Assembly (NCBI RefSeq): GCF_036967205.1
Contig: NZ_CP146022.1
Coordinates: 310,001-374,000 of the forward strand
Direction of reading: 5' to 3'
Source of the DNA: Streptomyces sp. Q6
GTDB taxonomy: Bacteria; Actinomycetota; Actinomycetes; Streptomycetales; Streptomycetaceae
DNA: 64,000 nt
Shown here: in pieces, positions 1 through 64,000 of the stretch
Position numbering within the stretch: the stretch's first letter is position 1
Layout of the letters: each line of letters starts with the position of its first letter
Program-made: the position numbers and the translations under genes
The notes under the pieces: model-generated
The model's database searches: none
What the model was told of the DNA's origin: nothing
What the model saw: only the letters and a program-made list of their open reading frames with translations

Positions 1-811
1 CCACCCGCACGCGCCCCGTCGCCAGCTCGAAGGAGAGCAGCAGGGTGGAGACGTACGCGTCTCCCCGGTGCTGCGCGTACAGCGCCTGGTCGGCCAGGGC
101 CGCCTGGTCGGCGATGTCGATGCCGGCCCGCCGGGCGTTCCGCAGGGCGTTGACGGCCAGGTTGGTCAGCAGCGACGCCGCGATCCCCTCGCCCATGCCG
201 TTCGTGACGGTGAGCGTGAGCGTCTCGCTGGTCGCGGCCCAGTCGAAGTTGTCGCCGTGGATCGCGTACGCGGGCTCCAGCTGCGCCCCGATCGCGTATT
301 CGGTACGGGTGTAGGCCCGCCCGGGAAGCAGCTGCCACTGCATCTCGGCGGCCAGGGTGAGACGGCCGGCCCGTCGGGCCTGGAGGTACACGTCCGTGTC
401 GCGGTCCGCCACGACGATCTCGTGACCGAGGATCTCCGCGAGCGCGGCGAGCTCCTCCACCTGCCGCGGCGTGGATCTCTCCTCCGGGATGCGCACGCGA
501 AGGATGCCGAGCCGGTCGCCGCGCACGGTCACCGGCAGGAACAGATCGACGGCCCCCTCGTCCGCCACCGCACGGCTGTGCGGATCCTGGCTGGCCAGAG
601 CGCGGCCCGCGGGACTGGCGTGGACGGACACGGGCTCGGCGGTGTACGGCAGCTCCGTCACCGGCTGCAGGACCGTGAGGCCGTAGTCGACCATCAGCAG
701 TTCGACGTCCAGCGCCCCGTAGTGCTCGGTCAGCGCCGCCCGCACGGCCTCCAGGAGATCGAAGGGAGCGGCGGTGCGGACAGCGCGTTCCGCAGCCAGG
801 AAATTCGACAC
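1..811 (-). CDS. SpoIIE/PP2C-type protein phosphatase, C-terminus cut by window edge
   Basis: About 270 codons are visible and the frame is still open at base 1. The GTG start at 811 follows a GAAGAAGG ribosome site. The N-terminal half looks like a GAF-type sensor; the C-terminal half is a PP2C/SpoIIE phosphatase domain, with HGDNFDW standing for the usual metal-binding GGDWYD segment and NGMGEG for the usual DxMGHG. The second metal-binding Asp is therefore Asn, so activity may be altered. Such enzymes normally dephosphorylate anti-sigma-factor antagonists or act in stress signalling. It is divergent from a MarR gene across 391 bp. The family call is secure; the substrate is unknown. Confidence 0.8.
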   Translation of the reverse strand, partial: MSNFLAAERAVRTAAPFDLLEAVRAALTEHYGALDVELLMVDYGLTVLQPVTELPYTAEPVSVHASPAGRALASQDPHSRAVADEGAVDLFLPVTVRGDRLGILRVRIPEERSTPRQVEELAALAEILGHEIVVADRDTDVYLQARRAGRLTLAAEMQWQLLPGRAYTRTEYAIGAQLEPAYAIHGDNFDWAATSETLTLTVTNGMGEGIAASLLTNLAVNALRNARRAGIDIADQAALADQALYAQHRGDAYVSTLLLSFELATGRVRV

Positions 812-1202
812 AGCAGCCTTCTTCGATGAACGGCCGGCTGCCGGGCGGGACAGAGAACGGGCTCTGGCGCCGCCGCATCACACACCTGCCCGGGAGAACG
901 CTCCTGGCGGTGCGGGTTCCTCGCGGGACTGACCTCGACCACGATCCCTGTCTCGCGCCTACGAGCCGAGCGGGAACGTCACAGCACCAAAACTGTTGCC
1001 ATGAGGCAACCTAAAGCACGATTCTATCCCGTGGTCACCCATGCCAGGGCTCGGCCCGCGAGCAAGCCCGGACCGATCTGCGGCGCGACCGCACTCCCCG
1101 TCGGACCCGGGGTTACCTTCGACACAACGGGCACACGGCACAGGGGTGCCGCAGTCCCGGCCCGCGAGAGACGCAGCACTGTTCATGGAAGGTGACGGCC
1201 GC
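812..1202. other. divergent intergenic region, phosphatase / MarR
   Basis: No convincing gene is present. A reading frame continues upstream of the MarR start (from 1041) but its codons look unlike protein and the good ribosome site lies at 1187-1192. The region holds one clear palindrome (995-1010) and presumably both promoters. Confidence 0.5.
995..1010. promoter_or_regulatory. candidate MarR operator palindrome
   Basis: GTTGCC-ATGA-GGCAAC is a perfect 6-bp-arm palindrome in the middle of the divergent region between the phosphatase and MarR genes. Size and placement fit a dimeric MarR/winged-helix operator controlling both genes. Regulator assignment is inference from position. Confidence 0.45.
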
Positions 1203-1682
1203 ATGAACTGCGCAGCTCCGTCGGACGACCCCGGCACCGGATGGACGGCGGAGGCCGCCGAAGCGGTCGAGACCATGGCAGCGCTGTGGGCCCGCGCCGC
1301 CCGGTCCACGTCGCCGAAGGTGTCCGAACTTCAGCTCCAGGCCCTGCTCGCCGCACGGGCCGAGCCGCACATCAACCTGCGTGCCCTGGCCGAGGCGGTC
1401 GGCGCCGCACCGCCCGCCGCCAGCCGGCTCTGCGACCGCCTCGAAGCGGCGGGCCTGCTGCGCCGCGGTCCGGCTCCCGCCGGCCGGCGCGAGATAGGGC
1501 TGACCCTGACCACGCAGGGGCACGACGTGCTCGACACCGTCGGTGTCCGGCGCGACGAACTCTTCGGCGCGGTCCTGAGCCGCATGCCGGACGCCGCGCG
1601 CCAGGATCTGCTGACGGGGTTGCGGGCCTTCGGCGAGGCGAGCGGGCCCTGCCGGCACCACGACGACGACGGGTGTCCCTGA
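1203..1682 (+). CDS. MarR-family transcriptional regulator
   Basis: 159 aa. ATG 1203 is preceded by GGAAGG; an in-frame ATG at 1185 overlaps that site and is less likely. The winged-helix core shows LRALAEAVGAAPPAASRLCD followed by RLEAAGLLRR and a wing GRREIGLTLT, the classic MarR arrangement, flanked by dimerisation helices. The tail is rich in His and Asp (RHHDDDG), a possible metal-binding end. It is divergent from a SpoIIE-type phosphatase and convergent with a second MarR gene 17 bp away, whose recognition helix (SSVSRLCDRLEAAGLV) is closely similar; the two are probably paralogues. The ligand is unknown. Confidence 0.85.
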   Translation: MNCAAPSDDPGTGWTAEAAEAVETMAALWARAARSTSPKVSELQLQALLAARAEPHINLRALAEAVGAAPPAASRLCDRLEAAGLLRRGPAPAGRREIGLTLTTQGHDVLDTVGVRRDELFGAVLSRMPDAARQDLLTGLRAFGEASGPCRHHDDDGCP

Positions 1683-1699
1683 ACGTCGTCACACCCCGG

Positions 1700-2206
1700 T
1701 CAGGCGGTGGCCTCCGCGGGACCCACCGACTCGATCTGCTCCTCGCTCAGCCCGATGTGCGCCGCGGCCGCGTGCTCGAACTGCTCCAACCCCTCGGCCA
1801 GCGTGCGCAGTTGATCCGGGGACATGGTCCGCAGCACCGTCACGATCTCGCGTGCGCGGGACGCTCGGAAGTCGTCGAGGACGGCCTCACCGCGTCGGCT
1901 CAGCCGCAGGTCGACCTCGCGCCGGCTCGTGGGGCTGGCCAGGCGCTCCACCAGGCCCGCGGCTTCGAGACGGTCGCACAGGCGACTCACCGAGGACGGC
2001 CGGGACCCGAGCGCCTCGCCCAAGGTCCGCTGATTCACCCTGCGCTGTTCCTCGATGACCGCCAGCGCCCTGAACTGCGACGGCGGCAGGGGGCCCGACA
2101 GCGTCGCTTCCTGGCCGCGGCACCACAACACGTCGAGCAGCTCCGACACATGGCCCGCCACCTGGGCGACGTGCTCAGGGGTGCGGAAGGGCAGACCTCT
2201 GGGCAT
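1700..2206 (-). CDS. MarR-family transcriptional regulator (second)
   Basis: 168 aa. ATG 2206 with GGGAGGG upstream. Helix-turn-helix NQRTLGEALGSRPSSVSRLC, then RLEAAGLVERL and wing SRREVDLRLS. It is very like the regulator at 1203-1682 in its recognition helix, so the two may share or cross-bind operators. It is tail to tail with that gene with 17 bp between stops and no strong terminator hairpin. The ligand cannot be told from the sequence. Confidence 0.85.
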   Translation of the reverse strand: MPRGLPFRTPEHVAQVAGHVSELLDVLWCRGQEATLSGPLPPSQFRALAVIEEQRRVNQRTLGEALGSRPSSVSRLCDRLEAAGLVERLASPTSRREVDLRLSRRGEAVLDDFRASRAREIVTVLRTMSPDQLRTLAEGLEQFEHAAAAHIGLSEEQIESVGPAEATA

Positions 2207-2328
2207 CCCAGCACCCTCCCGTCAGCAAGCGAGGCACAGCAGAACGACGTCGACCGCACCGAGCCTACAGGCGAGCCGTGCCACGAACAGGCCCCGGGAC
2301 CCGTCGTGCGCGGTTGGTCGCACCACCC

Positions 2329-3135
2329 TCACTCATCGGCCACGGGTCGCGCCGTGTAGACCGTCGCCGTCATCGGCGCCCGCACGGGTCCTGTGCCGAG
2401 ACGGTTCGTCATCTCCTGGATGACGGCGTCGCGCACCTCCCCGGCGTCGTCCCGGGCCGCGACCGCCGCGGTCACGGGTGTGCCGGTGAGGAACCCGGTG
2501 GCGACGGACGCGGCCGATTCCGCGACCCCCTCCAGGGTCACCTGCTCGGCCCGGTCGAGGGCGAGGCCCGCGGCGGCGAGGTCCGCCTCGACGACGGCCG
2601 GGTCGCTGTACCCGTGCGGCACCTCCGGCAGGAAGGACGGTGCTCCTTCGGGGAGGGCGTGCTCCAGGGCCGCCTGGAACTCCGCGCCGAATCCGTGCGA
2701 GGCGAGGGGCCCCCAACTGCTGAACAGGAAGCGTCCGTGCGGGGCGAGGACCCGGCGCACCTGTGCGTAGGCGGCGGGTCTGTCGGGGAAGAACATCACG
2801 CCGAACTGGCACAGGACGAGGTCGAAGGCGGCGTCCTCGAAGGGCAGGTCCTGGGCATCGGCCTGCTGCCAGTGCGCGCGTGGTTCCCTGGCCGACCCGC
2901 AGGCGACCATCGCGGCGTTGAGGTCGGTCGCCACGATCGAGACGGTGTCCGTCTCGGCGAGCAGGGCGGAGGTCAGGGCCCCGGTTCCGGCGGCGAGTTC
3001 CAGGACGGTACGGGGCCGCAGCGCTGCCGCTCTGGCGGCGAGATCGGCGGCGAAGGGGCGGAAGAACACCGGCACCAGATACCGCTCGTAGGCCTCCGGC
3101 ATCGAGCGCGTCCAGCGGCGGTCGGCGTCGTTCAC
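2329..3135 (-). CDS. class I SAM-dependent methyltransferase
   Basis: 268 aa. GTG 3135 overlaps the stop of the upstream DUF4242 gene by 4 nt (GTGA), which indicates translational coupling; reading further upstream in frame gives non-protein-like sequence. Motif I is VLELAAGTGALTSAL, followed by an acidic strand end (VATDLNAAM), motif II/III with ADAQDLPFEDAAFDLVLCQFG, and a C-terminal half typical of UbiE-like methyltransferases (FFPDRPAAYAQVRRVLAP). The acceptor is unknown; sequence type suggests a small molecule. A cytosolic enzyme. Confidence 0.85.
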   Translation of the reverse strand: MNDADRRWTRSMPEAYERYLVPVFFRPFAADLAARAAALRPRTVLELAAGTGALTSALLAETDTVSIVATDLNAAMVACGSAREPRAHWQQADAQDLPFEDAAFDLVLCQFGVMFFPDRPAAYAQVRRVLAPHGRFLFSSWGPLASHGFGAEFQAALEHALPEGAPSFLPEVPHGYSDPAVVEADLAAAGLALDRAEQVTLEGVAESAASVATGFLTGTPVTAAVAARDDAGEVRDAVIQEMTNRLGTGPVRAPMTATVYTARPVADE

Positions 3136-3380
3136 GCCGTCAGGGGGACGGGGTGGATTTCGTCGGCCTTGTGGCCGGCCCGCTCGTGGATGCGCTGGAC
3201 CGCTTCCGCCGAGGGTGCTTCGGACAGGCAGTAGACGGTGCCCGACTTCGGGTCCGCCCAGGCCCTCTCGAAGTGGACGCCTTCCTCCTTCTCGATCGCG
3301 AGATCCGCCTGATGCGCCTTCATCAGGTCGTCGGCCGTGAGGCCCTTCATTCCGTGGTGGACGTCCATGAACTGCGACAT
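3132..3380 (-). CDS. DUF4242 small protein (SCO4226-like, nickel-binding family)
   Basis: 82 aa with a very strong ribosome site (GGAAGGAGG) before ATG 3380. It begins MSQFMDVHHGMKGLTADDL, and the FMDVHHGM plus AHQADLAIE pattern is that of the DUF4242 family, ferredoxin-like small proteins of which the Streptomyces member SCO4226 is a known nickel-binding protein. His residues at 8 and 9 and the later VHFERAW segment fit. It is the first gene of a two-gene operon with the methyltransferase. The physiological role is unknown. Confidence 0.75.
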   Translation of the reverse strand: MSQFMDVHHGMKGLTADDLMKAHQADLAIEKEEGVHFERAWADPKSGTVYCLSEAPSAEAVQRIHERAGHKADEIHPVPLTA

Positions 3381-3518
3381 GGCGTCGCACCTCCTTCCAC
3401 GCGGACCCGGCGCCGGGAACCGGTGTTCCCACCAGCCGACTCCTCCTTCCCATCCTCCTCCTGGGCCGCCGTCACAGCTACAGGAGTGGATCTGAAAATG
3501 CGATAGCCCCTAACGAAA

Positions 3519-3538
3519 ACATCTGTTCGACAGGATGT
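3519..3538. promoter_or_regulatory. candidate operator dyad upstream of monooxygenase operon
   Basis: ACATCTGT-TCG-ACAGGATGT is an inverted repeat with one bulged G, in the 237-bp divergent region between the DUF4242 and flavin monooxygenase genes, next to an A-rich stretch (AACGAAAAC). The regulator is unknown; a LysR gene lies at the far end of the monooxygenase operon. Confidence 0.3.
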
Positions 3539-3617
3539 ACGGGCCGCTCCAGGATGGCGTCAGCGGTGGCCAGGTCGACGCGCAGCGGGACGGCGCACCG
3601 CCTGAGGGGAGGCTCAT

Positions 3618-4880
3618 ATGTCCAGTGAAGAGACCGAAGTGGTGATCGTCGGCGCGGGCCAGGCCGGCGTGGCGATGAGCGAGCACCTGGGAGCCCACGG
3701 CGTCCCGCACCTCGTCCTGGAGCGGGACCGCGTCGCCGAACGATGGCGTTCGGAGCGGTGGGACTCCCTGGTCGCGAACGGGCCCGCCTGGCACGACCGG
3801 TTCCCGGGGATGGAGTTCACGGCCGTCGCCCCCGACGGCTTCGCCTCGAAGGAACAGGTCGCCGACTACTTCGTCGCCTACGCCGAGAAGATAGGCGCCC
3901 CGGTCCGCTGCGGTGTCGAGGTGACCTCGGTACGGCGGCACACCGGCCGTCCCGGATTCCGCGTCGAGACGTCGCAGGGGTCCGTGGACGCCCGCTTCGT
4001 CGTGGCCGCGACCGGCCCGTTCCAGCGGCCCGTGATCCCGCCCGTCGTGCCGCGGGACGCCGGCCCCGTACAGCTCCACTCCAGCGGGTACCGCAATCCC
4101 CGACAACTCCCCGAAGGGGCTGTGCTGGTGGTCGGGGCCGGGTCGTCGGGTGTGCAGATAGCCGACGAGCTGCGGCGGTCCGGGCGTCGGGTCGTGCTCT
4201 CGGTCGGACCGCACGACCGGCCGCCGCGCCAGTACCGCGGCCGGGACTTCTGCTGGTGGCTCGGTGTGCTCGGGCTGTGGGACGCGCAGACGCCGCCGCA
4301 GGGCGCCGAACACGTCACCATCGCGGTCTCCGGCGCGCGCGGCGGACACACCGTCGACTTCCGCTCGCTGGCCGCGACCGGTGTCGAACTCGTCGGCATG
4401 ACCACGTCGTACGAGGACGGAGTGCTGCGCTTCGCACCGGACCTCGCCGCCAACATCGCGCTCGGCGACGAGAAGTATCTCGGCCTGCTGCGCGCCGCCG
4501 ACGCCTACGTCGAGCGCAACGGTCTCGATCTTCCCGAGGAGCCGCAGGCCCACGTCCTGGGCCCCGACCCGCGCTGCGTGAGCGAGCCCCGCCTCGCCCT
4601 CGACCTCGCCGGGGCCGACATCACCTCCATCGTCTGGGCGACGGGCTTCGCCGCCGACTACGGATGGCTCGACGTGGACGCCTTCGACGAGCACGGCCGC
4701 CCCGACCACCGGCGCGGCATCTCCCGCGAACCGGGCGTCTACTTCCTCGGCCTGCCGTGGCTGTCCCGGCGCGGATCGAGCTTCATCTGGGGCGTCTGGC
4801 ACGACGCCCGGTACGTCGCGGACCACATCACGACCCGGCTCGGATACCTCAACCACCCCCTTGCCCCGAACCAGGACTGA
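3618..4880 (+). CDS. FAD/NADPH-dependent flavin monooxygenase (CzcO/FMO-like)
   Basis: 420 aa. ATG 3618 with GGGAGG upstream. FAD-binding GAGQAG at residues 12-17 and a second nucleotide-binding GAGSSG at 173-178 give the two-dinucleotide-domain layout of N-hydroxylating and Baeyer-Villiger-type monooxygenases; a C-terminal ATGFAADYGWL segment is the usual ATG motif. It inserts one oxygen from O2 into a nitrogenous or carbonyl substrate using NADPH. It leads an operon with RidA (10 bp gap), DUF1028 and an M20 amidohydrolase, suggesting breakdown of a nitrogen compound that passes through an imine. The substrate is inferred only at that level. Confidence 0.85.
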   Translation: MSSEETEVVIVGAGQAGVAMSEHLGAHGVPHLVLERDRVAERWRSERWDSLVANGPAWHDRFPGMEFTAVAPDGFASKEQVADYFVAYAEKIGAPVRCGVEVTSVRRHTGRPGFRVETSQGSVDARFVVAATGPFQRPVIPPVVPRDAGPVQLHSSGYRNPRQLPEGAVLVVGAGSSGVQIADELRRSGRRVVLSVGPHDRPPRQYRGRDFCWWLGVLGLWDAQTPPQGAEHVTIAVSGARGGHTVDFRSLAATGVELVGMTTSYEDGVLRFAPDLAANIALGDEKYLGLLRAADAYVERNGLDLPEEPQAHVLGPDPRCVSEPRLALDLAGADITSIVWATGFAADYGWLDVDAFDEHGRPDHRRGISREPGVYFLGLPWLSRRGSSFIWGVWHDARYVADHITTRLGYLNHPLAPNQD

Positions 4881-4890
4881 GGAGCAGACC

Positions 4891-5337
4891 ATGGCGAACG
4901 CCCCGATCGTGGCCGGCGGCCACACCCGGATCCGCCCGTTCAACACGCGTGACACCTATCCCGAGCAGCGCCTCGACAACGACCTCTGCCAGGCCGTCGT
5001 GGCGGGCGACACCGTGTACGTCCGCGGCCAGATCGGCCAGGACCTCGACACCAGCGAGTCGGTGGGCGTCGGCGACGCCGAGGCGCAGGCCGAGCGGGCC
5101 ATGGCGAACATCAAGGTGCTGCTCGAAGAGGCGGGCAGCCGCATGGAGCATCTGGTCAAACTGACCATCTATCTGATCGACCCGCGCTACCGCGAGGCGG
5201 TCTACCGCACGGTGGGCCGCTGGACCAAGGGCGTCCACCCCATCTCCACCGGCCTGGTGGTGTCGGCCCTCGCGCGTCCGGAGTGGCTGTGCGAGATCGA
5301 CGCGGTCGCGGTGATCCCGAGGGAGGAGCGCGCGTGA
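4891..5337 (+). CDS. RidA-family protein (enamine/imine deaminase-like)
   Basis: 148 aa. ATG 4891 follows GAGGAG, which overlaps the end of the upstream monooxygenase gene. The small chorismate-mutase-like fold is recognised from GDTVYVRGQIGQDL, the central EAQAERAMANIKVLLEEAG helix and VKLTIYLIDPRYREAVYRTV. Proteins of this family hydrolyse reactive enamines and imines made by PLP enzymes or amine oxidation. Beside a flavin monooxygenase and an amidohydrolase it probably belongs to a specialised RidA subgroup tied to the pathway. Its stop overlaps the next start by 4 nt. Confidence 0.85.
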   Translation: MANAPIVAGGHTRIRPFNTRDTYPEQRLDNDLCQAVVAGDTVYVRGQIGQDLDTSESVGVGDAEAQAERAMANIKVLLEEAGSRMEHLVKLTIYLIDPRYREAVYRTVGRWTKGVHPISTGLVVSALARPEWLCEIDAVAVIPREERA

Positions 5338-6011
5338 CGTTCTCCCTGGTGGTCCGCGACGGTGAGCGGTTCGGCGTCGCGGCCGTCTCGTCCAGTCCCG
5401 CCGTCGCCGCGCGGGTCGTTCATCTGCGGCCCGGCGTCGGCGCGGCCACCTCGCAGAACATCACCGACCCCACGCTCGGCACCGACCTGCTCGACGCGCT
5501 CGCCGGGCACGGTGACGCGGCGCGCGCCCTGGCCGACGTCACCGGCGCGGCACGCAGCGAACAGTCCATCGCCTACCGGCAGTTGACGGTCCTGGGCCGC
5601 TCCGGTCCCGGGTTCGCCTTCAGTGGCGCGCAGACTCTGGGCACGCACGCGTCGGCGACCGCGGACGGTGCGGTCGCGGCCGGGAACATGCTGTCGGGAC
5701 CGCACATCCCCGGTGTGCTCGTGGACGCGTACACCGCCGCCACCGGGGAGTTGGAGGAGCGGCTGCTGACCGCCTTGAAGGCGGCCGTCGCGGCGGGCGG
5801 CGAGGAGGGGCCGGTGCGCTCGGCCGGGCTGGCGGTCGTCGCGGACGTGGGCTGGCGGGTGAGCGACCTGCGGGTGGACTGGGCCGACGACCCGGTCGAC
5901 CGGCTCGGCGACCTCCTCGACGTATGGCTGCCGCAGCGCGACGACTACGTACGGCGCGGACTCGACCCCGCGGACTCCCCCTCGTACGGCGTGCCGGGAG
6001 ATCCGCGATGA
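5334..6011 (+). CDS. DUF1028 family protein (Ntn-hydrolase-like fold)
   Basis: 225 aa. GTG 5334 overlaps the RidA stop (GTGA). It starts VTFSLVVRDGERFGVAAVSSS and contains QNITDPTLG and GNMLSGPHIPGVL, the signature of DUF1028, a family commonly annotated with an Ntn-hydrolase-like fold and often found next to RidA and amidohydrolases. No reaction has been firmly assigned to the family as far as I know. It overlaps the next gene by 4 nt. Probably a cytosolic hydrolase. Confidence 0.75.
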   Translation: MTFSLVVRDGERFGVAAVSSSPAVAARVVHLRPGVGAATSQNITDPTLGTDLLDALAGHGDAARALADVTGAARSEQSIAYRQLTVLGRSGPGFAFSGAQTLGTHASATADGAVAAGNMLSGPHIPGVLVDAYTAATGELEERLLTALKAAVAAGGEEGPVRSAGLAVVADVGWRVSDLRVDWADDPVDRLGDLLDVWLPQRDDYVRRGLDPADSPSYGVPGDPR

Positions 6012-7150
6012 GCGCGCTGAAGCAAGCCGCCCGCAACGCGGTCGACCGGCATGCCGAGGAACTCGTCGGGCTGTCGCGGCGACTGCACGCCGATCCGGAG
6101 ACCGCCTGGGAGGAGCACCGGGCTGCGGCCGCCGTGCCCGACCTGCTCGACCGGGCCGGATTCGACGTCACCTCCGCCTACCTGGGCCTGGACACCGCCT
6201 TCGTCGCCCGGTTCGGCAGCGGGCCCGTGCGGATCGCGCTGTGCGCGGAGTACGACGCGCTGCCCGGCCTGGGCCACGCGTGCGGGCACAATCTCATCGC
6301 CGCGAGCTCGGTCGGTGCCGCTCTCGGCCTGGCCGCCGTGGCCGACGACGCCGGGCTCACCGTGGAGGTCTACGGCACCCCGGCCGAGGAGGGCGGCGGC
6401 GGGAAGATCGAGATGCTGGAGCGGGGGGCCTTCGCCGGGGTCGATCTCGCGATGATGGTGCATCCGGCGCCGGTCGACGTCGCCGAGGCCCGCCCGTTCG
6501 CGGTCAGTCACTCCAAGGTCTCGTACACGGGCAGGTCGGCGCACGCCGCCGCCTATCCGGAGGCCGGTGTCAACGCGGCCGACGCGTTCACCGTCGCACA
6601 GGTCGCCATCGGTCTGCTGCGCCAGCACCTGCCCTCCTCCGCGCGCGTGCACGGCATCGTGACCCACGCGGGCGACGCGCCGAACGCCGTCCCGGAGCGG
6701 TCGACCGGACGCTGGTACGTGCGGGCCGAGACCCTCGCGGAACTCGCCGAACTGGAACCGCGCGTCGTGCGCGCCTTCGAGGCGGGCGCCCTCGCCACCG
6801 GCTGCGACCTGCGCATCGAGCCGGAGAGCCGGCCGTACGCGGAGTTCCGCAACGACGAGACGGCGCTCGGCCACTACCGCGCCAACGCCCTGTCCCTCGG
6901 ACGGGAGTTCGCGCCGCCGGGGCAGGCCGCCCGGATGAACCGCGCCTCCACCGACATGGGCAACGTCTCCCAGGTGGTGCCCGCCATCCACCCCTACATC
7001 GGCATCGGTTCCCTGCCCGCCACCAACCACCAGCGGGAGTTCGCCGCGTACTGCGTGGGCGGGACGGCCGAGCGCGCGCTGCTCGACGGGGCCACGGCGC
7101 TCGCGTGGACGGGCGTGGACCGGAGCGGAGGCGACGATGCCCACCGCTGA
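6008..7150 (+). CDS. M20-family metallo-amidohydrolase
   Basis: 380 aa. ATG 6008 overlaps the DUF1028 stop (ATGA). The dinuclear metal site is seen in EYDALPGLGHACGHN (GHACGHN at 89-95) and GTPAEEGGGGK (EE at 127-128), the amidohydrolase/AbgB-like M20D subtype; a dimerisation insert follows (HAAAYPEAGVNAADA). The reaction is hydrolysis of an amide bond, releasing an amino acid or amine. As last gene of the monooxygenase-RidA-DUF1028 operon it probably makes or frees the pathway substrate. A 206-bp gap without a convincing gene follows. Confidence 0.85.
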   Translation: MSALKQAARNAVDRHAEELVGLSRRLHADPETAWEEHRAAAAVPDLLDRAGFDVTSAYLGLDTAFVARFGSGPVRIALCAEYDALPGLGHACGHNLIAASSVGAALGLAAVADDAGLTVEVYGTPAEEGGGGKIEMLERGAFAGVDLAMMVHPAPVDVAEARPFAVSHSKVSYTGRSAHAAAYPEAGVNAADAFTVAQVAIGLLRQHLPSSARVHGIVTHAGDAPNAVPERSTGRWYVRAETLAELAELEPRVVRAFEAGALATGCDLRIEPESRPYAEFRNDETALGHYRANALSLGREFAPPGQAARMNRASTDMGNVSQVVPAIHPYIGIGSLPATNHQREFAAYCVGGTAERALLDGATALAWTGVDRSGGDDAHR

Positions 7151-7356
7151 CGAGGCCAGACGGGACGTGGGGCGCGGGACCGCTGCGCGGTGCGGTCCTG
7201 GCGGCGACCCCCGGCACGTCCGCGGCGGGGTCCGCGGCGGCCCTCCCTCCACGGACCCGGCAGAGCGGGCTGTCGGTCGCGCACACCCTCACGGCGGCGC
7301 TGTTCGCCGACACGTAAGGTCGGGCGGACACGGATCACCGGGCACGAAGGTCTCGC

Positions 7357-8283
7357 ATGACGTCTCCGCTGGGTTTCACCCTTGTCCAGCTGCGCTATTT
7401 CCTGGTCGCCGCCGAGCGCGGCTCCATGACGGAGGCGTCGGCGGAACTCCACATCGCGCAGTCCGCCGTGTCCACGGCCGTCTACAACCTGGAGCGTGAG
7501 CTACGGGTCCAGCTGTTCATCCGGCGCCGGGGGAAGGGGCTGACCCTGACCCCCGCGGGGGAACGGCTGCGGGCGCAGGCGCGCGAACTCCTCGCGCGGG
7601 CCCGTGAGGTGGAGCGGGAGGCCCGCGGGGACGGCGAACAGCTCTCCGGTCCTGTGACCGTGGGCTGCTTCGTGACGCTCGCCCCGTACTACCTGCCGCC
7701 GCTGTTCAGCGAGTGCACCCGGCGCCATCCGGGCATCGAGATCGACGTGGTGGAGGCGGAGACGGACCAGCTCGTGCACGCCCTGGCCGCGGGGCGGGTG
7801 GACTTCGCCCTCACCTACGGACTCGGCCTGTCGTCCGAGCCCGAGCTGCGCGGCGAGACGATCGCCCGCGCGCCGGCGTACGTCATCGTCGCCGCCGGTC
7901 ATCCGCTGGCCGGGCAGGGCAGTGTCGCGCTCGCCGAGCTGTCCGCGGACCCCCTCGTACTGCTCGATCTCCCGCACAGCCGCGACTACTTCCACGCGCT
8001 GGTCGCCGCCACCGGCACCGCCCCCGACGTCCGCTACCGCACCCGGAGCTACGAGACCGTGCGCTCGCTGGTCGCCCGGGGGCTCGGCTACTCCGTCCTC
8101 AACCAGCGTCCGGCGACCAGCCAGACGTACGGCGGCGGCGAGGTCGCCGAACTCGCGCTCCGCGACGGCGGCCCCCCGCTGGAGGTCAAGATCGCCTCGG
8201 TGGCCGACGTGACGCAGACCGCGCGCGCCCGCGCCGTGATGGACGTCCTGCGCGACATCGCGCCCCGCCCGGACCGGGCCTGA
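7357..8283 (+). CDS. LysR-family transcriptional regulator
   Basis: 308 aa. ATG 7357 with GAAGG upstream. The N-terminal helix-turn-helix (about residues 10-65) contains TEASAELHIAQSAVSTAVYN and the LFIRRRGKGLTLTPAG wing linker; the rest is the two-lobed effector domain. It lies downstream of the monooxygenase/M20 operon on the same strand and ends 6 bp from the convergent TetR gene. It most likely senses an intermediate of one of the two flanking catabolic operons. Confidence 0.9.
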   Translation: MTSPLGFTLVQLRYFLVAAERGSMTEASAELHIAQSAVSTAVYNLERELRVQLFIRRRGKGLTLTPAGERLRAQARELLARAREVEREARGDGEQLSGPVTVGCFVTLAPYYLPPLFSECTRRHPGIEIDVVEAETDQLVHALAAGRVDFALTYGLGLSSEPELRGETIARAPAYVIVAAGHPLAGQGSVALAELSADPLVLLDLPHSRDYFHALVAATGTAPDVRYRTRSYETVRSLVARGLGYSVLNQRPATSQTYGGGEVAELALRDGGPPLEVKIASVADVTQTARARAVMDVLRDIAPRPDRA

Positions 8284-8289
8284 GAGCCG

Positions 8290-8901
8290 CTACAGCTCGG
8301 CGCATCCCGTCACCGCCCGCGCGTGGCCGCGGATGAGGCGCTGGGCCTCGGTCCGGGTCAGGGCGGCGTTGCGGCTGACGATGTGCAGGCCGTAGCCGTC
8401 CTCCAGAGCGACCAGGTTGCTGGCCAGATCGTGCACGGATGCCGTCAGGGTGAACGCGCCGGTCGCGGCGCCGACTTCGAGCACGGTGGTGTACAGGCCG
8501 ACCTCGCTGGCGAACAGTGACGCCATCAGTTCGGCGTGCCCGGCGCTGCGGTCGGCGCGGCCGTGCAGTTCGTACAGCAGTCCGTGCGTGGCGTCGTCAG
8601 GAGCGGACGGCAGTCCCGAGGCGATCAGCGCGCGCAGCCGCGCCACCGGGTCGGCCACATCGTCGGTGACCGCGTGCCGGGCCGTCAGGAAGCGTGCGAC
8701 GGCGCCCCGGTGCACCTCGAGGACCAGGTCGTCCAGCTCCGGGTAGTAGTAGAGGACCGACCCGGCGGACATGCCGGCCTCCGCGGCGATGTCCTTGATG
8801 CGCAGGCCTTCCAGGCCCCGCTCCGTGATGGCCCGCCCCGCCGCGTCCACGAGCGCCTCGCGCCGTGCGGTCTGGTTCTTCGGTCTCCCCGGTTTTCCCA
8901 T
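8290..8901 (-). CDS. TetR-family transcriptional regulator
   Basis: 203 aa, ATG 8901. N-terminal DNA-binding domain with RREALVDAAGRAITERG and IKDIAAEAGMSAGSVLYYYP, the standard TetR helix-turn-helix, then a helical ligand-binding domain. It is divergent from the NCS1 permease operon with 131 bp between starts, so it is the likely repressor of that operon. An inverted repeat at 8980-8997 is the best operator candidate. Confidence 0.9.
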   Translation of the reverse strand: MGKPGRPKNQTARREALVDAAGRAITERGLEGLRIKDIAAEAGMSAGSVLYYYPELDDLVLEVHRGAVARFLTARHAVTDDVADPVARLRALIASGLPSAPDDATHGLLYELHGRADRSAGHAELMASLFASEVGLYTTVLEVGAATGAFTLTASVHDLASNLVALEDGYGLHIVSRNAALTRTEAQRLIRGHARAVTGCAEL

Positions 8902-8979
8902 GCGGTTAATTCTCTGTTACGCCGTTCAGATAAAGCAAGCAGATCCTGGCCAACCCATTGACGTGTTCCTCACGCATTG

Positions 8980-8997
8980 TTTGAATCCAGGCTCAAA
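8980..8997. promoter_or_regulatory. candidate TetR operator
   Basis: TTTGA-N8-TCAAA, an inverted repeat with 5-bp arms, lies between the TetR gene and the permease operon, 35 bp before the permease ATG. Position fits an operator blocking the permease promoter; the arms are short so this is tentative. Confidence 0.35.
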
Positions 8998-9032
8998 GAA
9001 CTGGTTCCACCGGATCGCCTCACGGAGACGAC

Positions 9033-10472
9033 ATGGACAGTCAGCCAGCTCGACCGCCCGGCGATGACCTCACCCCGGGCCCCGAGCGCATCGAACGCCG
9101 CACCATCGACGTGGTTCCCGAGGACGAGCGCCACGGCCGCACCCGCGACCTGTTCACCATCTGGTTCAGCGCCAACCTGGGCCCGCTCACCGTCGTCACC
9201 GGCGCCCTGGCGCCCACCGCCTTCGGGCTCTCCTTCTACTGGAGCCTGGCCGCCCTGCTCGTCGGGCATCTCGGCGGCGGCTTCCTCATGGCGCTGCACT
9301 CGGCGCAGGGGCCGCAGCTCGGGGTGCCCCAGATGATCCAGAGCCGCGGCCAGTTCGGCAGCGTCGGCGCTCTCGCCGTGGTGCTCGTCGTGATCGTCAT
9401 GTACCAGGGCTTCTTCGCGTCGAACCTGGTCGTGGGGGCGCAGTCGCTCGGGCAGGTCACCCCGCTCGGCGAGGGCACCGGCGTGCTGCTGTGCGCGGTG
9501 GTCAGCCTCGCGGTCGCGGTCGTCGGCTACCGCCTGATGCACCGCATCGGCGCCTGGACCACCTGGGCGTTCGGCGCGATCCAGGTCGTCGGCGCCGTCT
9601 ACCTGTTCGCGGGCGGCCTGCCCTCGGACTTCCTGACCTCCGGCGGCTTCAGCGTCGCCGGGTTCCTCGGGATGGTGTCCGTCGGCGCGCTCTGGCAGAT
9701 CGCCTACGCGCCCTACGTCTCCGACTACTCCCGCTACATGCCCGCCCATCGGGCCGGCGTCCGCTCCACCCTGTGGTGCACGTACGCGGGCTGCGTCCTC
9801 GGCAGCGTGCTGCCGATGGTGGTCGGCGCGGCGATCGGCATCGCGGGCGACGGCGACCCGATCGCCGCCCTCCACCACCTCCTGGGCTCCACGCTCGGTC
9901 AACTCACGCTGTGGAGCTTCGCGTTGGTCACCATGCTGACCAATTCCATGAACCTGTACGGGGCGGTGCTCTGCGCCGTCACCGCGGTGCAGACCTTCGC
10001 GCACCGCTGGCTGCCCCGCGCCACCGGGCGCGCGGTGATCGGTGCGGCCCTGACCGCCCTCTCGGTCGCGCTCGCCCTGGCACTCGCCGACAGCTTCATG
10101 ACGAACTACCTGAACCTGATCTACGTCCTGCAGTACGTCCTGATCCCCTGGACGGCGATCAACCTGGTCGACTTCTATCTGATCCGGCACGGCGCGTACG
10201 ACGTACCGTCCTTCTTCGCCCGCGACGGCGGCGTCTACGGCCGCTGGAACGTCACGGCCCTCGCCGTCTACGCGATCGGCATCCTCGCCGAGATCCCGTT
10301 CATGGCGCAGTCCCTCTACACGGGCCCGCTGGCCCACGCCCTCGGTGACACCGACCTCGGCTGGATCGCGGGCCTGGTCGTCACCGTCCCCCTCTACTGG
10401 CTGCTCGCGGCCCGCAGCACGCACCGCGACACCCCCGCGCCCGCACCGATCACAGGAGTGCCCGCAGCATGA
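9033..10472 (+). CDS. NCS1-family purine/pyrimidine-type permease
   Basis: 479 aa, about 12 membrane helices. ATG 9033 with CGGAG upstream. The family is recognised from the early IWFSANLGPLTVVTGAL segment, the GPQLGVPQMIQSRGQFG loop and WQIAYAPYVSDYSRYMP. NCS1 carriers import cytosine, uracil, hydantoins, allantoin or related compounds with H+ or Na+. It heads a five-gene operon; overlap with the aldehyde dehydrogenase is 4 nt. The co-encoded enzymes suggest an N-acylated or ring-derived amino compound, but the substrate cannot be named. Confidence 0.85.
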   Translation: MDSQPARPPGDDLTPGPERIERRTIDVVPEDERHGRTRDLFTIWFSANLGPLTVVTGALAPTAFGLSFYWSLAALLVGHLGGGFLMALHSAQGPQLGVPQMIQSRGQFGSVGALAVVLVVIVMYQGFFASNLVVGAQSLGQVTPLGEGTGVLLCAVVSLAVAVVGYRLMHRIGAWTTWAFGAIQVVGAVYLFAGGLPSDFLTSGGFSVAGFLGMVSVGALWQIAYAPYVSDYSRYMPAHRAGVRSTLWCTYAGCVLGSVLPMVVGAAIGIAGDGDPIAALHHLLGSTLGQLTLWSFALVTMLTNSMNLYGAVLCAVTAVQTFAHRWLPRATGRAVIGAALTALSVALALALADSFMTNYLNLIYVLQYVLIPWTAINLVDFYLIRHGAYDVPSFFARDGGVYGRWNVTALAVYAIGILAEIPFMAQSLYTGPLAHALGDTDLGWIAGLVVTVPLYWLLAARSTHRDTPAPAPITGVPAA

Positions 10473-11944
10473 CCCACACGCACCAGGACTGGGCGACGCT
10501 CGCCCGTCACCTCACGCCGCGCACCCGGGCGTTCATCGACGGCGACTGGCGTGACGCGCGCTCCGGCGAGACCTTCGCCACCGTCGACCCGGCCACCGGA
10601 CGCACCGTCGCGGAGGTCGCCTCCTGCGACACCCCGGACGTCGACGACGCCGTGCGCGCGGCGCGCCGCAGCTTCGAGGCCGGTGACTGGTCACGGGCGG
10701 ACGCCGCGGTCCGCAAGCGCGTACTGCTGCGGCTCGCCGCGCTGATCGAGGAGAACGGCCGCGAACTGGCCCTCCTGGACACGCTCGACATGGGCAAGCC
10801 GATCGCCGAGTCCTACGGCACCGACGTACCCGGCGCGGCCGGAGTCTTCGCCTGGTACGCCGAGGCCGCCGACAAGCTCTACGACGAGGTGGCACCGGCG
10901 CCGCCCGGCAACCTGGCTCTCGTACGACGCGTGCCGCTCGGCGTCGTCGGCGCGGTCGTCCCGTGGAACTTCCCGCTGGACATGGCGAGCTGGAAGCTGG
11001 CTCCCGCACTCGCGGCGGGCAACAGCGTCGTCCTCAAGCCCGCCGAGCAGTCCCCGCTGTCCGCGCTGCGGCTGGCGGAGCTGGCGGCGGAGGCGGGGCT
11101 CCCGGCCGGCGTGCTCAACGTCGTGCCCGGCCTCGGCGAGCGCGCGGGCCAGGCGCTCGGCCGCCACCACGACGTGGACACCCTCGCCTTCACCGGCTCC
11201 ACGGCGACGGCCCGCCGCTTCCTCGCCTACGCCGCCGAGTCGAACCTCAAGCAGGTGTGGCCGGAGGCCGGCGGCAAGAGCCCGAACCTCGTGTTCGCCG
11301 ATGCCGACCTGGAGACGGCGGCCGCCCGCGCCGCCGCGGGGTTCGCCTACAACTCCGGGCAGGTCTGCTCCGCCAACACCCGGCTGCTCGTGGAGCGTTC
11401 GGTGGCCGAGGAGTTCACGGCGCGCGTCGCCGAACACACCGCGTCGTTCGCGCCCGGCGACCCCCTCGACCCCGCCACGACATTGGGCCCGCTCGTCGAC
11501 GAGGCGCAGGCCGTCCGGGTGCTCAAGGCAGTCGCCGAGTCCGGCGGCACCGTGGTGTGCGGCGGCACGCGCCCGGACCGCCACGGCGCCTACGTCCACC
11601 CGACGATCGTCACCGGACTCGCCCCCGACGCCCCGCTGGCCCGCGAGGAACTCTTCGGACCGGTCCTCACCGTGCACGCCTTCGACACCGAGGCCGAGGC
11701 GGTCCGGCTGGCCGACGACTCCCCGTACGGGCTCGCGGCCTCCGTCTGGACCCGCGACCTGGCCCGCGCCCACCGCACCGCCGAAGCCCTCCGCGCGGGC
11801 ACGGTCTCGGTCAACACCGTCGACGCGCTGTCCCCGGCGACCCCCTTCGGCGGGTTCAAGCAGTCCGGCTACGGCCGCGACCTCTCGCTGCACTCCTTCG
11901 ACAAGTACACGGGCCTGAAGACGACGTGGGTGAGCTACGGATGA
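10469..11944 (+). CDS. NAD(P)-dependent aldehyde dehydrogenase
   Basis: 491 aa. ATG 10469 overlaps the permease stop. Cofactor motifs PWNF (165-168) and FTGST (241-245), general-base Glu266 in PEAGGK and nucleophile Cys300 in NSGQVCSAN are all present, so it should be active. The motif is EAGGK rather than the usual ELGGK. Overall type resembles gamma-aminobutyraldehyde/PuuC-like enzymes. In this operon it would oxidise the semialdehyde produced by the class III aminotransferase. Its stop overlaps the next ATG by 4 nt. Confidence 0.9.
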   Translation: MTHTHQDWATLARHLTPRTRAFIDGDWRDARSGETFATVDPATGRTVAEVASCDTPDVDDAVRAARRSFEAGDWSRADAAVRKRVLLRLAALIEENGRELALLDTLDMGKPIAESYGTDVPGAAGVFAWYAEAADKLYDEVAPAPPGNLALVRRVPLGVVGAVVPWNFPLDMASWKLAPALAAGNSVVLKPAEQSPLSALRLAELAAEAGLPAGVLNVVPGLGERAGQALGRHHDVDTLAFTGSTATARRFLAYAAESNLKQVWPEAGGKSPNLVFADADLETAAARAAAGFAYNSGQVCSANTRLLVERSVAEEFTARVAEHTASFAPGDPLDPATTLGPLVDEAQAVRVLKAVAESGGTVVCGGTRPDRHGAYVHPTIVTGLAPDAPLAREELFGPVLTVHAFDTEAEAVRLADDSPYGLAASVWTRDLARAHRTAEALRAGTVSVNTVDALSPATPFGGFKQSGYGRDLSLHSFDKYTGLKTTWVSYG

Positions 11945-13269
11945 GCGGGCACGACACTCAGCGGCTCCTGGCCGAACTCGACCGCCGCCGCGACGATCTG
12001 GTGGCGCTCACGGCCGAACTCGTCGCCTTCGACACCACCGTGCGGGGCTCCGCCGACGAGCGGCACCGCGCCGAGCACGACCTCCAGGACCACCTCGCCG
12101 CCCGGCTGCGCGCGGCGGGCGCCACGGTCGACGTCGTCACCCCGCGACCGTCCGACCTGCCGCACTCCCCGCAGACCCCGCCGGGCCTCGGCTTCGACGG
12201 GCGCCCTCAGCTCATCGCCCGGTTCCCCGGCACGGGCGGCGGCCGCTCCCTCCTCTTCAACGGCCACATCGACGTCGTCTCGGCGGAACCCCGCCAGGCG
12301 TGGAGCAGCGACCCGTTCCGCGCCGAGGTCCGCGACGGGCGCCTGTACGGCCGCGGCACCTGTGACATGAAGGGCGGCATCGCCGCCATGGTGATCGCCG
12401 CCGAGACCCTCGCGGCCCTCGGCATCCGGCTCCCCGGCGACCTGCTGGTCAACACCGTCACCGACGAGGAGTGGAACGGCGCCGGCACCCTCGCCTCCCT
12501 CGCGTACGGGGTGAAGGCGGACGCGGCGATCGTCCCCGAGCCCACCGACCTGAACGTCGTCACCGCCCAACGCGGCATCCTGGGCGGCACGTTGAGCGTC
12601 GAGGGGCGTCCCGGGCACGCCGAGCACCCGCCCGGCGACTGGCGCTCGGGCGGCGCGGTCAACGCCATCGAGAAGACCCTGCCCGCGCTCGCCGCGCTCC
12701 AGGCGCTGCGCGAGCGCTGGGCCGACGATCCGGCGCACACCCATCCCCTGCTCCCGCCGCCGTCGATCGTGCCCACCACCATCAAGGGCGGCGAGTGGTG
12801 GGTGACGTATCCGGCGTCGTGCGAGGTGTGCCTGGACATCACCTATCTCCCGGTGCAGGCCGACGGCGGCGGCTGGGCGAGCTCGGTGCGGGCCGAGATC
12901 GAGGCGGCCGTGCAGGACGCCTGCGCCGCCGACGGCTGGCTCGCGGCGCACCCGCCCCGCTTCACCTGGGACACCGAACTGCCACCCGCCGAAGTGCACC
13001 GAACCCACCCCGTCGTGACGGCACTTGAGAGCGCGGCCGTCGCCCTCGGCCGGGCGCCGCGCGTCCTCGGCGAGCCGTCCTGGACCGACGCGGCCACCCT
13101 CACCCGGCTCGCCGACACCCCCGCCGTCTGCCTCGGCCCGACCGCGACCAGGCCCGACGGCTCCCCGACCCTCCACACCATCGACGAGTACATCGAGGTC
13201 GACGACCTGCTGGCCACGGCGAAGGCCCTGGCGCTGGCCGCACTCGACCTCACGGCACCCGCAGCCTGA
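11941..13269 (+). CDS. M20/ArgE-DapE family deacylase
   Basis: 442 aa. ATG 11941 overlaps the aldehyde dehydrogenase stop (ATGA). Metal ligands: GHIDVV at 108-113 (His109), GRGTCDMKGG (Asp142) and DEEW with the catalytic Glu pair at 176-177. This is the ArgE/DapE branch, distinct from the M20D enzyme at 6008-7150. It removes an acyl group from an amine or amino acid, yielding a free amino group for the aminotransferase encoded 22 bp downstream. The exact acyl substrate is unknown. Confidence 0.85.
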   Translation: MSGHDTQRLLAELDRRRDDLVALTAELVAFDTTVRGSADERHRAEHDLQDHLAARLRAAGATVDVVTPRPSDLPHSPQTPPGLGFDGRPQLIARFPGTGGGRSLLFNGHIDVVSAEPRQAWSSDPFRAEVRDGRLYGRGTCDMKGGIAAMVIAAETLAALGIRLPGDLLVNTVTDEEWNGAGTLASLAYGVKADAAIVPEPTDLNVVTAQRGILGGTLSVEGRPGHAEHPPGDWRSGGAVNAIEKTLPALAALQALRERWADDPAHTHPLLPPPSIVPTTIKGGEWWVTYPASCEVCLDITYLPVQADGGGWASSVRAEIEAAVQDACAADGWLAAHPPRFTWDTELPPAEVHRTHPVVTALESAAVALGRAPRVLGEPSWTDAATLTRLADTPAVCLGPTATRPDGSPTLHTIDEYIEVDDLLATAKALALAALDLTAPAA

Positions 13270-13291
13270 CCCGTACGGAAGGACATCCCCC

Positions 13292-14647
13292 ATGAACGAC
13301 CAGGACCACCAGAGCCTCCTGGCGGCCGACCGCGCCCACATCATCCACCCCTATCTCCCCGGCACCACCGAGGAGCGGGTGATCATGACGGCCGGGTCCG
13401 GCTGTCGGCTGAGCGACTCCGAGGGCCGGAGCTACCTCGACGCCACCGGCGGCCTCTGGCTCGCCCAAGTGGGCCACGGCCGGACCGAGTTGGCCGACGT
13501 CGCCCACGAGCAGATGAAGAAGCTGGAGTACTTCACCAGCTTCTGGGAGTTCTCCAACGACCGGGCGATCGAGCTCGCCACGCGCCTCGCCTCGCTGGCC
13601 CCGGACCCGCTGAACCACGTGTACTTCACGTCCGGCGGCTCGGAGGGCAACGAGGCCGCGATCAAGATGGCCCGCTACTACCACCACCGGCGCGGCGACA
13701 CCGACCGCACCTGGATCCTGGCCCGCGACAAGGCGTATCACGGCATCGGTTACGGGGGCGGCTCGGCCACCGGATTCCCGGTGTACCACGAGGGCTTCGC
13801 CCCGATGATGCCGCACGTCTCGCACCTCACCCCGCCGTGGCCGTACCGGACCGAGCTGTACGCGGGAGAGGACCCCACCGACTTCCTGATCCGGGAGCTG
13901 GAGGAGCGCATCGCCGAGATCGGCGCCGGCAACATCGCGGCGATGATCGGCGAGCCCATCATGGGCGTCGGCGGCATGCTCGTCCCGCCGGCCGACTACT
14001 GGCCCCGGGTGCGCGAGGTCCTCGACCGGCACGGCATCCTGCTGATCTTCGACGAGGTCGTCACCGCGTACGGACGCGTGGGCGAGTGGTTCGCCGCGCA
14101 GTACTTCGGTGTCACCCCCGACATCATCGTCACCGCCAAGGGCATCACCTCCGGGTACGTACCGCTCGGCGCCCTGATGGTCGCGGACCACGTCACCGAG
14201 GTGCTCCTGCGCGACCACGGCTTCCCCATGGGCTACACGTACAACGGCCACCCGGTCGCCACGGCCGTCGCCCTCGCCAACCTCGATCTCATCGAGAAGG
14301 AGGGGCTGCTCGCCCGCGCCACCGGTCTCGGCGCGTTCCTGCACGCGGAGCTCCAGAGCCGGCTGGGTGACCTGCCGATCGTCGGTGAGATCCGCTCGGT
14401 CGGCATGATGCTCGCCGTCGAACTGGTCGCCGACCGCGCCACCCGCGCCCCGCTGCCCCTGGACCCGGACCGGATGCCGCACGATGTCATCCGCCGCGAG
14501 ACCGGCGTCATCGTCCGCGACTCCGCCCACAGCCTGGTCCTCTCCCCGCCCCTGATCATGACCGAGGCCGAGGCGAAGGAAGCGGCCTCCGCCCTGCACA
14601 GTGTCCTGGAACGCACCACGCCCACCGGCGAGATCCGTTCCGCCTGA
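13292..14647 (+). CDS. class III PLP-dependent aminotransferase (omega-amino acid type)
   Basis: 451 aa. ATG 13292 with GGAAGG upstream. SGGSEGNEAA (from 114) binds the PLP phosphate, DEVV (Asp254) contacts the pyridine nitrogen and Lys283 in TAKGITSG forms the Schiff base. Length and motifs fit beta-alanine:pyruvate-type and related omega-transaminases. The reaction gives a semialdehyde, matching the aldehyde dehydrogenase in the operon. A good terminator-like hairpin follows at 14657-14688, but the APC permease gene continues in the same direction 125 bp on. Confidence 0.9.
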   Translation: MNDQDHQSLLAADRAHIIHPYLPGTTEERVIMTAGSGCRLSDSEGRSYLDATGGLWLAQVGHGRTELADVAHEQMKKLEYFTSFWEFSNDRAIELATRLASLAPDPLNHVYFTSGGSEGNEAAIKMARYYHHRRGDTDRTWILARDKAYHGIGYGGGSATGFPVYHEGFAPMMPHVSHLTPPWPYRTELYAGEDPTDFLIRELEERIAEIGAGNIAAMIGEPIMGVGGMLVPPADYWPRVREVLDRHGILLIFDEVVTAYGRVGEWFAAQYFGVTPDIIVTAKGITSGYVPLGALMVADHVTEVLLRDHGFPMGYTYNGHPVATAVALANLDLIEKEGLLARATGLGAFLHAELQSRLGDLPIVGEIRSVGMMLAVELVADRATRAPLPLDPDRMPHDVIRRETGVIVRDSAHSLVLSPPLIMTEAEAKEAASALHSVLERTTPTGEIRSA

Positions 14648-14656
14648 CGCCCTCCG

Positions 14657-14688
14657 CCGGGGAGGCCGACCCCCGTCGGTCTCCCCGG
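14657..14688 (+). terminator. hairpin after aminotransferase gene
   Basis: 14-bp stem with a single G-T wobble (arms 14657-14670 and 14675-14688) and a 4-nt loop, starting 10 nt after the stop. No T-run follows, as is common in Streptomyces. Confidence 0.6.
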
Positions 14689-14772
14689 CCGCTCCCCCGA
14701 CACGGCCCCCACCCGTCACCGCGCCCGCACGCGCTCCCCCGCAGTCCCCGCCTCCCGTCCTAGGAACTGCCC

Positions 14773-16248
14773 GTGTCCTCCGACATGACCTCCTCCGCCC
14801 CTCCCACGTCGCCACCCACCGCCGGTCTGCAACGCAGCCTCAAGCGGTTCGACATCACCGCGATGGCCATCGCGGCGGTGATCTCCTTCGACACCGTCGG
14901 CCAGATCGCCACCGGCGGCGGCGAGGCCGCCACCTGGACCGCGGTCATCGCGCTGTTCTTCCTCATCCCCTACGCCCTGCTGTTCGCCGAGACCGGCGCC
15001 GCGTTCCCGCAGGAGGGCGGCCCCTATGTGTGGGTCAAACTCGCGCTCGGCCGGCCCGCGGCCGTTCTGACCACGCTCTTCTACTGGGTGACCAACCCGA
15101 TCTGGCTGGGCGGTTCGCTGGTCTTCCTCGCCGCGGAGACATGGGACGGATTCGTCTTCCACCTGGGCTCAGGGACGTTCGCCGACTACACGTTCAAGCT
15201 GCTCTTCGTCTGGGCCGCCATCCTCACCGCCGTCGTCTCCCTGCGGCGCGGCAAGTGGATCACCACCGCGGGCGCCCTGGTGAAGGTCCTCTGCCTGGTG
15301 CTGTTCACCGCCACCGCCGTGCTCTACGGCGTCGAGCACGGGTTCCAGGGGCTCACCGACGCCCGGTTCACCCCGACCACGGCCGGCTTCCTCGGCCTCG
15401 TCCCCATCCTGCTGTTCGCGTACGTCGGCTTCGAGGCGCCGAACGCGGCCGGTGAGGAGATGCACAACCCGCAGCGCGATGTGCCCGCGGCGCTGGGGCG
15501 TTCCGCGGCCGTCGCCGCCTGCTGCTACCTGCTGCCCGTCCTCGCGCTCCTGGCCGTCGCGCCCGCCGGGAAGGTCACCGGCATCGGCGGGTTCATGGAG
15601 GGCGCCCGGCTCGTCTTCTCCGTGTACGGCGGCGCGGCAGGACCGCTGCTCACCCTCACCGCGGTCATGTTCGTCTTCGCGCTCCTCACCCAGGGCAGCG
15701 CCTGGATGATCGTCAGCGACCGCATGCAGGCGATGGCCGCGGCCGACGGGGGCTTCTTCTCCCGTTCCCTCGGCGTCTTCCATCCCCGGCTCGGCACGCC
15801 CGTGCGCACGAACCTGCTCTCGGGGGCCGTCGCCACCGTGTTCATGCTGGCCGCCATGCGACTCGCCGACGGCGACGCCGCCGCCGTCTTCGCGGTCGTG
15901 CTCACCGTGGCCGTCACCACGCTGCTGCTGTCGTACCTGGTGGTCGTCCCGGCCCTGGTGCTGCTCCGGCTCCGCCGCCCCGACGCCGTACGTCCCTTCC
16001 GGGTCCCGTTCGGCAACCCGGGGTTCCTGATCTGCGCGGGCCTGGTCTACGCCTGGATCCTGATCGGCTCCTGGTCGGCGCTCTTCCCCGGCGTCCTGGA
16101 GAGCGTGGTCGGCCTCGACTACGACTTCCACGAGGTGTGGGGGGTCTCCCGTGCCGCGTTCGAGGCGTTCACGCTGGGCACGGTCGTCGTGCTGCTGCTC
16201 GTCGGCGCCGCGGGCCTGGCGGTCGCCCGCCGCGAACGCGCCCGCTAG
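14773..16248 (+). CDS. APC-superfamily amino acid/amine permease
   Basis: 491 aa, about 12 membrane helices. GTG 14773 follows AGGA at proper distance. The N-terminal FDITAMAIAAVISFDTVGQ segment, ETGAAFPQEGGPYVW and FAYVGFEAPNAAGEEM are typical of the APC/GABA permease group. It probably imports the amine or amino acid used by the operon upstream, or exports a product. The stop codon TAG (16246-16248) lies inside a CTAG that was used as the insertion site of an IS481 element, so the protein end is intact although mobile DNA begins at the very next base. Confidence 0.85.
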   Translation: MSSDMTSSAPPTSPPTAGLQRSLKRFDITAMAIAAVISFDTVGQIATGGGEAATWTAVIALFFLIPYALLFAETGAAFPQEGGPYVWVKLALGRPAAVLTTLFYWVTNPIWLGGSLVFLAAETWDGFVFHLGSGTFADYTFKLLFVWAAILTAVVSLRRGKWITTAGALVKVLCLVLFTATAVLYGVEHGFQGLTDARFTPTTAGFLGLVPILLFAYVGFEAPNAAGEEMHNPQRDVPAALGRSAAVAACCYLLPVLALLAVAPAGKVTGIGGFMEGARLVFSVYGGAAGPLLTLTAVMFVFALLTQGSAWMIVSDRMQAMAAADGGFFSRSLGVFHPRLGTPVRTNLLSGAVATVFMLAAMRLADGDAAAVFAVVLTVAVTTLLLSYLVVVPALVLLRLRRPDAVRPFRVPFGNPGFLICAGLVYAWILIGSWSALFPGVLESVVGLDYDFHEVWGVSRAAFEAFTLGTVVVLLLVGAAGLAVARRERAR

Positions 16249-17302
16249 GTGTATTGATCACGAGCGTTGTTGACAGTCGTCGGGCTTGATCATGGCGAAG
16301 ACCTCCGATGTGGTGGAGCTGTCTAGGACTGCACCACACGGAGGTCTTCGTGTCCCACCGTAATGCCCGGCTGACCGTGCACGGCAGGCGCCTGCTGGTC
16401 GAACGTGTCGCGTCCGGCCGTCCCGTCGCCCATGTCGCCGCCGAGATGGGCATCTCGCGGGCGACCGCCCATAAATGGCTCCGGCGGTGGCGAGCCGAGG
16501 GCGGGGCGGGCCTGGCCGACCGCTCCAGCAGGCCTTTGACGACACCGCATCGGACCCCGGCGAGCATCGAGGCCGACGTCTGCCGGCTGCGGACCGACCG
16601 CAAGCTCGGGCCGGCCCGGATCGGCCCGATCCTGGGACTGCCCGCCTCGACCGTGCACCGCGTTCTGACCCGCCACCGGCTGAACCGGCTGTCCTGGATC
16701 GACCGGCCGACCGGCACCGTGATCCGCCGTTACGAACGCGACCGGCCCGGCGAACTGATCCACATCGACGTGAAGAAACTCGGCCGGATTCCCGACGGCG
16801 GCGGCCACAAGGCCCTGGGCCGCCAGGCCGGCCGCGTCACCCGCAACAACATGGGTTACGACTACATCCACTCGGCCGTCGACGACCACTCCCGCCTCGC
16901 CTACAGCGAGATCCACCCGGACGAGAAGGCCGCGACCTGCGCGGCCTTCCTCACCCGCGCGGCCGCGTTCTTCGCCGAGATGGGCATCACCCGCATCGAA
17001 CGCGTGCTGACGGACAACGCCTGGGCCTACCGCAAGGGCCTGGCCTGGAAGAACGTCCTGGCCGAACTCGGCGCGAGTGGCAAGCTCACCCGCGCCTACC
17101 GGCCCCAGACCAACGGCAAGGTCGAACGCTTCAACCGCACCCTGCTCGAGGAATGGGCCTACCAGCGGCTCTACACCACCAACGACGAACGCACCGCGGC
17201 CCTGGCAGACTTCCTGCACACCTACAACCACCACCGCAGCCACACCGCACTCGGCGGCCAGCCACCCATCACCCGCGTCAACAACCCTGCGGGTCAATAC
17301 AG
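16249..17302 (+). mobile_element. IS481-family insertion sequence, apparently complete
   Basis: Ends are imperfect inverted repeats: TGTATTGA at 16250-16257 and TCAATACA at 17294-17301, with further matches inward (GTTGTT). CTAG directly flanks both sides (16245-16248 and 17303-17306), the expected target duplication for a family whose founder inserts at NCTAGN. The left CTAG holds the permease stop codon; the right CTAG holds the transposase stop and was itself hit by the next IS. Confidence 0.85.
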
Positions 17303-17306
17303 CTAG
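16350..17306 (+). CDS. IS481-family DDE transposase
   Basis: 318 aa, the normal family size. GTG 16350 gives the natural start VSHRNARLTVHGRRLL; an upstream in-frame ATG (16308) lies in the terminal region and is less likely. Helix-turn-helix VAAEMGISRATAHKWL, then the rve catalytic core: Asp in HIDVKKLG, Asp in LTDNAWAYR, Glu in KVERFNRTLLEEWAY. It looks functional. Its last codon and stop (AGC TAG) are completed by the flanking CTAG target duplication, not by the element itself. Confidence 0.9.
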   Translation: MSHRNARLTVHGRRLLVERVASGRPVAHVAAEMGISRATAHKWLRRWRAEGGAGLADRSSRPLTTPHRTPASIEADVCRLRTDRKLGPARIGPILGLPASTVHRVLTRHRLNRLSWIDRPTGTVIRRYERDRPGELIHIDVKKLGRIPDGGGHKALGRQAGRVTRNNMGYDYIHSAVDDHSRLAYSEIHPDEKAATCAAFLTRAAAFFAEMGITRIERVLTDNAWAYRKGLAWKNVLAELGASGKLTRAYRPQTNGKVERFNRTLLEEWAYQRLYTTNDERTAALADFLHTYNHHRSHTALGGQPPITRVNNPAGQYS

Positions 17307-17343
17307 GGCGTTTCTTTCGGATCATCTAATCGTTGGTTGATGT

Positions 17344-18191
17344 GTGCCGTTGGCTGACGCTCAGTGGGCGAGGATCGAGCCGTTGCTGCCGGACCGGACA
17401 CCTCAGCGGGGTGGGCGATGGCGTGATCATCGACAGGTGTTCGACGCGATTGAGTTCAAGTACCGCACTGGCACTCCGTGGATGGACCTGCCCGATCGCT
17501 TCGGCTCGTGGAAGGGTGCCCACAACCGGCTGCGGAGATGGGTCGCCGACGGCACCTGGGAGAAGGTATTCACCGCCCTGCTCGCCCAAGCCGACGCCGA
17601 GGGCGACCTCGACTGGGTCGTCGCGGTCGACTCCACGATCGTCCGGGCTCATCAGCACGCCGCCGGGGCCCGTCAAAAGGGGCTGCTACGGCCGGCGAGC
17701 CGGACCATCATGCCCTCGGACGGTCCCGCGGCGGGCTGACCACGAAGATCCACCTCGCCGCGGACAGCCGATGCAGGCCGCTGGCGTTCGTCCTCACGCC
17801 CGGGCAGGCCGGGGACGCGCCCGCATTTCCCGCGGTTATGGCCCGATTGCGAGTGCCGCGGCCGATCGGTCGACCCCGGACAACACCGGATATGGTCCTG
17901 GCCGATAAGGCGTACTCGTCCCGCGCGATCCGGACCCGTCTGCGCGAGCGCGGGATCCGGGCGGTGATCCCCCAGCCCTCCGACCAGGCCGCGAATCGCA
18001 AGCGGCGCGGCAGCTGGGGCGGCCGACCGCCGGCCTTCGACCGCGAGGCCTACAAGCAGCGGAACACGGTCGAGCGGTGCATTAACAGGCTCAAGCAATG
18101 GCGCGGGCTTGCCACCCGCTATGACAAGAACGCCACCATCTACCTCGCCGGACTCCACATCGCAGGCATCTTTATCTGGTCGGCACGATAA
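17344..18191 (+). CDS. IS5-family transposase made by -1 frameshift (orfA + orfB)
   Basis: orfA runs 17344-17739 (GTG start, stop after PSDGPAAG); the second half lies in the -1 frame and ends at 18191. The frames join at the heptamer A AAG GGG (Q-K-G in orfA), a classic -1 slippery site, giving the usual sequence HAAGARQKGAATAGEP...GRSRGGLTTKIHLAAD. Catalytic DDE: Asp in VAVDSTIVRAH, Asp in LADKAYSS, Glu in NTVERCINRLKQW. Both halves are undamaged, so this copy is probably active. Closest group is the IS427-like part of the IS5 family. Confidence 0.85.
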
Positions 18192-18201
18192 CGCCGGAGC
18201 A

Positions 18202-18717
18202 TCACGGCCGGATGGCGATTGTGCTTACGGTGCCCTTGCCCCAGACAGTGGTGTTCATCAACACCTGGCCGTCGAGCGAGACGACCGTGAACTCCGGGAC
18301 GAACCGCTCCGTCAGCAGATCTCCCATCGAACTGCGGAACTGAGCGACCTCACTGCGCACCACGTCCCATTCGTCGAGAAGACGGACGCGAGCCCAGCCT
18401 CGATACTCCCCCTCGACGTCCTCGTCCTCAGGAAGCGCGAAGTCGACTGCGAGCAAGAACTCTCGTTCCTCGCTGAACAAGCCATGGTCCACCGCCATGC
18501 GATACCAGCTCGCATTGACCTTGTCCGCCAGGCCAGGCTCGTCCACATCCGCCACCTCATCCGGGCGAGAGTCGAACCGTCCGTGCTCGGGGCGTGCGCT
18601 CGCCGGGCTGTAGCCGGGCGGCAGCTCAGGCGTTCGGATCTCCCCGTAGACCCGTTGAACGAAGCGAAACCCGGCGGGCTTGAGCGCGACAGCCATGTCG
18701 CCATCAGTCATTGGCAC
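18202..18717 (-). CDS. cargo gene of IS element 1: unknown acidic protein
   Basis: 171 aa from GTG 18717, or 169 aa from the in-frame ATG 18711; no clear ribosome site for either. I do not recognise the family. The protein is acidic in its middle (LPEDEDVEGEYRGWARVRL) and ends with a beta-rich GKGTVSTIAIRP. The segment RLLDEWDVVRSEVAQFRSSM is helical. No signal peptide or membrane helix. It lies convergent to the transposase with 10 bp between stops, inside the perfect terminal repeats. The frame is intact, which suggests selection or recent capture. Confidence 0.65.
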   Translation of the reverse strand: MPMTDGDMAVALKPAGFRFVQRVYGEIRTPELPPGYSPASARPEHGRFDSRPDEVADVDEPGLADKVNASWYRMAVDHGLFSEEREFLLAVDFALPEDEDVEGEYRGWARVRLLDEWDVVRSEVAQFRSSMGDLLTERFVPEFTVVSLDGQVLMNTTVWGKGTVSTIAIRP

Positions 18718-18875
18718 GGCGGCAAGGGTAAGGCCTGCTCAAACGACCACAAAGGCATTTTCGGATGATCCGAAAGAAACGCCCTAGTCCTGGGCCTGGT
18801 AGCGACGGCGGACTGGCGCGGGCTTTACCCGCGCGGCCTGTGCCGGGGGTCTGCTCGTACGGCTACGACAGTCCG

Positions 18876-18953
18876 CTACTTGGGCGGGTTGGCCACGCCG
18901 ATCATCACGCCGATGGCGATCACTACCAACAGCCGGAACAACTTGCCGCGCAT
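18876..18953 (-). CDS. possible 25-aa single-pass membrane peptide
   Basis: ATG 18953, preceded by GAAGGGTG; the peptide starts MRGKLFRLLVVIAIG and ends ANPPK. It is one hydrophobic helix with a positively charged N-terminus. It could be a real small membrane protein or the remnant of a longer gene broken by the IS insertions. Confidence 0.3.
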   Translation of the reverse strand: MRGKLFRLLVVIAIGVMIGVANPPK

Positions 18954-19259
18954 CAGGCACCCTTCGGGCACCTCACCCGATGCCCGGCATCGCGTGTGCC
19001 GTGTCCACCTCACCGTATCGGCCGCACCGCGCCCCGAGAACGGTCTCCCCAGCCACCGCCCGCCGACGGGCAGCCCCCACCACGCCCCGGTGCTTCACGG
19101 CGCGCAGGGATCTGCGCCACGACGATGCGGATTCGGGGAGTGACGGGGGCAGCGGGGTCCCGGGGGCGGCGAAGCCCCCGGGTACCACGCCGCCCGACCA
19201 CAGGTCTGCACGCCCGGGTGGCGGGCGTGACGGTTCTTCACGAAAGCGCCTGCGCAAGT

Positions 19260-19280
19260 TACTTGTGATCAAATAAAGTA
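19260..19280. promoter_or_regulatory. AT-rich promoter/operator zone of the ImmA-IrrE operon
   Basis: TACTT-N11-AAGTA inverted repeat around TGTGATCA, 52 bp before the first gene of the two-gene operon. It is the only AT-rich stretch in the area and fits the promoter and an autoregulatory site for the XRE domain. Tentative. Confidence 0.3.
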
Positions 19281-19331
19281 CTGGCATCGGTATTGCGCTT
19301 CCTGGTGAAGCTGTGACCTGAAGGGTCGGCG

Positions 19332-20117
19332 ATGAACGCTGATGTGTCTGCTTGGGCCAGCGAGTTGTTCGGTGGCGAGGACATCGCCCTGACGGTCCGC
19401 GTGAAGATCGGCAGGGCCCTGAACGAGATGCAGGACAACGCCCGCGCCTCGCAGCAGGACGCCAGGGTGTCCTCCACACAGGTCCACGGGGTCGCCCGGT
19501 ACCGCGGGGCGTTCGAGCGGGTCAGCGAGGCGCTCAGCGATGTTCCGGGGGCTGAGCTGGTGAAGCCCAACGGCTTTCAGTTCGACCTGGTCCGGGTCGG
19601 TAACGGGCTGCTCTATCCCTTCTGCTTCTCCAAGAGGGACAGCCAGGTGCGGAGCGCACGGATCCAGAACGTGTGGTCCGTCATCCGGGAGCTGTTCGCC
19701 TTCGCCCCGCCTTCGGAGCAGGCCGATCTGTTCGGCCAGTACGCCTTCGACCCCGGCGCCGTCGAGTTGCGGCCGCGCCTCGCCGCGCTGCCTGCGGACA
19801 CCCGTCTGGTTCTCGTACCGTTCGCCTGCAACGCGGCCGGCCTGCTCAAGCCGTACTGGGGCGTGGCCGCGCTGGCGGACGAGACGGGAACCCTGGAGTG
19901 GACGATCGACCCCGAGCCGCTGCCGCTGCCGGACAGGGCACCCGCCGGACCGCTGCTTTCCGTTCCTCGTCAGGACGGTCGTCGCTGGGACGAGGAAGCG
20001 GAGCCCTCGGTCGTGCTGGCGCCGCGCAGGGACGCTGCGGGCGACCAGCACAATGATGCTCCAGTCGTCGAGATCACCCCTATCGATCGTCAGGCAAGCG
20101 AGAGCAATGACAACTGA
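19332..20117 (+). CDS. unknown partner protein of the XRE-ImmA/IrrE gene
   Basis: 261 aa. ATG 19332 with GAAGGG upstream. I do not recognise a family. It appears cytosolic: an N-terminal helical part (residues 1-60, with NEMQDNARASQQDARV), a globular core containing VKPNGFQFDLVRVGNGLLYP and WSVIRELFAF, and a Pro/Asp-rich, probably disordered tail. The stop overlaps the downstream ATG by 11 nt, so it is coupled to the XRE-ImmA/IrrE gene. By analogy with ImmA/IrrE systems it could be the toxin, the sensor or the protease substrate; which is not visible. Confidence 0.7.
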   Translation: MNADVSAWASELFGGEDIALTVRVKIGRALNEMQDNARASQQDARVSSTQVHGVARYRGAFERVSEALSDVPGAELVKPNGFQFDLVRVGNGLLYPFCFSKRDSQVRSARIQNVWSVIRELFAFAPPSEQADLFGQYAFDPGAVELRPRLAALPADTRLVLVPFACNAAGLLKPYWGVAALADETGTLEWTIDPEPLPLPDRAPAGPLLSVPRQDGRRWDEEAEPSVVLAPRRDAAGDQHNDAPVVEITPIDRQASESNDN

Positions 20118-21270
20118 TCACCCTGTCCTTCCGGGACTGGAAGACCGTGAAGCCGCGGCCAGTGCTGTGTCGGCGGCCTTCGACCCGCTGCGGCTCACCC
20201 AGGCTCGGCGCCTGGCTGGGCTGACGAAGAAGGACGTGGCCGAGCATGTGGGCGTGACGCCAGCGGCAGTCGGCCAGTACGAGACGGGAGTGTCCCGCCC
20301 GCGCCCGTACGTGGTCACGCTGCTCGCCAAGGTGCTCGACGTTCCGGCGGAGTTCTTCATCGCGGGCCGCCCCAGTGCTCGCCTCGATGCCTCGATGGCC
20401 CACTTCCGCAGTCTGCGCAGTACGCCCAAGGCGCACCGGGAACGGGCCCTGGCTTTTGCCGAACAGGTCTGGGAGTTGACGCACGCTCTGGAACGGCGGG
20501 TGCAGTTGCCGCTGGTCGACCTTCCCGGATTCGCCGGTGGCGAGGTGCACCCGGGAACGGCCCTGCCGTCGGAACCGATGTCGGCGGCTCAAGCTCTGCG
20601 ACGCGCCTGGGATCTGGGGGACGGGCCCGTCAGCCATCTGGTGCGGCGGATGGAAGCCCGCGGCATCGTGGTGGTCCTGCCCCTCTCGGCTGACCCGGCC
20701 GCGGCCACGGTCGACGCCTTCTCCTCACGCTCCGCCCGACCGCTGATCGTGCTCACGCACAACCGGGCCGACGACGTGTACCGGCACCGCTTCACGGCGG
20801 CGCACGAGTTGGGCCACCTGGTATTGCACGGGGACGCCACGGGGGACAGCAGGCAGGAACGGGAGGCGGATGCGTTTGCCGCCGAGTTCCTCACCCCGCG
20901 TGAGAGCATCCTGCCGCTGCTGCCGCGGCGGATGGACCTGGGACGGCTGGCCGAACTGCGAAGGTCCTGGGGGGTGTCCGTGCACTCCCTGGTCTACCGG
21001 TGTCGGGAACTGGGCCTGTTTTCCGATGCCACGGCGAGCAGGACCTATCAGCGACTGCGCGGTCTCGAGGGGCAGTCCGGGTTCGCTCCCGAAGCGGTTT
21101 CCGGCTTCCCCGGGGAACAGCCCAGCATGCTGACGCAGGCTTTTGACCTGGCGGAGCGTGAGACGGGTCTGAGCGTCCGAACGTTGGCCCGCGAACTGGC
21201 CTGGTCACAGGAACGCGTCATCACGTTGCTCGGCCTGCCGGACAGCCGGCCGGTGCTACGCCTGGTCTAG
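20107..21270 (+). CDS. XRE helix-turn-helix / ImmA-IrrE metalloprotease fusion
   Basis: 387 aa. ATG 20107 sits inside the end of the upstream gene. An XRE domain lies at about residues 20-78 (ARRLAGLTKKDVAEHVGVTP, then GQYETGVSRP). A zinc-protease domain follows with the HExxH motif in AAHELGHLVLHGD and a downstream Glu in READAFAAEFL, both typical of ImmA/IrrE. The C-terminal 100 residues are helical and may bind the partner. Such proteins cleave or inactivate a repressor or antitoxin after a signal. This one carries both the DNA-binding and protease parts. Confidence 0.85.
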   Translation: MTTDHPVLPGLEDREAAASAVSAAFDPLRLTQARRLAGLTKKDVAEHVGVTPAAVGQYETGVSRPRPYVVTLLAKVLDVPAEFFIAGRPSARLDASMAHFRSLRSTPKAHRERALAFAEQVWELTHALERRVQLPLVDLPGFAGGEVHPGTALPSEPMSAAQALRRAWDLGDGPVSHLVRRMEARGIVVVLPLSADPAAATVDAFSSRSARPLIVLTHNRADDVYRHRFTAAHELGHLVLHGDATGDSRQEREADAFAAEFLTPRESILPLLPRRMDLGRLAELRRSWGVSVHSLVYRCRELGLFSDATASRTYQRLRGLEGQSGFAPEAVSGFPGEQPSMLTQAFDLAERETGLSVRTLARELAWSQERVITLLGLPDSRPVLRLV

Positions 21271-21457
21271 CTCGCTCTCAGAGCGGCGAACCGGGCGTGC
21301 ACCATCTCCATGAACTCGGGGTGCGGCCCCGGATTCTCGGTGGGGAGTGAGGCGCGGATCACTCACGCTTCGATGTCACGTTTGGTCGCACTGGATGCAC
21401 TCCCTAACGACCGCGGTGCAGCCTCGTGCCACGGCGACCGAGTCCTAGGGGGATGAC

Positions 21458-21685
21458 TTGCCGGAGACAGTCCTTGGAGTGGCCAGCTTCGCGGTCCTGT
21501 TGAGTACCCGGCTGCTCTACCTGTGGATCCGCAGCCGCGCCCAGGTGCAGTTGGTCGAGTTACGCCAGCGGGGCACAAGCGAACGAGTCCGGGCTCTGCC
21601 CCCGGGCAGTGTGGTTACCGAACTTCGCCACGGCGAGGAGTTGCGCTTCGAAATCGGTCCGGCGGACAGGAACGACGATGTCTGA
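21458..21685 (+). CDS. 75-aa small membrane-anchored protein of sigma/pentapeptide operon
   Basis: TTG 21458 with GGGGG six bases upstream; no ATG or GTG alternative in frame. One N-terminal membrane helix (VLGVASFAVLLSTRLLYLWI) followed by a basic turn and a beta-rich soluble part (VRALPPGSVVTELRHGEEL). Its last codons overlap the sigma factor start by 8 nt. I do not recognise the family; arrangement and size recall short constant components of conflict-type operons near sigma factors, which is only an analogy. Confidence 0.6.
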   Translation: MPETVLGVASFAVLLSTRLLYLWIRSRAQVQLVELRQRGTSERVRALPPGSVVTELRHGEELRFEIGPADRNDDV

Positions 21686-22226
21686 CCACGGAACTCGGAT
21701 CGCGCCCACGCGCCCCTCCGACTCAGCGCCCCACCGCGCCACTCAACTGGAGTTCGCTCAGTTTTACAGCCAGCACATGGCCAAGCTGGTGCGGCACCTG
21801 ATGCGACAAGGAGCCAGCATCCATGAGGCGACAGAGGCGTCCCAGGCAGCCTTCACCGAGGCCTTTGTGAAGTGGGAGACGATCGAGCACCCGGCTGCAT
21901 GGCTGCGTCAGGTGTCCCTGCGCCTCTACTGGCGTCGCCACAGCCACCGTGAGGAACCAGTCCAGGAGATTCCTGAACTGCCGGGCGGACCGTGCCCGCT
22001 GCAGCAGGTGGAACTCAAAGAGCAAGAGGCCAGGGTGTGCGCGGCTCTAGCCAGCCTGCCCCCGCTGCAGCGCCAAGTCCTGGCCTGGCACCTGGACGAG
22101 TTCTCCACCACCGAGATCTCCGTCGCTCTCGGCATGACCCCGGAGGCTGTGCGACAGAACCTGAGCCGCGGCCGTGCTCGCCTTAAAACGATCCTGCTGT
22201 CCTCGACTGACGGAGGCGGACGATGA
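21678..22226 (+). CDS. ECF-type RNA polymerase sigma factor
   Basis: 182 aa. ATG 21678. Region 2 is FAQFYSQHMAKLVRHLMRQG through FVKWETIEHPAAWLRQV; region 4 is LASLPPLQRQVLAWHLDEFS with helix-turn-helix EISVALGMTPEAVRQNLSRG. There is no anti-sigma gene beside it; the preceding small membrane protein or the following pentapeptide protein could take that role. Overlaps the next gene by 4 nt. Its targets are unknown. Confidence 0.85.
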   Translation: MSDHGTRIAPTRPSDSAPHRATQLEFAQFYSQHMAKLVRHLMRQGASIHEATEASQAAFTEAFVKWETIEHPAAWLRQVSLRLYWRRHSHREEPVQEIPELPGGPCPLQQVELKEQEARVCAALASLPPLQRQVLAWHLDEFSTTEISVALGMTPEAVRQNLSRGRARLKTILLSSTDGGGR

Positions 22227-22903
22227 ACCACTTCGACGACGACGCCGCCCTCGACGACCTGCTCAACACCACGAACCAGGCGCTGCTGGCTGCCGTGGAA
22301 GCTGAACTCGACCTGGAGGTCGGCCTCCAGGCCGTCTACGACGCAGCGCCCATCGATGTCGGTCCGGACTCGCTCATGACGTGGGAGGAGCGGCATCCTG
22401 ACGCCACCGGCGCTGATCTCCGCAGCGCCGACCTGTCTCACGCCCTTCTCACCGGTTACCACCTCGCAGGGGCCGACCTCACGGGCGCCAACCTCCACCG
22501 GGCATCCCTGGGCGGAGCCGACCTGACCCAGGCAGTACTTGCCCACGCGGATCTCTCCCGGGCCACGCTCATCGGCACGCGTCTGACCGACGCCGTCCTG
22601 GCACGGGCCGATCTCTCCCGTACCCGGCTGATGCACGCTACCTTGCGGCGTGCCGACCTCCGCCGTGCGGACCTGTACGAGGCCGATCTCACGGGGGCGT
22701 CGCTGATCGGCACGAACTTGCTTGAGGCGAACCTTGCTGGCACAAACCTGGTCGGCGTGCGGTGGTCGCTGGACACCGACTGGCCTCCACCCTTCTACCA
22801 GTCGATCCGTATCTGGTCTGAAGAAGTCGATTTTGGGATTTTCATGGTCCGAGCCGACTACGCCCGGGATCTGACACCCCTGCCGGAGCTGCAGCCTTTG
22901 TAG
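22223..22903 (+). CDS. pentapeptide-repeat protein
   Basis: 226 aa. ATG 22223 overlaps the sigma stop. Residues 1-60 are acidic and helical; residues about 62-185 are some two dozen A(D/N)LxX pentapeptides (GADLTGANLH, LARADLSRTRL and so on), predicting a right-handed quadrilateral beta-helix. The C-terminal 50 residues (RWSLDTDWPPPFYQSI) are globular. Pentapeptide proteins include gyrase-protecting DNA mimics and scaffolds; here the strict coupling to a sigma factor hints at an effector or regulator. Function not assigned. Confidence 0.85.
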   Translation: MNHFDDDAALDDLLNTTNQALLAAVEAELDLEVGLQAVYDAAPIDVGPDSLMTWEERHPDATGADLRSADLSHALLTGYHLAGADLTGANLHRASLGGADLTQAVLAHADLSRATLIGTRLTDAVLARADLSRTRLMHATLRRADLRRADLYEADLTGASLIGTNLLEANLAGTNLVGVRWSLDTDWPPPFYQSIRIWSEEVDFGIFMVRADYARDLTPLPELQPL

Positions 22904-22925
22904 TCACACGCCGCGAGCGCCGGGG

Positions 22926-23290
22926 CTACTCACCGGAGAGGTAGCACTTCTGTTCCTCCACGACCGTGGCCTGCGCCTGCTCTGTGCGGCGGTCGGCAAG
23001 CCCGGGCGAACCGGGCGACGGCGCACCGCTCGGCCGGGGTGAGGTCGTCGATGGTCGCCTTGACAGCCTCGTGGACGCCGGAGCTCGCGTCGCTCGCGGG
23101 TCTCGTCCTCCGGCATCTTCAGCTCGTTGATCAGCCAGTCCAGGCTGCCGTACGGGGCGCAGACGTCCAGCGGCCACCGACAGCGCAGATAGACGCCCAG
23201 GTCCGTCGCGGACAGCCGGAGGTCGGTGATGGGGTCGTGGTGCACGACCAGCGCGTACGGGACGGAGAGATCGCTGCGCGGCCGGCCAAG
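22926..23290 (-). pseudogene. frameshifted remnant of an unknown gene
   Basis: Three minus-strand frames must be joined to read one protein: DLSVPYALVVHHDPITDLRL...INELKMPEDETRE, then VKATIDDLTPAERCAVARFARA, then QAQATVVEEQKCYLSGE and stop TAG at 22926. At least two indels are needed. The middle looks like a small helix-turn-helix-type hypothetical common on integrative elements, but I cannot name it. Confidence 0.45.
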
Positions 23291-23463
23291 CTGCGGTCGC
23301 GCTCGCCGCGCTGCAGACCGTCCCGGTCCAGCTCGGTGTCCTGCAGGCGGCCGCCCTCCTCTTGGAGGAGCTGGCGGCCGGGGCCGCAGAGGAGGAGACC
23401 CGGGCGACCGCCGGGGAGACCGCGCGCCTGCTGCGCACGTCGATGGGCTTCCCGCCCGTCTGA
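23290..23463 (+). pseudogene. possible C-terminal gene fragment
   Basis: An open stretch reading VALAALQTVPVQLGVLQ...LLRTSMGFPPV and stop TGA at 23461. It is helical and acidic and looks protein-like, but has no start and overlaps the minus-strand remnant. May be a fragment or chance. Confidence 0.2.
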
Positions 23464-23541
23464 GCGGACAGCTCCTCCTCGAAGGAGTGACGGCTCCACG
23501 CGAGTCGTACCGTAGGCGCGGCATGCGACGTCGCCCTCGGC

Positions 23542-23745
23542 ATGGACGACCGCCCTGCCTACCTGAAACTGCCCGGCCTGGTGCGCATCACGATCGAGGG
23601 TGCCTCCCCGAAGGACGTGCTGGCCGTGGCGCACGAGTTGACGGCCTGCCACAACATCACGGGACCGAGCACGCCGCATCCGATTCCCGGTGAACCGGGG
23701 GTGAGCATCTGGCAGTACGGGTACGCGGCGACACCCGACGGGTGA
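23542..23745 (+). CDS. 67-aa hypothetical protein
   Basis: ATG 23542; no clear ribosome site, so the start could lie elsewhere. The sequence MDDRPAYLKLPGLVRITIEG...SIWQYGYAATPDG has a credible alpha/beta pattern and natural composition. Small hypothetical of mobile regions; function unknown. Confidence 0.5.
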   Translation: MDDRPAYLKLPGLVRITIEGASPKDVLAVAHELTACHNITGPSTPHPIPGEPGVSIWQYGYAATPDG

Positions 23746-23843
23746 GCTGCCCTGGGGTCCGCCTCGCCGGCTCGGCCGCGCTCATCCCACGGTCGGACAC
23801 CGAGGTGTCCGTGATGGGCCAGGCGGCCGAGCACCCGCCATGT

Positions 23844-24047
23844 TCAGCGCCGGTTGCGTGCGTTGATCTGCATCGTGGTGACGCCACCTCCGATGGTCCC
23901 CACGACGAGGGCGGCCTCAGAGTTGTGCGTCAGGGCCAGTACGACCAAGGCCACGACGGAAACGAACGCGGTCGCGACAATGGCCCAGGCCAGCCGATCA
24001 GAGCTGGGTTCGGGGGGTGCGGTTGGGGTACGGTCGACGGACGTCAC
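23844..24047 (-). CDS. small two-helix membrane protein, copy A
   Basis: 67 aa. GTG 24047 with AGGAG ten bases upstream. Begins VTSVDRTPTAPPEPSSDRLA and has two hydrophobic stretches (WAIVATAFVSVVALVVLAL and ALVVGTIGGGVTT) separated by THNSEA, with a basic tail (NARNRR). A close paralogue (copy B) lies at 24929-25141 with matching upstream DNA. A 44-aa reading frame ends 14 nt before its start, so it is probably the second gene of a tiny operon. Holin-like shape, but no function can be assigned. Confidence 0.6.
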   Translation of the reverse strand: MTSVDRTPTAPPEPSSDRLAWAIVATAFVSVVALVVLALTHNSEAALVVGTIGGGVTTMQINARNRR

Positions 24048-24061
24048 GCGGTCAGTTCTCC

Positions 24062-24196
24062 TCAGAGCAGGACGGACCACCTCGACGTAACGAGAGGGAG
24101 ACCTCCCCGCGGTCGGCCGTAGGAAGCAAGAGCCGCGACGAGGTCTCCCTTCGTCGTGCCGAAGGGGTTTCGGCGAGGAACAACCCTACTCAGCAC
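24062..24196 (-). CDS. 44-aa peptide gene, first cistron of cassette A
   Basis: GTG 24196 to TGA 24062. Contains NPFGTTKGDLVAALASYGR and ends TSRWSVLL. In cassette B the same frame is open, and most nucleotide differences between the copies (5 of 8) fall in third codon positions, the sign of a translated sequence. Start codon is uncertain because no good ribosome site is seen. The frame overlaps a strong hairpin. Confidence 0.4.
   Translation of the reverse strand: MLSRVVPRRNPFGTTKGDLVAALASYGRPRGGLPLVTSRWSVLL
24096..24149 (-). promoter_or_regulatory. conserved hairpin in cassette A leader
   Basis: Perfect 10-bp stem GGGAGACCTC (24096-24105) / GAGGTCTCCC (24140-24149), conserved in cassette B with wobble-compatible changes in the inner stem. 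No T-run, so not a simple terminator. It overlaps the peptide frame. Confidence 0.45.
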
Positions 24197-24338
24197 GCTG
24201 ACAACCACCGGGGCTGGCGGTACCCCCAGGACTCTCCAGATGGGCCGTCAAGACCCAGCAGGGGAACGCTTTTTCGATGGTTGTGTAGCGTGGTTGTTGA
24301 GCTCCGGCCCACGATCCCTCCGCTGGCGTTCTCGCAGC

Positions 24339-24804
24339 TCAGTGCCGTGCGGCTCGCAAGCTGAGCCGCCGAGTCGGCCAGGGGCGCGCCACCCACGTCG
24401 TGATATATGTCACCAGCTCGGCGACGTTCAGATTGACCGACTCTCGGACGTCATTGTTCTTGTCGCCATGGAACTTGCCGTCCGTCGGCAGGATGAGCTC
24501 CTCGACCTTCTTCATGAAGCCGAAGTTCCAGTAGCGGATGCACTGCATGTTCAGCGATGTCGGCGCGCCTGGTCGGCACCTCGAACAGGGGCTTCGCGAA
24601 GACTTGCCGCTCTTAACGAGACTGCCGATCTCGTTGCGCTCATGCGTCTGCCCCTCGAACTCGGCATGGAGCGTCGCCTCAGGCTTCGTCGAAGACGTCG
24701 TCGGCCACGAGCATCCGCTTCGCGAAGCACTTGCCGCGCTTGCCCCGGTCTCCGAACTTGCCGCTCGCGTGGGGATTGTGCGCGCCGTCGCTCGACGCGG
24801 TCAT
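24339..24804 (-). pseudogene. degenerate phage/element-like gene of unknown family
   Basis: Pieces in different minus-strand frames join into one protein: MTASSDGAHNPHASGKFGDR...KCFAKRMLVADDVFDEA, LHAEFEGQTHERNEIGSLVK, and MQCIRYWNFGFMKKVEELIL to stop at 24339. Two or more frameshifts are required. The region is less GC-rich than its surroundings and lies between the two duplicated cassettes. Confidence 0.45.
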
Positions 24805-24928
24805 GGCTGAAGAATGCGAAAGGGGACGTGAACGGCGTGGTGTCCAACAACCGATCGGTTCCCGAACGCCCTGCGGGTTGAACCCCGCAGGGCGTCACGA
24901 GCGCCTGGGAACCCCGTGCAACAACGCT

Positions 24929-25141
24929 CTACTGCCGGCGGCGCGTGGTGAACTGCACACCGCCGCCCACGGCGATCGCCGTGCCGATGCTGCCGACGGT
25001 GGCGGCTGCCTCGGTGTTGTGCGTCAGCGACAGGATGACCACCGCGACGATGGAGACGAGCACCGTCGCGAGGGTGGCCCAAGCGAGTCGGTTCGAGCTG
25101 GGGTCAGGGGTACCGGCTGGGGTACCGTCGATGGACGTCAC
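24929..25141 (-). CDS. small two-helix membrane protein, copy B
   Basis: 70 aa. GTG 25141 with AGGAG upstream, the same site as in copy A. VTSIDGTPAGTPDPSSNRLA, then hydrophobic WATLATVLVSIVAVVILSL, the shared turn THNTEA, a second hydrophobic stretch and a basic tail (TTRRRQ). Copies A and B are clearly paralogous over their whole length except the last residues. Preceded by a 31-aa peptide frame whose stop is 14 nt upstream. Confidence 0.6.
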   Translation of the reverse strand: MTSIDGTPAGTPDPSSNRLAWATLATVLVSIVAVVILSLTHNTEAAATVGSIGTAIAVGGGVQFTTRRRQ

Positions 25142-25155
25142 GCGGTCAGTTCTCC

Positions 25156-25251
25156 TCACGGCAGGACGGACCACCTCGACGTAACGAGAGGGAGACCTCC
25201 TCGCAGCCGGCCGTAGGAAGCAAGTGCCGCAACGAGGTCTCCCTTCGTCAT
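25156..25251 (-). CDS. 31-aa peptide gene, first cistron of cassette B
   Basis: ATG 25251 to TGA 25156: MTKGDLVAALASYGRLRGG and on to TSRWSVLP. The ATG corresponds to a Thr codon in cassette A, so the true start may differ. Conserved frame and synonymous differences support translation; lack of a ribosome site argues for caution. Confidence 0.4.
   Translation of the reverse strand: MTKGDLVAALASYGRLRGGLPLVTSRWSVLP
25190..25243 (-). promoter_or_regulatory. conserved hairpin in cassette B leader
   Basis: Same perfect 10-bp stem as cassette A (GGGAGACCTC / GAGGTCTCCC at 25190-25199 and 25234-25243). Confidence 0.45.
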
Positions 25252-25510
25252 GCCGAAGGGGTTTCGGTGCCCACAACGCTACAGACAGGTGTTGACAACC
25301 AGCGGGCACTCAGGCCCGTGGTCGCCTGCCTGACGGCCGATCAAGCCCGAGCGGGGGGAACACTTTTCCGCGGGCTATGTAACGTGGTTGTTGTGCTCCG
25401 CCCCATGACCACTTGGACGGGGTTCTAGCAGGTCAGCGCAACGGCCAGGCGACGCAAGCGGGGATGTTGATCCACTGCCGGGCAGTTTGGGCTGTGATGC
25501 ATCCCACGTA

Positions 25511-25536
25511 GGCGACATCGCCTTTTACGTGTCGCC
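25511..25536 (-). terminator. hairpin at 3' end of recombinase remnant
   Basis: GGCGACA-N12-TGTCGCC spanning the stop codon of the recombinase pseudogene. Short 7-bp stem. Confidence 0.35.
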
Positions 25537-26161
25537 CTCGATGAGAACCAAGCGCCGCCGTGCGGCAGATGCTGTTACTGAGCACGCCTGACCTGCTCTG
25601 ATGCCTCTCTCAAGGACTTCGCGAAGGCGATAGATCTCGGCGGCGAACTTGTACTTCTCCTTGTCGATGATGTCGTCCATCTTGTTCGAGACGCCCGTGC
25701 CTAACTCGACGCCCGCGTAGAACTTCTTGCGCTGCTTCGTCTGCTTCTCGAAGTCGGCGATTTCGCCCTCGGCCTTCCCCAGGTGCCGGATCTTCTCCTC
25801 ACCGAAGAAGATGTCGATGTCGAGGACAGGGAGAGGTACGAGTAGGCCAGTGGTGCCGCGGTAAGGCCTACGACTCTGCGTGAGCGTCGCCTCCTGCACG
25901 ACGAGCTCGCGGGCGAGCCGGTCGAGGTTCGGCGCGACGATGCCGTGGACCTTCTTGTCCTCGATCCAGGAGAGCGCGGCGCCCAACTCCGGGCGCTCGT
26001 CGCCGCCGACGGTGCCGGGCATGGCCTTCTCGACGAACACCTTCACGAGCCGGTGCCCGTTCGTGCGCGCCCCAGCGGCGCACGATCTGCTCCTGGTCCT
26101 CCAGGCCGAACTCGTCGAGCTGCCCGCCCGTCGACACGCTGATGTAGCCCGCCAACCGCAC
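25525..26161 (-). pseudogene. serine recombinase (resolvase/integrase) remnant fused to a coiled-coil segment
   Basis: The GTG at 26161 opens VRLAGYISVSTGGQLDEFGL, the N-terminal catalytic segment of a serine recombinase with YISVS where YxRVS is expected. A frameshift near 26070 (net loss of two bases in a GGGGCGC run) leads into GHRLVKVFVEKAMPGTVGGD, ALSWIEDKKVHGIVAPNLDR and LARELVVQEATLT. After about residue 100 the sequence changes abruptly to an unrelated helical stretch (FEKQTKQRKKFYAGVELG, KFAAEIYRLREVLERG). The C-terminal DNA-binding part is gone. It marks the region as a decayed integrative element. Confidence 0.7.
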
Positions 26162-26230
26162 CGTGATCGCCTCCGAGAACAGGTCCGCGGGACAGACGTT
26201 CAACAAGGGTGTCCACTAGTGCGGTGTCGG

Positions 26231-27112
26231 TCAGTCCCCGGCCGAGCGGTTCTTTGGCACCCGCACGAAGCGCCGTACCTGCGGCCGGACGACGGCGGTC
26301 TCGCTGAGTCGGTCGAGATCGAGGTAGTGAACGTTGCGGACGTGCACCACCTCAAAGTCGGTTGGGTTGATGGGGCGTCGCTTGGTCCGTACGAGTCCGA
26401 CCTGGGCCAGCTCCCGTAGCCCCTTGCTTCGGGTGTCCTCGCTGAGGGCGTAGCGGCGTTCTGCGTCCTTCGGGCTGAACCACAGCGCCTCATCGTTCGG
26501 TTTCGGACCTCGCTCGCAGAGCAGCACCAAGAACATGGCGACGCCGGCACCGGAAAGCACGGTGAGGTACCCATTGATCCAGAAGGCCTCGGGAATCTGC
26601 ACGTATCGGTGGAACATCGCGCCCAGGCCCAGCGTGTTGTCCGCGGCTTCCTTCCGTGCTGCGGCTCCCGGAGCCACGTACTGCTGGCCGTTGCCGCTCT
26701 CGTTCAGGACCATGATCTGGTTGGGGCGCCCCATCTGGGAGGCCACCTCGACGAAATCGTTCTGTGCGAGCCAGGCCTGGGCGTCGCTGATGCGGCGGGC
26801 TCCGGCTGTGGCGGGGTCTCGAAGGTCGAGGAGTGTGGCCCAGGCGCGTCCCGCGAAGGTGAGTCCCTGCGCCGTGTCGTCGCGCTGCATCCAGAGGTAA
26901 CTCAAGAGCAGCTTGAGCCGGACCTGGCCTCCGCGTCCTCCACGGAGCATCCGGGCCAACGGTGGTGGCGGGTCGTCAGGATGGACCCTCTGGACGAAGC
27001 TGTACCGCAGCTGAGCCTTGCGACGCCCGTACCGGGCGGCGTTCTCAGCCGCCTTCAGCGCTGAGTTCGATGGGGAGCGACGCACCTCCACCGACTGATC
27101 TTTCGCTTGCAC
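26231..27112 (-). CDS. plasmid/ICE-like winged-helix DNA-binding protein
   Basis: 293 aa. GTG 27112 with GCAGGTGA upstream and an AT-rich promoter zone beyond. The protein is basic at its N-terminus (ENAARYGRRKAQLRYSFVQR) and has two winged-helix-like parts: KLLLSYLWMQ...AWLAQNDFVEV and LVLLCERG...SEDTRSKGLRELAQVGLV. This layout is common to replication/control proteins of actinobacterial plasmids and integrative elements. Intact. Exact role not proven. Confidence 0.6.
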   Translation of the reverse strand: MQAKDQSVEVRRSPSNSALKAAENAARYGRRKAQLRYSFVQRVHPDDPPPPLARMLRGGRGGQVRLKLLLSYLWMQRDDTAQGLTFAGRAWATLLDLRDPATAGARRISDAQAWLAQNDFVEVASQMGRPNQIMVLNESGNGQQYVAPGAAARKEAADNTLGLGAMFHRYVQIPEAFWINGYLTVLSGAGVAMFLVLLCERGPKPNDEALWFSPKDAERRYALSEDTRSKGLRELAQVGLVRTKRRPINPTDFEVVHVRNVHYLDLDRLSETAVVRPQVRRFVRVPKNRSAGD

Positions 27113-27554
27113 CGGGTCACCTGCCGTATCAACAAGTATGAATCAGTAATTAATAGCTACGTAGTGCCGGGTTTAAAGGTAGGGCGTGCCCGCAGCAAAG
27201 GTACCCCCTGAGCAGGACAAGAACGTAGTACTCCGGGCGCAAGGGTGGGGGTATACCTGGGCATTCCGCCAAGAAGAGGGTGGCGATTCCCCGCTCAGTC
27301 CATCTATCGTCAGAAACAGAGCGGCTGATGTTGAGGCAGGGGCGGGTGGTGCCCCCGACTCCCCTTCTCACAACTGCAGCTGACCCAGCGTCATCACAGT
27401 CAGGTAGTTCAACGGCTCGTTGTCCGTGAATCAGGTCTCGGGCTTGTCGGATGGCGGAGCGGACCAGACGAGGTTGTGCCTCCTCGCACCGCTCCCCTGT
27501 GATCACGCCATGTGGGCCCCGCGCATCGCGCGGGGCCCCACATGTGTCCAGAGC
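27113..27554. other. intergenic region before right IS cluster
   Basis: About 440 bp. The first 70 bp are the AT-rich promoter of the winged-helix gene (TATTAAT-like box on the minus strand near 27145-27155). No credible complete gene follows; a short minus-strand tail reading LVWSAPPSDKPET may be a gene end. A very strong hairpin (27509-27544) closes the region next to the IS end. Confidence 0.45.
27509..27544. terminator. very strong terminator-like hairpin
   Basis: CATGTGGGCCCCGCGC pairs with GCGCGGGGCCCCACATG around an ATC loop, a 16-bp stem with one bulged base. It works in both directions and shields neighbouring genes from the IS cluster. Confidence 0.6.
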
Positions 27555-27556
27555 TA

Positions 27557-28605
27557 ACGAGCTCGTGCACGGTAGGCGGTGAGACGTCGAGCCTGGATGG
27601 TTGATCATGGTCGGGTGGTGGGGAACTCGACGCGCGCGGTGATCATCGGCAATCGGCGGATCACGGGGCTGACTGCCGGAGTGATTGCTGAACTCGTCGA
27701 GGAGATCGGACCGTTGTGGCATGAGCGTCATCAGGCGAGGCTTGCCGCTCGCCCGCGGCAGAGGGCTGTGGGCGCAGGCGCGAAGTACCGGCTGGTGTTC
27801 GTCGACCGGCTGCTGGCCACGCTGGTCCATCTTCGTCACGGGGTCACCCATGATGTGCTGGCCTGCTGGTTCGGAGCGGACCGTTCCACCGTCACCCGGG
27901 CCATCGGTGAGGTGCGGCCCCTGCTCGCCGAGCGGGGCTGCACCGTCAGCCCCGACGTGCGGCTGCGGTCTCTCGCTGAGGTTGTCGACCATCTCGGCGC
28001 GAGCGGGGCGACCGGCATCGTCGACGGCACCGAGATCCGGGTCCGCCGGCCCGCTGCCGGACGCAAGGACCGCGACAAGTTCATCTCCGGCAAGAACAAG
28101 CAGAACGCCGTCAAGTCCATGGTGGTCACGGACGGCGAAGGCCGCGTGCTGTGGTGCAGCCCGGCCCGTCCCGCAAGCTGCGCGGACATCACCCATGCCC
28201 GCCAGTTAGGGCTGGTCAACCTCTTGGCCGACGGGCCTGCAGTCGAGATCCTGGCTGATGCCGGCTACCAGGGACTGGGCGCCCAGACCGGTGGCCGGGT
28301 GGTGACACCACCGCACCGCAAGTTCAAGAAGAACGCCCCGGACTGGTACGAAGAGATGCACGAGCGCCAGCGCAAGGCGCACTCATCACGACGTATCCGT
28401 GTCGAGCACGGCATCGCCCATCTGAAGAACTGGCGGGCCCTGGCCCGCCACCTCGGCCGCCGCGAGCACATGAGCGACACCGTCCAAGCCATCGCCGGCC
28501 TGCTGTCCCACCAGCAGACCGCGGGCCTGAACCCGACATGGCAGATGTGAAGCTGGGTCGCACCGAAGTTCGCGACGTCTCACCGCCTACCGTGCACGAG
28601 CTCGT
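27557..28605 (+). mobile_element. IS5-family element (DDE_4 type), complete
   Basis: The two ends match perfectly as inverted repeats for 35 bp including the TA (27555-27589 and 28573-28607), an unusually long terminal repeat starting ACGAGCTCGTGCACGG. TA flanks both sides; the right TA is also the left TA of the next element, so the two elements sit end to end. Confidence 0.85.
27597..28550 (+). CDS. IS5-family transposase (DDE_4 superfamily)
   Basis: 317 aa from ATG 27597; an in-frame GTG at 27579 lies within the terminal repeat. Segment HDVLACWFGADRSTVTRAIG is the helix-turn-helix; catalytic residues fall in GIVDGTEIRVRRP, EILADAGYQGLG and the Glu in RRIRVEHGIAHLKNW. The single frame is intact, unlike the split transposases of the other IS5-type elements here, so this copy may be active. 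Confidence 0.85.
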   Translation: MVDHGRVVGNSTRAVIIGNRRITGLTAGVIAELVEEIGPLWHERHQARLAARPRQRAVGAGAKYRLVFVDRLLATLVHLRHGVTHDVLACWFGADRSTVTRAIGEVRPLLAERGCTVSPDVRLRSLAEVVDHLGASGATGIVDGTEIRVRRPAAGRKDRDKFISGKNKQNAVKSMVVTDGEGRVLWCSPARPASCADITHARQLGLVNLLADGPAVEILADAGYQGLGAQTGGRVVTPPHRKFKKNAPDWYEEMHERQRKAHSSRRIRVEHGIAHLKNWRALARHLGRREHMSDTVQAIAGLLSHQQTAGLNPTWQM

Positions 28606-28664
28606 TAGGCAGTTTCTTACGGATCACTGCGTGAGCCCCGAGCTGTTGGTGGTGTGATGGCTTC

Positions 28665-28977
28665 ATGCGACCTGAGCACTGTGTGACCAGGAACCACATT
28701 GAGGTGTGGCAAGGACGAGTGCTGCCGTCGGGGCCGGAACGGATCAGGTTCGGGACGGTGCTGCGCGGCTCACTCCTACCGATCCTGGTCTGGACCGGAG
28801 CCGCGTGCTTTCGTGTACTTCGTCTACAACCCGCTCGTAGCGACGGTTCTCGGCGGTCTCTTCGCGTTGTCGTTCCTCGTGGGGTTCACGCTGCGTCGCA
28901 GGGCGAAGCACTCGGTCCGCTGCAGCGTCTACGGTGCGCTGGGCGGGGTGCTCGACAAGTCCATGGCTGGGTTCTGA
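28665..28977 (+). pseudogene. cargo gene of IS element 2: small two-helix membrane protein, frameshifted
   Basis: The first half (IEVWQGRVLPSGPERIRFG, SLLPILVWTGA) and second half (AFVYFVYNPLVATVLGGLFA, FLVGFTLRRRAKHS) are in different frames, joined by one indel near 28800; the stop is at 28975. Two membrane helices are predicted. It is on the transposase strand, between the left terminal repeat and the transposase. Family unknown. Confidence 0.5.
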
Positions 28978-29014
28978 GGCGTTGCGGCGCAGGCGACCCC
29001 TCGTTGTATTGAGC

Positions 29015-29856
29015 GTGTTGACCGACGCCCAGTGGGCCAGGATCGAGCCCCTGTTGCCGGACCGGACTCCCCGCCGAGGGGGAAGGTGGCGTGATCACCG
29101 GCAGGTGATCGACGCGATCGCCTGGAAGTACCGGACTGGATCTCCGTGGATGGATCTGCCCGCGGAGTTCGGCTCGTGGAAAGGCGCCTACAGCCGTCTG
29201 CGGAACTGAGCGATTGACGGGACCTGGGAGCGAGTGTTCACCACCCTGCTGGCCCAGGCGGACGCCGATGAGGACCTGAGCTGGGTGGTATCCGTTGACT
29301 CCACGGTCGTTCGGACACATCAGCATGCGGCTGGAGCCCGCAAAAAGGGGCTCCAGCCGACGAGCCAGCGGACCACGCCATCGGCCGCTCCCGAGGCGGG
29401 CTGACTACGAAGATCCACCTCGCCGCCGATGGCAACTGCCGGCCGCTGGCTTTCGTGCTTACGGCCGGACAGGCTGGCGACGCGCCCGCCTTCACTGAAG
29501 TGATGGCGAGACTGCGCGTCCCCCGACGTGTCGGGCGTCCCCGGATTCGGCCCGACATGGTTCTGGCCGACAAGGCGTACTCCTCCCGGGCCATCCGCGA
29601 ACACCTGCGACGGCGAGGGATTCGGACGGCCATCCCGGTACCAGCCGACCAGCAGGGCCACCGGCTCCGTCGGGGCAGCCAGGGCGGCCGGCCGCCTGCC
29701 TTCGACCGCGAGGCATACAAGCAGCGCAACACCGTCGAGCGATGCATCAACCGCCTCAAACAGTGGCGAGGGCTTGCCACTCGCTACGAGAAGACCGCCA
29801 CCGTCTACCTCGCCGGACTCCACGTCGCAGCCATCTTCATCTGGTCAGCGCGATGA
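29015..29856 (+). pseudogene. IS5-family transposase (orfA+orfB) with nonsense mutation
   Basis: orfA from GTG 29015 matches the element-1 transposase (TDAQWARIEPLLPDRTPRRG) but has TGA at 29207-29209 where element 1 has TGG (RLRRW versus RLRN-stop). orfA would otherwise end at 29404, and orfB continues in the -1 frame to 29856 through the slippery A AAG GGG in RKKG. The catalytic residues of orfB (LADKAYSS, NTVERCINRL) are intact. Inactive unless read through. Confidence 0.8.
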
Positions 29857-29912
29857 TCCGAGAGAAACTGCCTAGTCGCGGCCGGACGGCCCCCGCCTGG
29901 GCGTGGGCCGCG

Positions 29913-30944
29913 TCACCCCTCCAGTTCGACGGTGAGGTGCTCGGACAGCGCGCGCAGGAAGTCGGGCGCGTCGAAGAGTTCACCCGCGGAGGCGACGCCG
30001 CTCGTGCGGGTCCGTCCGGTCAGGATGCGGTGGACCGCCTCGACCGCGAGGGGTGCGGTGACCGCGTAGATGTCCTGCCCCGAGGCGACGGCACGTCGTT
30101 CGACGCCGCCGGAGCGTACGACGACGTCGACGAGGAAGGTCTGGTCGGTGCGCCCGCGCGCGTCGACGGGGGTGCGGGGCGAGGAGGTAGGGGCCGCGAC
30201 GCCGGTCGCCGCCTCCGTCGTCATGTAGGTGCGGACCTCAGGAACGGCCAGGTGGCTGGGGACGGTGACGACGTCGGCCATGGTGAACTCGCCGACGACG
30301 GCCCGCGGTCCCATCGGCTCGGGGAAGGGCCACCGCACGGTGGGCAGTTCGTCGGTGTGGTACTCCAGCTGCCCGTTCCTGAAGCGGACACGGCGGCCGC
30401 CGCGCCGCTCGACGGACACCTTCCCCGCGACGCGCGTCCCCTCCGTGGGCTCCCAGTGGTTGAGCCCGTAGGCGATGTGCGCCTCGTCGGCGCCGGTCCA
30501 GTCGCCCATCGCGGCGGTGACGAGCAGGTCGCCGAGTCCGCCGTAGAAGGCCATCGCGGGCAGGACCACCGTGCCCGCGGCGCGGGCCCGCTCGGTGAAG
30601 TGCGCGAAGGTGTCGACGTTCGCCTCGATCTCGGCCGCCACGTCCACGTAGGGGATCCCCGCCCGCAGGGCCGCCTCGATCACGGGGGCGGACGTCGTGG
30701 CGAAGGGGCCCGCGCTGTTGATGACCGCCGCCGCGCCGGCCAGAGCGTCGTCGAGCGCGGCCGGGTCGTCCACCGAGGCCGGCCGCACCTCCAGGCCGGG
30801 GTGCTCCTGCGCCAGCAGCTTGAGCTTGTCGGCGTCCCGGCCGGACAGCACCGGGACGAACCCGCGCTCCTGAAGGTGCGCCACGAGGAACCTGCCGGTG
30901 TGCCCGTAGGCCCCGTACACCGTGACCGTCTGCCCCACTGCCAT
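29913..30944 (-). CDS. saccharopine-dehydrogenase-like NAD(P)-binding protein
   Basis: 343 aa. ATG 30944 with AGGAGAAGG upstream. The N-terminal Rossmann segment TVTVYGAYGHTGRFLVAHL and the VINSAGPFATTSAPVIEAAL segment define the saccharopine dehydrogenase NADP-binding family, which includes trans-acting enoyl reductases. A membrane-type helix is not evident. It is divergent from a GlxA-type regulator that probably controls it. Substrate unknown. Its 3' end is 40 bp from the IS end. Confidence 0.75.
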   Translation of the reverse strand: MAVGQTVTVYGAYGHTGRFLVAHLQERGFVPVLSGRDADKLKLLAQEHPGLEVRPASVDDPAALDDALAGAAAVINSAGPFATTSAPVIEAALRAGIPYVDVAAEIEANVDTFAHFTERARAAGTVVLPAMAFYGGLGDLLVTAAMGDWTGADEAHIAYGLNHWEPTEGTRVAGKVSVERRGGRRVRFRNGQLEYHTDELPTVRWPFPEPMGPRAVVGEFTMADVVTVPSHLAVPEVRTYMTTEAATGVAAPTSSPRTPVDARGRTDQTFLVDVVVRSGGVERRAVASGQDIYAVTAPLAVEAVHRILTGRTRTSGVASAGELFDAPDFLRALSEHLTVELEG

Positions 30945-31040
30945 GACCTTCTCCTGTGCTCGAACCGATCGACTGCTCAACTGGTCCTCACTCTGCCCTG
31001 GTTGAACGGTCACACGTGAGCGTCCGGAACGACATGGGCC

Positions 31041-31046
31041 GTACAC
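31041..31046 (+). promoter_or_regulatory. -10 box of a probable leaderless promoter
   Basis: TACACT ends 8 nt before ATG 31055, which would place the transcription start at or next to the start codon. No ribosome site precedes that ATG, which agrees with a leaderless mRNA. Confidence 0.4.
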
Positions 31047-31054
31047 TTTCGGAC

Positions 31055-32008
31055 ATGAGATCTGTCGCGCTGCCCGTCACCGACGGAATGCTGCACTTCG
31101 AACTCTCCATCGCCTACGAGGTCTTCGGCTCCGCCCCCGCCGCGGTCACCGTCCCCTGGTACGACCTGGCGCTCTGCGGGTCCGCCCCCGTGCCGTTCGG
31201 TCCCTTCCGCCTGGAACCCGAACGCGGTCTCGACCATCTCAAGGACGCCGACACGGTGATCGTCCCGGGCTGGGCCGACACCGACACGGAGCCGCCCGGG
31301 GACCTCGTCGACGCGGTGCGGGCCGCCCACGACGCGGGCGCCCGGATCGTCTCCCTGTGCACCGGCGCGTTCGTCCTGGCCGCCGCGGGCATCCTCGACG
31401 GGAAGCGCGCGACCACGCACTGGGCGCACACCGACGCGCTGGCCGCGCGCTACCCGGAGGTCGAGGTCGATCCCGATGTCCTGTACGTGGACAACGGTCG
31501 CGTCCTCACGTCCGCCGGCAAGGCAGCGGCCCTCGATCTGTGCCTGCATCTCGTGCGCCTCGACCACGGTTCCGCCGTCGCCAACACCACCGCGCGCCGC
31601 CTGGTCGTGCCCCCGCACCGGTCCGGCGGCCAGGCCCAGTTCGTCTCCACTCCGGTGCCCGAGCAGGACGACCACCCCCTCACCGCGCTGCTGCCGTGGA
31701 TCCTGGAGCGGCTTGACGAACCGCTGACCGTGGAGGACCTGGCCCGCCGGGCCCGGATGAGCTCCCGGCACCTGGGGCGCCACTTCCGCGCGGCGACCGG
31801 CACGACGCCCCTGCAATGGCTGCTGGCCCAGCGGATCCGGCACGCCCAGGAACTCCTGGAGCAGACCGACGAGAGCATCGACGCCGTCGCCGTGGCCACC
31901 GGGATGGGCACCGCGACGACGCTGCGCCGCCACTTCAACCGCACCCTCGGCGTCCCCCCGGACACCTACCGCCGTACCTTCCGCGCACGCGGCGACCTGA
32001 GGGTGTGA
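31055..32008 (+). CDS. GlxA-type transcriptional regulator (DJ-1/PfpI + AraC)
   Basis: 317 aa from ATG 31055 (MRSVALPVTDGMLHFEL). The first about 190 residues form a DJ-1/PfpI-like amidotransferase fold with nucleophile-elbow Cys in VSLCTGAFVLAAAG; the C-terminal AraC domain has two helix-turn-helix units (LTVEDLARRARMSSRHLGRH; AVAVATGMGTATTLRRHF). Such regulators sense small amines or metabolites. Divergent from the saccharopine-dehydrogenase-like gene, its likely target. Confidence 0.85.
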   Translation: MRSVALPVTDGMLHFELSIAYEVFGSAPAAVTVPWYDLALCGSAPVPFGPFRLEPERGLDHLKDADTVIVPGWADTDTEPPGDLVDAVRAAHDAGARIVSLCTGAFVLAAAGILDGKRATTHWAHTDALAARYPEVEVDPDVLYVDNGRVLTSAGKAAALDLCLHLVRLDHGSAVANTTARRLVVPPHRSGGQAQFVSTPVPEQDDHPLTALLPWILERLDEPLTVEDLARRARMSSRHLGRHFRAATGTTPLQWLLAQRIRHAQELLEQTDESIDAVAVATGMGTATTLRRHFNRTLGVPPDTYRRTFRARGDLRV

Positions 32009-32032
32009 GCACCTGACCGGCCGGTGCGGGCG

Positions 32033-32923
32033 TCAGCGCCGCCCGGCGCGCTCCAGGAGCCGTTGCAGGACAAGGCCGCGATGCGCGTCCAACTCGCCCG
32101 AACGGCCCGCCCGGACCGCGGTGGCGAACTCCCGCCGCAGCACCGGCCAGCACTCCTCGTGGTCGATCTCGGCCGTGTCGTAGACGAGTTCGGGTCCGGG
32201 GCCGAACAGCTCGACGCGGGTCAGGGCGCGCTCCCGGGCGACCGATCCGGACAGCGACGCCTGGCTGACGGCGCCGTTCTCGTGCTCGCAGGTCAGCTCG
32301 ATCCAGCGCCGTGAGTCACCGGTCGCGCGCACGTCGACGACGGGACCGACGGCCGCGTCGAGGAGATCGAGCAGATGCGGTCCGAGGTCGTACAGGGCTC
32401 CGTGCTCCAGGCGCCACGACGTGGCGAACTCGCCGCCGAGGAACGCCCCGTGGAGGTAGCAGGAGCGCGCGCCCGTGACGTCGAGCCGACGGGCCCGCTC
32501 GATGAACTCCCGCGTCCGTGGGTGGTACCGCTTGGTCAGGACGAGCTGGGAGACCACGCCCGCCTCGTCGACGGCGTCCACCAGACGCTCGGCCGCCGCG
32601 AGGTCGAGGGCGAGCGGCTTCTCCAGCAGGAGCGCCTTGCCCGCCTTCGCGGCGAGCGGCGCCAACTCGGCCTGGACGGACGGCGGTACCGCGAAGGCGA
32701 CGGCCTCGCAGTGGTCAAGGAGCTCGTCGAAGTCCGCCGCGACGCGGGCGCCGTGGGGTGCGGCGGTCTCCTGGGCGGCTTCGGTGCGGCGGGCCCAGAC
32801 GGCGGTCAGGCGGGTCTCGGGGCCCGCTCCGAGCATCCGGGCATGCATCGCGCGGGCCCAGGGGCCGGCGCCGACGAGTCCGACCCGGACGGGGTCGTGG
32901 GGCCATGCGGCGGTTTCGGTCAC
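32033..32923 (-). CDS. Gfo/Idh/MocA-family oxidoreductase
   Basis: 296 aa. GTG 32923 overlaps the stop of the ROK gene (GTGA). The N-terminal NAD(P) fold is VRVGLVGAGPWARAMH; the EKPLAL motif carries the conserved Lys, followed by a beta-sheet domain with KRYHPRTREF. These enzymes oxidise or reduce sugars and inositols. Last gene of the sugar ABC/ROK operon, so it probably modifies the imported sugar together with the isomerase and MDR dehydrogenase of the divergent operon. Confidence 0.85.
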   Translation of the reverse strand: MTETAAWPHDPVRVGLVGAGPWARAMHARMLGAGPETRLTAVWARRTEAAQETAAPHGARVAADFDELLDHCEAVAFAVPPSVQAELAPLAAKAGKALLLEKPLALDLAAAERLVDAVDEAGVVSQLVLTKRYHPRTREFIERARRLDVTGARSCYLHGAFLGGEFATSWRLEHGALYDLGPHLLDLLDAAVGPVVDVRATGDSRRWIELTCEHENGAVSQASLSGSVARERALTRVELFGPGPELVYDTAEIDHEECWPVLRREFATAVRAGRSGELDAHRGLVLQRLLERAGRR

Positions 32924-34176
32924 TGGTCTTCCTGTGGTTCGGGCGGGGTGGGGGCGGCGGGCGGCGCCTCGGTGAGCACCCGCAGCCGGGCGTCGGCGCG
33001 CTGCGGCGCGTAGAGGACGTCGACGACCATGGCGGCGGCGCCGATCAGACCCGCGTGTTCGCCGAGCCGGGAGGTGACGACGTCCAGGTGTGCGGTGGTG
33101 CGCGGCATCGCCCGCTGGTACAGCAGTTCACGGACGCCGGTCATGAAGGGGATCCCGGCGAGGTCGCCGGCGAGCATGAGCACGCCGGGGTTGAGCAGCG
33201 TGACGACGGTGACGAGGACTTCGCCGACGCGGCGGCCCGCGTCCCTGGCGAGCCGGACCGCGTCGGGGTGTCCCTGGTCCAGCAGGGTCTTGACGTCGGG
33301 TGCCGAGGTGACGTCGAGGCCGAGCGCGGCGAGTTCCGCGGCGAGCGCGCGCCCGCTGGCCACGGCCGCGAGGCAGCCGTAGGAGCCGCACATGCAGAGC
33401 GCGTCGGGCCGGTCGTGCAGCCGGATGTGCCCGATGTCGCCGGCGCCGCCGTCGATGCCGCGGAAGCTCTCGCCGTTGACGACGACTCCGGCGCCGATGC
33501 CGGTGGAGGCCTTCACCAGGACGAACGCCGAGCAGTCGGGGTGGCCCGCCTGCTGTTCGGCGAGGGCCATCAGGTTGGCGTCGTTGTCCACGAAGACCGG
33601 GACGGCGTCGCTGTTCGCGTCCCGCATGCAGGCGCCCACGTGCTCGGCGTACGCCTCCTGCATCCGCAGGCGGACCGGGAACCGGTCCCAGCCGGGCATG
33701 ATCGGCGGCTGGACGATCATGCCGGTCTCCCAGTCGACCGGTCCCGGCACGGACAGTCCGATGCCGCAGACCCGGGACGCCGCGATGCCCGCGGCGGCGA
33801 GCAGGTCGGGGAAGCGGCGTGCCAGTTCGTCGAGGACCCGGTCGGGTCCGTCGCCGATGTCCAGGTCACCGGTGTGTTCGGCCAGGACGGTGCCGGCGAG
33901 GTCGAGGACGGCGACGCGGGCGTACCGGGTCTCCAGGTCGACGGCGATCACCGCGGCGTGGCCGGGGTCGAAGACGATCCGGTGCGAGGGGCGGCCGCCG
34001 GTCGACGTGCCGGTGTCCTGACGCAGCCAGCCGGCCCGGTTGAGCTCGTCGAGGCGGTGGCCGACGGTCGAGCGGGACATGCCGGTGGCGCGCTGGAGGT
34101 CGGCCCGGGTGTTGGCCCGGCCGCTGCGGATCAGCTGCAACAGCCCTCCCGCGCTGGCCGGGCTCGGCGTGGTCAT
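32920..34176 (-). CDS. ROK-family transcriptional regulator/sugar kinase-like
   Basis: 418 aa. ATG 34176 with AGGGGG upstream. N-terminal winged helix (RANTRADLQRATGMSRSTVG) followed by a ROK domain: phosphate-binding VIAVDLETRYARVAV, GIGLSVPGPVDWETG, VDNDANLMALAE with the catalytic-type Asp, and the zinc site CMCGSYGCL (C-x-C-G-x-x-G-C). With the DNA-binding head it is a sugar-responsive repressor (NagC/XylR class). Encoded between the ABC permeases and the oxidoreductase, it most likely controls this divergon. Confidence 0.85.
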   Translation of the reverse strand: MTTPSPASAGGLLQLIRSGRANTRADLQRATGMSRSTVGHRLDELNRAGWLRQDTGTSTGGRPSHRIVFDPGHAAVIAVDLETRYARVAVLDLAGTVLAEHTGDLDIGDGPDRVLDELARRFPDLLAAAGIAASRVCGIGLSVPGPVDWETGMIVQPPIMPGWDRFPVRLRMQEAYAEHVGACMRDANSDAVPVFVDNDANLMALAEQQAGHPDCSAFVLVKASTGIGAGVVVNGESFRGIDGGAGDIGHIRLHDRPDALCMCGSYGCLAAVASGRALAAELAALGLDVTSAPDVKTLLDQGHPDAVRLARDAGRRVGEVLVTVVTLLNPGVLMLAGDLAGIPFMTGVRELLYQRAMPRTTAHLDVVTSRLGEHAGLIGAAAMVVDVLYAPQRADARLRVLTEAPPAAPTPPEPQEDQ

Positions 34177-34226
34177 CGCGTCTTTCCCCCTGATCAACTG
34201 GTCGCCCTGTGGCTGTTCGGTGTCGT

Positions 34227-35111
34227 TCAGCTCTTGTCGGCGCCGGCGGTGAGCCCCTCGGTGAGCAGGCGTTCGGCGGCGAAGAACAGGATTACCACGG
34301 GAATCGTGAGCACCACGGATCCCGCCATGAGGACGGTCTTGGACACTTCGATGCCGTTGGCCAGTTGGGCGAGGCCCAGCGAGACCGTCCACTTGCCGGG
34401 ATCGGCGGCCAGGAACAGCAGCGCGAACAGGAACTCGTTCCAGGCGATCATCAGGACGTACAGGCCGGTCGCCATCAGGGAGGGCAGGGCCAGCGGCAGG
34501 ATCACCTTGCGTACGGTCTGCAATCGGCTGCAACCGTCGAGGGCGGCCGCCTCCTCGATCGAGTACGGGATCGTGACGAGGTAGTTCTTCAGCATGTAGA
34601 TCGCCACGGGGACCGTCTGGGCGACGTAGACGATCGCCAGGCCGATCAGGCTGGAGGACAGCCCCATCTTCGCGAACATCACGAAGAGCGGTACGGCGAG
34701 CAATGTCGACGGGAACAGGTAGACCGCGAGGAACAGGGCGCTGATCTGTCGGCTGCCGAAGAACTTCAGGCGGCTGATCGCGTAGGCGCCGGGCACGGCG
34801 GCGAGCAGGGTCAGGGCGACGGTGCCGAGCGACACCAGGGCGGAGTTGCGCAGGAGTTGGAGGAAGCCCTGCCCGCCGTCGTCGGTGGAGCGCAGCACCT
34901 CGGTGTACGTGGCGAACGTGAACTGCTTGGCCGACACCCACAGGGAGCCGGGGTCGAGCAGCAGCGAGTCGATGGGCTTCACCGACAGGAGCAGCATGTA
35001 GTAGAAGGGCACGCAGGTGATCAGGACGAGGAACGCGATGACCACCCAGCGTGCGACGCCGAAGAACCTCTCCTCGAACTGGGCGCGTGTCATGGCCGCC
35101 TTACGGGTCAC
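34227..35111 (-). CDS. sugar ABC transporter permease (MalG type)
   Basis: 294 aa, six membrane helices. GTG 35111 overlaps the upstream permease stop (GTGA) and follows GAGGAG. The ATPase-contact loop is EEAAALDGCSRLQTVRKVIL. It partners the permease at 35108-36133 to move a carbohydrate delivered by the binding protein. No ATPase gene is in the cluster; in Streptomyces this class of importer uses the shared ATPase MsiK, encoded elsewhere. Confidence 0.9.
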   Translation of the reverse strand: MTRKAAMTRAQFEERFFGVARWVVIAFLVLITCVPFYYMLLLSVKPIDSLLLDPGSLWVSAKQFTFATYTEVLRSTDDGGQGFLQLLRNSALVSLGTVALTLLAAVPGAYAISRLKFFGSRQISALFLAVYLFPSTLLAVPLFVMFAKMGLSSSLIGLAIVYVAQTVPVAIYMLKNYLVTIPYSIEEAAALDGCSRLQTVRKVILPLALPSLMATGLYVLMIAWNEFLFALLFLAADPGKWTVSLGLAQLANGIEVSKTVLMAGSVVLTIPVVILFFAAERLLTEGLTAGADKS

Positions 35112-36133
35112 GACTCCTCCTGCATCTTGTTGCCGAAGAACTTGAAGTACAGGCCCAGCAGGACCATCAGGGCGACGGCCAGGACGAGGGCCTGGGCGGC
35201 CGCGGCGCCGACGTCGTAGCGCGAGGTGAGGAAGTCGTAGACGCGCACGGCGGCCACGTCGGTGCCGGCGCCGCCGCCGGTGAGCAGGTAGACGTCGTCG
35301 AACTTGTTGAACGTCATGATGAAGCGCAGGACGCACAGCAGGGCGATGACCGGCATCAGCTGCGGCAGCAGGATGTGCCGGAAGCGCTGGGTGGGGGTGG
35401 CGCCGTCGACCTTCGCGGCCTCTTCGAGACCGTCCGGCACCGCTTGCAGGCGGGCCAGGATGAAGAGGAAGGCGAAGGGGAAGTAGCGCCAGCACTCGAA
35501 GGCGATCACGGTGAGCAGTGCCAGGGGTATGTCGACGTGCAGGCCCAGCAGGTGGATCTCGTACTCGCGCGTCGACAGGAAGGCGATGGGGTCGTCCCAG
35601 CCGAGGAAGCGCCGGCCCCAGTCGTTGACGATGCCGTACTGAGGGCTGAGCGCGGTCTCCCACACGAACGCGACGGCCACGACGGGCGCGACGTACGGCA
35701 GGAGCATCGCGGCGCGCAGCAGGCCGCGGCCGCGGAAGGGCTGGCGCAGGGCGAGCGCGGCGATCAAGCCGAGGGCGACGGAGCCGAAGGTGGCGCCGAT
35801 CGTGTAGAGCAGCGTGGTGCCGAGGCTGGACCAGAATCCGGCGGAGTCGAAGACCTGCTCGAAGTTGGCCAGGCTCCAGTGGCCGAACAGGCCCATGCCC
35901 TGGATGTCGACGAGCTTGGCGTGCTGGAAGGCGAGCAGGACCGTCCACAGGATCGGCAGCACCACGACGACGAGGACGACGACGAAGGTGGGGCTGACGA
36001 AGGCGAGGCCCGCGCGTCCCTCGCGGCGGCTCGCGGTGAGGGGACGGCGTTCGCGGCGGGCGCCGCGGGCGGGTGCCGGCGGCGTGTCCGGGGCGCCGGG
36101 GCGCTGGTCCGCGCTGGTGGTGGGGGTTGTCAT
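35108..36133 (-). CDS. sugar ABC transporter permease (MalF type)
   Basis: 341 aa. ATG 36133. A basic, Pro-rich cytosolic N-terminus of about 45 residues precedes six or more membrane helices; the EAA loop is LEEAAKVDGATPTQRFRHIL. It lies 40 bp after the binding-protein gene and overlaps the MalG-type permease by 4 nt. Confidence 0.9.
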   Translation of the reverse strand: MTTPTTSADQRPGAPDTPPAPARGARRERRPLTASRREGRAGLAFVSPTFVVVLVVVVLPILWTVLLAFQHAKLVDIQGMGLFGHWSLANFEQVFDSAGFWSSLGTTLLYTIGATFGSVALGLIAALALRQPFRGRGLLRAAMLLPYVAPVVAVAFVWETALSPQYGIVNDWGRRFLGWDDPIAFLSTREYEIHLLGLHVDIPLALLTVIAFECWRYFPFAFLFILARLQAVPDGLEEAAKVDGATPTQRFRHILLPQLMPVIALLCVLRFIMTFNKFDDVYLLTGGGAGTDVAAVRVYDFLTSRYDVGAAAAQALVLAVALMVLLGLYFKFFGNKMQEES

Positions 36134-36173
36134 GAGGCGGCTTTCGTGAGTACGACGGTGTACGACGGGCCTG

Positions 36174-37577
36174 CTACTGCAGGGACTTCTTCAGGGCGGC
36201 GACCTCTTCCTGCGCCTCGCGGGCGGCTTCGGAGGGGGAGGTCTGGCCGCTGGTCATGGCGCCGATGGCCTTGGGGACGGGCAGTTCGCCGTTGGTGGCG
36301 CCGACGAGTGCGCCCTCGCCCTGCTGGATGCCCCAGCGGCGGATGTCGCCGACGCCGTGGGCCAGTTGGTCGAGGAGCGCCGACGGGTAGACCTCGTCGA
36401 GCGGCTTGCGGTCGTCGACGCCGAGCTTGCTGTGGCGCCAGGCGGCCACGTACTTGTCGGGGTCCTGGGCGGTGCCCTGGCGGACCGGGATCTTGCCTTC
36501 GGGTGCCATGCCGAACCAGGACTCGTAGCCGCTGCCCATCATGTACTCGATGAACGCGCGGGATGCGGCCGTCTCGGCGGTCTTGGTGGTCACCCAGGAG
36601 GTGACCTCGCCGAACTGGGCGGCCCGGTCGGACTCCGCGCCCTTGAGTGCGGTGACGATCCCGGTGTGGTCGGAGAGGAACCGCCGGTCGCCGCCGCACT
36701 GCTTGCAGCTGGGCAGCGCGTCCTTGCGCAGGCCCGCCAGCTCGTCGAGGAGGAACGAGGACCAGATCATCATCGAGGACCGGCCCGCGAAGTAGGTGGC
36801 GCGGGTCGAGTCGACGGTCTGCGTGCCGGGCGCCCCGTAGGTGCGGGCGAGTTTGTCGTACGTGTCGAAGGCGGTGGCGCAGCGCGGTGAGTCGAGGGCG
36901 ACGTCGTGCCGGGCGTTCACCATCTGGCAGTCGTTGGCCAGGGCGAGGCTCTCGAAGCTCTGCGAGGTGAACACGTCGGAGGGGTCCGTCGCGGCCGACA
37001 TGCCGTCGTGGCCCCGGGTGGTGAGCTTCTTCGCCGCCTTCAGGAGCTTGCCGTAGGTGTCCGGGGTCGACAGGCCCGCCTTGGCGAACTCGTCCTTGCG
37101 GTAGACAAGGAGCTGGAGCCAGGCGTCGGAGGGGACGCCGAGGTTCACCCCGTGATCGGTGGTCAGGTCCAGGGCGTTCTTCTCGAACGTCCCGGTCCCC
37201 AACTCATCGACGATCTGCCGGGGTATGTCCGTGTTGAGCAGGCCGCTGGTGTACATCTGCCAGGTCTGGCCGAGCGGGGCGGCTCCGATGACGTCCGGGA
37301 GATGTCCCGACGCGGCCGCGGACATGATGAGTTGGGGCATCTGTCCCTCGTCGACGCCGACGAGGTGGACCTTGATGCCCGTCTTCCGCTCGAAGCCGTC
37401 GACGATCTTCTGCGTCGCGGCGACGCGGTCCGGGAGGTTCTCCTGTGACCACACGGTGATCTCGTGGTCCGGTGTGCCCGGCCCGGTGCTGCTCGAGCAC
37501 CCGGTGAGCAGCCCTATGCCCAGAGCTGCCGTGACGCCGGCCGCGGTCGTCTTCGACCAGCGGGTCCTGGTGCGCAT
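36174..37577 (-). CDS. sugar ABC transporter substrate-binding lipoprotein
   Basis: 467 aa. ATG 37577. Lipobox LTGC with lipidated Cys27 after a basic, hydrophobic signal (RTRTRWSKTTAAGVTAALG). The mature part is a two-lobe extracellular solute-binding family 1 protein (EITVWSQENLPDRVAATQKI, DVFTSQSFESLALAN). A Cys pair in CKQCGGDR near residue 290 is unusual for the family and may form a disulfide. First gene of the minus-strand sugar operon. Confidence 0.85.
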   Translation of the reverse strand: MRTRTRWSKTTAAGVTAALGIGLLTGCSSSTGPGTPDHEITVWSQENLPDRVAATQKIVDGFERKTGIKVHLVGVDEGQMPQLIMSAAASGHLPDVIGAAPLGQTWQMYTSGLLNTDIPRQIVDELGTGTFEKNALDLTTDHGVNLGVPSDAWLQLLVYRKDEFAKAGLSTPDTYGKLLKAAKKLTTRGHDGMSAATDPSDVFTSQSFESLALANDCQMVNARHDVALDSPRCATAFDTYDKLARTYGAPGTQTVDSTRATYFAGRSSMMIWSSFLLDELAGLRKDALPSCKQCGGDRRFLSDHTGIVTALKGAESDRAAQFGEVTSWVTTKTAETAASRAFIEYMMGSGYESWFGMAPEGKIPVRQGTAQDPDKYVAAWRHSKLGVDDRKPLDEVYPSALLDQLAHGVGDIRRWGIQQGEGALVGATNGELPVPKAIGAMTSGQTSPSEAAREAQEEVAALKKSLQ

Positions 37578-37638
37578 TACCTGTCCTCATCGCCGACTTA
37601 CGTCTATCCGGTACGCATCTCAGCACTACTTTTGCCTG

Positions 37639-37675
37639 TTGACAAGACATAAGTTGAGGATATTGTCGACTCAAC
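37639..37675. promoter_or_regulatory. candidate ROK operator region of the sugar divergon
   Basis: The 130-bp divergent region contains TTGACAA (37639-37645), GTTGAG (37653-37658), TTGTCGA (37663-37669) and CTCAAC (37670-37675): GTTGAG/CTCAAC is a perfect inverted repeat and TTGACAA/TTGTCGA a near one. It is the only AT-rich patch and lies between both operon starts, so it should hold both promoters and the ROK site. Confidence 0.45.
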
Positions 37676-37707
37676 CAACACCCGCACCACCCATTTCGGA
37701 GTCGTCC

Positions 37708-38754
37708 GTGGAACGCGTCGTTCAATTCACAGGTCCGCGCCAGGTGGAGGTGACCGAGCACGAGAGCACCGAGCTGCCGGCCGGTCATCTGCGCGTCCGC
37801 ACCCGCTACTCGGGCATCTCGGCGGGTACCGAACTCACGGCGTACCGCGGGACGAACCCCTATCTGACGCGTACGTGGGACGCAGAGTCGCGGCTGTTCC
37901 GCGACGGTGAGGCCGGCATCAGCTACCCCGTCGTCGGCTGGGGTTACTCCGAAGTCGGCGAAGTCACCGAGGTCTCACCGGAGTTGGCCGGAACGCCGGG
38001 CCTGCCCGTCGTCGGCGACATGGTCTGGGGCATCTGGGGCCACCGCAGCGAAGGCATCGTCCCGGCCGAGCGCATGATCGGCCACACCCTGCCCGCCGGA
38101 CTCGACCCGCTGGCCGGCGCCTTCGCCCGGGTCGGCGCCATCGCGTACAACGCGATCCTCTGCGCGCACATCAACCTCGGCGAGGACGTAGCGGTGTTCG
38201 GCCAGGGCGTCATCGGTCTCATCGCCACCCGCCTCGCCCAGCTCAGCGGCGCCCGCGTCACCGCCGTCGACGCGATGGACGTACGCCTCGAGACGGCCAA
38301 GCAGTACGGCGCGCACACCACGCTCAACGCCCGCTCCGGCGACGTGGCCGACCGGGTCCGGGAGGCCACCACGGGCCGCGGCGCGGATCTCGCCATCGAG
38401 ATCTCCGGCGCCTACCCCGCGCTGCACGAGGCGGTGCGCTCGGTGGCCGTCGGCGGTCGCGTCGTGGCCTCCGGCTTCTACCAGGGTGACGGCATCGGCC
38501 TGCGCCTGGGCGACGAGTTCCACCACAACCGGGTGGAGATCGTCTGCTCCCAGATCGGCGGCGTACCCGCCGCGCTGTCCGGCCGCTGGTCGGTCGAGCG
38601 CCTCCAGCAGACCTTCCTGCGCCTGGTCGCCGAGGGCCAGATCGACGTCACGGGCCTGGTCAGCCATGTCATCCCGGTGGCCGACGCCGCCGACGCCTAC
38701 GTGCTGCTCGACGAGCGCCCCGCCGACGCCCTCCAGGTCGTCCTGGAATTCTGA
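37708..38754 (+). CDS. MDR-family alcohol/polyol dehydrogenase
   Basis: 348 aa. GTG 37708 with GGAG upstream. Medium-chain dehydrogenase fold: N-terminal catalytic-type domain (VRTRYSGISAGTELTAYRG) and Rossmann segment EDVAVFGQGVIGLIATRLAQ. The usual Cys and structural-zinc Cys cluster are missing, so it may be zinc-independent. Probably oxidises a sugar alcohol or sugar carbon in the pathway. First gene of the plus-strand operon; 14 bp to the isomerase gene. Confidence 0.8.
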   Translation: MERVVQFTGPRQVEVTEHESTELPAGHLRVRTRYSGISAGTELTAYRGTNPYLTRTWDAESRLFRDGEAGISYPVVGWGYSEVGEVTEVSPELAGTPGLPVVGDMVWGIWGHRSEGIVPAERMIGHTLPAGLDPLAGAFARVGAIAYNAILCAHINLGEDVAVFGQGVIGLIATRLAQLSGARVTAVDAMDVRLETAKQYGAHTTLNARSGDVADRVREATTGRGADLAIEISGAYPALHEAVRSVAVGGRVVASGFYQGDGIGLRLGDEFHHNRVEIVCSQIGGVPAALSGRWSVERLQQTFLRLVAEGQIDVTGLVSHVIPVADAADAYVLLDERPADALQVVLEF

Positions 38755-38768
38755 GAGGTACCGACACC

Positions 38769-39569
38769 ATGCTGAAGATCGCTGCCCAGGAACAGCTGCT
38801 GCCGGGCGAGACCCTCCAGGAGAAGTGGGACTTCGCGCAGTCCGCCGGATACGCGGCCATCGAGCTGCGGGCCAAGGGCGACCTCCACTTCGCCTCCCGG
38901 CTCCCGGAGTTGCGGCAGGCCCGCAAGGACGGCGTCGTCATGCCGACCGTCTGCGTCGAGATGCTGCACTTCTTCGGCGCCTTCGACGACACCCTGCGCC
39001 GCGACGCCATCGAGCAGATGAAGTCGCAGCTCAGCGTCATCGCCGAACTCGGTGGACGCGGCGCCCAGACCCCGGCCTCGTACGGGATGTTCTCGCGCAG
39101 GCTGCCCCCGTTCGAGCCGCCGCGCTCCGAGGAGCAGGATCGCGAGGTCCTGCTCTCCGGACTCACGGAGCTCGGTGAGCACGCCGCCCGCGAGGGCGTC
39201 ACGCTCTACCTGGAGCCGCTCAACCGGTACGAGGACCACATGGTCAACCGCCTGGAGCAGGCGGCCGATCTGCTGAAGGAGGTCGGTCTCGACTCCGTCA
39301 AGATCGGCATCGACAGCTACCACATGAACATCGAGGAGACCGACCCGGCCGCCGCCGTCGTCGCCCACGCCGCCTACATCGGCCACGCCCAGGTGTCGGA
39401 CTCCAACCGGTTCCAGCCGGGCGCGGGCCACCTCGACTGGCCGGCCTGGCTCGGCGCCCTGCACACCATCGGCTACGACGGGTACCTCGCGGCCGAGTGC
39501 CGGCTGACCGGCGACCCGATCGAGGCGGTCCGCTCCGTACCGGCGTTCCTCAAGGGGTCCGGCGCGTGA
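38769..39569 (+). CDS. sugar phosphate isomerase/epimerase-like TIM barrel
   Basis: 266 aa. ATG 38769 with GAGAGGT upstream. AP-endonuclease-2 type TIM barrel: LYLEPLNRYEDHMVN carries the metal-binding Glu, KIGIDSYHMNIEE the Asp-His pair, GHAQVSDSNRFQPGAGHLDW the His/Asp set, and AAECRL the last Glu. Family members isomerise or epimerise keto-sugars and inosose derivatives. Its stop overlaps the following GTG by 4 nt. Confidence 0.85.
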   Translation: MLKIAAQEQLLPGETLQEKWDFAQSAGYAAIELRAKGDLHFASRLPELRQARKDGVVMPTVCVEMLHFFGAFDDTLRRDAIEQMKSQLSVIAELGGRGAQTPASYGMFSRRLPPFEPPRSEEQDREVLLSGLTELGEHAAREGVTLYLEPLNRYEDHMVNRLEQAADLLKEVGLDSVKIGIDSYHMNIEETDPAAAVVAHAAYIGHAQVSDSNRFQPGAGHLDWPAWLGALHTIGYDGYLAAECRLTGDPIEAVRSVPAFLKGSGA

Positions 39570-40915
39570 CGGCACTGCTCGAACACCCCGCCCGCACCGC
39601 CGCCGCGGACCTGACCCTGCGGCGCGGTGCGGCGCGCGTTCTCCTCGACAACTGGACGGGCACCAGCACCGTGCCCTCGCGCACGCTGTACCCGCACCAG
39701 TGGAGCTGGGACTCCGCGTTCATCGCGATCGGCCTGCGGCACCTGTCCGCACGCCGTGCCCAGCGGGAGCTGGAGTCGCTGTTCGCCGCCCAGTGGGGCG
39801 ACGGGCGCGTCCCGCACATCGTCTTCAACTCCTCGGTGCCCGACGGCGCCTACTTCCCGAGCCCCGACTTCTGGCGGACGTCGACGGCGGGCCGCGAGGC
39901 CGGAGCGCCCCGGGCGCGCGAGACGTCCGGGATCGTCCAGCCGCCGGTGCACGCGCTCGCCGCCTGGCTCACCCACCGGGCGAACCCTCGCGAGTCACGG
40001 CGTCGCGGCTTCCTGCCGCGGCTCTACCCGAAACTCGTGGCCTGGCACGACTATCTGCTGACCGCCCGCGACCTGGGCGGCGGCGGTCTCACGGCGGTCG
40101 TCCACCCGTGGGAGCCCGGCATGGACAACAGCCCGTGCTGGGACGCCTCGCTGGCCCGCGTCACCCCGGCCGACCCGGCCGGATTCCGGCGTGCCGACCT
40201 CGACCACGGGCACCCCGCCGACCGCCCCACCGACCTCGACTACGGCCGGTACGTGCGGCTGGCCGTCGACTACCGCGACGCGGGCTACGACGACCGGGCG
40301 GCGCGGCATCCCTTCGCGCTCGAAGACCCGTGCGTCAACGCCCTGCTGGCCGCGGGCGAGCGGGCACTCGCCGAGATCGCCGCGTACCTGGGCGAGGACG
40401 CGACGGTGCACGCCGCACGGGCCGACCGGATCACCGAGGCCCTCGTGGCACGGCTGTGGGACGACGAGGCGGGTGTGTTCCTGGCCCGCGACCTGGTCGG
40501 CGACACGCTCGTCGGCGAGCGCAGCGTGGCCGGACTCGTACCGCTGCTCGTCCCCGGCCTGCCCGACGCGATCGTGGACCGGCTCGTCGCGACGCTCGAC
40601 AGCCCCGCCTTCCGGACCGACCGCACGGCGCTGGTGCCCAGTTACGACCTGACGGGACCGGCCTTCGACCGCACGCGGTACTGGCGCGGCCCGGCCTGGT
40701 TCAACACCGCCTGGCTGATCGAGCGCGGACTGCGCGCCCACGGCCGGCACCGCCACGCCAACCGGATCCGTACGGCGATCCTGGAGACGGCCGGAGCCTC
40801 CGGGTTCGCCGAGTACGTCGACCCGACGACGGGTGAGGGGCGTGGCGCCCGCGCGTTCTCCTGGACGGCCGCGCTCACCCTCGATCTGCTCTCCTCCGGG
40901 GAGGACCACCGATGA
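39566..40915 (+). CDS. GH63-like glucosidase ((alpha/alpha)6 barrel)
   Basis: 449 aa. GTG 39566 overlaps the isomerase stop. The pattern YPHQWSWDSAFIAIGL, HPWEPGMDNSPCWD and YWRGPAWFNTAWLIERGL is that of the GH63/mannosylglycerate-hydrolase-type (alpha/alpha)6 barrels; the Asp in WEPGMDNSP and an acidic residue near the end (TGEGRGARAFSWT) are the likely catalytic pair. No signal peptide, so it acts on an imported glycoside such as a glucosyl- or mannosyl-glycerate-like compound. Specificity inferred from family only. Confidence 0.75.
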   Translation: MTALLEHPARTAAADLTLRRGAARVLLDNWTGTSTVPSRTLYPHQWSWDSAFIAIGLRHLSARRAQRELESLFAAQWGDGRVPHIVFNSSVPDGAYFPSPDFWRTSTAGREAGAPRARETSGIVQPPVHALAAWLTHRANPRESRRRGFLPRLYPKLVAWHDYLLTARDLGGGGLTAVVHPWEPGMDNSPCWDASLARVTPADPAGFRRADLDHGHPADRPTDLDYGRYVRLAVDYRDAGYDDRAARHPFALEDPCVNALLAAGERALAEIAAYLGEDATVHAARADRITEALVARLWDDEAGVFLARDLVGDTLVGERSVAGLVPLLVPGLPDAIVDRLVATLDSPAFRTDRTALVPSYDLTGPAFDRTRYWRGPAWFNTAWLIERGLRAHGRHRHANRIRTAILETAGASGFAEYVDPTTGEGRGARAFSWTAALTLDLLSSGEDHR

Positions 40916-42819
40916 GCGGCACCGCCCCACGCGCCCAACTGGTGCGCGATGCCACCTTCGTGCACCTCGACCTCGACGGCGGCATCACCGGCTCGCGCGG
41001 CACGTCCCCCGACGGACTGTTCGTCCGGGACGGCCGCCACCTGAGTCACTGGCGGCTCACCGTCGACGGTGGCGCGCCCACCGCGCTCTCGCCGCTCGCA
41101 CCGACCACGGACGGTGCCGGGGAGTGCGTCCTCACTCCGCGGGGCACCCGCGACGCGCCGCCCGCGTACACCGTCTTCCGCCGTCAGGCGGTCGCGGCGG
41201 GCGAGTTCACCGACGTACTCGACCTGGTGAGCAACAGCCCCGATCCGGTCGTCGCCGAGGTCGTCGTCGCCGTCGACGCCGACTTCGCCGACACCTTCGA
41301 ACTGCGCGCCGACGACCGCCACTACCCCAAGCCGGACGCGGTGCGCCGTGCGCGCCGCACGGCCGAGGGCGTGGAGTTCGACTACCGCCGGGCCGACTGG
41401 CACGCACGCACCACGGTGACCGCCGAGCCCGCGCCCGACGCCGTGCACGCCGAGGAGGACGGCCCGCACCGGCTCGTGTGGCGGGTGGCCCTCGCCCCGC
41501 ACGGCCGGGCCGAGCTCCGGCTGCGTGTCGTCGCGCACCCGCACGGCGGCCCGCAGCGCGCCGCGGCCGGGGCGGACGAGCCCGTACGCGCACCCGCACT
41601 CGGCGACGACGATCTGGGGCGGGCCTGCGCCCGGGGCCTCGCCGATCTGGACCTGCTGACGATCCCGGCCACCGGGGTCGACGGCGAGACCGTCGCGGTC
41701 CCCGCGGCGGGCGTGCCCTGGTTCCTTACCCTGTTCGGCCGCGACTCGCTGCTGACCTCGTACTTCATGCTGCCCTACCGGCCCGCTCTGGCGGCCGGCA
41801 CGCTCAGCGCGCTCGCCGCCGTCCAGGGGCGGGAGTACGACGCCGTGCGCGGCGAGCAGCCCGGCCGCATCGTGCACGAGACCCGGCGCGGGGAACTCGC
41901 CCACTTCGGGCAGATTCCGTACGGCCGCTACTACGGGACGATCGACGCCACCCCGCTGTTCCTGGTGCTGCTGCACGCCCATTACGAGACGACCGAGGAC
42001 CCGGCCCTCGCCGCCCGCCTGGAGCAGCACGCCCGGTCCGCGGTCGACTGGATGCGCGGGGACGGCGGCCTGACCGAGCACGGGTACCTGGTGTACAGCC
42101 CGGACCCGGGCGGCCTGATCAACCAGAACTGGAAGGACTCCGACGGAGCCGTCTGCGACAAGGCCGGCACCCAGGCACGCGGCCCCATCGCCGTGTCCGA
42201 GGCCCAGGGCTACGCCTACGACGCCCTGCGCCGCACGGCCCGGCTGGCCGACGAGGTGTGGCAGGACCCCGCCTACGCGCAGGAGTTGGATCGTCTGGCG
42301 GACGCACTGCGCGCCCGGTTCGCCCGGGACTTCTGGCTGCCGGAGGACGACTTCCCGGCGCTGGCGCTCGACGGCCACGGCAACCGGGCGGACGCGCTGG
42401 CCTCCGACGCCGGACATCTGCTGTGGTCCGGCATCCTCGACGACGACCGGGCGCGGCGCGTGGGACGCAGGCTGCTGGAGGCGGACTTCTTCTCCGGCTG
42501 GGCGATCCGCACCCTCGCCGCGGACCAGCGGCCCTACCACCCGCTGTCGTACCACCGGGGCAGCGCCTGGCCGCACGACAACGCCGTCATCGCGCTCGGC
42601 CTGGCCCGCTACGGACTCGTGGACGAACTGCGCCGGGTGGCGACCGGGTTGCTCGACGCGGCGGCCCACCACGGCCACCGGCTGCCCGAGGTCCTCGGCG
42701 GCTACGCGCGCGCCGCCTCGTCCACGCCGGTCCCCTATCCCCACTCGTGCTCCCCGCAGGCATGGGCGGCCGCGACGCCGTGGGCGCTGCGCACCGCCCT
42801 GGAGTCGGTGGGCGGTTGA
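40912..42819 (+). CDS. amylo-alpha-1,6-glucosidase/glycogen-debranching-type enzyme
   Basis: 635 aa. ATG 40912 overlaps the upstream stop (ATGA). An N-terminal beta-sandwich (GDE_N type: GLFVRDGRHLSHWRLTVDGG) is followed by an (alpha/alpha)6 barrel with PWFLTLFGRDSLLTSYFMLP, QNWKDSDGAVCDKAG and YHRGSAWPHDNAVIALGL. This architecture is usual for cytosolic debranching-type glucosidases. With the GH63-like enzyme it probably hydrolyses the imported oligosaccharide. Followed by two terminator hairpins. Confidence 0.8.
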   Translation: MSGTAPRAQLVRDATFVHLDLDGGITGSRGTSPDGLFVRDGRHLSHWRLTVDGGAPTALSPLAPTTDGAGECVLTPRGTRDAPPAYTVFRRQAVAAGEFTDVLDLVSNSPDPVVAEVVVAVDADFADTFELRADDRHYPKPDAVRRARRTAEGVEFDYRRADWHARTTVTAEPAPDAVHAEEDGPHRLVWRVALAPHGRAELRLRVVAHPHGGPQRAAAGADEPVRAPALGDDDLGRACARGLADLDLLTIPATGVDGETVAVPAAGVPWFLTLFGRDSLLTSYFMLPYRPALAAGTLSALAAVQGREYDAVRGEQPGRIVHETRRGELAHFGQIPYGRYYGTIDATPLFLVLLHAHYETTEDPALAARLEQHARSAVDWMRGDGGLTEHGYLVYSPDPGGLINQNWKDSDGAVCDKAGTQARGPIAVSEAQGYAYDALRRTARLADEVWQDPAYAQELDRLADALRARFARDFWLPEDDFPALALDGHGNRADALASDAGHLLWSGILDDDRARRVGRRLLEADFFSGWAIRTLAADQRPYHPLSYHRGSAWPHDNAVIALGLARYGLVDELRRVATGLLDAAAHHGHRLPEVLGGYARAASSTPVPYPHSCSPQAWAAATPWALRTALESVGG

Positions 42820-42825
42820 GACCGT

Positions 42826-42860
42826 GGGGTGGCGTCCGCACCTGACCCGGACGCCACCCC
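42826..42860 (+). terminator. terminator hairpin after debranching-enzyme gene
   Basis: Perfect 13-bp stem GGGGTGGCGTCCG / CGGACGCCACCCC with a 9-nt loop, starting 7 nt after the stop. Confidence 0.75.
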
Positions 42861-42871
42861 GCCGGGGTCCC

Positions 42872-42902
42872 GTGCCCGCCGTGCCGGAAAACCGGCGGGC
42901 AC
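42872..42902 (+). terminator. second hairpin
   Basis: 10-bp perfect stem GTGCCCGCCG / CGGCGGGCAC, 11 nt after the first hairpin; a tandem back-up terminator is likely. Confidence 0.55.
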
Positions 42903-42903
42903 G

Positions 42904-42928
42904 GCGTACGTCCGTGCTCCAGGGGTAG
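42904..42928 (+). promoter_or_regulatory. SigB-like promoter of the 47-aa peptide gene
   Basis: GCGT-N15-GGGTAG fits the GNNT-N14-16-GGGTA pattern of Streptomyces SigB/SigH-type promoters, 55 bp before the small gene's ATG. Confidence 0.45.
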
Positions 42929-42982
42929 TCGTAGCGCTACAGACGGACAACGTGCCCGACACAGCGCCCCCTTGGAGGTCTC

Positions 42983-43126
42983 ATGCCGGGAATCCTGAAC
43001 CGGATCAAGCAGTACAGCCGTACCCCGCAGGGTCGGCGGACCATCGCGTCGGCTCGGCGGGCGGCCGCCGACCCCCGCAAGCGCGCGCAGGCCCGCTCCT
43101 GGCTCGGCCGGCTGCGGCGCCGCTGA
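42983..43126 (+). CDS. 47-aa highly basic peptide
   Basis: ATG 42983 follows GGAGG at ideal spacing. The peptide starts MPGILNRIKQYSRTPQGRR and is about one third Arg/Lys, ending RSWLGRLRRR. No membrane helix. Small basic proteins of this kind are widespread but unassigned in Streptomyces; a nucleic-acid-binding role is plausible. It lies just upstream of a SigB-class sigma factor gene and has its own SigB-like promoter, suggesting stress expression. Confidence 0.65.
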   Translation: MPGILNRIKQYSRTPQGRRTIASARRAAADPRKRAQARSWLGRLRRR

Positions 43127-43158
43127 ACGCCCCTCAAGATCTTTTTTTGAATTCGTTT

Positions 43159-43183
43159 GAGTAGGGTCGCGGTTCCTGGGTAC
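43159..43183 (+). promoter_or_regulatory. SigB-like promoter of the sigma factor gene
   Basis: GAGT-N15-GGGTAC, 52 bp before ATG 43236, matches the SigB-type consensus closely, including GGGTAC. Suggests the sigma factor is autoregulated or made by a related stress sigma factor. Confidence 0.55.
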
Positions 43184-43235
43184 GCGGAGTCACGCACCCG
43201 CACAAGCACGTCAACAGACAGGGAAGGTCGGGCGA

Positions 43236-44090
43236 ATGACCGCGCTGACGGAAACCGGACCCCTCATGCACGCCACGGCGGAAGAACTGCTCGAAGCCGG
43301 ATGCGCGCAAGAGGTCGCGCCCCGTGACGCCCGCACCCTGTCACGCCGCTTCTTCGACCGCCTGGCGAACCTCGAAGAGGGCACGCACGAGTACCAGTAC
43401 GTGCGCAACACCCTCATCGAGATGAACCTCTCCCTCGTGCGGTACGCGGCGGGCCGGTTCCGTCATCGCGGTGCCGAGGAGATGGAGGACATCGTCCAGG
43501 TCGGCACGATCGGCCTGATCAAGGCGATCGACCGGTTCGAGCTGACGCGCGAGGTCGAGTTCGCCACGTTCGCCGTGCCGTACATCACCGGCGAGATCAA
43601 GCGGTTCTTCCGGGACACGTCGTGGGCCGTGCACGTTCCGCGCCGCCTCCAGGAGGCCCGCGTCGAACTGGCCAAGGCCAACGAGGAGCTCGCCACGCGG
43701 CTCGGCCGCACGCCGAGCACCGCCGAACTGGCCGAGCTGATGCAGTTGCCCGAGTCGGAGGTCGTCGAGGCCCAGAAGGCGTCCAACGGCTACCACGCCG
43801 CCTCGATCGACGCCACGATCGGCGCCGGGAACGACGAGAGCGACACCCTGCTCGCCGACTTCATCGGTGAGGAGGACCAGCGCATGGAGCTCGTGGAGGA
43901 CTTCCAGTCCCTCGCGCCGCTGCTGGCCGAACTCGACGAGCGGGAGCGGGACATCATCCGGCTCCGGTTCGCCGAGGAGCTCACGCAGGCGGAGATCGGC
44001 GAGCGTCTCGGCATCTCGCAGATGCACGTCTCCCGGCTGCTGAGCCGGCTCCTGCTGCGCCTGCGCACGGGCCTGCTCGCCACCGACTGA
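43236..44090 (+). CDS. SigB/SigF/SigG-family alternative sigma factor
   Basis: 284 aa. ATG 43236 with GGAAGG upstream. Region 2 (NTLIEMNLSLVRYAAGRFRH, EEMEDIVQVGTIGLIKAID, FELTREVEFATFAVPYITGE), region 3 (VPRRLQEARVELAKANEELA) and region 4 (LDERERDIIRLRFAEELTQA, IGISQMHVSRLL type) are complete, the size and shape of the Streptomyces SigB/SigF group. These direct general stress or developmental genes. No anti-sigma gene is adjacent. Confidence 0.9.
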   Translation: MTALTETGPLMHATAEELLEAGCAQEVAPRDARTLSRRFFDRLANLEEGTHEYQYVRNTLIEMNLSLVRYAAGRFRHRGAEEMEDIVQVGTIGLIKAIDRFELTREVEFATFAVPYITGEIKRFFRDTSWAVHVPRRLQEARVELAKANEELATRLGRTPSTAELAELMQLPESEVVEAQKASNGYHAASIDATIGAGNDESDTLLADFIGEEDQRMELVEDFQSLAPLLAELDERERDIIRLRFAEELTQAEIGERLGISQMHVSRLLSRLLLRLRTGLLATD

Positions 44091-44095
44091 CACGC

Positions 44096-44123
44096 GCGGT
44101 GCCCGGCCCACGCCGGGCACCGC
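44096..44123. terminator. terminator hairpin after sigma factor gene
   Basis: Perfect 12-bp stem GCGGTGCCCGGC / GCCGGGCACCGC with a CCAC loop, 5 nt after the stop. Confidence 0.75.
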
Positions 44124-44138
44124 CGTTACGGTGGAAGC

Positions 44139-44372
44139 ATGTTCAGCTCACGCAAGGTTCACAAGGACGACGTGTGGGACGGCGTCGTCGTCGACAAGAC
44201 GCGCAGGGCGCCGGACGGCTCGAACCTGTACCACTACGTCGAGCTCCGGCTGACCGACGGCTCCCGCAAGAAGATCCGCGTCGAGAAGGAACTGTGGGAG
44301 AACCTCGACGCGGGTGACCGCCTCGTGAAGGAGGCGGGCGTCACGGCTCCCACGAAGGCGCCCCCGGGCTAG
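44139..44372 (+). CDS. 77-aa hypothetical protein (DUF7489-like)
   Basis: ATG 44139. Beta-rich small protein: KDDVWDGVVVDKTRRAPDGS, LYHYVELRLTDGSRKKIRVE, then a short tail. Common small Streptomyces hypothetical. It is convergent with the MerR gene and the two share the palindrome CTAG (44369-44372) as stop codons on opposite strands. Confidence 0.7.
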   Translation: MFSSRKVHKDDVWDGVVVDKTRRAPDGSNLYHYVELRLTDGSRKKIRVEKELWENLDAGDRLVKEAGVTAPTKAPPG

Positions 44373-44800
44373 TCGGCGGCGGCCGTCGGGTCCCACAGCC
44401 CGGTGGCCGTACCGCGGGCCACGTGCTCGGCGTAGACGCCGACCTTCAGGGCGATGACGGAGCGGCACTCCTCCAGGGCGCGGATCTGGTCCTCGACGCG
44501 GCGCTGGTGGGCGTCGAGGAGTCGCAGCCGCTCCGGCTCGTTGCCCGGGCCCCGCCGGACCAGTTCGGCGAACCGCTTCAGTTCGGCGAGGGGCATTCCC
44601 GATTCCCGCAGCCGGACGCAGATCCCCAACCAGCCGACATCGGTGGGGCTGTAGCGGCGCCGGCCGCCCGCCGTGCGGTGCACCGGGCCGACCAGCAGGC
44701 CCTCACGCTCGTAGAAACGCAGGGCGTGCACGCTCAGGCCGGTGCGGTCGGCCACCTCGCCGATGCCGAGCGATTCGGTGGAGGTCTCGGTCGTCGCCAT
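44369..44800 (-). CDS. MerR-family transcriptional regulator
   Basis: 143 aa, ATG 44800. Winged helix at the N-terminus: LGIGEVADRTGLSVHALRFY, EREGLLVGPVHR, GGRRRYSPTDVGWL; then a dimerisation coiled coil (LLDAHQRRVEDQIRALEEC). Typical of organic-ligand or stress-type MerR proteins controlling a divergent dehydrogenase. The intergenic region has a 19-bp-spaced promoter with an internal dyad, the usual MerR-activated layout. Confidence 0.9.
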   Translation of the reverse strand: MATTETSTESLGIGEVADRTGLSVHALRFYEREGLLVGPVHRTAGGRRRYSPTDVGWLGICVRLRESGMPLAELKRFAELVRRGPGNEPERLRLLDAHQRRVEDQIRALEECRSVIALKVGVYAEHVARGTATGLWDPTAAAD

Positions 44801-44817
44801 GCGGGCCACTCTAGGGC

Positions 44818-44848
44818 TTGATCTAGACCTCCCTCTAGCTCGTAGCGT
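44818..44848 (+). promoter_or_regulatory. MerR-type promoter/operator of the dehydrogenase gene
   Basis: -35 TTGATC and -10 TAGCGT with the elongated 19-bp spacer typical of MerR targets. Inside the spacer is the dyad CTAGA-N6-TCTAG (44823-44838). Transcription would start at about the ATG (44856), so the mRNA is probably leaderless. Confidence 0.65.
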
Positions 44849-44855
44849 CCTCGGC

Positions 44856-45839
44856 ATGAGCACACAGACCGCTACCGCACAGCACCCGATCGACTCCCCC
44901 TTCTCCGCGGCTTCCACCGCCGACGAGGTCATGGCCGGGGTCGACCTCTCCGGCCGGACCGCCGTCGTCACCGGCGGCTACTCCGGGCTCGGCCTGGAGA
45001 CCGTACGGGCCCTCGCGGCCGCCGGGGCCCGGGTCATCGTCCCCGCGCGCCGCCCCGAGTCCGCCCGGGAGGCGCTCGCCGGACTCCCCGGCGCCTCCTG
45101 CGAGATCGTCCCCATGGACCTCACCGACCTCGCCGACGTCCGCTCCGCCGCCGCGCGCATCCGGGAGGCGACCGACCGGATCGACTTCCTCATGGCCGTG
45201 GCCGGGGTGATGGCCACCTCGGAGCGGCGCGTCGGGCCCGGCTGGGAGTACCAGCTTGCCGCCAATCACCTGGGGCACTTCGCCTTGGTGTCCGAGCTGT
45301 ACCCCTTGCTGCGCGCCGCGCACGGCGCACGCGTCGTCGTCTACAGCTCCGCCGGTCACGCGATCACCGACTTCCGCTGGCACGACCCGCACTTCCGTAC
45401 CGGCTACGACCGCTGGGAGGCGTACGGCCAGGCGAAGACCGCCAACGTCCTGTTCGCCGTCCACCTCGACGCCATCGGCCGCGACGACGGCGTCCGGGCC
45501 TTCGCCCTCCACCCGGGCAGCATCATCACCGGCCTCCAACGGGAACTGACCCAGCCGGAGCTGATCGATCTGGGCTGGGTGGACGAGCGGGGCACCGTGA
45601 TCGGCGCGGGCTTCAAGACCCCGTCGCAGGGCGCCGCCACCGGTCTGTGGGCGGCGACGTCCCCGCTCCTCGCCGACCGCGGGGGCCTCTACCTGGAGGA
45701 CTGCGAGGTGGCGCGGGTCACGTACGACGACCGGCCCATGGACGAGGGCCGGGTCCGCGGCTACGCCGTCGATCCGGCCTCGGCCGCACGCCTGTGGGAG
45801 CTGTCCGTCGCGGCGACCGGGGCCGGGCCGATCGGCTAG
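44856..45839 (+). CDS. short-chain dehydrogenase/reductase
   Basis: 327 aa, ATG 44856. Cofactor motif TGGYSGLGLE, NAG replaced by AVAGVMA, catalytic Ser in VVVYSSAGHA and the Tyr-x-x-x-Lys pair in YGQAKTAN. It resembles the retinol-dehydrogenase/WW-domain-oxidoreductase-like group. Divergent from and probably induced by the MerR regulator, it may detoxify a carbonyl compound. The TAG stop is part of the CTAG where a cargo-carrying IS inserted; the protein end is intact. Confidence 0.85.
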   Translation: MSTQTATAQHPIDSPFSAASTADEVMAGVDLSGRTAVVTGGYSGLGLETVRALAAAGARVIVPARRPESAREALAGLPGASCEIVPMDLTDLADVRSAAARIREATDRIDFLMAVAGVMATSERRVGPGWEYQLAANHLGHFALVSELYPLLRAAHGARVVVYSSAGHAITDFRWHDPHFRTGYDRWEAYGQAKTANVLFAVHLDAIGRDDGVRAFALHPGSIITGLQRELTQPELIDLGWVDERGTVIGAGFKTPSQGAATGLWAATSPLLADRGGLYLEDCEVARVTYDDRPMDEGRVRGYAVDPASAARLWELSVAATGAGPIG

Positions 45840-45982
45840 GCCGTGTTTGATGGATCTTTCCCGGCTCCTGATAGATCGGTGAGTCGTGTGCTCCGGGGTT
45901 GCGGCAGGGTGCCCGCCGCGTCGTCTGAAGGGGCGGCCATGATGGTGCCGAGTAACAGCAACTCCGACGAAGGCGGCATGAC

Positions 45983-46288
45983 ATGGCCTATGGCTACATC
46001 GGTTCGATGAAGACCCAGCCCGGCAAGCGCGACGACGTGGTTGCGATCCTGCTGTCCGGAGCCGATAGCCTCCGCGACCTTGGCTGCAGAAGCTACGTGG
46101 TGGGCCTGGCCGCCGATGACTCGGACACGATCGTGGTCACGGAGGTCTGGGAATCTAAGGATCACCACGACGCATCCCTGCGGTTGCCCGAGGCCAAGGA
46201 AGCGATCGCTGCCGCCATGCCCATGCTCACCGGCGAGTTCTCCAGTCGCGAACTGGTTGTCGCCGGCGGCCTCGGCGCTGGTGACTGA
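45983..46288 (+). CDS. cargo gene of IS element 3: ABM-domain (quinol monooxygenase-like) protein
   Basis: 101 aa. ATG 45983 with GAAGG upstream. The sequence MAYGYIGSMKTQPGKRDDVV, SYVVGLAADDSDTIVVTEVW and KEAIAAAMPMLTGEF is a standard antibiotic-biosynthesis-monooxygenase (ferredoxin-like) domain, cofactor-free oxygenases of small quinone-type molecules. The frame is intact although the IS transposase is not. Stops 4 nt before the convergent transposase end. Its possession by an IS is unexpected. Confidence 0.75.
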   Translation: MAYGYIGSMKTQPGKRDDVVAILLSGADSLRDLGCRSYVVGLAADDSDTIVVTEVWESKDHHDASLRLPEAKEAIAAAMPMLTGEFSSRELVVAGGLGAGD

Positions 46289-46292
46289 TGCC

Positions 46293-47147
46293 TCATGGTT
46301 TGAGCCAGAGGAAGATGGCTGCGACATGGAGTGCGGCCTGACAATTCGTCGCGAGTTTGTCGGTACGCATGGCAATGCCGCGCCATCGCTTGAGCCGGTT
46401 GATGCAGCGTTCGACAGCGTTGCGGAGGCGGTAAGCATCACGATCGAGCGCGACCGGGCGGCCGCCGCGTGGGCCGCGGCGCTTCCGGTTGGCCTGCTGG
46501 TCAGCGGGTTCGGGGATGACCGCGCGGGTTCCGCGCCTGCGCAGGTGGGCGCGGATCGCCCGAGATGAGTAGCGCGGTCGGCGAGCACGGTGTCGGGACG
46601 GACACGAGGTCGACCGACTGGGCGCGGGACACGGGTAGCGGCCATGACACGCTCGAACTGCGGTGCGTCACCCGCTTGTCCGGCGGTGACTACGAATGCG
46701 ATCGGCGGCATCGGCCGTCGGCGGCCAGGTGGACTTTCGTGCTCACTCCGCCGCGGGATCGGCCGAGAGCGTGGTCGTGCGGTTCACCGGCCGGAGCCCC
46801 CTTTTCGCGGCACCGGCGGCGTGCTGGGGGGCACGGACGACCGTGGAATCGACGCCAACAAGCCAGTCCAGATCGCCATCCACGTCCGCGCGGGCCTGCA
46901 AAGCGACGAGGACGCGGTGCCAGGTGCCATCGCGGGCCCAACGGGTGAACCGGTCAAACACCGTCTGCCAGGGAGGGCACTGGTCCGGCACGTCACGCCA
47001 GGCGAGGTTGTTCCGGTACTTGAACGCCACCGCGTCGATCACCCGCCGGTGATCCGTCCACCGCCCGCCCCGACGAGGCGTCCGGTCCGGTAGTAGCGGC
47101 TCGATCAGTCTCCAATGGCCATCGCTCAGGCCCCCACGAACAGTCAC
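46293..47147 (-). pseudogene. IS5-family transposase (orfA+orfB), orfB frameshifted
   Basis: orfA is 46743-47147 (LSDGHWRLIEPLLPDRTPRR to ADPAAE); orfB lies in the -1 frame (GRSRGGVSTKVHLAADGRC). Besides that programmed shift, one base is lost in the LADRA-YSSRAI catalytic segment, where the frame changes to THLGRSA; the correct continuation (RNAVERCINRLKRW, AAIFLWLKP) resumes in another frame and stops at 46293. No longer functional by itself. Confidence 0.8.
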
Positions 47148-47315
47148 ACCACACTAAAACGACCACCTGATCCACCAGCCACGGCCTAGGTGGACACGCT
47201 CGCTCCGGCCGTGGCGCGTCGGGGAAAGCCACCCGCCCTCGGAATTCCGGCGAATCCGCCGCCGGAGGTGGCGGCAACGGGATGGCCGGCCCGACCGGGC
47301 TCTCTCCAAGGGGCG

Positions 47316-47338
47316 TTGTCAGTGCCTCCCCCTAGAGT
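47316..47338 (+). promoter_or_regulatory. PafBC-type (RecA-independent) DNA-damage promoter
   Basis: TTGTCAGTG-N8-TAGAGT matches the actinobacterial RecA-NDp consensus (TTGTCRGTG, 8 bp, TANNNT) exactly. It is 40 bp before the VWA-protein ATG. In mycobacteria such promoters are switched on by PafBC after DNA damage. Confidence 0.7.
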
Positions 47339-47378
47339 GAAAGCATCACTCGGGGAGCCTCGGAGGGGGAGCACAAAC

Positions 47379-48437
47379 ATGCCCGCAAAGAAGATCCGGC
47401 ACAAGGTGAATCACGTCGCGCTGGTGGTCGACTGTTCGGGTTCCATGCGTCCGCACGAGAGTCAACTCATTCGCGTGGTGGACGAGTTCGTGGCGGGGCT
47501 GAAAGCGGAATCGGACAGCCTCGGTCACGAGACCAGGATCAGTCTCTATTCCTTCGACCACCGGGTCGAAAACCTGGTGTGGGACATGGATGTGAAGCAT
47601 CTTCCGTCCATGCGCGGCCTGTATCAGGTCAACAACGGAGCCACCGCACTCATCGAGGCGTCACTCAAGTCGCTGGACGACCTGAGCCACATCTGGGAGG
47701 AGTACGGCGAGCACAGTTTCCTCCAGATCGTGGTGACGGACGGCGAGGAGAACGCGTCGGGGGGCGACAGGCGGCACGACGGCGACATGTCGATCCTGGG
47801 GCCCTGGCTCGACCGGATCACGGCGACGATGGGCGGCCTCCCCGGTCACTGGACGTCCGCGATCCTCGTCCCGAACTCCCTGGCCAAGCGCACCGCCCAG
47901 AACTACGGCTTCCCCGCGGGGAACATCGCGATCTGGGACGCCGACTCGCAGAAGGGCGTCGAGGAGGCGATCGGCACCGTGCGCGCCGCCGCGACGAGCT
48001 TCCTGCGAGGGCGGGAGCAAGGGGTGCGCGGCACGAAGAACCTCTTCGCCGTCGGGCAGGACATATCCGTCGACGACGTGCGGGCGAACCTCGAACCGAT
48101 TCCGGCGGACAAATACCGGCTCCTCAAGGTCGACAAGGAGATCGAGATACGTCCGTTCGTCGACTCGCATCCGGGTGTCACCTACGAACGCGGCTCTTGC
48201 TACTACCAGTTGGGTGCCCGCGCCCAGGTTCAGCTGAACAAAGAAGTCATCGTCGTGGAGAAGGACACCGACCGCGCCTATACGGGCGACGCGGCACGCA
48301 CCCTTCTGTTCGGCAGCGGAATTCAGGGAACCGTCTCCGTGAAGGCGGGGAACAATCCCACGTTGGAGGTGTATGTGCAGAGCCGCTCGGTGAACAGGAA
48401 ACTCAAGCCGAATACGCGTCTGCTCATCATGCTGTGA
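47379..48437 (+). CDS. VWA-domain protein, probably DNA-damage inducible
   Basis: 352 aa. ATG 47379 with AGGGGGAG upstream. The von Willebrand A domain spans about residues 10-215 with MIDAS DCSGSM (Asp18, Ser20, Ser22), NNGATAL and VVTDGEENAS. The C-terminal 130 residues are beta-rich (RGSCYYQLGARAQVQL, SVKAGNNPTLEVYVQ) with no family I can name; the look resembles phage-encoded VWA proteins. No signal or membrane helix, so it is cytosolic. It stands alone, with its own damage-type promoter and terminator. Confidence 0.8.
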   Translation: MPAKKIRHKVNHVALVVDCSGSMRPHESQLIRVVDEFVAGLKAESDSLGHETRISLYSFDHRVENLVWDMDVKHLPSMRGLYQVNNGATALIEASLKSLDDLSHIWEEYGEHSFLQIVVTDGEENASGGDRRHDGDMSILGPWLDRITATMGGLPGHWTSAILVPNSLAKRTAQNYGFPAGNIAIWDADSQKGVEEAIGTVRAAATSFLRGREQGVRGTKNLFAVGQDISVDDVRANLEPIPADKYRLLKVDKEIEIRPFVDSHPGVTYERGSCYYQLGARAQVQLNKEVIVVEKDTDRAYTGDAARTLLFGSGIQGTVSVKAGNNPTLEVYVQSRSVNRKLKPNTRLLIML

Positions 48438-48538
48438 CGCATTCGCTACCCCGCCGGCGTCTCTGACGCAAGCAAGTCGAGGGCCGGGGACCGGGGCGAG
48501 CGTCGCGCGACGCGGGGCTCGGAGGCGACAACCTTCGA

Positions 48539-48570
48539 GCCCCGCCGTGACGGGGGAGACACGGCGGGGC
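48539..48570 (+). terminator. terminator hairpin downstream of VWA gene
   Basis: Perfect 11-bp stem GCCCCGCCGTG / CACGGCGGGGC, about 100 nt after the stop. Confidence 0.6.
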
Positions 48571-48696
48571 CCAGCACATCGAGTGCCCCGGCGGCGGACC
48601 TTCAATCCCCCCGAGCAACCACGCAGGTCAGACCACTCTCGTCACACCCGTTGACGTCCACCCCACCGCACCCAAGAATGAGGCGCATCCCTCGTT

Positions 48697-48708
48697 GACA
48701 ACGTTGTC
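48697..48708. promoter_or_regulatory. LacI-type operator upstream of the secreted lyase-like gene
   Basis: GACAACGTTGTC, a perfect 12-bp palindrome with central CG and the TTGACAACGTTGTCCA context typical of Streptomyces LacI-family operators, 20 bp before the GTG start. No LacI gene is in the window. Confidence 0.6.
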
Positions 48709-48728
48709 CACCCAGAGAGGCCCACCTC

Positions 48729-51700
48729 GTGCCGCACGCACTTCCCCCGGTCGACCGCCGGAGGTTCCTCCAACTCATCGGCGTCACCGCCGCCCTGACG
48801 ACTCTTCCCACGGCGCTCGGTTCCGCCTCGGCCCGGGCGGCCGACGGGACCGGCACTCCCCCGGACGCGGTCGCGGCGACGTACCACCGGGTGCTTCTCG
48901 ACCACACCCACTGGTCCGAGACGCAGTGGGACGCGGCCCAAGGGGCGTACACCGGGAAGGACTTCGGTTTCGCCGTGGTGCTGGGCCATGCCGTCCTGCT
49001 CACGCACGGCACGTACGACGAGGGCCTCGCCGGAATCGACCGCGACACGCTCAAGCGGCGCACGCTCGCCACGCTCAAGCGGTTCGCCGCCACCAACCGG
49101 CTGACCGGCGGCACCGAGTGGGGTCGAAAGCTGTTCTTCGACACCACGTTCCAGTCGTACTTCGTGCTCGCCGCCCGCCTGCTGTGGGACGACCTCGATG
49201 CCACGACGCGCGCCCACATCGACACCATCACGCGCGAGCAGGCGGCCTACACCGACAAGTTGGGCACCGCGGACGACCCCGACTCGGGTGACTGGACGCC
49301 GAACGGGCTGGACGGCGGGCACGTCGGCGACACCAAACTGGAGGAGATGGGCCTGTACGCCCAGACCCTGGCCCCCGCCCTGGCCTGGGCTCCGGACGAC
49401 GCGCGCCACGGGGCCTGGGCGGCCGCGTACGGGACGTGGTCGCGCAACGAGGCCGGGCTGCCGCCGGCCGATCTCGCCAACCCGGCCCGCGTGGACGGCG
49501 TTCCCGTGTCCGCCAACACGGCCAGGAACCTGTACGACACGTTCATCGTCGAGAACCACGGCTCGTTCGGCCCGCACTACCAGGAGGAGCTGTGGCGCAC
49601 CTCCGGTCGTAACGCGGCACACTTCCTCGCCGCCGGGCGGCCGCTGCCCGAGGTCCTGACGAAGCAGCCCAACGCGCGACCGTTGTGGCGCACGCTGCTC
49701 GGTGTCATGAGCGATGCCGGTGAACCGCTGATGCCGATGGTCAACGACCGCGAGCATCTCTACGGCCGCGACGTGATCCCGCTCGCCTTCCTCGCGCAGG
49801 TGGCGGGCGACCGGGCGGCGGCGCGCGCGGAGCAGGAGCTCGCCGACCGGCTGGAGGCGTACCAGAAGTATCCGCCGGAGCACCGGATGGCCAAGTTCTC
49901 GGGTGAGCCGAAGTACGAGCCGGAGGCGCGCGCCGAGATCGCCATCAGCTATCTGCTCCACGTGTGGGCGGCGGCGGCCGGGCGGCGCGTGGAGCCGCTC
50001 TCGCGCGCCGAGTTGTTCGCCGAGGCGGCGGGCGTGACGGACTTCGGGACCGGCCCCGGCCTGGTCTCGCACCAGACGCCGGCGGCGTGGGCGGGCGCGG
50101 TCAGCAAGCCGGGCTTCGTGAAGTTCGCCTGGCAACCCGCTCACGACGACTGGCTGTTCCGGCTCAGCGGCGCGACACCGATGTTCCTGCCGACGACGGC
50201 GGGCAAGGTCCTCGGGCGGTCCGTGCGGCTGTACGAGTCCGTGCGCGACGGCTACGACGCGAGCGCGACCGTGCTGCGCCTGGAGAAGGGGCACGCGGGA
50301 TTCGCGACGCTGCCGAGCGGCGCCGTCGTCTACGCGACCACGGGCACCGCCGTCGGCGAGGGCCACGTGGAGATCCACAATCTGACGATGCCGGGCATGG
50401 CGGGCCTCGGCGGCTCCCGCACGTACCGGTGCGCCGAGGGCGAGGTCTCGGTACGGGCCAAGGACCTGTCGCCCGCCTCCGGTGCCGCCCGGGTCGACGA
50501 CATCACGTTCACCCCCACCACGGTCCGGCACGTGCGCATGCTCGGGGTGCGCCCCGATCCGTCGTACGGGTACTCGCTGTACGCCGTCGAGGTGCGCGAC
50601 GGCGCGGACGGCACCGACCTCGCCCGCGGGGCGGCGGCCACGGCGTCCTCGTACGACACCGGCAAGGCGCCGGGGCTCGCGGTCGACGGTGACGCGGCGA
50701 GCCGCTGGGCCGTGTCGAAGGCGCAGCGGCAGCGCGCCGACAGCTGGTGGGCGGTGGACCTCGGTGCCGCGCACGAGATCGACCGGGTGACGCTGCGCTG
50801 GGAGGCGGCCGCCGGGCGCGCGTACCGCGTGCAGGGTTCGGCGGACGGCACGGACTGGGTCGATCTCGCCGCGTGGCCGACGCCCGCGGTGAGCAGCCGC
50901 GGTGGCTGGCTCGATGTGGACGGGCGGGCCGGGTTCGTGGTGCGTGGCGCGGATCTGCCGATCACGGTGTTCGACGACACGATCGTCCTGGCCGACGGGC
51001 CCGCCGCGCCGGTCGTGGTCGAGGGCTTCCCCGGCGCGTCGGTGTCCGATCTGCGCGCCCACGCGGACGCCTCCGCTCCGACGGCGGACCACGACGCGGT
51101 GCGGGCCGCGTTCACCGACGACCACCTGAGCCTGTTCAACCTTTCGGACGACGCGGTGTCCGCGCGGGTCGAGCTGCGGCAGCGGGGGTCGCGCACGGTC
51201 TGCTTCGAGGGCGTGCAGACGGTGACACGGGACGGGGTCGTGTACGAGGCGGAGCTGGGCGCCGCGCAAGCCGTCGTCCTCGCCCCGCGCGTCACGCTCA
51301 CTCCGCTGTCGGGCGGCGCGCTGCCGGCGGGGCTGCGGGTCCACGTCGTGGACGGGGCGACCGTGCGCCTGTCCGGCGCCGCCTGCCGGGTCCGGGTCGC
51401 GGCACAGGGCCGCGACACGGTCGCGGTGGTCGGGTCGGGCCGCCCGACGACGGCCACGCTGCGCGGCGCCGTCGCCTACCCCTTCGACGATCTGGCGCTG
51501 GGGCGGACGGTGTTCCCCACCAGTCCGCTGCCTGACGGCATGTCCGATCCGGCGGCCGCGGTGGACGGCGACCCGGACACCGCGTGGACCCCCGGTCCTG
51601 ACGGGCGCCTGGTCGTGGACCTCGGCGCCGTGCGACCGGTCGGGCGCGTGGAGGCCGCGTGGACCACGGCGGGCGCGCCGCAGGCCGCGGTGGAGTTCAG

Positions 51701-51857
51701 CGAGGACGGATCCACGTACCGCTCCGCGGGCCGGACCGGCGGCCGGGGGCGGCTGCGCTCGCTGACCACCGAGGGCTCGGCCCGCTACGTGTCCTTCGAG
51801 GTCACCGGTACCCCGCGGGCGGGAGCCCGGCTCGTGCGGCTCTCCGTGCGCGCCTGA
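48729..51857 (+). CDS. Tat-secreted polysaccharide-lyase-like enzyme with two discoidin domains
   Basis: 1042 aa. GTG 48729 with AGAGAGG upstream. Twin-arginine signal VDRRRFLQLIG, hydrophobic core, cleavage after SASARA. Residues about 45-400 form an (alpha/alpha) toroid (DSGDWTPNGLDGGHVGDTKL; HGSFGPHYQEELWRTSG, like the His/Tyr segment of PL8-type lyases), then beta-sandwich domains. Two F5/8-type C (discoidin, CBM32-like) modules follow at about 600-720 (AVDGDAASRWAVS, DLGAAHEIDRVTL) and 920-1040 (AVDGDPDTAWTPG). It should bind and cleave an extracellular acidic polysaccharide; the substrate is not certain. Confidence 0.7.
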   Translation: MPHALPPVDRRRFLQLIGVTAALTTLPTALGSASARAADGTGTPPDAVAATYHRVLLDHTHWSETQWDAAQGAYTGKDFGFAVVLGHAVLLTHGTYDEGLAGIDRDTLKRRTLATLKRFAATNRLTGGTEWGRKLFFDTTFQSYFVLAARLLWDDLDATTRAHIDTITREQAAYTDKLGTADDPDSGDWTPNGLDGGHVGDTKLEEMGLYAQTLAPALAWAPDDARHGAWAAAYGTWSRNEAGLPPADLANPARVDGVPVSANTARNLYDTFIVENHGSFGPHYQEELWRTSGRNAAHFLAAGRPLPEVLTKQPNARPLWRTLLGVMSDAGEPLMPMVNDREHLYGRDVIPLAFLAQVAGDRAAARAEQELADRLEAYQKYPPEHRMAKFSGEPKYEPEARAEIAISYLLHVWAAAAGRRVEPLSRAELFAEAAGVTDFGTGPGLVSHQTPAAWAGAVSKPGFVKFAWQPAHDDWLFRLSGATPMFLPTTAGKVLGRSVRLYESVRDGYDASATVLRLEKGHAGFATLPSGAVVYATTGTAVGEGHVEIHNLTMPGMAGLGGSRTYRCAEGEVSVRAKDLSPASGAARVDDITFTPTTVRHVRMLGVRPDPSYGYSLYAVEVRDGADGTDLARGAAATASSYDTGKAPGLAVDGDAASRWAVSKAQRQRADSWWAVDLGAAHEIDRVTLRWEAAAGRAYRVQGSADGTDWVDLAAWPTPAVSSRGGWLDVDGRAGFVVRGADLPITVFDDTIVLADGPAAPVVVEGFPGASVSDLRAHADASAPTADHDAVRAAFTDDHLSLFNLSDDAVSARVELRQRGSRTVCFEGVQTVTRDGVVYEAELGAAQAVVLAPRVTLTPLSGGALPAGLRVHVVDGATVRLSGAACRVRVAAQGRDTVAVVGSGRPTTATLRGAVAYPFDDLALGRTVFPTSPLPDGMSDPAAAVDGDPDTAWTPGPDGRLVVDLGAVRPVGRVEAAWTTAGAPQAAVEFSEDGSTYRSAGRTGGRGRLRSLTTEGSARYVSFEVTGTPRAGARLVRLSVRA

Positions 51858-51865
51858 CACCCGAC

Positions 51866-51907
51866 GCCGGGTGCCCGTCACGATTGCGCCGGTGGCGGGC
51901 ACCCGGC
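51866..51907 (+). terminator. terminator hairpin after lyase-like gene
   Basis: Perfect 12-bp stem GCCGGGTGCCCG / CGGGCACCCGGC with an 18-nt loop. Confidence 0.7.
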
Positions 51908-51951
51908 ACGGACTTCGCTTGGCCGCTCCGGGGACGGGGTAGCTGGCCACC

Positions 51952-53910
51952 ATGGTCAACGACACCTCTGCACCCCGGGGCGGCCGCGCGCGGCCCGATG
52001 TCGACGTCGACGCGCTGCGCACGATCCTCGACGGCGAGTACGCCACGATCCGGGACCTCGTCCGCACGAACCTGGTGACGCACGCCTCCGTCCTGGAGGA
52101 CGCCGAGGAACTCGGCATCGACGCGTTCCGTGAGCGGGTGCGCGAACTGGTCGTCGAGCTGGCGGCGACCGGCCAGACCGGGATGGGCTTTCCCGAGGAG
52201 TACGGCGGCGGGGGCGACATCGGCGCGTCCATCGCCGCGTTCGAGACGCTCGCGTTCGGTGATCTGTCGGTGCTGGTGAAGGTCGGCGTGCAGTTCGGTC
52301 TGTTCGGCGGGGCGATCCTGCAACTCGGCACCGAACGCCATCACGCGGCCTATCTGCCGGATCTGATCACCGGGCGGCTGATGGGCTGCTTCGCGATGAC
52401 CGAGACCGGACACGGCTCCAACGTCCAGGCGCTCGGCACGGTGGCGACCTACGACGTCGACACCCAGGAGTTCGTTCTCACGACGCACGGCGACGCGGCC
52501 CGCAAGGACTACATCGGCAACGCCGCCCGCCACGCCGAACTGGCCGTCGTCTTCGCTCAGTTGCGGGTCGGCGACCGGTCCGAGGGGGTGCACGCCTTCG
52601 TCGTGCCGATCCGGGTGGACGGGGCGGTGGCGCCCGGTGTCCGCATCGAGGACGACGGCCGCAAGATGGGGCTCAACGGCGTCGACAACGGCCGCATCTG
52701 GTTCGACGAGGTGCGGGTGCCGCGCGAGGCGCTCCTCAACCGGTTCGCCGACGTCTCCCCCGACGGCACGTACGAGAGCCCGATCGAGAACCCGGGCCGC
52801 CGCTTCTTCACGATGCTCGGCACGCTGGTGCAGGGGCGGGTCAGCGTCGGCGGCGGCGCGATCAACGCGTCCAAGGTGGCTCTGGCGATCGCCGTCAAGT
52901 ACGCCCTGCGACGGCGCCAGTTCGAGACGGCGTCCGACGGCGAGGAGCAGCTCCTCCTCGACTACGGCATGCACCAGCGGCGCCTGTTGCCGCTGCTGGC
53001 ACGGACGTACGCGCTGCACTTCGCGCAGGACGTGGTGCGCACCGATCTGCACAAGGTCCTGTCCGGCATCGAGGACGACGAGCAGACGCGGCGAGAGCTG
53101 GAGTCGCGGGCCGCCGGCACCAAGGCGCTCGGCACCTGGCACGCCACGCGGGTCATCCAGGAGTGCCGCGAGGCGTGCGGTGGCGCCGGGTATCTCGCGG
53201 TGAACCGGTTCGCCGCCCTCAAGGCCGACAGCGACATCTTCACGACGTTCGAGGGCGACAACCACGTCCTGCTCCAGCTTGTCGCCAAGGGCCTGCTCAC
53301 GGGGTACGCGAGCGACTTCGAGGATCTCGACCAGCTCGGCACGGCCCGGTTCGTGACCGGTCTCGCGGTCGAGACGGTGATCGAGAAGACGTCGGCGCAC
53401 AAGCTGCTGGAGCGGGTGCGCGACCTGCTGCCGGGCGGCGACGAGTGGGACCGGGAAGCGGGGCTGCTCGACTCCGAGTACCACCTGGCCATGCTGCGTT
53501 TCCGCGAGGAGCACCTGCTCGCGGGGGTGGCCCGGCGGCTCAAGCGCGGGGTCGAGCGGGAGGGCGGCCCCGGCGCCGTCTTCTCGCGGGTGCAGGACCA
53601 TGTGATCGCGGTGGCCCGTGCGCACGTCGAGCGGCTGGTCCTCGAGGCGTTCGTCGAGAAGCTGCGGAGCGTCCCCGACGGGGGCAACAAGGAGGCGCTG
53701 GGGCTGCTGTGCGACCTGTTCGCGCTGTCGTCGATCGAGGCCGACCGGGCGTGGTTCATGGAGCACGGCCGGTTGACGGTGCAGCGGTCCAAGGCGATCA
53801 CACGCGAGGTGAACGACCTGTGCCGCCGGGTCCGGCCGATCGCGGACGCCCTGGTCGACGCCTGGGGCGTCCCGCCCGAGATGCTGCGCTCGCCGGACCT
53901 GGTGGGGTGA
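51952..53910 (+). CDS. acyl-CoA oxidase/dehydrogenase family flavoprotein
   Basis: 652 aa, ATG 51952. FAD-binding dehydrogenase core with FAMTETGHGSNVQALGT and the catalytic-base region CREACGGAGYLAVNRFAALK, IFTTFEGDNHVLLQ; the long C-terminal helical domain makes it the length and type of acyl-CoA oxidase rather than a 380-aa dehydrogenase. It introduces a double bond into acyl-CoA with transfer of electrons to O2. Monocistronic; convergent with the WhiB gene 12 bp away. Confidence 0.85.
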   Translation: MVNDTSAPRGGRARPDVDVDALRTILDGEYATIRDLVRTNLVTHASVLEDAEELGIDAFRERVRELVVELAATGQTGMGFPEEYGGGGDIGASIAAFETLAFGDLSVLVKVGVQFGLFGGAILQLGTERHHAAYLPDLITGRLMGCFAMTETGHGSNVQALGTVATYDVDTQEFVLTTHGDAARKDYIGNAARHAELAVVFAQLRVGDRSEGVHAFVVPIRVDGAVAPGVRIEDDGRKMGLNGVDNGRIWFDEVRVPREALLNRFADVSPDGTYESPIENPGRRFFTMLGTLVQGRVSVGGGAINASKVALAIAVKYALRRRQFETASDGEEQLLLDYGMHQRRLLPLLARTYALHFAQDVVRTDLHKVLSGIEDDEQTRRELESRAAGTKALGTWHATRVIQECREACGGAGYLAVNRFAALKADSDIFTTFEGDNHVLLQLVAKGLLTGYASDFEDLDQLGTARFVTGLAVETVIEKTSAHKLLERVRDLLPGGDEWDREAGLLDSEYHLAMLRFREEHLLAGVARRLKRGVEREGGPGAVFSRVQDHVIAVARAHVERLVLEAFVEKLRSVPDGGNKEALGLLCDLFALSSIEADRAWFMEHGRLTVQRSKAITREVNDLCRRVRPIADALVDAWGVPPEMLRSPDLVG

Positions 53911-53922
53911 CGGGGCGCCGGG

Positions 53923-54237
53923 TCAGCCGGCGCGGGCGGTCCGGCCGTCGGCGCCGGACCGCTCGTGGTCGGTGCGCGCGGTCTCCAGGAGGGTGCGCCA
54001 GGACGTGACCGTGGGGCGCCGGCGCAGCAGCGCCCGGCGCTCGCGTTCCGTCATGCCGCCCCACACGCCGTGCTCGATGCGCTCGTCCAGGGCGTGGGAC
54101 AGGCACTCGGTCCTGACCACGCACGCGGCGCAGATCCGCTTGGCGCCGGACTGGGCCGCTCCTTCGACGAACAGCTCCTCCGGGTCCGCCGTGCGGCACG
54201 CCGCTGCTTCCCACCACGAGCCCTGCCTCTCGGCCAT
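53923..54237 (-). CDS. WhiB-family iron-sulfur regulator
   Basis: 104 aa from ATG 54237. The four Cys ligands of the [4Fe-4S] cluster are Cys14, Cys36, Cys39 and Cys45 (RICAACVVRTEC), followed by GVWGGMTERERR, the WhiB turn that contacts the sigma factor, and a basic tail (RALLRRRP). WhiB proteins regulate development, antibiotic production or redox response. A longer in-frame start is possible upstream but that segment looks non-coding. Confidence 0.9.
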   Translation of the reverse strand: MAERQGSWWEAAACRTADPEELFVEGAAQSGAKRICAACVVRTECLSHALDERIEHGVWGGMTERERRALLRRRPTVTSWRTLLETARTDHERSGADGRTARAG

Positions 54238-54321
54238 GACCCAACCCCCGTCGCTCTCTTGCCGGTTGATGCTGCCAGTTGGCGGGCGACTGTACGGCAC
54301 TCCCCCGCTTCGAGCAGCCCA

Positions 54322-54888
54322 TCACCACTGGTTGAACAGCGAGTGACGGTCGGAGGGTTCCTCGGAGCCGCTGTCGCGGGGGCCGGAGCGCAGGGCGTCG
54401 TCCATGGTGTGCAGGCGCCGGTCCTGGAGGTTGCTCATGTAGGTCATCCAGCCGATGAACAGCACGGTGAGGACGGAGAATCCGATGGTCTGGCGCGGTC
54501 CCGCCGTGAGGGCCGTCAGTACGGTGATCGTCACGAACATCAGCGCCAGGAAGACGAGCGCGGCCTTGCGGTGGCGCGTGCGCCGCAGGCGCTGGTCGAC
54601 CAGTTCGCGCATGGCCCGGCGTTCCTCGGGATCGGTCGGTACGTCACCGGTGCGCAGCCTGCGGTCGAGCGAGACCAGGCCGTCCGTGCTTCCGGCGGCC
54701 CGCTTCTCCCTGCGGCGGATCGCCAGGGTGACGCCGACTCCGCCGAGCGAGATGACCACGACGCGGGCCAGGGTCGCGAGGAACGAGCGCCCCGGGTAGA
54801 GCAGTTGGATCAGCAGGGCGGCGACGACGATCGACAGCGCCGTCTGTGCCCACAGGTTCTTGGCCAGAAAGTTTCTGACGCGTTCCAT
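54322..54888 (-). CDS. multi-pass membrane protein of unknown function
   Basis: 188 aa, ATG 54888 with GGGAGGG upstream. Four hydrophobic helices in two pairs (LSIVVAALLIQLLYPG with FLATLARVVVISLGGVGVTL; AALVFLALMFVTITVLTAL with FSVLTVLFIGWMTYMSNLQ), linked by a basic cytosolic loop of about 50 residues (RREKRAAGSTDGL...LRRTRHRK). The C-terminus is polar and acidic. Common Streptomyces hypothetical; no recognised domain. Confidence 0.7.
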   Translation of the reverse strand: MERVRNFLAKNLWAQTALSIVVAALLIQLLYPGRSFLATLARVVVISLGGVGVTLAIRRREKRAAGSTDGLVSLDRRLRTGDVPTDPEERRAMRELVDQRLRRTRHRKAALVFLALMFVTITVLTALTAGPRQTIGFSVLTVLFIGWMTYMSNLQDRRLHTMDDALRSGPRDSGSEEPSDRHSLFNQW

Positions 54889-55011
54889 GTCCGCCCTCCC
54901 GAGGCTCCCACCGGCTCTTCGACGCCGTACGGGTACCCCCGGCGCGCGGCAGGACACCCAACAAGGTGGTGCGTCAAGGGAGTTGGGGCCCGGGTGCGCC
55001 GGGCCCCGAGG

Positions 55012-56265
55012 TCATCCGTTCGCCGCGGCCCGCGCCGTCTGCTCCGGCTGCCCTGTCTGCGCTGCCCGGTCCGACTCCTTCGTGACGGATACGGCGCGGG
55101 AGGCGGCCGGCTCGGAGGGGTCGCCGCCCCGGTCGATGCGGCCGCTGATCACGGCGAGGACCAGACCGGCCACGGCGAGGGCCGCGCCGGCCAGGTTGGG
55201 TGCGGCCCAGCCCCAGCCGGCCGTGATGACGAGGCCGCCCAGCCAGGCGCCGCCCGCGTTGGCCAGGTTGAAGGCCGAGTGGTTGGAGGCGGCGGCCATC
55301 GTCGGCGCGTTCTTCGCCTTGGCCATCAGCAGCATCTGGACGGGCGTGGTGATGAGCGAGCCCATGGCGCCGATGAAGGTGATCGTCAGCAGGGCGGGCA
55401 CGGTGCTGTGCACGGTGAAGTAGAACGTCACCAGCGCCGCGGCGAGCAGGACGAGACCGCCGTACAGCGTCGGGCGCAGGGCGCGGTCCGTGAGCGGTCC
55501 CGCGAGCAGGGTGCCGACCGTCATGCCGACGCCGTACAGCGCGAGGACCAGGGTGGTGGAGGTGTCCGAGATGCCGGTCAGGTGCGTGAGCATCGGCACC
55601 AGGTAGCTGTAGACGGCGAAGAATCCGCCGAATCCGACGACGGCCGTGGCCAGGCCGAGGACGACCTGCTTGTTGCCCATGGCCCGCAGTTCGTGCCGGA
55701 TCCCGGACTGCGCGCCGCGTGGCTGGTGGGGCACGAAGGCGGCGATCGCTGCGAGGGCGACCAGTCCGATCACGGCGACGGCGTAGTAGGCGGAACGCCA
55801 CCCGAGGTGCTGCCCCAGGGCCGTTCCGAGAGGTACGCCGACGATGTTCGCGACGGTGAGACCGAGGAACATCTTCGACACGGCGCGCGCCGCCCGCTCG
55901 GGGGCCACGAGCCGGGAGGCGACGACGGCGCCCACACCGAACAGCGCCCCGTGCGGCAGACCCGCGATGAAGCGGGCGGCGAAGAGCGTCCCGAAGTCGG
56001 GGGCCAGCGCCGACGCGGTGTTGCCCGCCACGAACAGCGCGGACAGGAGCAGCAGCAGCCGCTTGTGCGGGATCCGCGCGCCGATGCCGGTGAGGACGGG
56101 GGCGCCGACGACGACACCGAGCGCGTACGCCGACACGAGGTTGCCCGCGTGCGGCACGGACACGTCGACGCCGTCGGCGATCTGGGGCAGCAGCCCCATC
56201 GTGGCGAACTCGGTGGTGCCGATGCCGAACGCGACGACAGCCAGGGCCAGCAGAGCCAGCGGCAT
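55012..56265 (-). CDS. MFS efflux transporter (AraJ/CmlR-like, 12 TM)
   Basis: 417 aa from ATG 56265. Drug:H+ antiporter-1 signatures: TTEFATMGLLPQIADGVDVS at the start, GARIPHKRLLLLLSALFVAG (motif A region), FIAGLPHGALFGVGAVVASR and NIVGVPLGTALGQHLGWR (motif C region). Such exporters handle chloramphenicol-like drugs, sugars or purines. The start is chosen at MPLALLALAV; frames further upstream are not protein-like. Confidence 0.85.
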   Translation of the reverse strand: MPLALLALAVVAFGIGTTEFATMGLLPQIADGVDVSVPHAGNLVSAYALGVVVGAPVLTGIGARIPHKRLLLLLSALFVAGNTASALAPDFGTLFAARFIAGLPHGALFGVGAVVASRLVAPERAARAVSKMFLGLTVANIVGVPLGTALGQHLGWRSAYYAVAVIGLVALAAIAAFVPHQPRGAQSGIRHELRAMGNKQVVLGLATAVVGFGGFFAVYSYLVPMLTHLTGISDTSTTLVLALYGVGMTVGTLLAGPLTDRALRPTLYGGLVLLAAALVTFYFTVHSTVPALLTITFIGAMGSLITTPVQMLLMAKAKNAPTMAAASNHSAFNLANAGGAWLGGLVITAGWGWAAPNLAGAALAVAGLVLAVISGRIDRGGDPSEPAASRAVSVTKESDRAAQTGQPEQTARAAANG

Positions 56266-56540
56266 GGTGGAGAGAGACCTTTCGAAGACAGCGGTCCCGC
56301 GGGGACGGGCGGACGCGGGCAGCGGGCCATGAGGGAGGACATCCCGCCCCCACGGCCTCGCGCGGAGCACTTCGGCCCGCACGGCCCCGGAACAGGGCAG
56401 ACCCACTACGGGTCCAGCCTCGGTGTTCCTCCACGCATTCCAGAAACCGGGCGCCTGTTTCGTGATCTATGTCATGCGCCGGCAACTGTTCTTCGCCTCC
56501 GGTCGTCCTGGGTGACGTGGGCAGAGGGAGGCGCATCGCG

Positions 56541-57536
56541 ATGACGTCGGCGGACGAGGGCGGGCCCGGTACGTCCGCGCGGGCGGGCCGGTGGATACGT
56601 CCGGGTACATCGAGGTGGACGCGCGGCCGGGTGCTCGCCGCCGTGGCCCTGGTCACCGCAGCTCTGCTGGCGTTCCCGGGGCTGGTGCCCAACGCGGTGG
56701 GACGGCTGGGGAGCCTGCTGGAGGCGTTTCTGCCGTGGCTCGGCCTGGTGGTACCGGCGTTGGCGGTGTGCGCCCTGCTGCGCCGCTCGGCGACCGCTCT
56801 CCTGGCGCTGCTCGTGCCGGTGGCGGCCTGGGCGTACCAGTTCGGGGGTCTGCTCCTGCCCGCCGAGGACCCGGGGCGGCCGGGGCTCGATGTCGTGCAG
56901 CACAACGTGAGCGACGAGAACACCGACCCCGCGGGCACGGCGCGCGCGCTGGCCGCCGCGGGGCCCGAACTCATCGCGCTGGAGGAACTGTTGCCCCGGG
57001 ACCTGTCCGCGTACCGCGAGGTCCTGGCCGCCGACTACCCGTACCACGCGGTGCGCGGCACGGTCGGTCTCTGGTCGGCGTACCCGCTGAGCGGGAGCCG
57101 GGCCGTGGACATCAAGCCGCGCGCGATCGACGAGGCGTGGAGCCGCGGGCTGCGCTCCGTGGTCCACGCGCCGGGCGGGGAGATCGCGGTGTACGTCGCG
57201 CACCTGCCGTCGGTCCGTGTCACGGCGACCGGATTCGCGTCCGCGCCGCGGGACGAGAGCGCGGGGCTGCTCGGGAGGGCGATTGCGGCCGAGCCGGTCG
57301 GCACGGTGGTCCTGCTCGGCGATCTCAACGGCACAGTCGACGACCGCGGTCTCGATCCGCTGACGTCCCGGTTGAACGTGTCCCACCGGGGCTTCGCCCT
57401 CAGCTTTCCCACGGCGTTCCCGCTGGCCAGGATCGACCAGGTGATGGCCCGCTCGGCGACGGTCGGCCGGATCAGGACGCTGCCCGCCACCGGCAGCGAC
57501 CATCTGCCGGTGGCCGCGCGGGTCACGCCCGTCTGA
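56541..57536 (+). CDS. membrane-anchored endonuclease/exonuclease/phosphatase-family protein
   Basis: 331 aa. ATG 56541 with GGGAGG upstream. Three N-terminal membrane helices (about residues 30-110), then an EEP domain facing outside: HNVSDENTD (metal Asn), ALEELLPRD (Glu), VAHLPSVRV, LLGDLNGTVDD (Asp/Asn) and SDHLPVAARV (catalytic His). These proteins hydrolyse nucleic-acid or phospholipid phosphodiester bonds. Convergent with the PHP gene, 18 bp apart. Confidence 0.8.
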   Translation: MTSADEGGPGTSARAGRWIRPGTSRWTRGRVLAAVALVTAALLAFPGLVPNAVGRLGSLLEAFLPWLGLVVPALAVCALLRRSATALLALLVPVAAWAYQFGGLLLPAEDPGRPGLDVVQHNVSDENTDPAGTARALAAAGPELIALEELLPRDLSAYREVLAADYPYHAVRGTVGLWSAYPLSGSRAVDIKPRAIDEAWSRGLRSVVHAPGGEIAVYVAHLPSVRVTATGFASAPRDESAGLLGRAIAAEPVGTVVLLGDLNGTVDDRGLDPLTSRLNVSHRGFALSFPTAFPLARIDQVMARSATVGRIRTLPATGSDHLPVAARVTPV

Positions 57537-57554
57537 TCGCGCGGGCGCGGCAGG

Positions 57555-58592
57555 TCACGCGGTCCGGCCCTGTGCGCGCTTGCCCCGTGTCCAGTCCAGG
57601 AGCCGGTCGACGGGCCAGGTCGTCACCACGTCGTCCACGGGTACCGCGCACTCCTCGGCGCGGGCGCAGCCGAGGATCTGCCAGTCCAGCTGGCCCGGCG
57701 CGTGCGCGTCGGTGTCCACGGAGAACAGGGTGCCCGCCGCCACGGCGCGGCGCAGCAGCCTGCGGGGCGGGTCGAGCCGTTCCGGCCTGCTGTTGATCTC
57801 CACCGCGGTGCCCGCGGCGGCGCACGCCGCGAACACGGCGTCGGCGTCGAACCGCGACTCGGGCCGGCCCCGCCCGGTGACCAGCCGCCCGGTGCAGTGG
57901 CCGAGGATGTCGGCGCGGGGGTTGCTGACCGCGGCCACCATGCGGCGGGTCATCGCGCCGGCGTCCATGCGCAGTTTCGAGTGCACGGACACGACCACGA
58001 CGTCGAGCCGGTCGAGCAGTTCGGGCTCCTGATCGAGGGAGCCGTCGTCGAGGATGTCGCACTCGATGCCGGTGAGCAGCCGGAACGGTGCCCAGGTGGC
58101 GTTGAGCGCGGCCACCGCCTCCAGTTGCTCCCGCAGCCGCTGCGGCGACAGCCCGCGGGCGATCGTCAGTCGCGGGGAGTGGTCGGTGAGCACGGCCCAC
58201 TCGTGTCCGATCTCCCGGGCCGCGCGGCCCATCTCCTCGATGGGGCTGCCGCCGTCCGACCAGTCGGAGTGCAGGTGGCAGTCGCCGCGCAACAGGGCTC
58301 GCAGCGCCGTGCCCGCGTCTCCTTCGAGGAGCGGCGTCCGTGCCTCTTCCTCCAGCCGTTCCAGGTACGCGGGTACCTCGCCCGCCCAGGCCTCGCGGAT
58401 CACGCCCGCGGTTCTGGGGCCGATCCCCTTGAGCGCTTCCAGGGAGTTCTTGCTGACGCGCTCGGCGAGTTCGGTGTCGCTCAGCCCGGCGACGATGCCC
58501 GCGGCCGTGCGGAAGGCGCGTACGCGGTAGGTCGGGGCGCGGCCCCGCTCCAGCAGGAACGCGATGCGTTCCAGCGCCCGCACGGGGTCCAT
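57555..58592 (-). CDS. PHP-domain protein with helix-hairpin-helix head
   Basis: 345 aa, ATG 58592. N-terminal DNA-polymerase-beta-like fragment with a helix-hairpin-helix (LEALKGIGPRTAGVIREA), then a PHP phosphoesterase domain: DCHLHSDWSDG, LTDHS, GIECDI, VVVSVHSKL, GHCTGRL and DTDAHAPGQL supply the metal ligands. This is the C-terminal-half arrangement of PolX-type DNA polymerases lacking the polymerase palm; a DNA-end processing or small-molecule phosphatase role is likely. Confidence 0.85.
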   Translation of the reverse strand: MDPVRALERIAFLLERGRAPTYRVRAFRTAAGIVAGLSDTELAERVSKNSLEALKGIGPRTAGVIREAWAGEVPAYLERLEEEARTPLLEGDAGTALRALLRGDCHLHSDWSDGGSPIEEMGRAAREIGHEWAVLTDHSPRLTIARGLSPQRLREQLEAVAALNATWAPFRLLTGIECDILDDGSLDQEPELLDRLDVVVVSVHSKLRMDAGAMTRRMVAAVSNPRADILGHCTGRLVTGRGRPESRFDADAVFAACAAAGTAVEINSRPERLDPPRRLLRRAVAAGTLFSVDTDAHAPGQLDWQILGCARAEECAVPVDDVVTTWPVDRLLDWTRGKRAQGRTA

Positions 58593-58599
58593 CGCCGGC

Positions 58600-58815
58600 T
58601 CACCGGGGGTCGTGGTCGGGGTCGTCGGGCTCCTCCCACGAGTCGGCGCGCGGCTGCGGTGTCTGCGGCGGGTCCGGGCGCTGGGCGAGGCGGCGCCTGC
58701 TCGTCCACAGCAGGACGAGCAGGGCGACCACGATCAGGACGCCGATGACGGTGAAGAACATGGCGGTGCCGCTGCTCGCGGCGAGCGTGTCCGCCCGGAC
58801 GGGTGAGGGGCTCAT
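58600..58815 (-). CDS. DUF6479 small membrane protein
   Basis: 71 aa, ATG 58815. One membrane helix (AMFFTVIGVLIVVALLVLLW) and a Pro/Arg/Asp-rich cytosolic tail (WEEPDDPDHDP). DUF6479 proteins are small Streptomyces hypotheticals. Lies 7 bp upstream of the PHP gene, so likely co-transcribed. Confidence 0.75.
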   Translation of the reverse strand: MSPSPVRADTLAASSGTAMFFTVIGVLIVVALLVLLWTSRRRLAQRPDPPQTPQPRADSWEEPDDPDHDPR

Positions 58816-58845
58816 GAGCGGCTGTCCTTCCGGCCGACGGTGCGA

Positions 58846-59589
58846 TCAGCCGTGCTGCCCCTTAGGGGCCGACGAGGAGGTCCTCGCCCGCGGAACAGGA
58901 GCGCACGACCACACCATCGTCCCCGCGGCGCACGACGTGCGCACGTCCAGCGCCGCCGACCAGGGGGCCGCCCCGGGCTCGTACGTGATCAGCGTGTCCT
59001 CGTCGAGTGCCACCCCCTCGCGCACGTCGCCACGGGCGACCGCCGCGATCAGGCGGGGCAGGGTGCCCCACTGGGCGGCGTGCACGTCCACGGTGAACGG
59101 GACGAGCCCGAGCCCCGGCGCGACCGTCACGTCCTCCAGGTCCTCCGCGCTGTCCGGCGGGCAGACCGGGACTCCCCCGTCGAGCCAGCCGCCGACGAGC
59201 GCCGTCCGGGCGGCGAGCGCGGCACCGGCGGAGAACCCGGCGTACGGCAGGTCCCTGCGGCCGATGAGGTCCACGAGTTCGTCCGCGCGCGGGGCGAGTG
59301 CCTGCTGGTAGGCGGGGGTCAGGCCGCCGCACACGAGGACGGCGTCCACCGCGTCCAGAACCGACGGGTCGAAGCGGGAGCCGATCGGGACGGGCAGCGC
59401 GACCGGCACGCAGGGCGCCGCCTCGGTCAGGCGCCGCGCGTAGCGGGCGAACTCCTTGTCGACCTCGCCGTCGCCCTCGTCGAGGACGACGCAGCCGATC
59501 CGTGCGTGCGTCCCCGCGTCCCGCAGGAAGCCGGTGAAGACGTCCGCCGAGCGCCAGCCGCCCCCGATGAGATGTCTGCGCGCGCCCAT
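58846..59589 (-). CDS. peptidase S51 (dipeptidase E/cyanophycinase-like)
   Basis: 247 aa, ATG 59589. Class-I glutamine-amidotransferase-like fold with nucleophile Ser120 in YAGFSAGAALAA and preceding VLVCGGLTPAYQ. S51 peptidases cleave after Asp in dipeptides or act on cyanophycin-like polymers. 30 bp upstream of the DUF6479 gene. Alternative start codons upstream are not supported by protein-like sequence. Confidence 0.8.
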   Translation of the reverse strand: MGARRHLIGGGWRSADVFTGFLRDAGTHARIGCVVLDEGDGEVDKEFARYARRLTEAAPCVPVALPVPIGSRFDPSVLDAVDAVLVCGGLTPAYQQALAPRADELVDLIGRRDLPYAGFSAGAALAARTALVGGWLDGGVPVCPPDSAEDLEDVTVAPGLGLVPFTVDVHAAQWGTLPRLIAAVARGDVREGVALDEDTLITYEPGAAPWSAALDVRTSCAAGTMVWSCAPVPRARTSSSAPKGQHG

Positions 59590-59822
59590 GTTCCCGTCCC
59601 CCCGTTCCCGCGGCGTCCCCAGGCGGACCCGCACCGGCTCGGCACGTTAGAGGGCGCGGCGCGTGACGTCGACGGAATTTCGCCGCGCCGGTCGACGGGC
59701 CGTCCCGTGGCAGACCGGCTCACCACCTTCCGAGGTGCCTCTACCTGGCAGACACGGCCCCGCTAGCATGTTCGAGCCCAGAACGATCACCTAGATCAGC
59801 ACTTCTCACGGGAAGTTCACCC

Positions 59823-59860
59823 AGAGAGTGCGCCAAATATCCCTTTTCTAGACACTCTCT
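59823..59860. promoter_or_regulatory. inverted repeat upstream of PAP2 gene
   Basis: AGAGAGTG (59823-59830) and CACTCTCT (59853-59860), a perfect 8-bp inverted repeat 22 bp apart; the second arm lies in the dyad CTAGA-CACTC-TCTAG. It sits 30-65 bp before the proposed start in an AT-rich patch (CCAAATATCCCTTTTCTAG). Candidate operator or promoter region. Confidence 0.35.
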
Positions 59861-59887
59861 AGAGACTTTCCCCGATAAGTCAGGCCA

Positions 59888-61213
59888 TTGAGAACCACAC
59901 CACCCCGAATACCTACGCCCGGTCGGCGCGGCCTGTGGGCCGCGGCGGGGCTCGTGACCCTCGGATTCTTCGTCGTCCTCGAATACGCGGCGCGCCGCTA
60001 CGGCGAACCGGGCCCCCTCACCGTCGAAGCGCGCGAGGTGATCTTCGCGCCGCATTCCGGACCGCTACTGTACGCGGGCCTCGCGCTGACGATGGTGGTG
60101 CTCACCTGGCGGCAGCGTTTCCTCGCCGTCGGCGCGGCGGTGGGCATCGATGTCGTCTTCTGGCTGGTGCGGTGGGCCGTCGGCGCCGACATGAACTTCG
60201 GCAACGGCGCGCTGTGGGTGATCCTGGGCTGCGCGGTCGTCGCCGTCACCCGCCGCACCGGAGCCGAGCGTTCCCTCCTGCTCAAGGGGTCCGGGCTCGG
60301 GCTCCTCCTGGTGTTCGGCCACAAGACGGGCGACACCTGGCTGCTCATCACATCGAAGACCCGGCCGACGGTCCTCGACCCGTACGTGGCCACCGTCGAC
60401 CACGCGCTGGGCAACCCGTCCTGGCTGGTCGGCCGCTTCATGGAGGCCACCGGTCCGCTCAGCGGCCATGTCCTCGGCGTGGTCTACGGGCAACTCCCGC
60501 TGGCGGCCGCGCTCGTCGGCCTGTACCAACTGCGCCACGTGGGCATCGAGCGGCGCTTCCCGGCCCACCACCTCGTACGGACCTTCCTGGCCATCGGCCT
60601 GATCGGCCCGGCCGTCTACATGCTCTTCCCGGTGGTCGGACCGCTGTACGCCTACGGACCCGACGGCGGGAGCTGGGCGGTGGCGGACCTGTGGCCGCAC
60701 ACGGTGCCGCCGATCGCCACGCACGCGATCCCGTTCGACGAGATCACACCGCGCAACTGCATGCCGAGCCTGCACACGGCCTGGGCCACGTCCCTGTTCA
60801 TCCACTCCCGCGAGGGCTCACGCCTCATGCGGTACGCGGGTACGTTCTGGCTGGTCGCCACCCTGACGGCGACGCTCGGCTTCGGCTACCACTACGGCGC
60901 GGATCTCATCGCCGGTGTGGTGTTCGCGCTCACGGTCGAGGCCACCATGCGCGCCGTGGCGCGCGGCTGGGACCGGTCCGCCACCCTGCTGGTGAGCTAC
61001 GGATCGATGGTCTTCGCCCTGCTGCTGGTGTCGTACCGCTTCGTCCCGCGGCATCTGGCCGCCCACCCGTGGGTGTTCGGACCGCTGCTCGTCCTGGCGA
61101 TGGCTTCCGTGATCCACATGTACGTCCGCACGATGAAGCTGTGGGACCCGAAGGCCGCGGTCACCCCGCAGCCGACATCGCGGCCCGCGGACCCGCATCC
61201 CGAACTCGCGTGA
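59888..61213 (+). CDS. PAP2-superfamily (inositolphosphotransferase/phosphatase-like) membrane protein
   Basis: 441 aa. Only TTG 59888 is available as a start before the first membrane helix. At least ten membrane helices; the acid-phosphatase motifs appear as RNCMPSLHTAWATSLFIHS and FGYHYGADLIAG (catalytic His). The family dephosphorylates or transfers lipid phosphates. The C-terminal tail is Pro-rich and cytosolic. Monocistronic. Confidence 0.75.
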   Translation: MRTTPPRIPTPGRRGLWAAAGLVTLGFFVVLEYAARRYGEPGPLTVEAREVIFAPHSGPLLYAGLALTMVVLTWRQRFLAVGAAVGIDVVFWLVRWAVGADMNFGNGALWVILGCAVVAVTRRTGAERSLLLKGSGLGLLLVFGHKTGDTWLLITSKTRPTVLDPYVATVDHALGNPSWLVGRFMEATGPLSGHVLGVVYGQLPLAAALVGLYQLRHVGIERRFPAHHLVRTFLAIGLIGPAVYMLFPVVGPLYAYGPDGGSWAVADLWPHTVPPIATHAIPFDEITPRNCMPSLHTAWATSLFIHSREGSRLMRYAGTFWLVATLTATLGFGYHYGADLIAGVVFALTVEATMRAVARGWDRSATLLVSYGSMVFALLLVSYRFVPRHLAAHPWVFGPLLVLAMASVIHMYVRTMKLWDPKAAVTPQPTSRPADPHPELA

Positions 61214-61361
61214 GGCCTCGGCCCGTTGCGCCCCGGTCGAAGGGACGGGCCCGCGCGCGACGGGCCGATCGGCCGCGGTGAACACCCGCGCGAGTGTTCG
61301 GTGACACGCGGCTCCTGCCGCAAGGGCTTTCCAAGATCGTTCGCTGCTAGCTTGCGGCCTC

Positions 61362-62531
61362 GTGATCATTTCTGATGCTTCCGCCCGGGACGACGCGTCG
61401 TATCCCGCTCCGGAACATGAGCCGGAGGACGTCTGTCGTCCCGTCCTCCTGCGTCTGTCCGAACCCTCTGACCTGGCCCGCTTCGACGACCTGATCGCTT
61501 CCGGCGCCGTCCGGGAGACACATGACCGCATCGACGACCAACTCGTCGAACTGGTGCGGTGCCTGCACCCCGGTGACGCGCTCCGCGGGGCTCGGCTCGA
61601 CGCCGCCGTCGACGCGGTGTGCGCCGGTGCCGAGCGGCGACGGTACGGCACCTGGGTCTGGTACCCGTGGTCGCGGCGGCTGGTCCACGTGCTGCCGCGG
61701 GACCAGTTCCGCCGGGTGCGCACCGACCGCAACCGCGACAAGATCAGCGCCACGGAACAAGACCATCTGCTCGGCCGCCGGATCGGCGTCGTCGGTCTCT
61801 CCGTCGGCAACAGCGCCGCGCTGACCTGCGCCATGGAAGGCGTAGGAGGATCGTTCCGCCTGGCCGACTTCGACCGGCTCGGACTGAGCAATCTCAACCG
61901 ACTGCGGGCCGGCGTGCACGATCTGGGCGTCCCCAAGACCGTGCTCTGCGCACGGCAGATGTACGAGATCGACCCCTATCTCGACATCGAGGTGTGGCAC
62001 GAAGGGCTCGACGAGAACACCGTCGAGGAGTTCTTCGGCGACGCCGCACACCCTCTCGACCTGCTGGTCGAGGAGTGCGACACACCGTGGGTGAAGGCCG
62101 CCGTGCGCGAGTGCGCGCGGGCCCGTCGCGTCCCGGTCCTCATGGACGCCAACGACCGCGGGATGCTTGACGTGGAGCGTTTCGACGAGGAGCCCGGCCG
62201 TCCGCTCTTCCACGGCAGGGCCGGTGACCTCACGGCGCGGGACATCCGGGTTCTCGACCCGGACGCCGCACTCGCCTTCCTGCTGCGGGTCTGCGACGAG
62301 AGCCGGCTGAGCCCCGCGATGACCGACGCGCTCGGCAGGATCGGCCGCACCCTGTCCAGCTGGCCGCAGCTGGCCAGCGGGGTGATGCTCGGCGGCGCGC
62401 TCGTCACCGACACGGCCCGCCGCGTCCTGCTGGGCCGTCCGGTGGCGTCGGGCCGCTACTACGTGGACCTCGACGAACTCGTCGGCCGCCCGGAGCGTGC
62501 CGCGCTCGAACCCGCCGGAGTCGCGTCATGA
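61362..62531 (+). CDS. ThiF/Rv1355c-like NAD(P)-fold protein
   Basis: 389 aa. GTG 61362; a TAGCTT box ends 8 nt upstream, so the mRNA may be leaderless. After an N-terminal domain of about 140 residues comes an E1/ThiF-type Rossmann fold: GRRIGVVGLSVGNSAAL, FRLADFDRLGLSNLNRL, VLMDANDRGMLDVERF. The ADFD...NLNR pattern is that of adenylating enzymes, but no catalytic Cys is evident. Mycobacterial Rv1355c-like proteins pair this fold with a nitroreductase, which is missing here; instead a GNAT gene overlaps by 4 nt. Confidence 0.75.
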   Translation: MIISDASARDDASYPAPEHEPEDVCRPVLLRLSEPSDLARFDDLIASGAVRETHDRIDDQLVELVRCLHPGDALRGARLDAAVDAVCAGAERRRYGTWVWYPWSRRLVHVLPRDQFRRVRTDRNRDKISATEQDHLLGRRIGVVGLSVGNSAALTCAMEGVGGSFRLADFDRLGLSNLNRLRAGVHDLGVPKTVLCARQMYEIDPYLDIEVWHEGLDENTVEEFFGDAAHPLDLLVEECDTPWVKAAVRECARARRVPVLMDANDRGMLDVERFDEEPGRPLFHGRAGDLTARDIRVLDPDAALAFLLRVCDESRLSPAMTDALGRIGRTLSSWPQLASGVMLGGALVTDTARRVLLGRPVASGRYYVDLDELVGRPERAALEPAGVAS

Positions 62532-63133
62532 ACCATCTGCCCGAACTGCACGGCGAACGGCTCTGGTTGCGCGAGATGCGCGCCACCGACCTCGCGCCCT
62601 TCGAACGCATCCACACCCACCGCGTCCTGACCCGCTATCTCGGCATCGACCGGATGGACGCCCGCCAGGCCCAGGACGCCTTCGCCCAGTGCCTCGCCCA
62701 GCCGTACACGCATCCCCGGCGCAGGCACACCCTGGCCGTCTGCGCGCCGGGGGACACGACGATGGTCGGCACCATGGCGCTGCTCGTCGAGGAGTACGGG
62801 CGCAACGCCATGCTCACCGGTCTCGTCCTGCTGCCGGACGCTCCGGTCCGCGGCCACGGCCACGAGGCGGGCCGGCTGCTCATGGCGTACGGCTTCGGCC
62901 GGTTGGGACTGCACCGGATCTGGGCCGGCCACCGGGTCGACCACGTCCGGATGCGGGAGGTGATGCTCGCGGCGGGGCTGCGCCCCGAGGCCACGCTCCG
63001 CGAGCTGTTCCACACCCAGGGGGCGTGGCACGACGTCACCACGTATGCGGCTCTGGCCCATGAGTGGATCCCGCAGGCGTCGCGGGCCGAGCGGGCCGTG
63101 CTGAACGGTGGCGAGGCGCTGGTCCACGCCTGA
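62528..63133 (+). CDS. GNAT-family N-acetyltransferase (RimJ/RimL-like)
   Basis: 201 aa. ATG 62528 overlaps the ThiF-like gene (ATGA). RLWLREMRATDLAPFERIH opens the domain; acetyl-CoA binding lies in VLLPDAPVRGHGHEAGRLLM (the R-G-x-G-x-E/G pattern appears as RGHGHEAG) and GLHRIWAGHRVD. Coupling to an adenylating-type protein suggests the two act on the same substrate. Confidence 0.8.
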   Translation: MNHLPELHGERLWLREMRATDLAPFERIHTHRVLTRYLGIDRMDARQAQDAFAQCLAQPYTHPRRRHTLAVCAPGDTTMVGTMALLVEEYGRNAMLTGLVLLPDAPVRGHGHEAGRLLMAYGFGRLGLHRIWAGHRVDHVRMREVMLAAGLRPEATLRELFHTQGAWHDVTTYAALAHEWIPQASRAERAVLNGGEALVHA

Positions 63134-63167
63134 GCCGCCCGGCTCTGAACCGCCTTGACCGGCTTCG

Positions 63168-63209
63168 GACGGGTGGGGCCGGGGTGTTCGCCGCCCGGCC
63201 CCACCCGTC
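63168..63209. terminator. bidirectional terminator hairpin
   Basis: Perfect 16-bp stem (63168-63183 / 63194-63209, starting GACGGGTGGGGCC) between the convergent GNAT and oxidoreductase genes; the right arm overlaps the oxidoreductase stop codon. Confidence 0.8.
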
Positions 63210-64000
63210 AGTCGACGACCAGGACGAGCTTTCCGCGCACCCCGCCGCGTTCGCCGACGCGGTGGGCCTGCGCGATGTCGGCGAGCGGGAAGGTCCGTAC
63301 GGCCGGGGGCACATAGCGCCCGGTCTCGATCAACGCGCCGATCTCGTCGAGGACATGGACCGCGCGGCCCGTGTCTCCGCGGCTGAAGCGCACGTCGTGA
63401 TCGCGTGCCCCGGCGAAGTCGGCGAGCGTCACGACGTGCTCCGGACCGCCCGCGAGGCCGATGAGGTCCGGGAGCACGCCACTTCCGGCGACGTCGAGGG
63501 CGAGATCGACGCCGTGCGGCGCGAGCGCGCGGACGCGGTCGACGAGGCCCTCTCCGTAGGCGACGGGCTCGGCGCCGAGGCTCCGCAGATAGTCGTGGTT
63601 GGCGGGGCCGGCGGTGCCGATCACCCGGGCGCCGCGGGCCGCGGCGAGCTGGACGGCGGCGCTGCCGACGCTGCCCGAGGCGCCGTTGATCAGCACGGTG
63701 CTGTCGTGAGAGACGCCGAGCTGGTCGAGCGCCCGCATCGCCGTCTCCAGGGCGGCCGGCAGGCCCGCGGCGGCGGCGAAGTCGAGGGACGGCGGGATCG
63801 GCGCGTAGTGCGACAGGACCGCCGACTCGGCCTGGGCCGCGCCCTCTTCACTGAAGCCGAACACGCGGTCGCCGACGGCCACGTCGTCGACGCCCTCGCC
63901 GAGCGCGTCGACGACGCCCGCCGCCTCGTGACCGAGGGTCTGCGGGAGTTCCTCGTCCATCAGGCCCTGGCGCTTCTTCCAGTCGCTCGCGTTGACACCG
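63208..64000 (-). CDS. quinone-oxidoreductase-like MDR protein, N-terminus beyond window
   Basis: At least 264 residues; the frame remains open at base 64000 (GVNASDWKKRQGLMDEE), so the true start is outside. Zinc-independent MDR fold: LGHEAAGVVDALGEGV, then the Rossmann segment VLINGASGSVGSAAVQLA. Reduces quinones or enones with NADPH. The Met at 63960 is internal. Confidence 0.85.
   Translation of the reverse strand, partial: GVNASDWKKRQGLMDEELPQTLGHEAAGVVDALGEGVDDVAVGDRVFGFSEEGAAQAESAVLSHYAPIPPSLDFAAAAGLPAALETAMRALDQLGVSHDSTVLINGASGSVGSAAVQLAAARGARVIGTAGPANHDYLRSLGAEPVAYGEGLVDRVRALAPHGVDLALDVAGSGVLPDLIGLAGGPEHVVTLADFAGARDHDVRFSRGDTGRAVHVLDEIGALIETGRYVPPAVRTFPLADIAQAHRVGERGGVRGKLVLVVD

What the first reader, a model, noticed from the sequence alone, without database searches (positions are those of the whole stretch)
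17306..47186. Three IS5-family elements that each carry a different non-transposase gene
The elements at 17306-18784, 28608-29872 and 45839-47186 share a split, frameshifted transposase and short terminal repeats, yet each encloses a different extra gene: an unknown acidic 171-aa protein (minus strand, 3' side), a two-helix membrane protein (plus strand, 5' side, now broken) and an ABM-domain monooxygenase-like protein (convergent, 3' side). In element 1 the 20-bp repeats are perfect and enclose both genes, which shows they moved as one unit. IS with passenger genes are known in general, but three different cargos in one lineage within 30 kb suggests a cargo-capturing IS group in Streptomyces.
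Basis: partly seen in the sequence, partly recalled or inferred. Interest (0 to 1): 0.7.

Follow-up and report, generated by a model that had tools for sequence, protein, structure and literature searches.

The report
Jumping genes carrying captured passenger genes
Small jumping genes in soil bacteria of the genus Streptomyces have repeatedly picked up an ordinary neighbouring gene and now move it around as one package, and some of these packages carry genes that look like antidotes to rival bacteria's toxins.

Summary
E1 (17306-18784), E2 (28608-29872) and E3 (45839-47186) are IS427-type IS5 elements. TA-flanked inverted repeats (20/20, 17/20, 15/18) enclose both a transposase and an extra gene. 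Only E1 looks intact: E2 has a stop in orfA and a broken cargo, and E3's orfB is in pieces.

The idea of a cargo-capturing IS group is largely supported. Related elements in the loci I fetched enclose about 19 cargo types. Five pairs of elements are homologous repeat to repeat, cargo included. Four of these pairs show no similarity in the flanks held. The fifth, two 1,273-bp barstar-carrying copies in the window's own genome (99.8% identical), has a paralogous stretch (66-73%) further out on one side. E3's capture rests on anatomy alone.

I infer three steps: the IS lands at CTAG, sometimes a stop codon; a second IS-like end appears beyond the gene; the inner end decays. Junctions, relics and second-IS remnants (6 of 24 elements) support this in part.

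Cargo 1 belongs to a family linked to these IS in three parts of its tree, and stand-alone members of other branches often follow RHS/PT-HINT toxins. With barstar, this suggests IS-borne orphan immunity genes. Kind: passenger-carrying IS, a new variant.

The parts
17306..18784 (+). E1: complete IS427-type IS5 element with cargo; TIRs 17306-17325 and 18765-18784; TA duplicated (CTAG at 17303 and 18784)
   Evidence: the CTAG end of the IS481 target is not interrupted in 4 of 4 other own-genome copies fetched
17344..17739 (+). E1 orfA (DUF4096, IS4/5 transposase N-part)
   Evidence: PF13340 E 3.6e-26
17675..17682 (+). A4G4 run, likely -1 frameshift site between orfA and orfB
   Evidence: sequence; frame change; frameshift motif of the IS427 group described in PMC3281130 (passages); slippage not tested
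17478..18191 (+). E1 orfB reading frame (DDE domain); stop TAA 18189-18191
   Evidence: PF01609 E 8.6e-19
18202..18717 (-). E1 cargo c1, acidic 171 aa, convergent with orfB (10 bp between stop codons); member of a family of which other branches sit beside PT-HINT toxins
   Evidence: model pLDDT 92.6
28608..29872 (+). E2: IS427-type element with 5'-side cargo; TIRs 28608-28627 and 29853-29872
28665..29012 (+).
   Evidence: relatives align in two frames; the 25-nt left end is exact upstream of c2 in L072 and has 5, 6 and 8 mismatches in L073, L070 and L077; not found in 13 of 18 loci
29016..29856 (+). E2 transposase region (start approximate); in-frame TGA in orfA; orfB stop overlaps the right TIR (the ordinary arrangement)
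45839..47186 (-). E3: IS5-type element with cargo between orfB and the outer end; TIRs 45839-45856 and 47169-47186; CTAG at 45836 and 47186
45983..46288 (+). E3 cargo: ABM-domain protein, convergent with orfB (4 bp between stop codons)
   Evidence: PF03992 E 2.5e-13
46743..47147 (-). E3 orfA
   Evidence: PF13340 E 3.4e-24
46293..46700 (-). E3 orfB remains, in several frames (decayed; right boundary approximate)

Best explanation
E1, E2 and E3 are passenger-carrying insertion sequences of the IS427 type of the IS5 family. The transposase, probably made by a -1 frameshift between orfA and orfB, acts on the two outermost repeats, so the gene inside travels with it. Shown by sequence comparison for related elements: the whole unit including cargo recurs at different places and the homology stops at the repeats. 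Inferred capture route: (1) the IS lands at CTAG, sometimes the TAG stop codon of a gene, beside that gene's 3' end; (2) a second end of the same type appears on the other side of the gene, in some cases clearly from a second IS copy; (3) the inner end decays, so that only the larger unit is mobile. Inferred benefit: some cargos (barstar; the c1 family) are immunity-type genes that protect the host, and with it the element. For E1 the acidic 171-aa protein is most likely such an orphan immunity protein.
For: Units: L312 vs L315 96.4%, L381 vs L382 89%, L131 vs L206 86% and L252 vs L264 in three adjoining blocks of 90-95% run repeat to repeat, with no similarity between the flanks held. L359 vs L360 in the own genome: 99.84% over 1,273 bp, CTAG to CTAG. 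L195/L200 share the unit from the left TIR into orfB. Capture route: in convergent cargos the stop codons are 0-16 bp apart (L359/L361 rows corrected by one base). In L270, L252, L267, L131 and L206 the cargo's TAG lies in a CTAG at the inner end. Inner ends match the repeat 18/22 (L132), 16/22 (L173), 14/22 (L206), 11/22 (L153) and 8/22 or fewer (E1, L130, L207, L129, L131), random 5.5 +/- 2.0; L311 keeps a 3-mismatch inner repeat. IS body lies behind the outer repeat in 6 of 24 elements at shuffle z above 5. Immunity: barstar PF01337 E 3.5e-8; c1-family genes directly after RHS/PT-HINT proteins; three label changes forced in the c1 tree. dN/dS 0.11-0.60 in 13 of 13 cargo pairs.
Against: No second complete cargo-bearing copy of E1 or E3 was found; 0 of 385 (E1) and 0 of 289 (E3) matching plasmid records cover 80% of the element. 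L359 and L360 share a paralogous stretch (66-73%) starting 205 and 299 bp outside one end, so duplication plus gene conversion is not fully excluded for that pair. In 18 of 24 elements, E1-E3 included, no IS body was found behind the outer repeat. Only 3 of 12 printed stand-alone c1 ends and 1 of 3 Kc1-type ends are CTAG, and chance was not tested. 0 of 16 E1-type stand-alone c1 loci have a HINT domain in the flanks held. The three tree changes could in principle be one gain and two losses. c1 has no clear solved-structure match. Several cargos (MerR, EthD, sigma/VOC, ABM) are not immunity-like; PADLOC gave no hit for 10 of 10 cargos.
Confidence: 0.77

Rival explanations
1. Chance nesting: an ordinary IS and a separate short repeat-only element or a second IS inserted on either side of a host gene, with no mobile unit.
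For: Short elements with the same repeats exist (164-481 bp pairs in G049, G065, G076), and no second exact E3 pair was in the listing.
Against: Four pairs of cargo-bearing elements are homologous repeat to repeat with no flank similarity.
Confidence: 0.12
2. The cargos are old, co-evolving accessory parts of particular IS lineages (for example transposition regulators), not captured host genes.
For: cB has a repeat beside it in 4 of 6 places and a transposase (whole or fragment) in 3 of 6; the three barstar transposases form one clade.
Against: Cargo types are mostly unrelated to each other; relatives of c1, ABM, barstar and c2 without an IS beside them exist; cD sits on opposite sides of the transposase in L155 and L130.
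Confidence: 0.12
3. Collapsed composite transposons only: every outer end is the remnant of a second IS copy.
For: 82-86 bp of IS body behind the outer repeat in four Kc1 elements and about 120 bp in L173, same orientation; L153 inverted and weaker.
Against: No such remnant (z above 5) in 18 of 24 elements, E1, E2 and E3 included; five of these reach z 3.4-4.2.
Confidence: 0.3

Closest known systems
IS427 group of the IS5 family (e.g. IS1248; PMC3281130, passages)
   Same: DDE transposase in two overlapping frames with a frameshift motif, short TIRs, mostly 2-bp target duplication, about 830-865 bp in that paper
   Different: Here 1.27-3.0 kb because extra genes lie between the transposase and one (or both) outer repeats
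Transporter IS / IS with passenger genes (ISsaga paper PMC3129680, passages)
   Same: IS with its own transposase plus a gene unrelated to transposition
   Different: Many different cargos in one IS group of one genus, capture on either side, graded decay of the inner end, recurrent immunity-type cargo
Mobile insertion cassettes, MICs (PMC3129680 and PMC3281130 passages)
   Same: IS-type repeats enclosing a passenger gene
   Different: MICs lack a transposase; E1-E3 have one. L314 (280-aa ORF, only an orfB fragment) fits a MIC
Transposable modules, TMos (PMC3281130 passage)
   Same: One IS copy mobilising adjacent DNA
   Different: Here the outer end is a good copy of the TIR, fixed in the element
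CDI-system transposon of Burkholderia thailandensis (PMC6350997, start of abstract in the listing)
   Same: Mobile DNA carrying a polymorphic toxin/immunity system
   Different: There the whole system is carried; here a lone immunity-type gene on an IS

Membership tests
IS5 family, IS427 type | DDE transposase of the IS4/5 type | tested here: met
   PF13340 and PF01609; E3 decayed
IS5 family, IS427 type | Two overlapping frames with frameshift motif | tested here: met
   Frames; A4G4 at 17675-17682; slippage itself not tested
IS5 family, IS427 type | Short TIRs and 2-bp (TA) target duplication | tested here: met
   no joined single-copy empty site was found
IS5 family, IS427 type | Assignment by ISfinder comparison | not testable with these tools
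   ISfinder is not held
IS with passenger gene (transporter IS) | Passenger gene enclosed with the transposase by one pair of TIRs | tested here: met
   E1, E2, E3
IS with passenger gene (transporter IS) | Unit moves together with passenger | tested here: inconclusive
   Supported for relatives; no second complete copy of E1 or E3; E2 shares TIR, cargo and start of orfA with L136
Mobile insertion cassette (MIC) | No transposase gene inside | tested here: not met
   E1-E3 contain transposase genes
Barstar family (cargo of own-genome relative L359) | Barstar domain | tested here: met
   PF01337 33.7 bits, cut-off 23.4; inhibition of an RNase not tested
Polymorphic-toxin immunity proteins (E1 cargo c1) | Gene directly downstream of a toxin gene in the family | tested here: inconclusive
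   Met for L253, L256, L260; HINT domain in 11 of 44 family loci, 3 of which supplied the queries, but 0 of 16 E1-type loci

The most novel reading that the evidence does not exclude
IS427-type insertion sequences of Streptomyces are a vehicle for orphan immunity genes. They repeatedly dock at CTAG stop codons of immunity genes (the c1 family about three times, barstar, perhaps cD and c102), take them up by gaining an outer end, and spread protection against rivals' toxins, which in turn keeps the IS in the population.
Probability: 0.35. Interest if true: 0.78.

Novelty: new variant of a known kind. Interest (0 to 1): 0.6.

Why it matters
IS are usually seen as carrying only their own transposase, with cargo needing two IS copies or a larger transposon. 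If this holds, one IS group captures and spreads single host genes over and over, with intermediate stages of capture still readable. Lone immunity genes found without their toxin would then have a concrete route of spread. The own-genome barstar element (two near-identical copies) is a ready system for testing both points.

Tried and rejected

Limits: the listings are truncated, facing pairs were counted by eye, and loci were chosen for odd or missing partners or for cargo relatives, so no rate for the whole group is claimed. In the c1 tree I labelled L263 'no IS' although one search shows a 32% transposase match and a 4-mismatch K repeat beside it. In one search the orfB stop of L359 and L361 was placed one base too early; corrected gaps are 1 and 0. 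In one search two of 39 loci were left out (L151 no match, L154 too short). In one search the repeats of L359 and L382 scored 12/18, a score that 8 of 300 random windows reach or exceed, so their borders rest on homology rather than on the repeats.
Full report
WHAT IS THERE. The window lies at 310-374 kb of an 8.57-Mb contig of genome G000. The genus is taken as Streptomyces because same-genus handles match named Streptomyces contigs (for example G049 and NZ_CP034539.1). E1 has perfect 20-bp repeats, TA on both sides, an intact-looking orfA/orfB pair and a convergent 171-aa acidic gene. E2 has its cargo on the 5' side of the transposase; the cargo is frameshifted relative to relatives and orfA has an in-frame stop. 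E3 has an ABM gene convergent with a decayed orfB and repeats of 15/18. The split transposase is the normal layout of the IS427 group (PMC3281130, passages seen).

RELATED ELEMENTS. I scanned 199 genomes of the genus for the E1/E2 repeat and for a second repeat type, 'K' (one control hit in the rows). Facing repeat pairs in the truncated listings, counted by eye: one search gave 24, of which 16 of ordinary length (902-903 bp; 9 of them from one genome), 3 short (164-481 bp) and 5 long (1.27-1.9 kb, E1 and E2 among them). One search gave 12: 1 ordinary (1.0 kb), 1 short (191 bp) and 10 long (1.3-3.0 kb; 9 with a transposase, 1, L314, with only a fragment). I fetched 80 stretches (60 for unpaired repeats, 20 a mix of odd pairs and cargo relatives) and 20 for the K type.

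CARGO TYPES. Cargo-bearing elements enclose about 19 cargo types: the c1 family, c2, ABM, a 111-aa protein (cB), a 119-aa protein (cD), MerR, MerR+EthD, a cupin-like 356-aa protein (label recalled; no Pfam family above cut-off), DUF6924, DUF5958, barstar, sigma factor+two VOC proteins, and unnamed proteins of 196, 103, 310, 145, 102, 87 and 73 aa. The unnamed ones are the longest or best-placed open frames and may include wrong choices.

MOBILITY OF THE UNIT. L312 vs L315 are 96.4% identical repeat to repeat, L381 vs L382 89%, L131 vs L206 86%, and L252 vs L264 90-95% in three adjoining blocks; the flanks held for these four pairs show no similarity (some flanks are short, 103 bp the shortest). 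Own genome: L359 and L360, on contig 2 about 25 kb apart, are 99.84% identical over 1,273 bp from CTAG to CTAG, barstar cargo included. Their adjoining flanks differ, but one side carries a collinear paralogous stretch (73% and 66% identity) starting 205 and 299 bp out, so I rate this pair below the other four. A third, 5'-truncated copy (L361) lies on contig 1. Two public plasmids annotate a barstar gene convergent with an IS5 transposase, with facing repeats of 14/18 and 15/18 at TA; among 300 random windows 4 reached 13 or more.

HOW CAPTURE MAY WORK. (1) Docking. In convergent 3'-side cargos the two stop codons are 0-16 bp apart (with the correction; E1 10, E3 4; in L132 the cargo frame runs into the inner repeat). 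In L270, L252 and L267 the cargo's TAG is the CTAG directly behind the inner-repeat relic, and in L131 and L206 the cargo's TAG is also a CTAG at the inner end. Of stand-alone relatives printed, 3 of 12 c1 genes (L236, L237, L209) and 1 of 3 Kc1-type genes (L260) end in CTAG. No chance test was made. (2) New outer end. In L270, L264, L252 and L267, 82-86 bp of orfB 3' end lie behind the outer repeat in the same orientation; L173 has about 120 bp, and L153 a left end in inverted orientation: 6 of 24 elements at shuffle z above 5, 60 shuffles each. The other 18, E1-E3 included, do not pass; five of them reach z 3.4-4.2. (3) Inner-end decay. At the orfB stop the repeat still matches 18/22 in L132, 16/22 in L173, 14/22 in L206, 11/22 in L153, and 8/22 or fewer in E1, L130, L207, L129 and L131 (random 5.5 +/- 2.0); cargo-bearing K elements scored 9-14 at the best of 25 offsets, without a random baseline. 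L311 keeps a 3-mismatch inner repeat. The steps are inferred from anatomy, not seen happening.

REPEATED CAPTURE OF THE SAME FAMILIES. In the c1-family tree of 39 rows the well-supported branches force three changes of the IS label: E1's c1, Kc1, and a second gene in L252/L264, which carry c1-family genes on both sides of the transposase. Three gains are the simplest reading, because IS group and side differ; one gain and two losses are not excluded, and several long branches make some placements unsure. cD sits 5' of the transposase in L155 and 3' of it in L130, and has a repeat within about 20 bp of its end in 8 of 18 places. The 102-aa cargo is on the 5' side in L312/L315, while relatives at 36-46% identity on two plasmids are convergent with an IS5 transposase; a plausible repeat was seen in one (13/18) and none in the other. 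The transposase tree (37 rows, 27 with cargo) needs 7 label changes, and 34 of 500 shuffles are as low, so cargo is only weakly clustered.

WHAT THE CARGO DOES. In 13 of 13 cargo pairs dN/dS is 0.11-0.60 (one pair includes a copy without an IS, several share a member, and no test against 1 was made), against 0.08-0.12 in 3 transposase pairs; this suggests that the proteins are kept. The own-genome cargo is a barstar (PF01337, E 3.5e-8). Stand-alone c1-family genes L253, L256 and L260 directly follow 903-974-aa proteins with RHS core and PT-HINT domains (3 of 7 upstream proteins examined), and a HINT domain lies in 11 of 44 family loci, 3 of which supplied the queries. L260 with L262 is the stand-alone sister group of Kc1. 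So Kc1 is probably an immunity protein. For E1's c1 the inference is weaker: 0 of 16 E1-type stand-alone loci have a HINT domain in the flanks held, and the fold gave no clear solved-structure match. E3's ABM and the MerR, EthD and sigma/VOC cargos do not fit the immunity theme.

TARGETS. E1 sits at the CTAG end of an IS481 element (PF13011, E 3.5e-13); in four other own-genome copies the same end is not interrupted and is followed by other DNA. E2 and the barstar copy L361 adjoin the same terminal sequence...CGAGCTCGTTAG, of one further IS (DDE_Tnp_4 beside E2; for L361 the match is of the end sequence only). Both fit a preference for CTAG/TTAG.

VERDICT. Real, recurring as a unit in relatives, and a new variant of a known kind (IS with passenger genes). 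For E3 the capture claim rests on anatomy alone.

Noticed in passing
L359:1832-3104 and L360:2315-3587 (own genome, contig 2), L361 (contig 1): A barstar-carrying IS5 element in the window's own genome: two full copies 99.8% identical and a third 5'-truncated copy.
   Followed up: yes
L252:2861-5176 and L264:2812-5348: IS elements with c1-family genes on both sides of the transposase, each reading inward from an outer repeat (S. toyocaensis, S. caelestis).
   Followed up: partly
window 28561-28611 and L361 right flank: E2 and the barstar IS copy adjoin the same terminal TTAG sequence, which suggests that one IS end serves as a landing site for others.
   Followed up: partly
window 16308-17306: IS481 transposase (PF13011) of an element with five near-identical copies found in the genome, the four others each ending at CTAG; E1 sits in that CTAG.
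   Followed up: partly
window 1-64000: CTAG occurs 23 times, against 250 expected for equal base use (the expectation is not corrected for G+C content).
   Followed up: no
L314:735-2070: Repeat-bounded unit with a 280-aa ORF that looks like a phosphotransferase of the aminoglycoside type (label recalled, no Pfam hit) and only an orfB fragment, so possibly a mobile insertion cassette.
   Followed up: no
L253, L256, L260 (upstream of the c1-family genes): RHS/PT-HINT toxin-type proteins directly upstream of c1-family genes, which points to an immunity family; the two members scanned (E1 c1 and L141) match no Pfam model.
   Followed up: partly
L135, L160, L165, L133, L134: Short repeat-only elements (tens to about 480 bp) with the same ends as the IS, a possible source of outer ends.
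   Followed up: no
L142, L143, L139 and other c2 loci: c2 genes occur without a transposase match in the stretches held, some with a decayed IS left end upstream, so a cargo may outlive its IS.
   Followed up: partly
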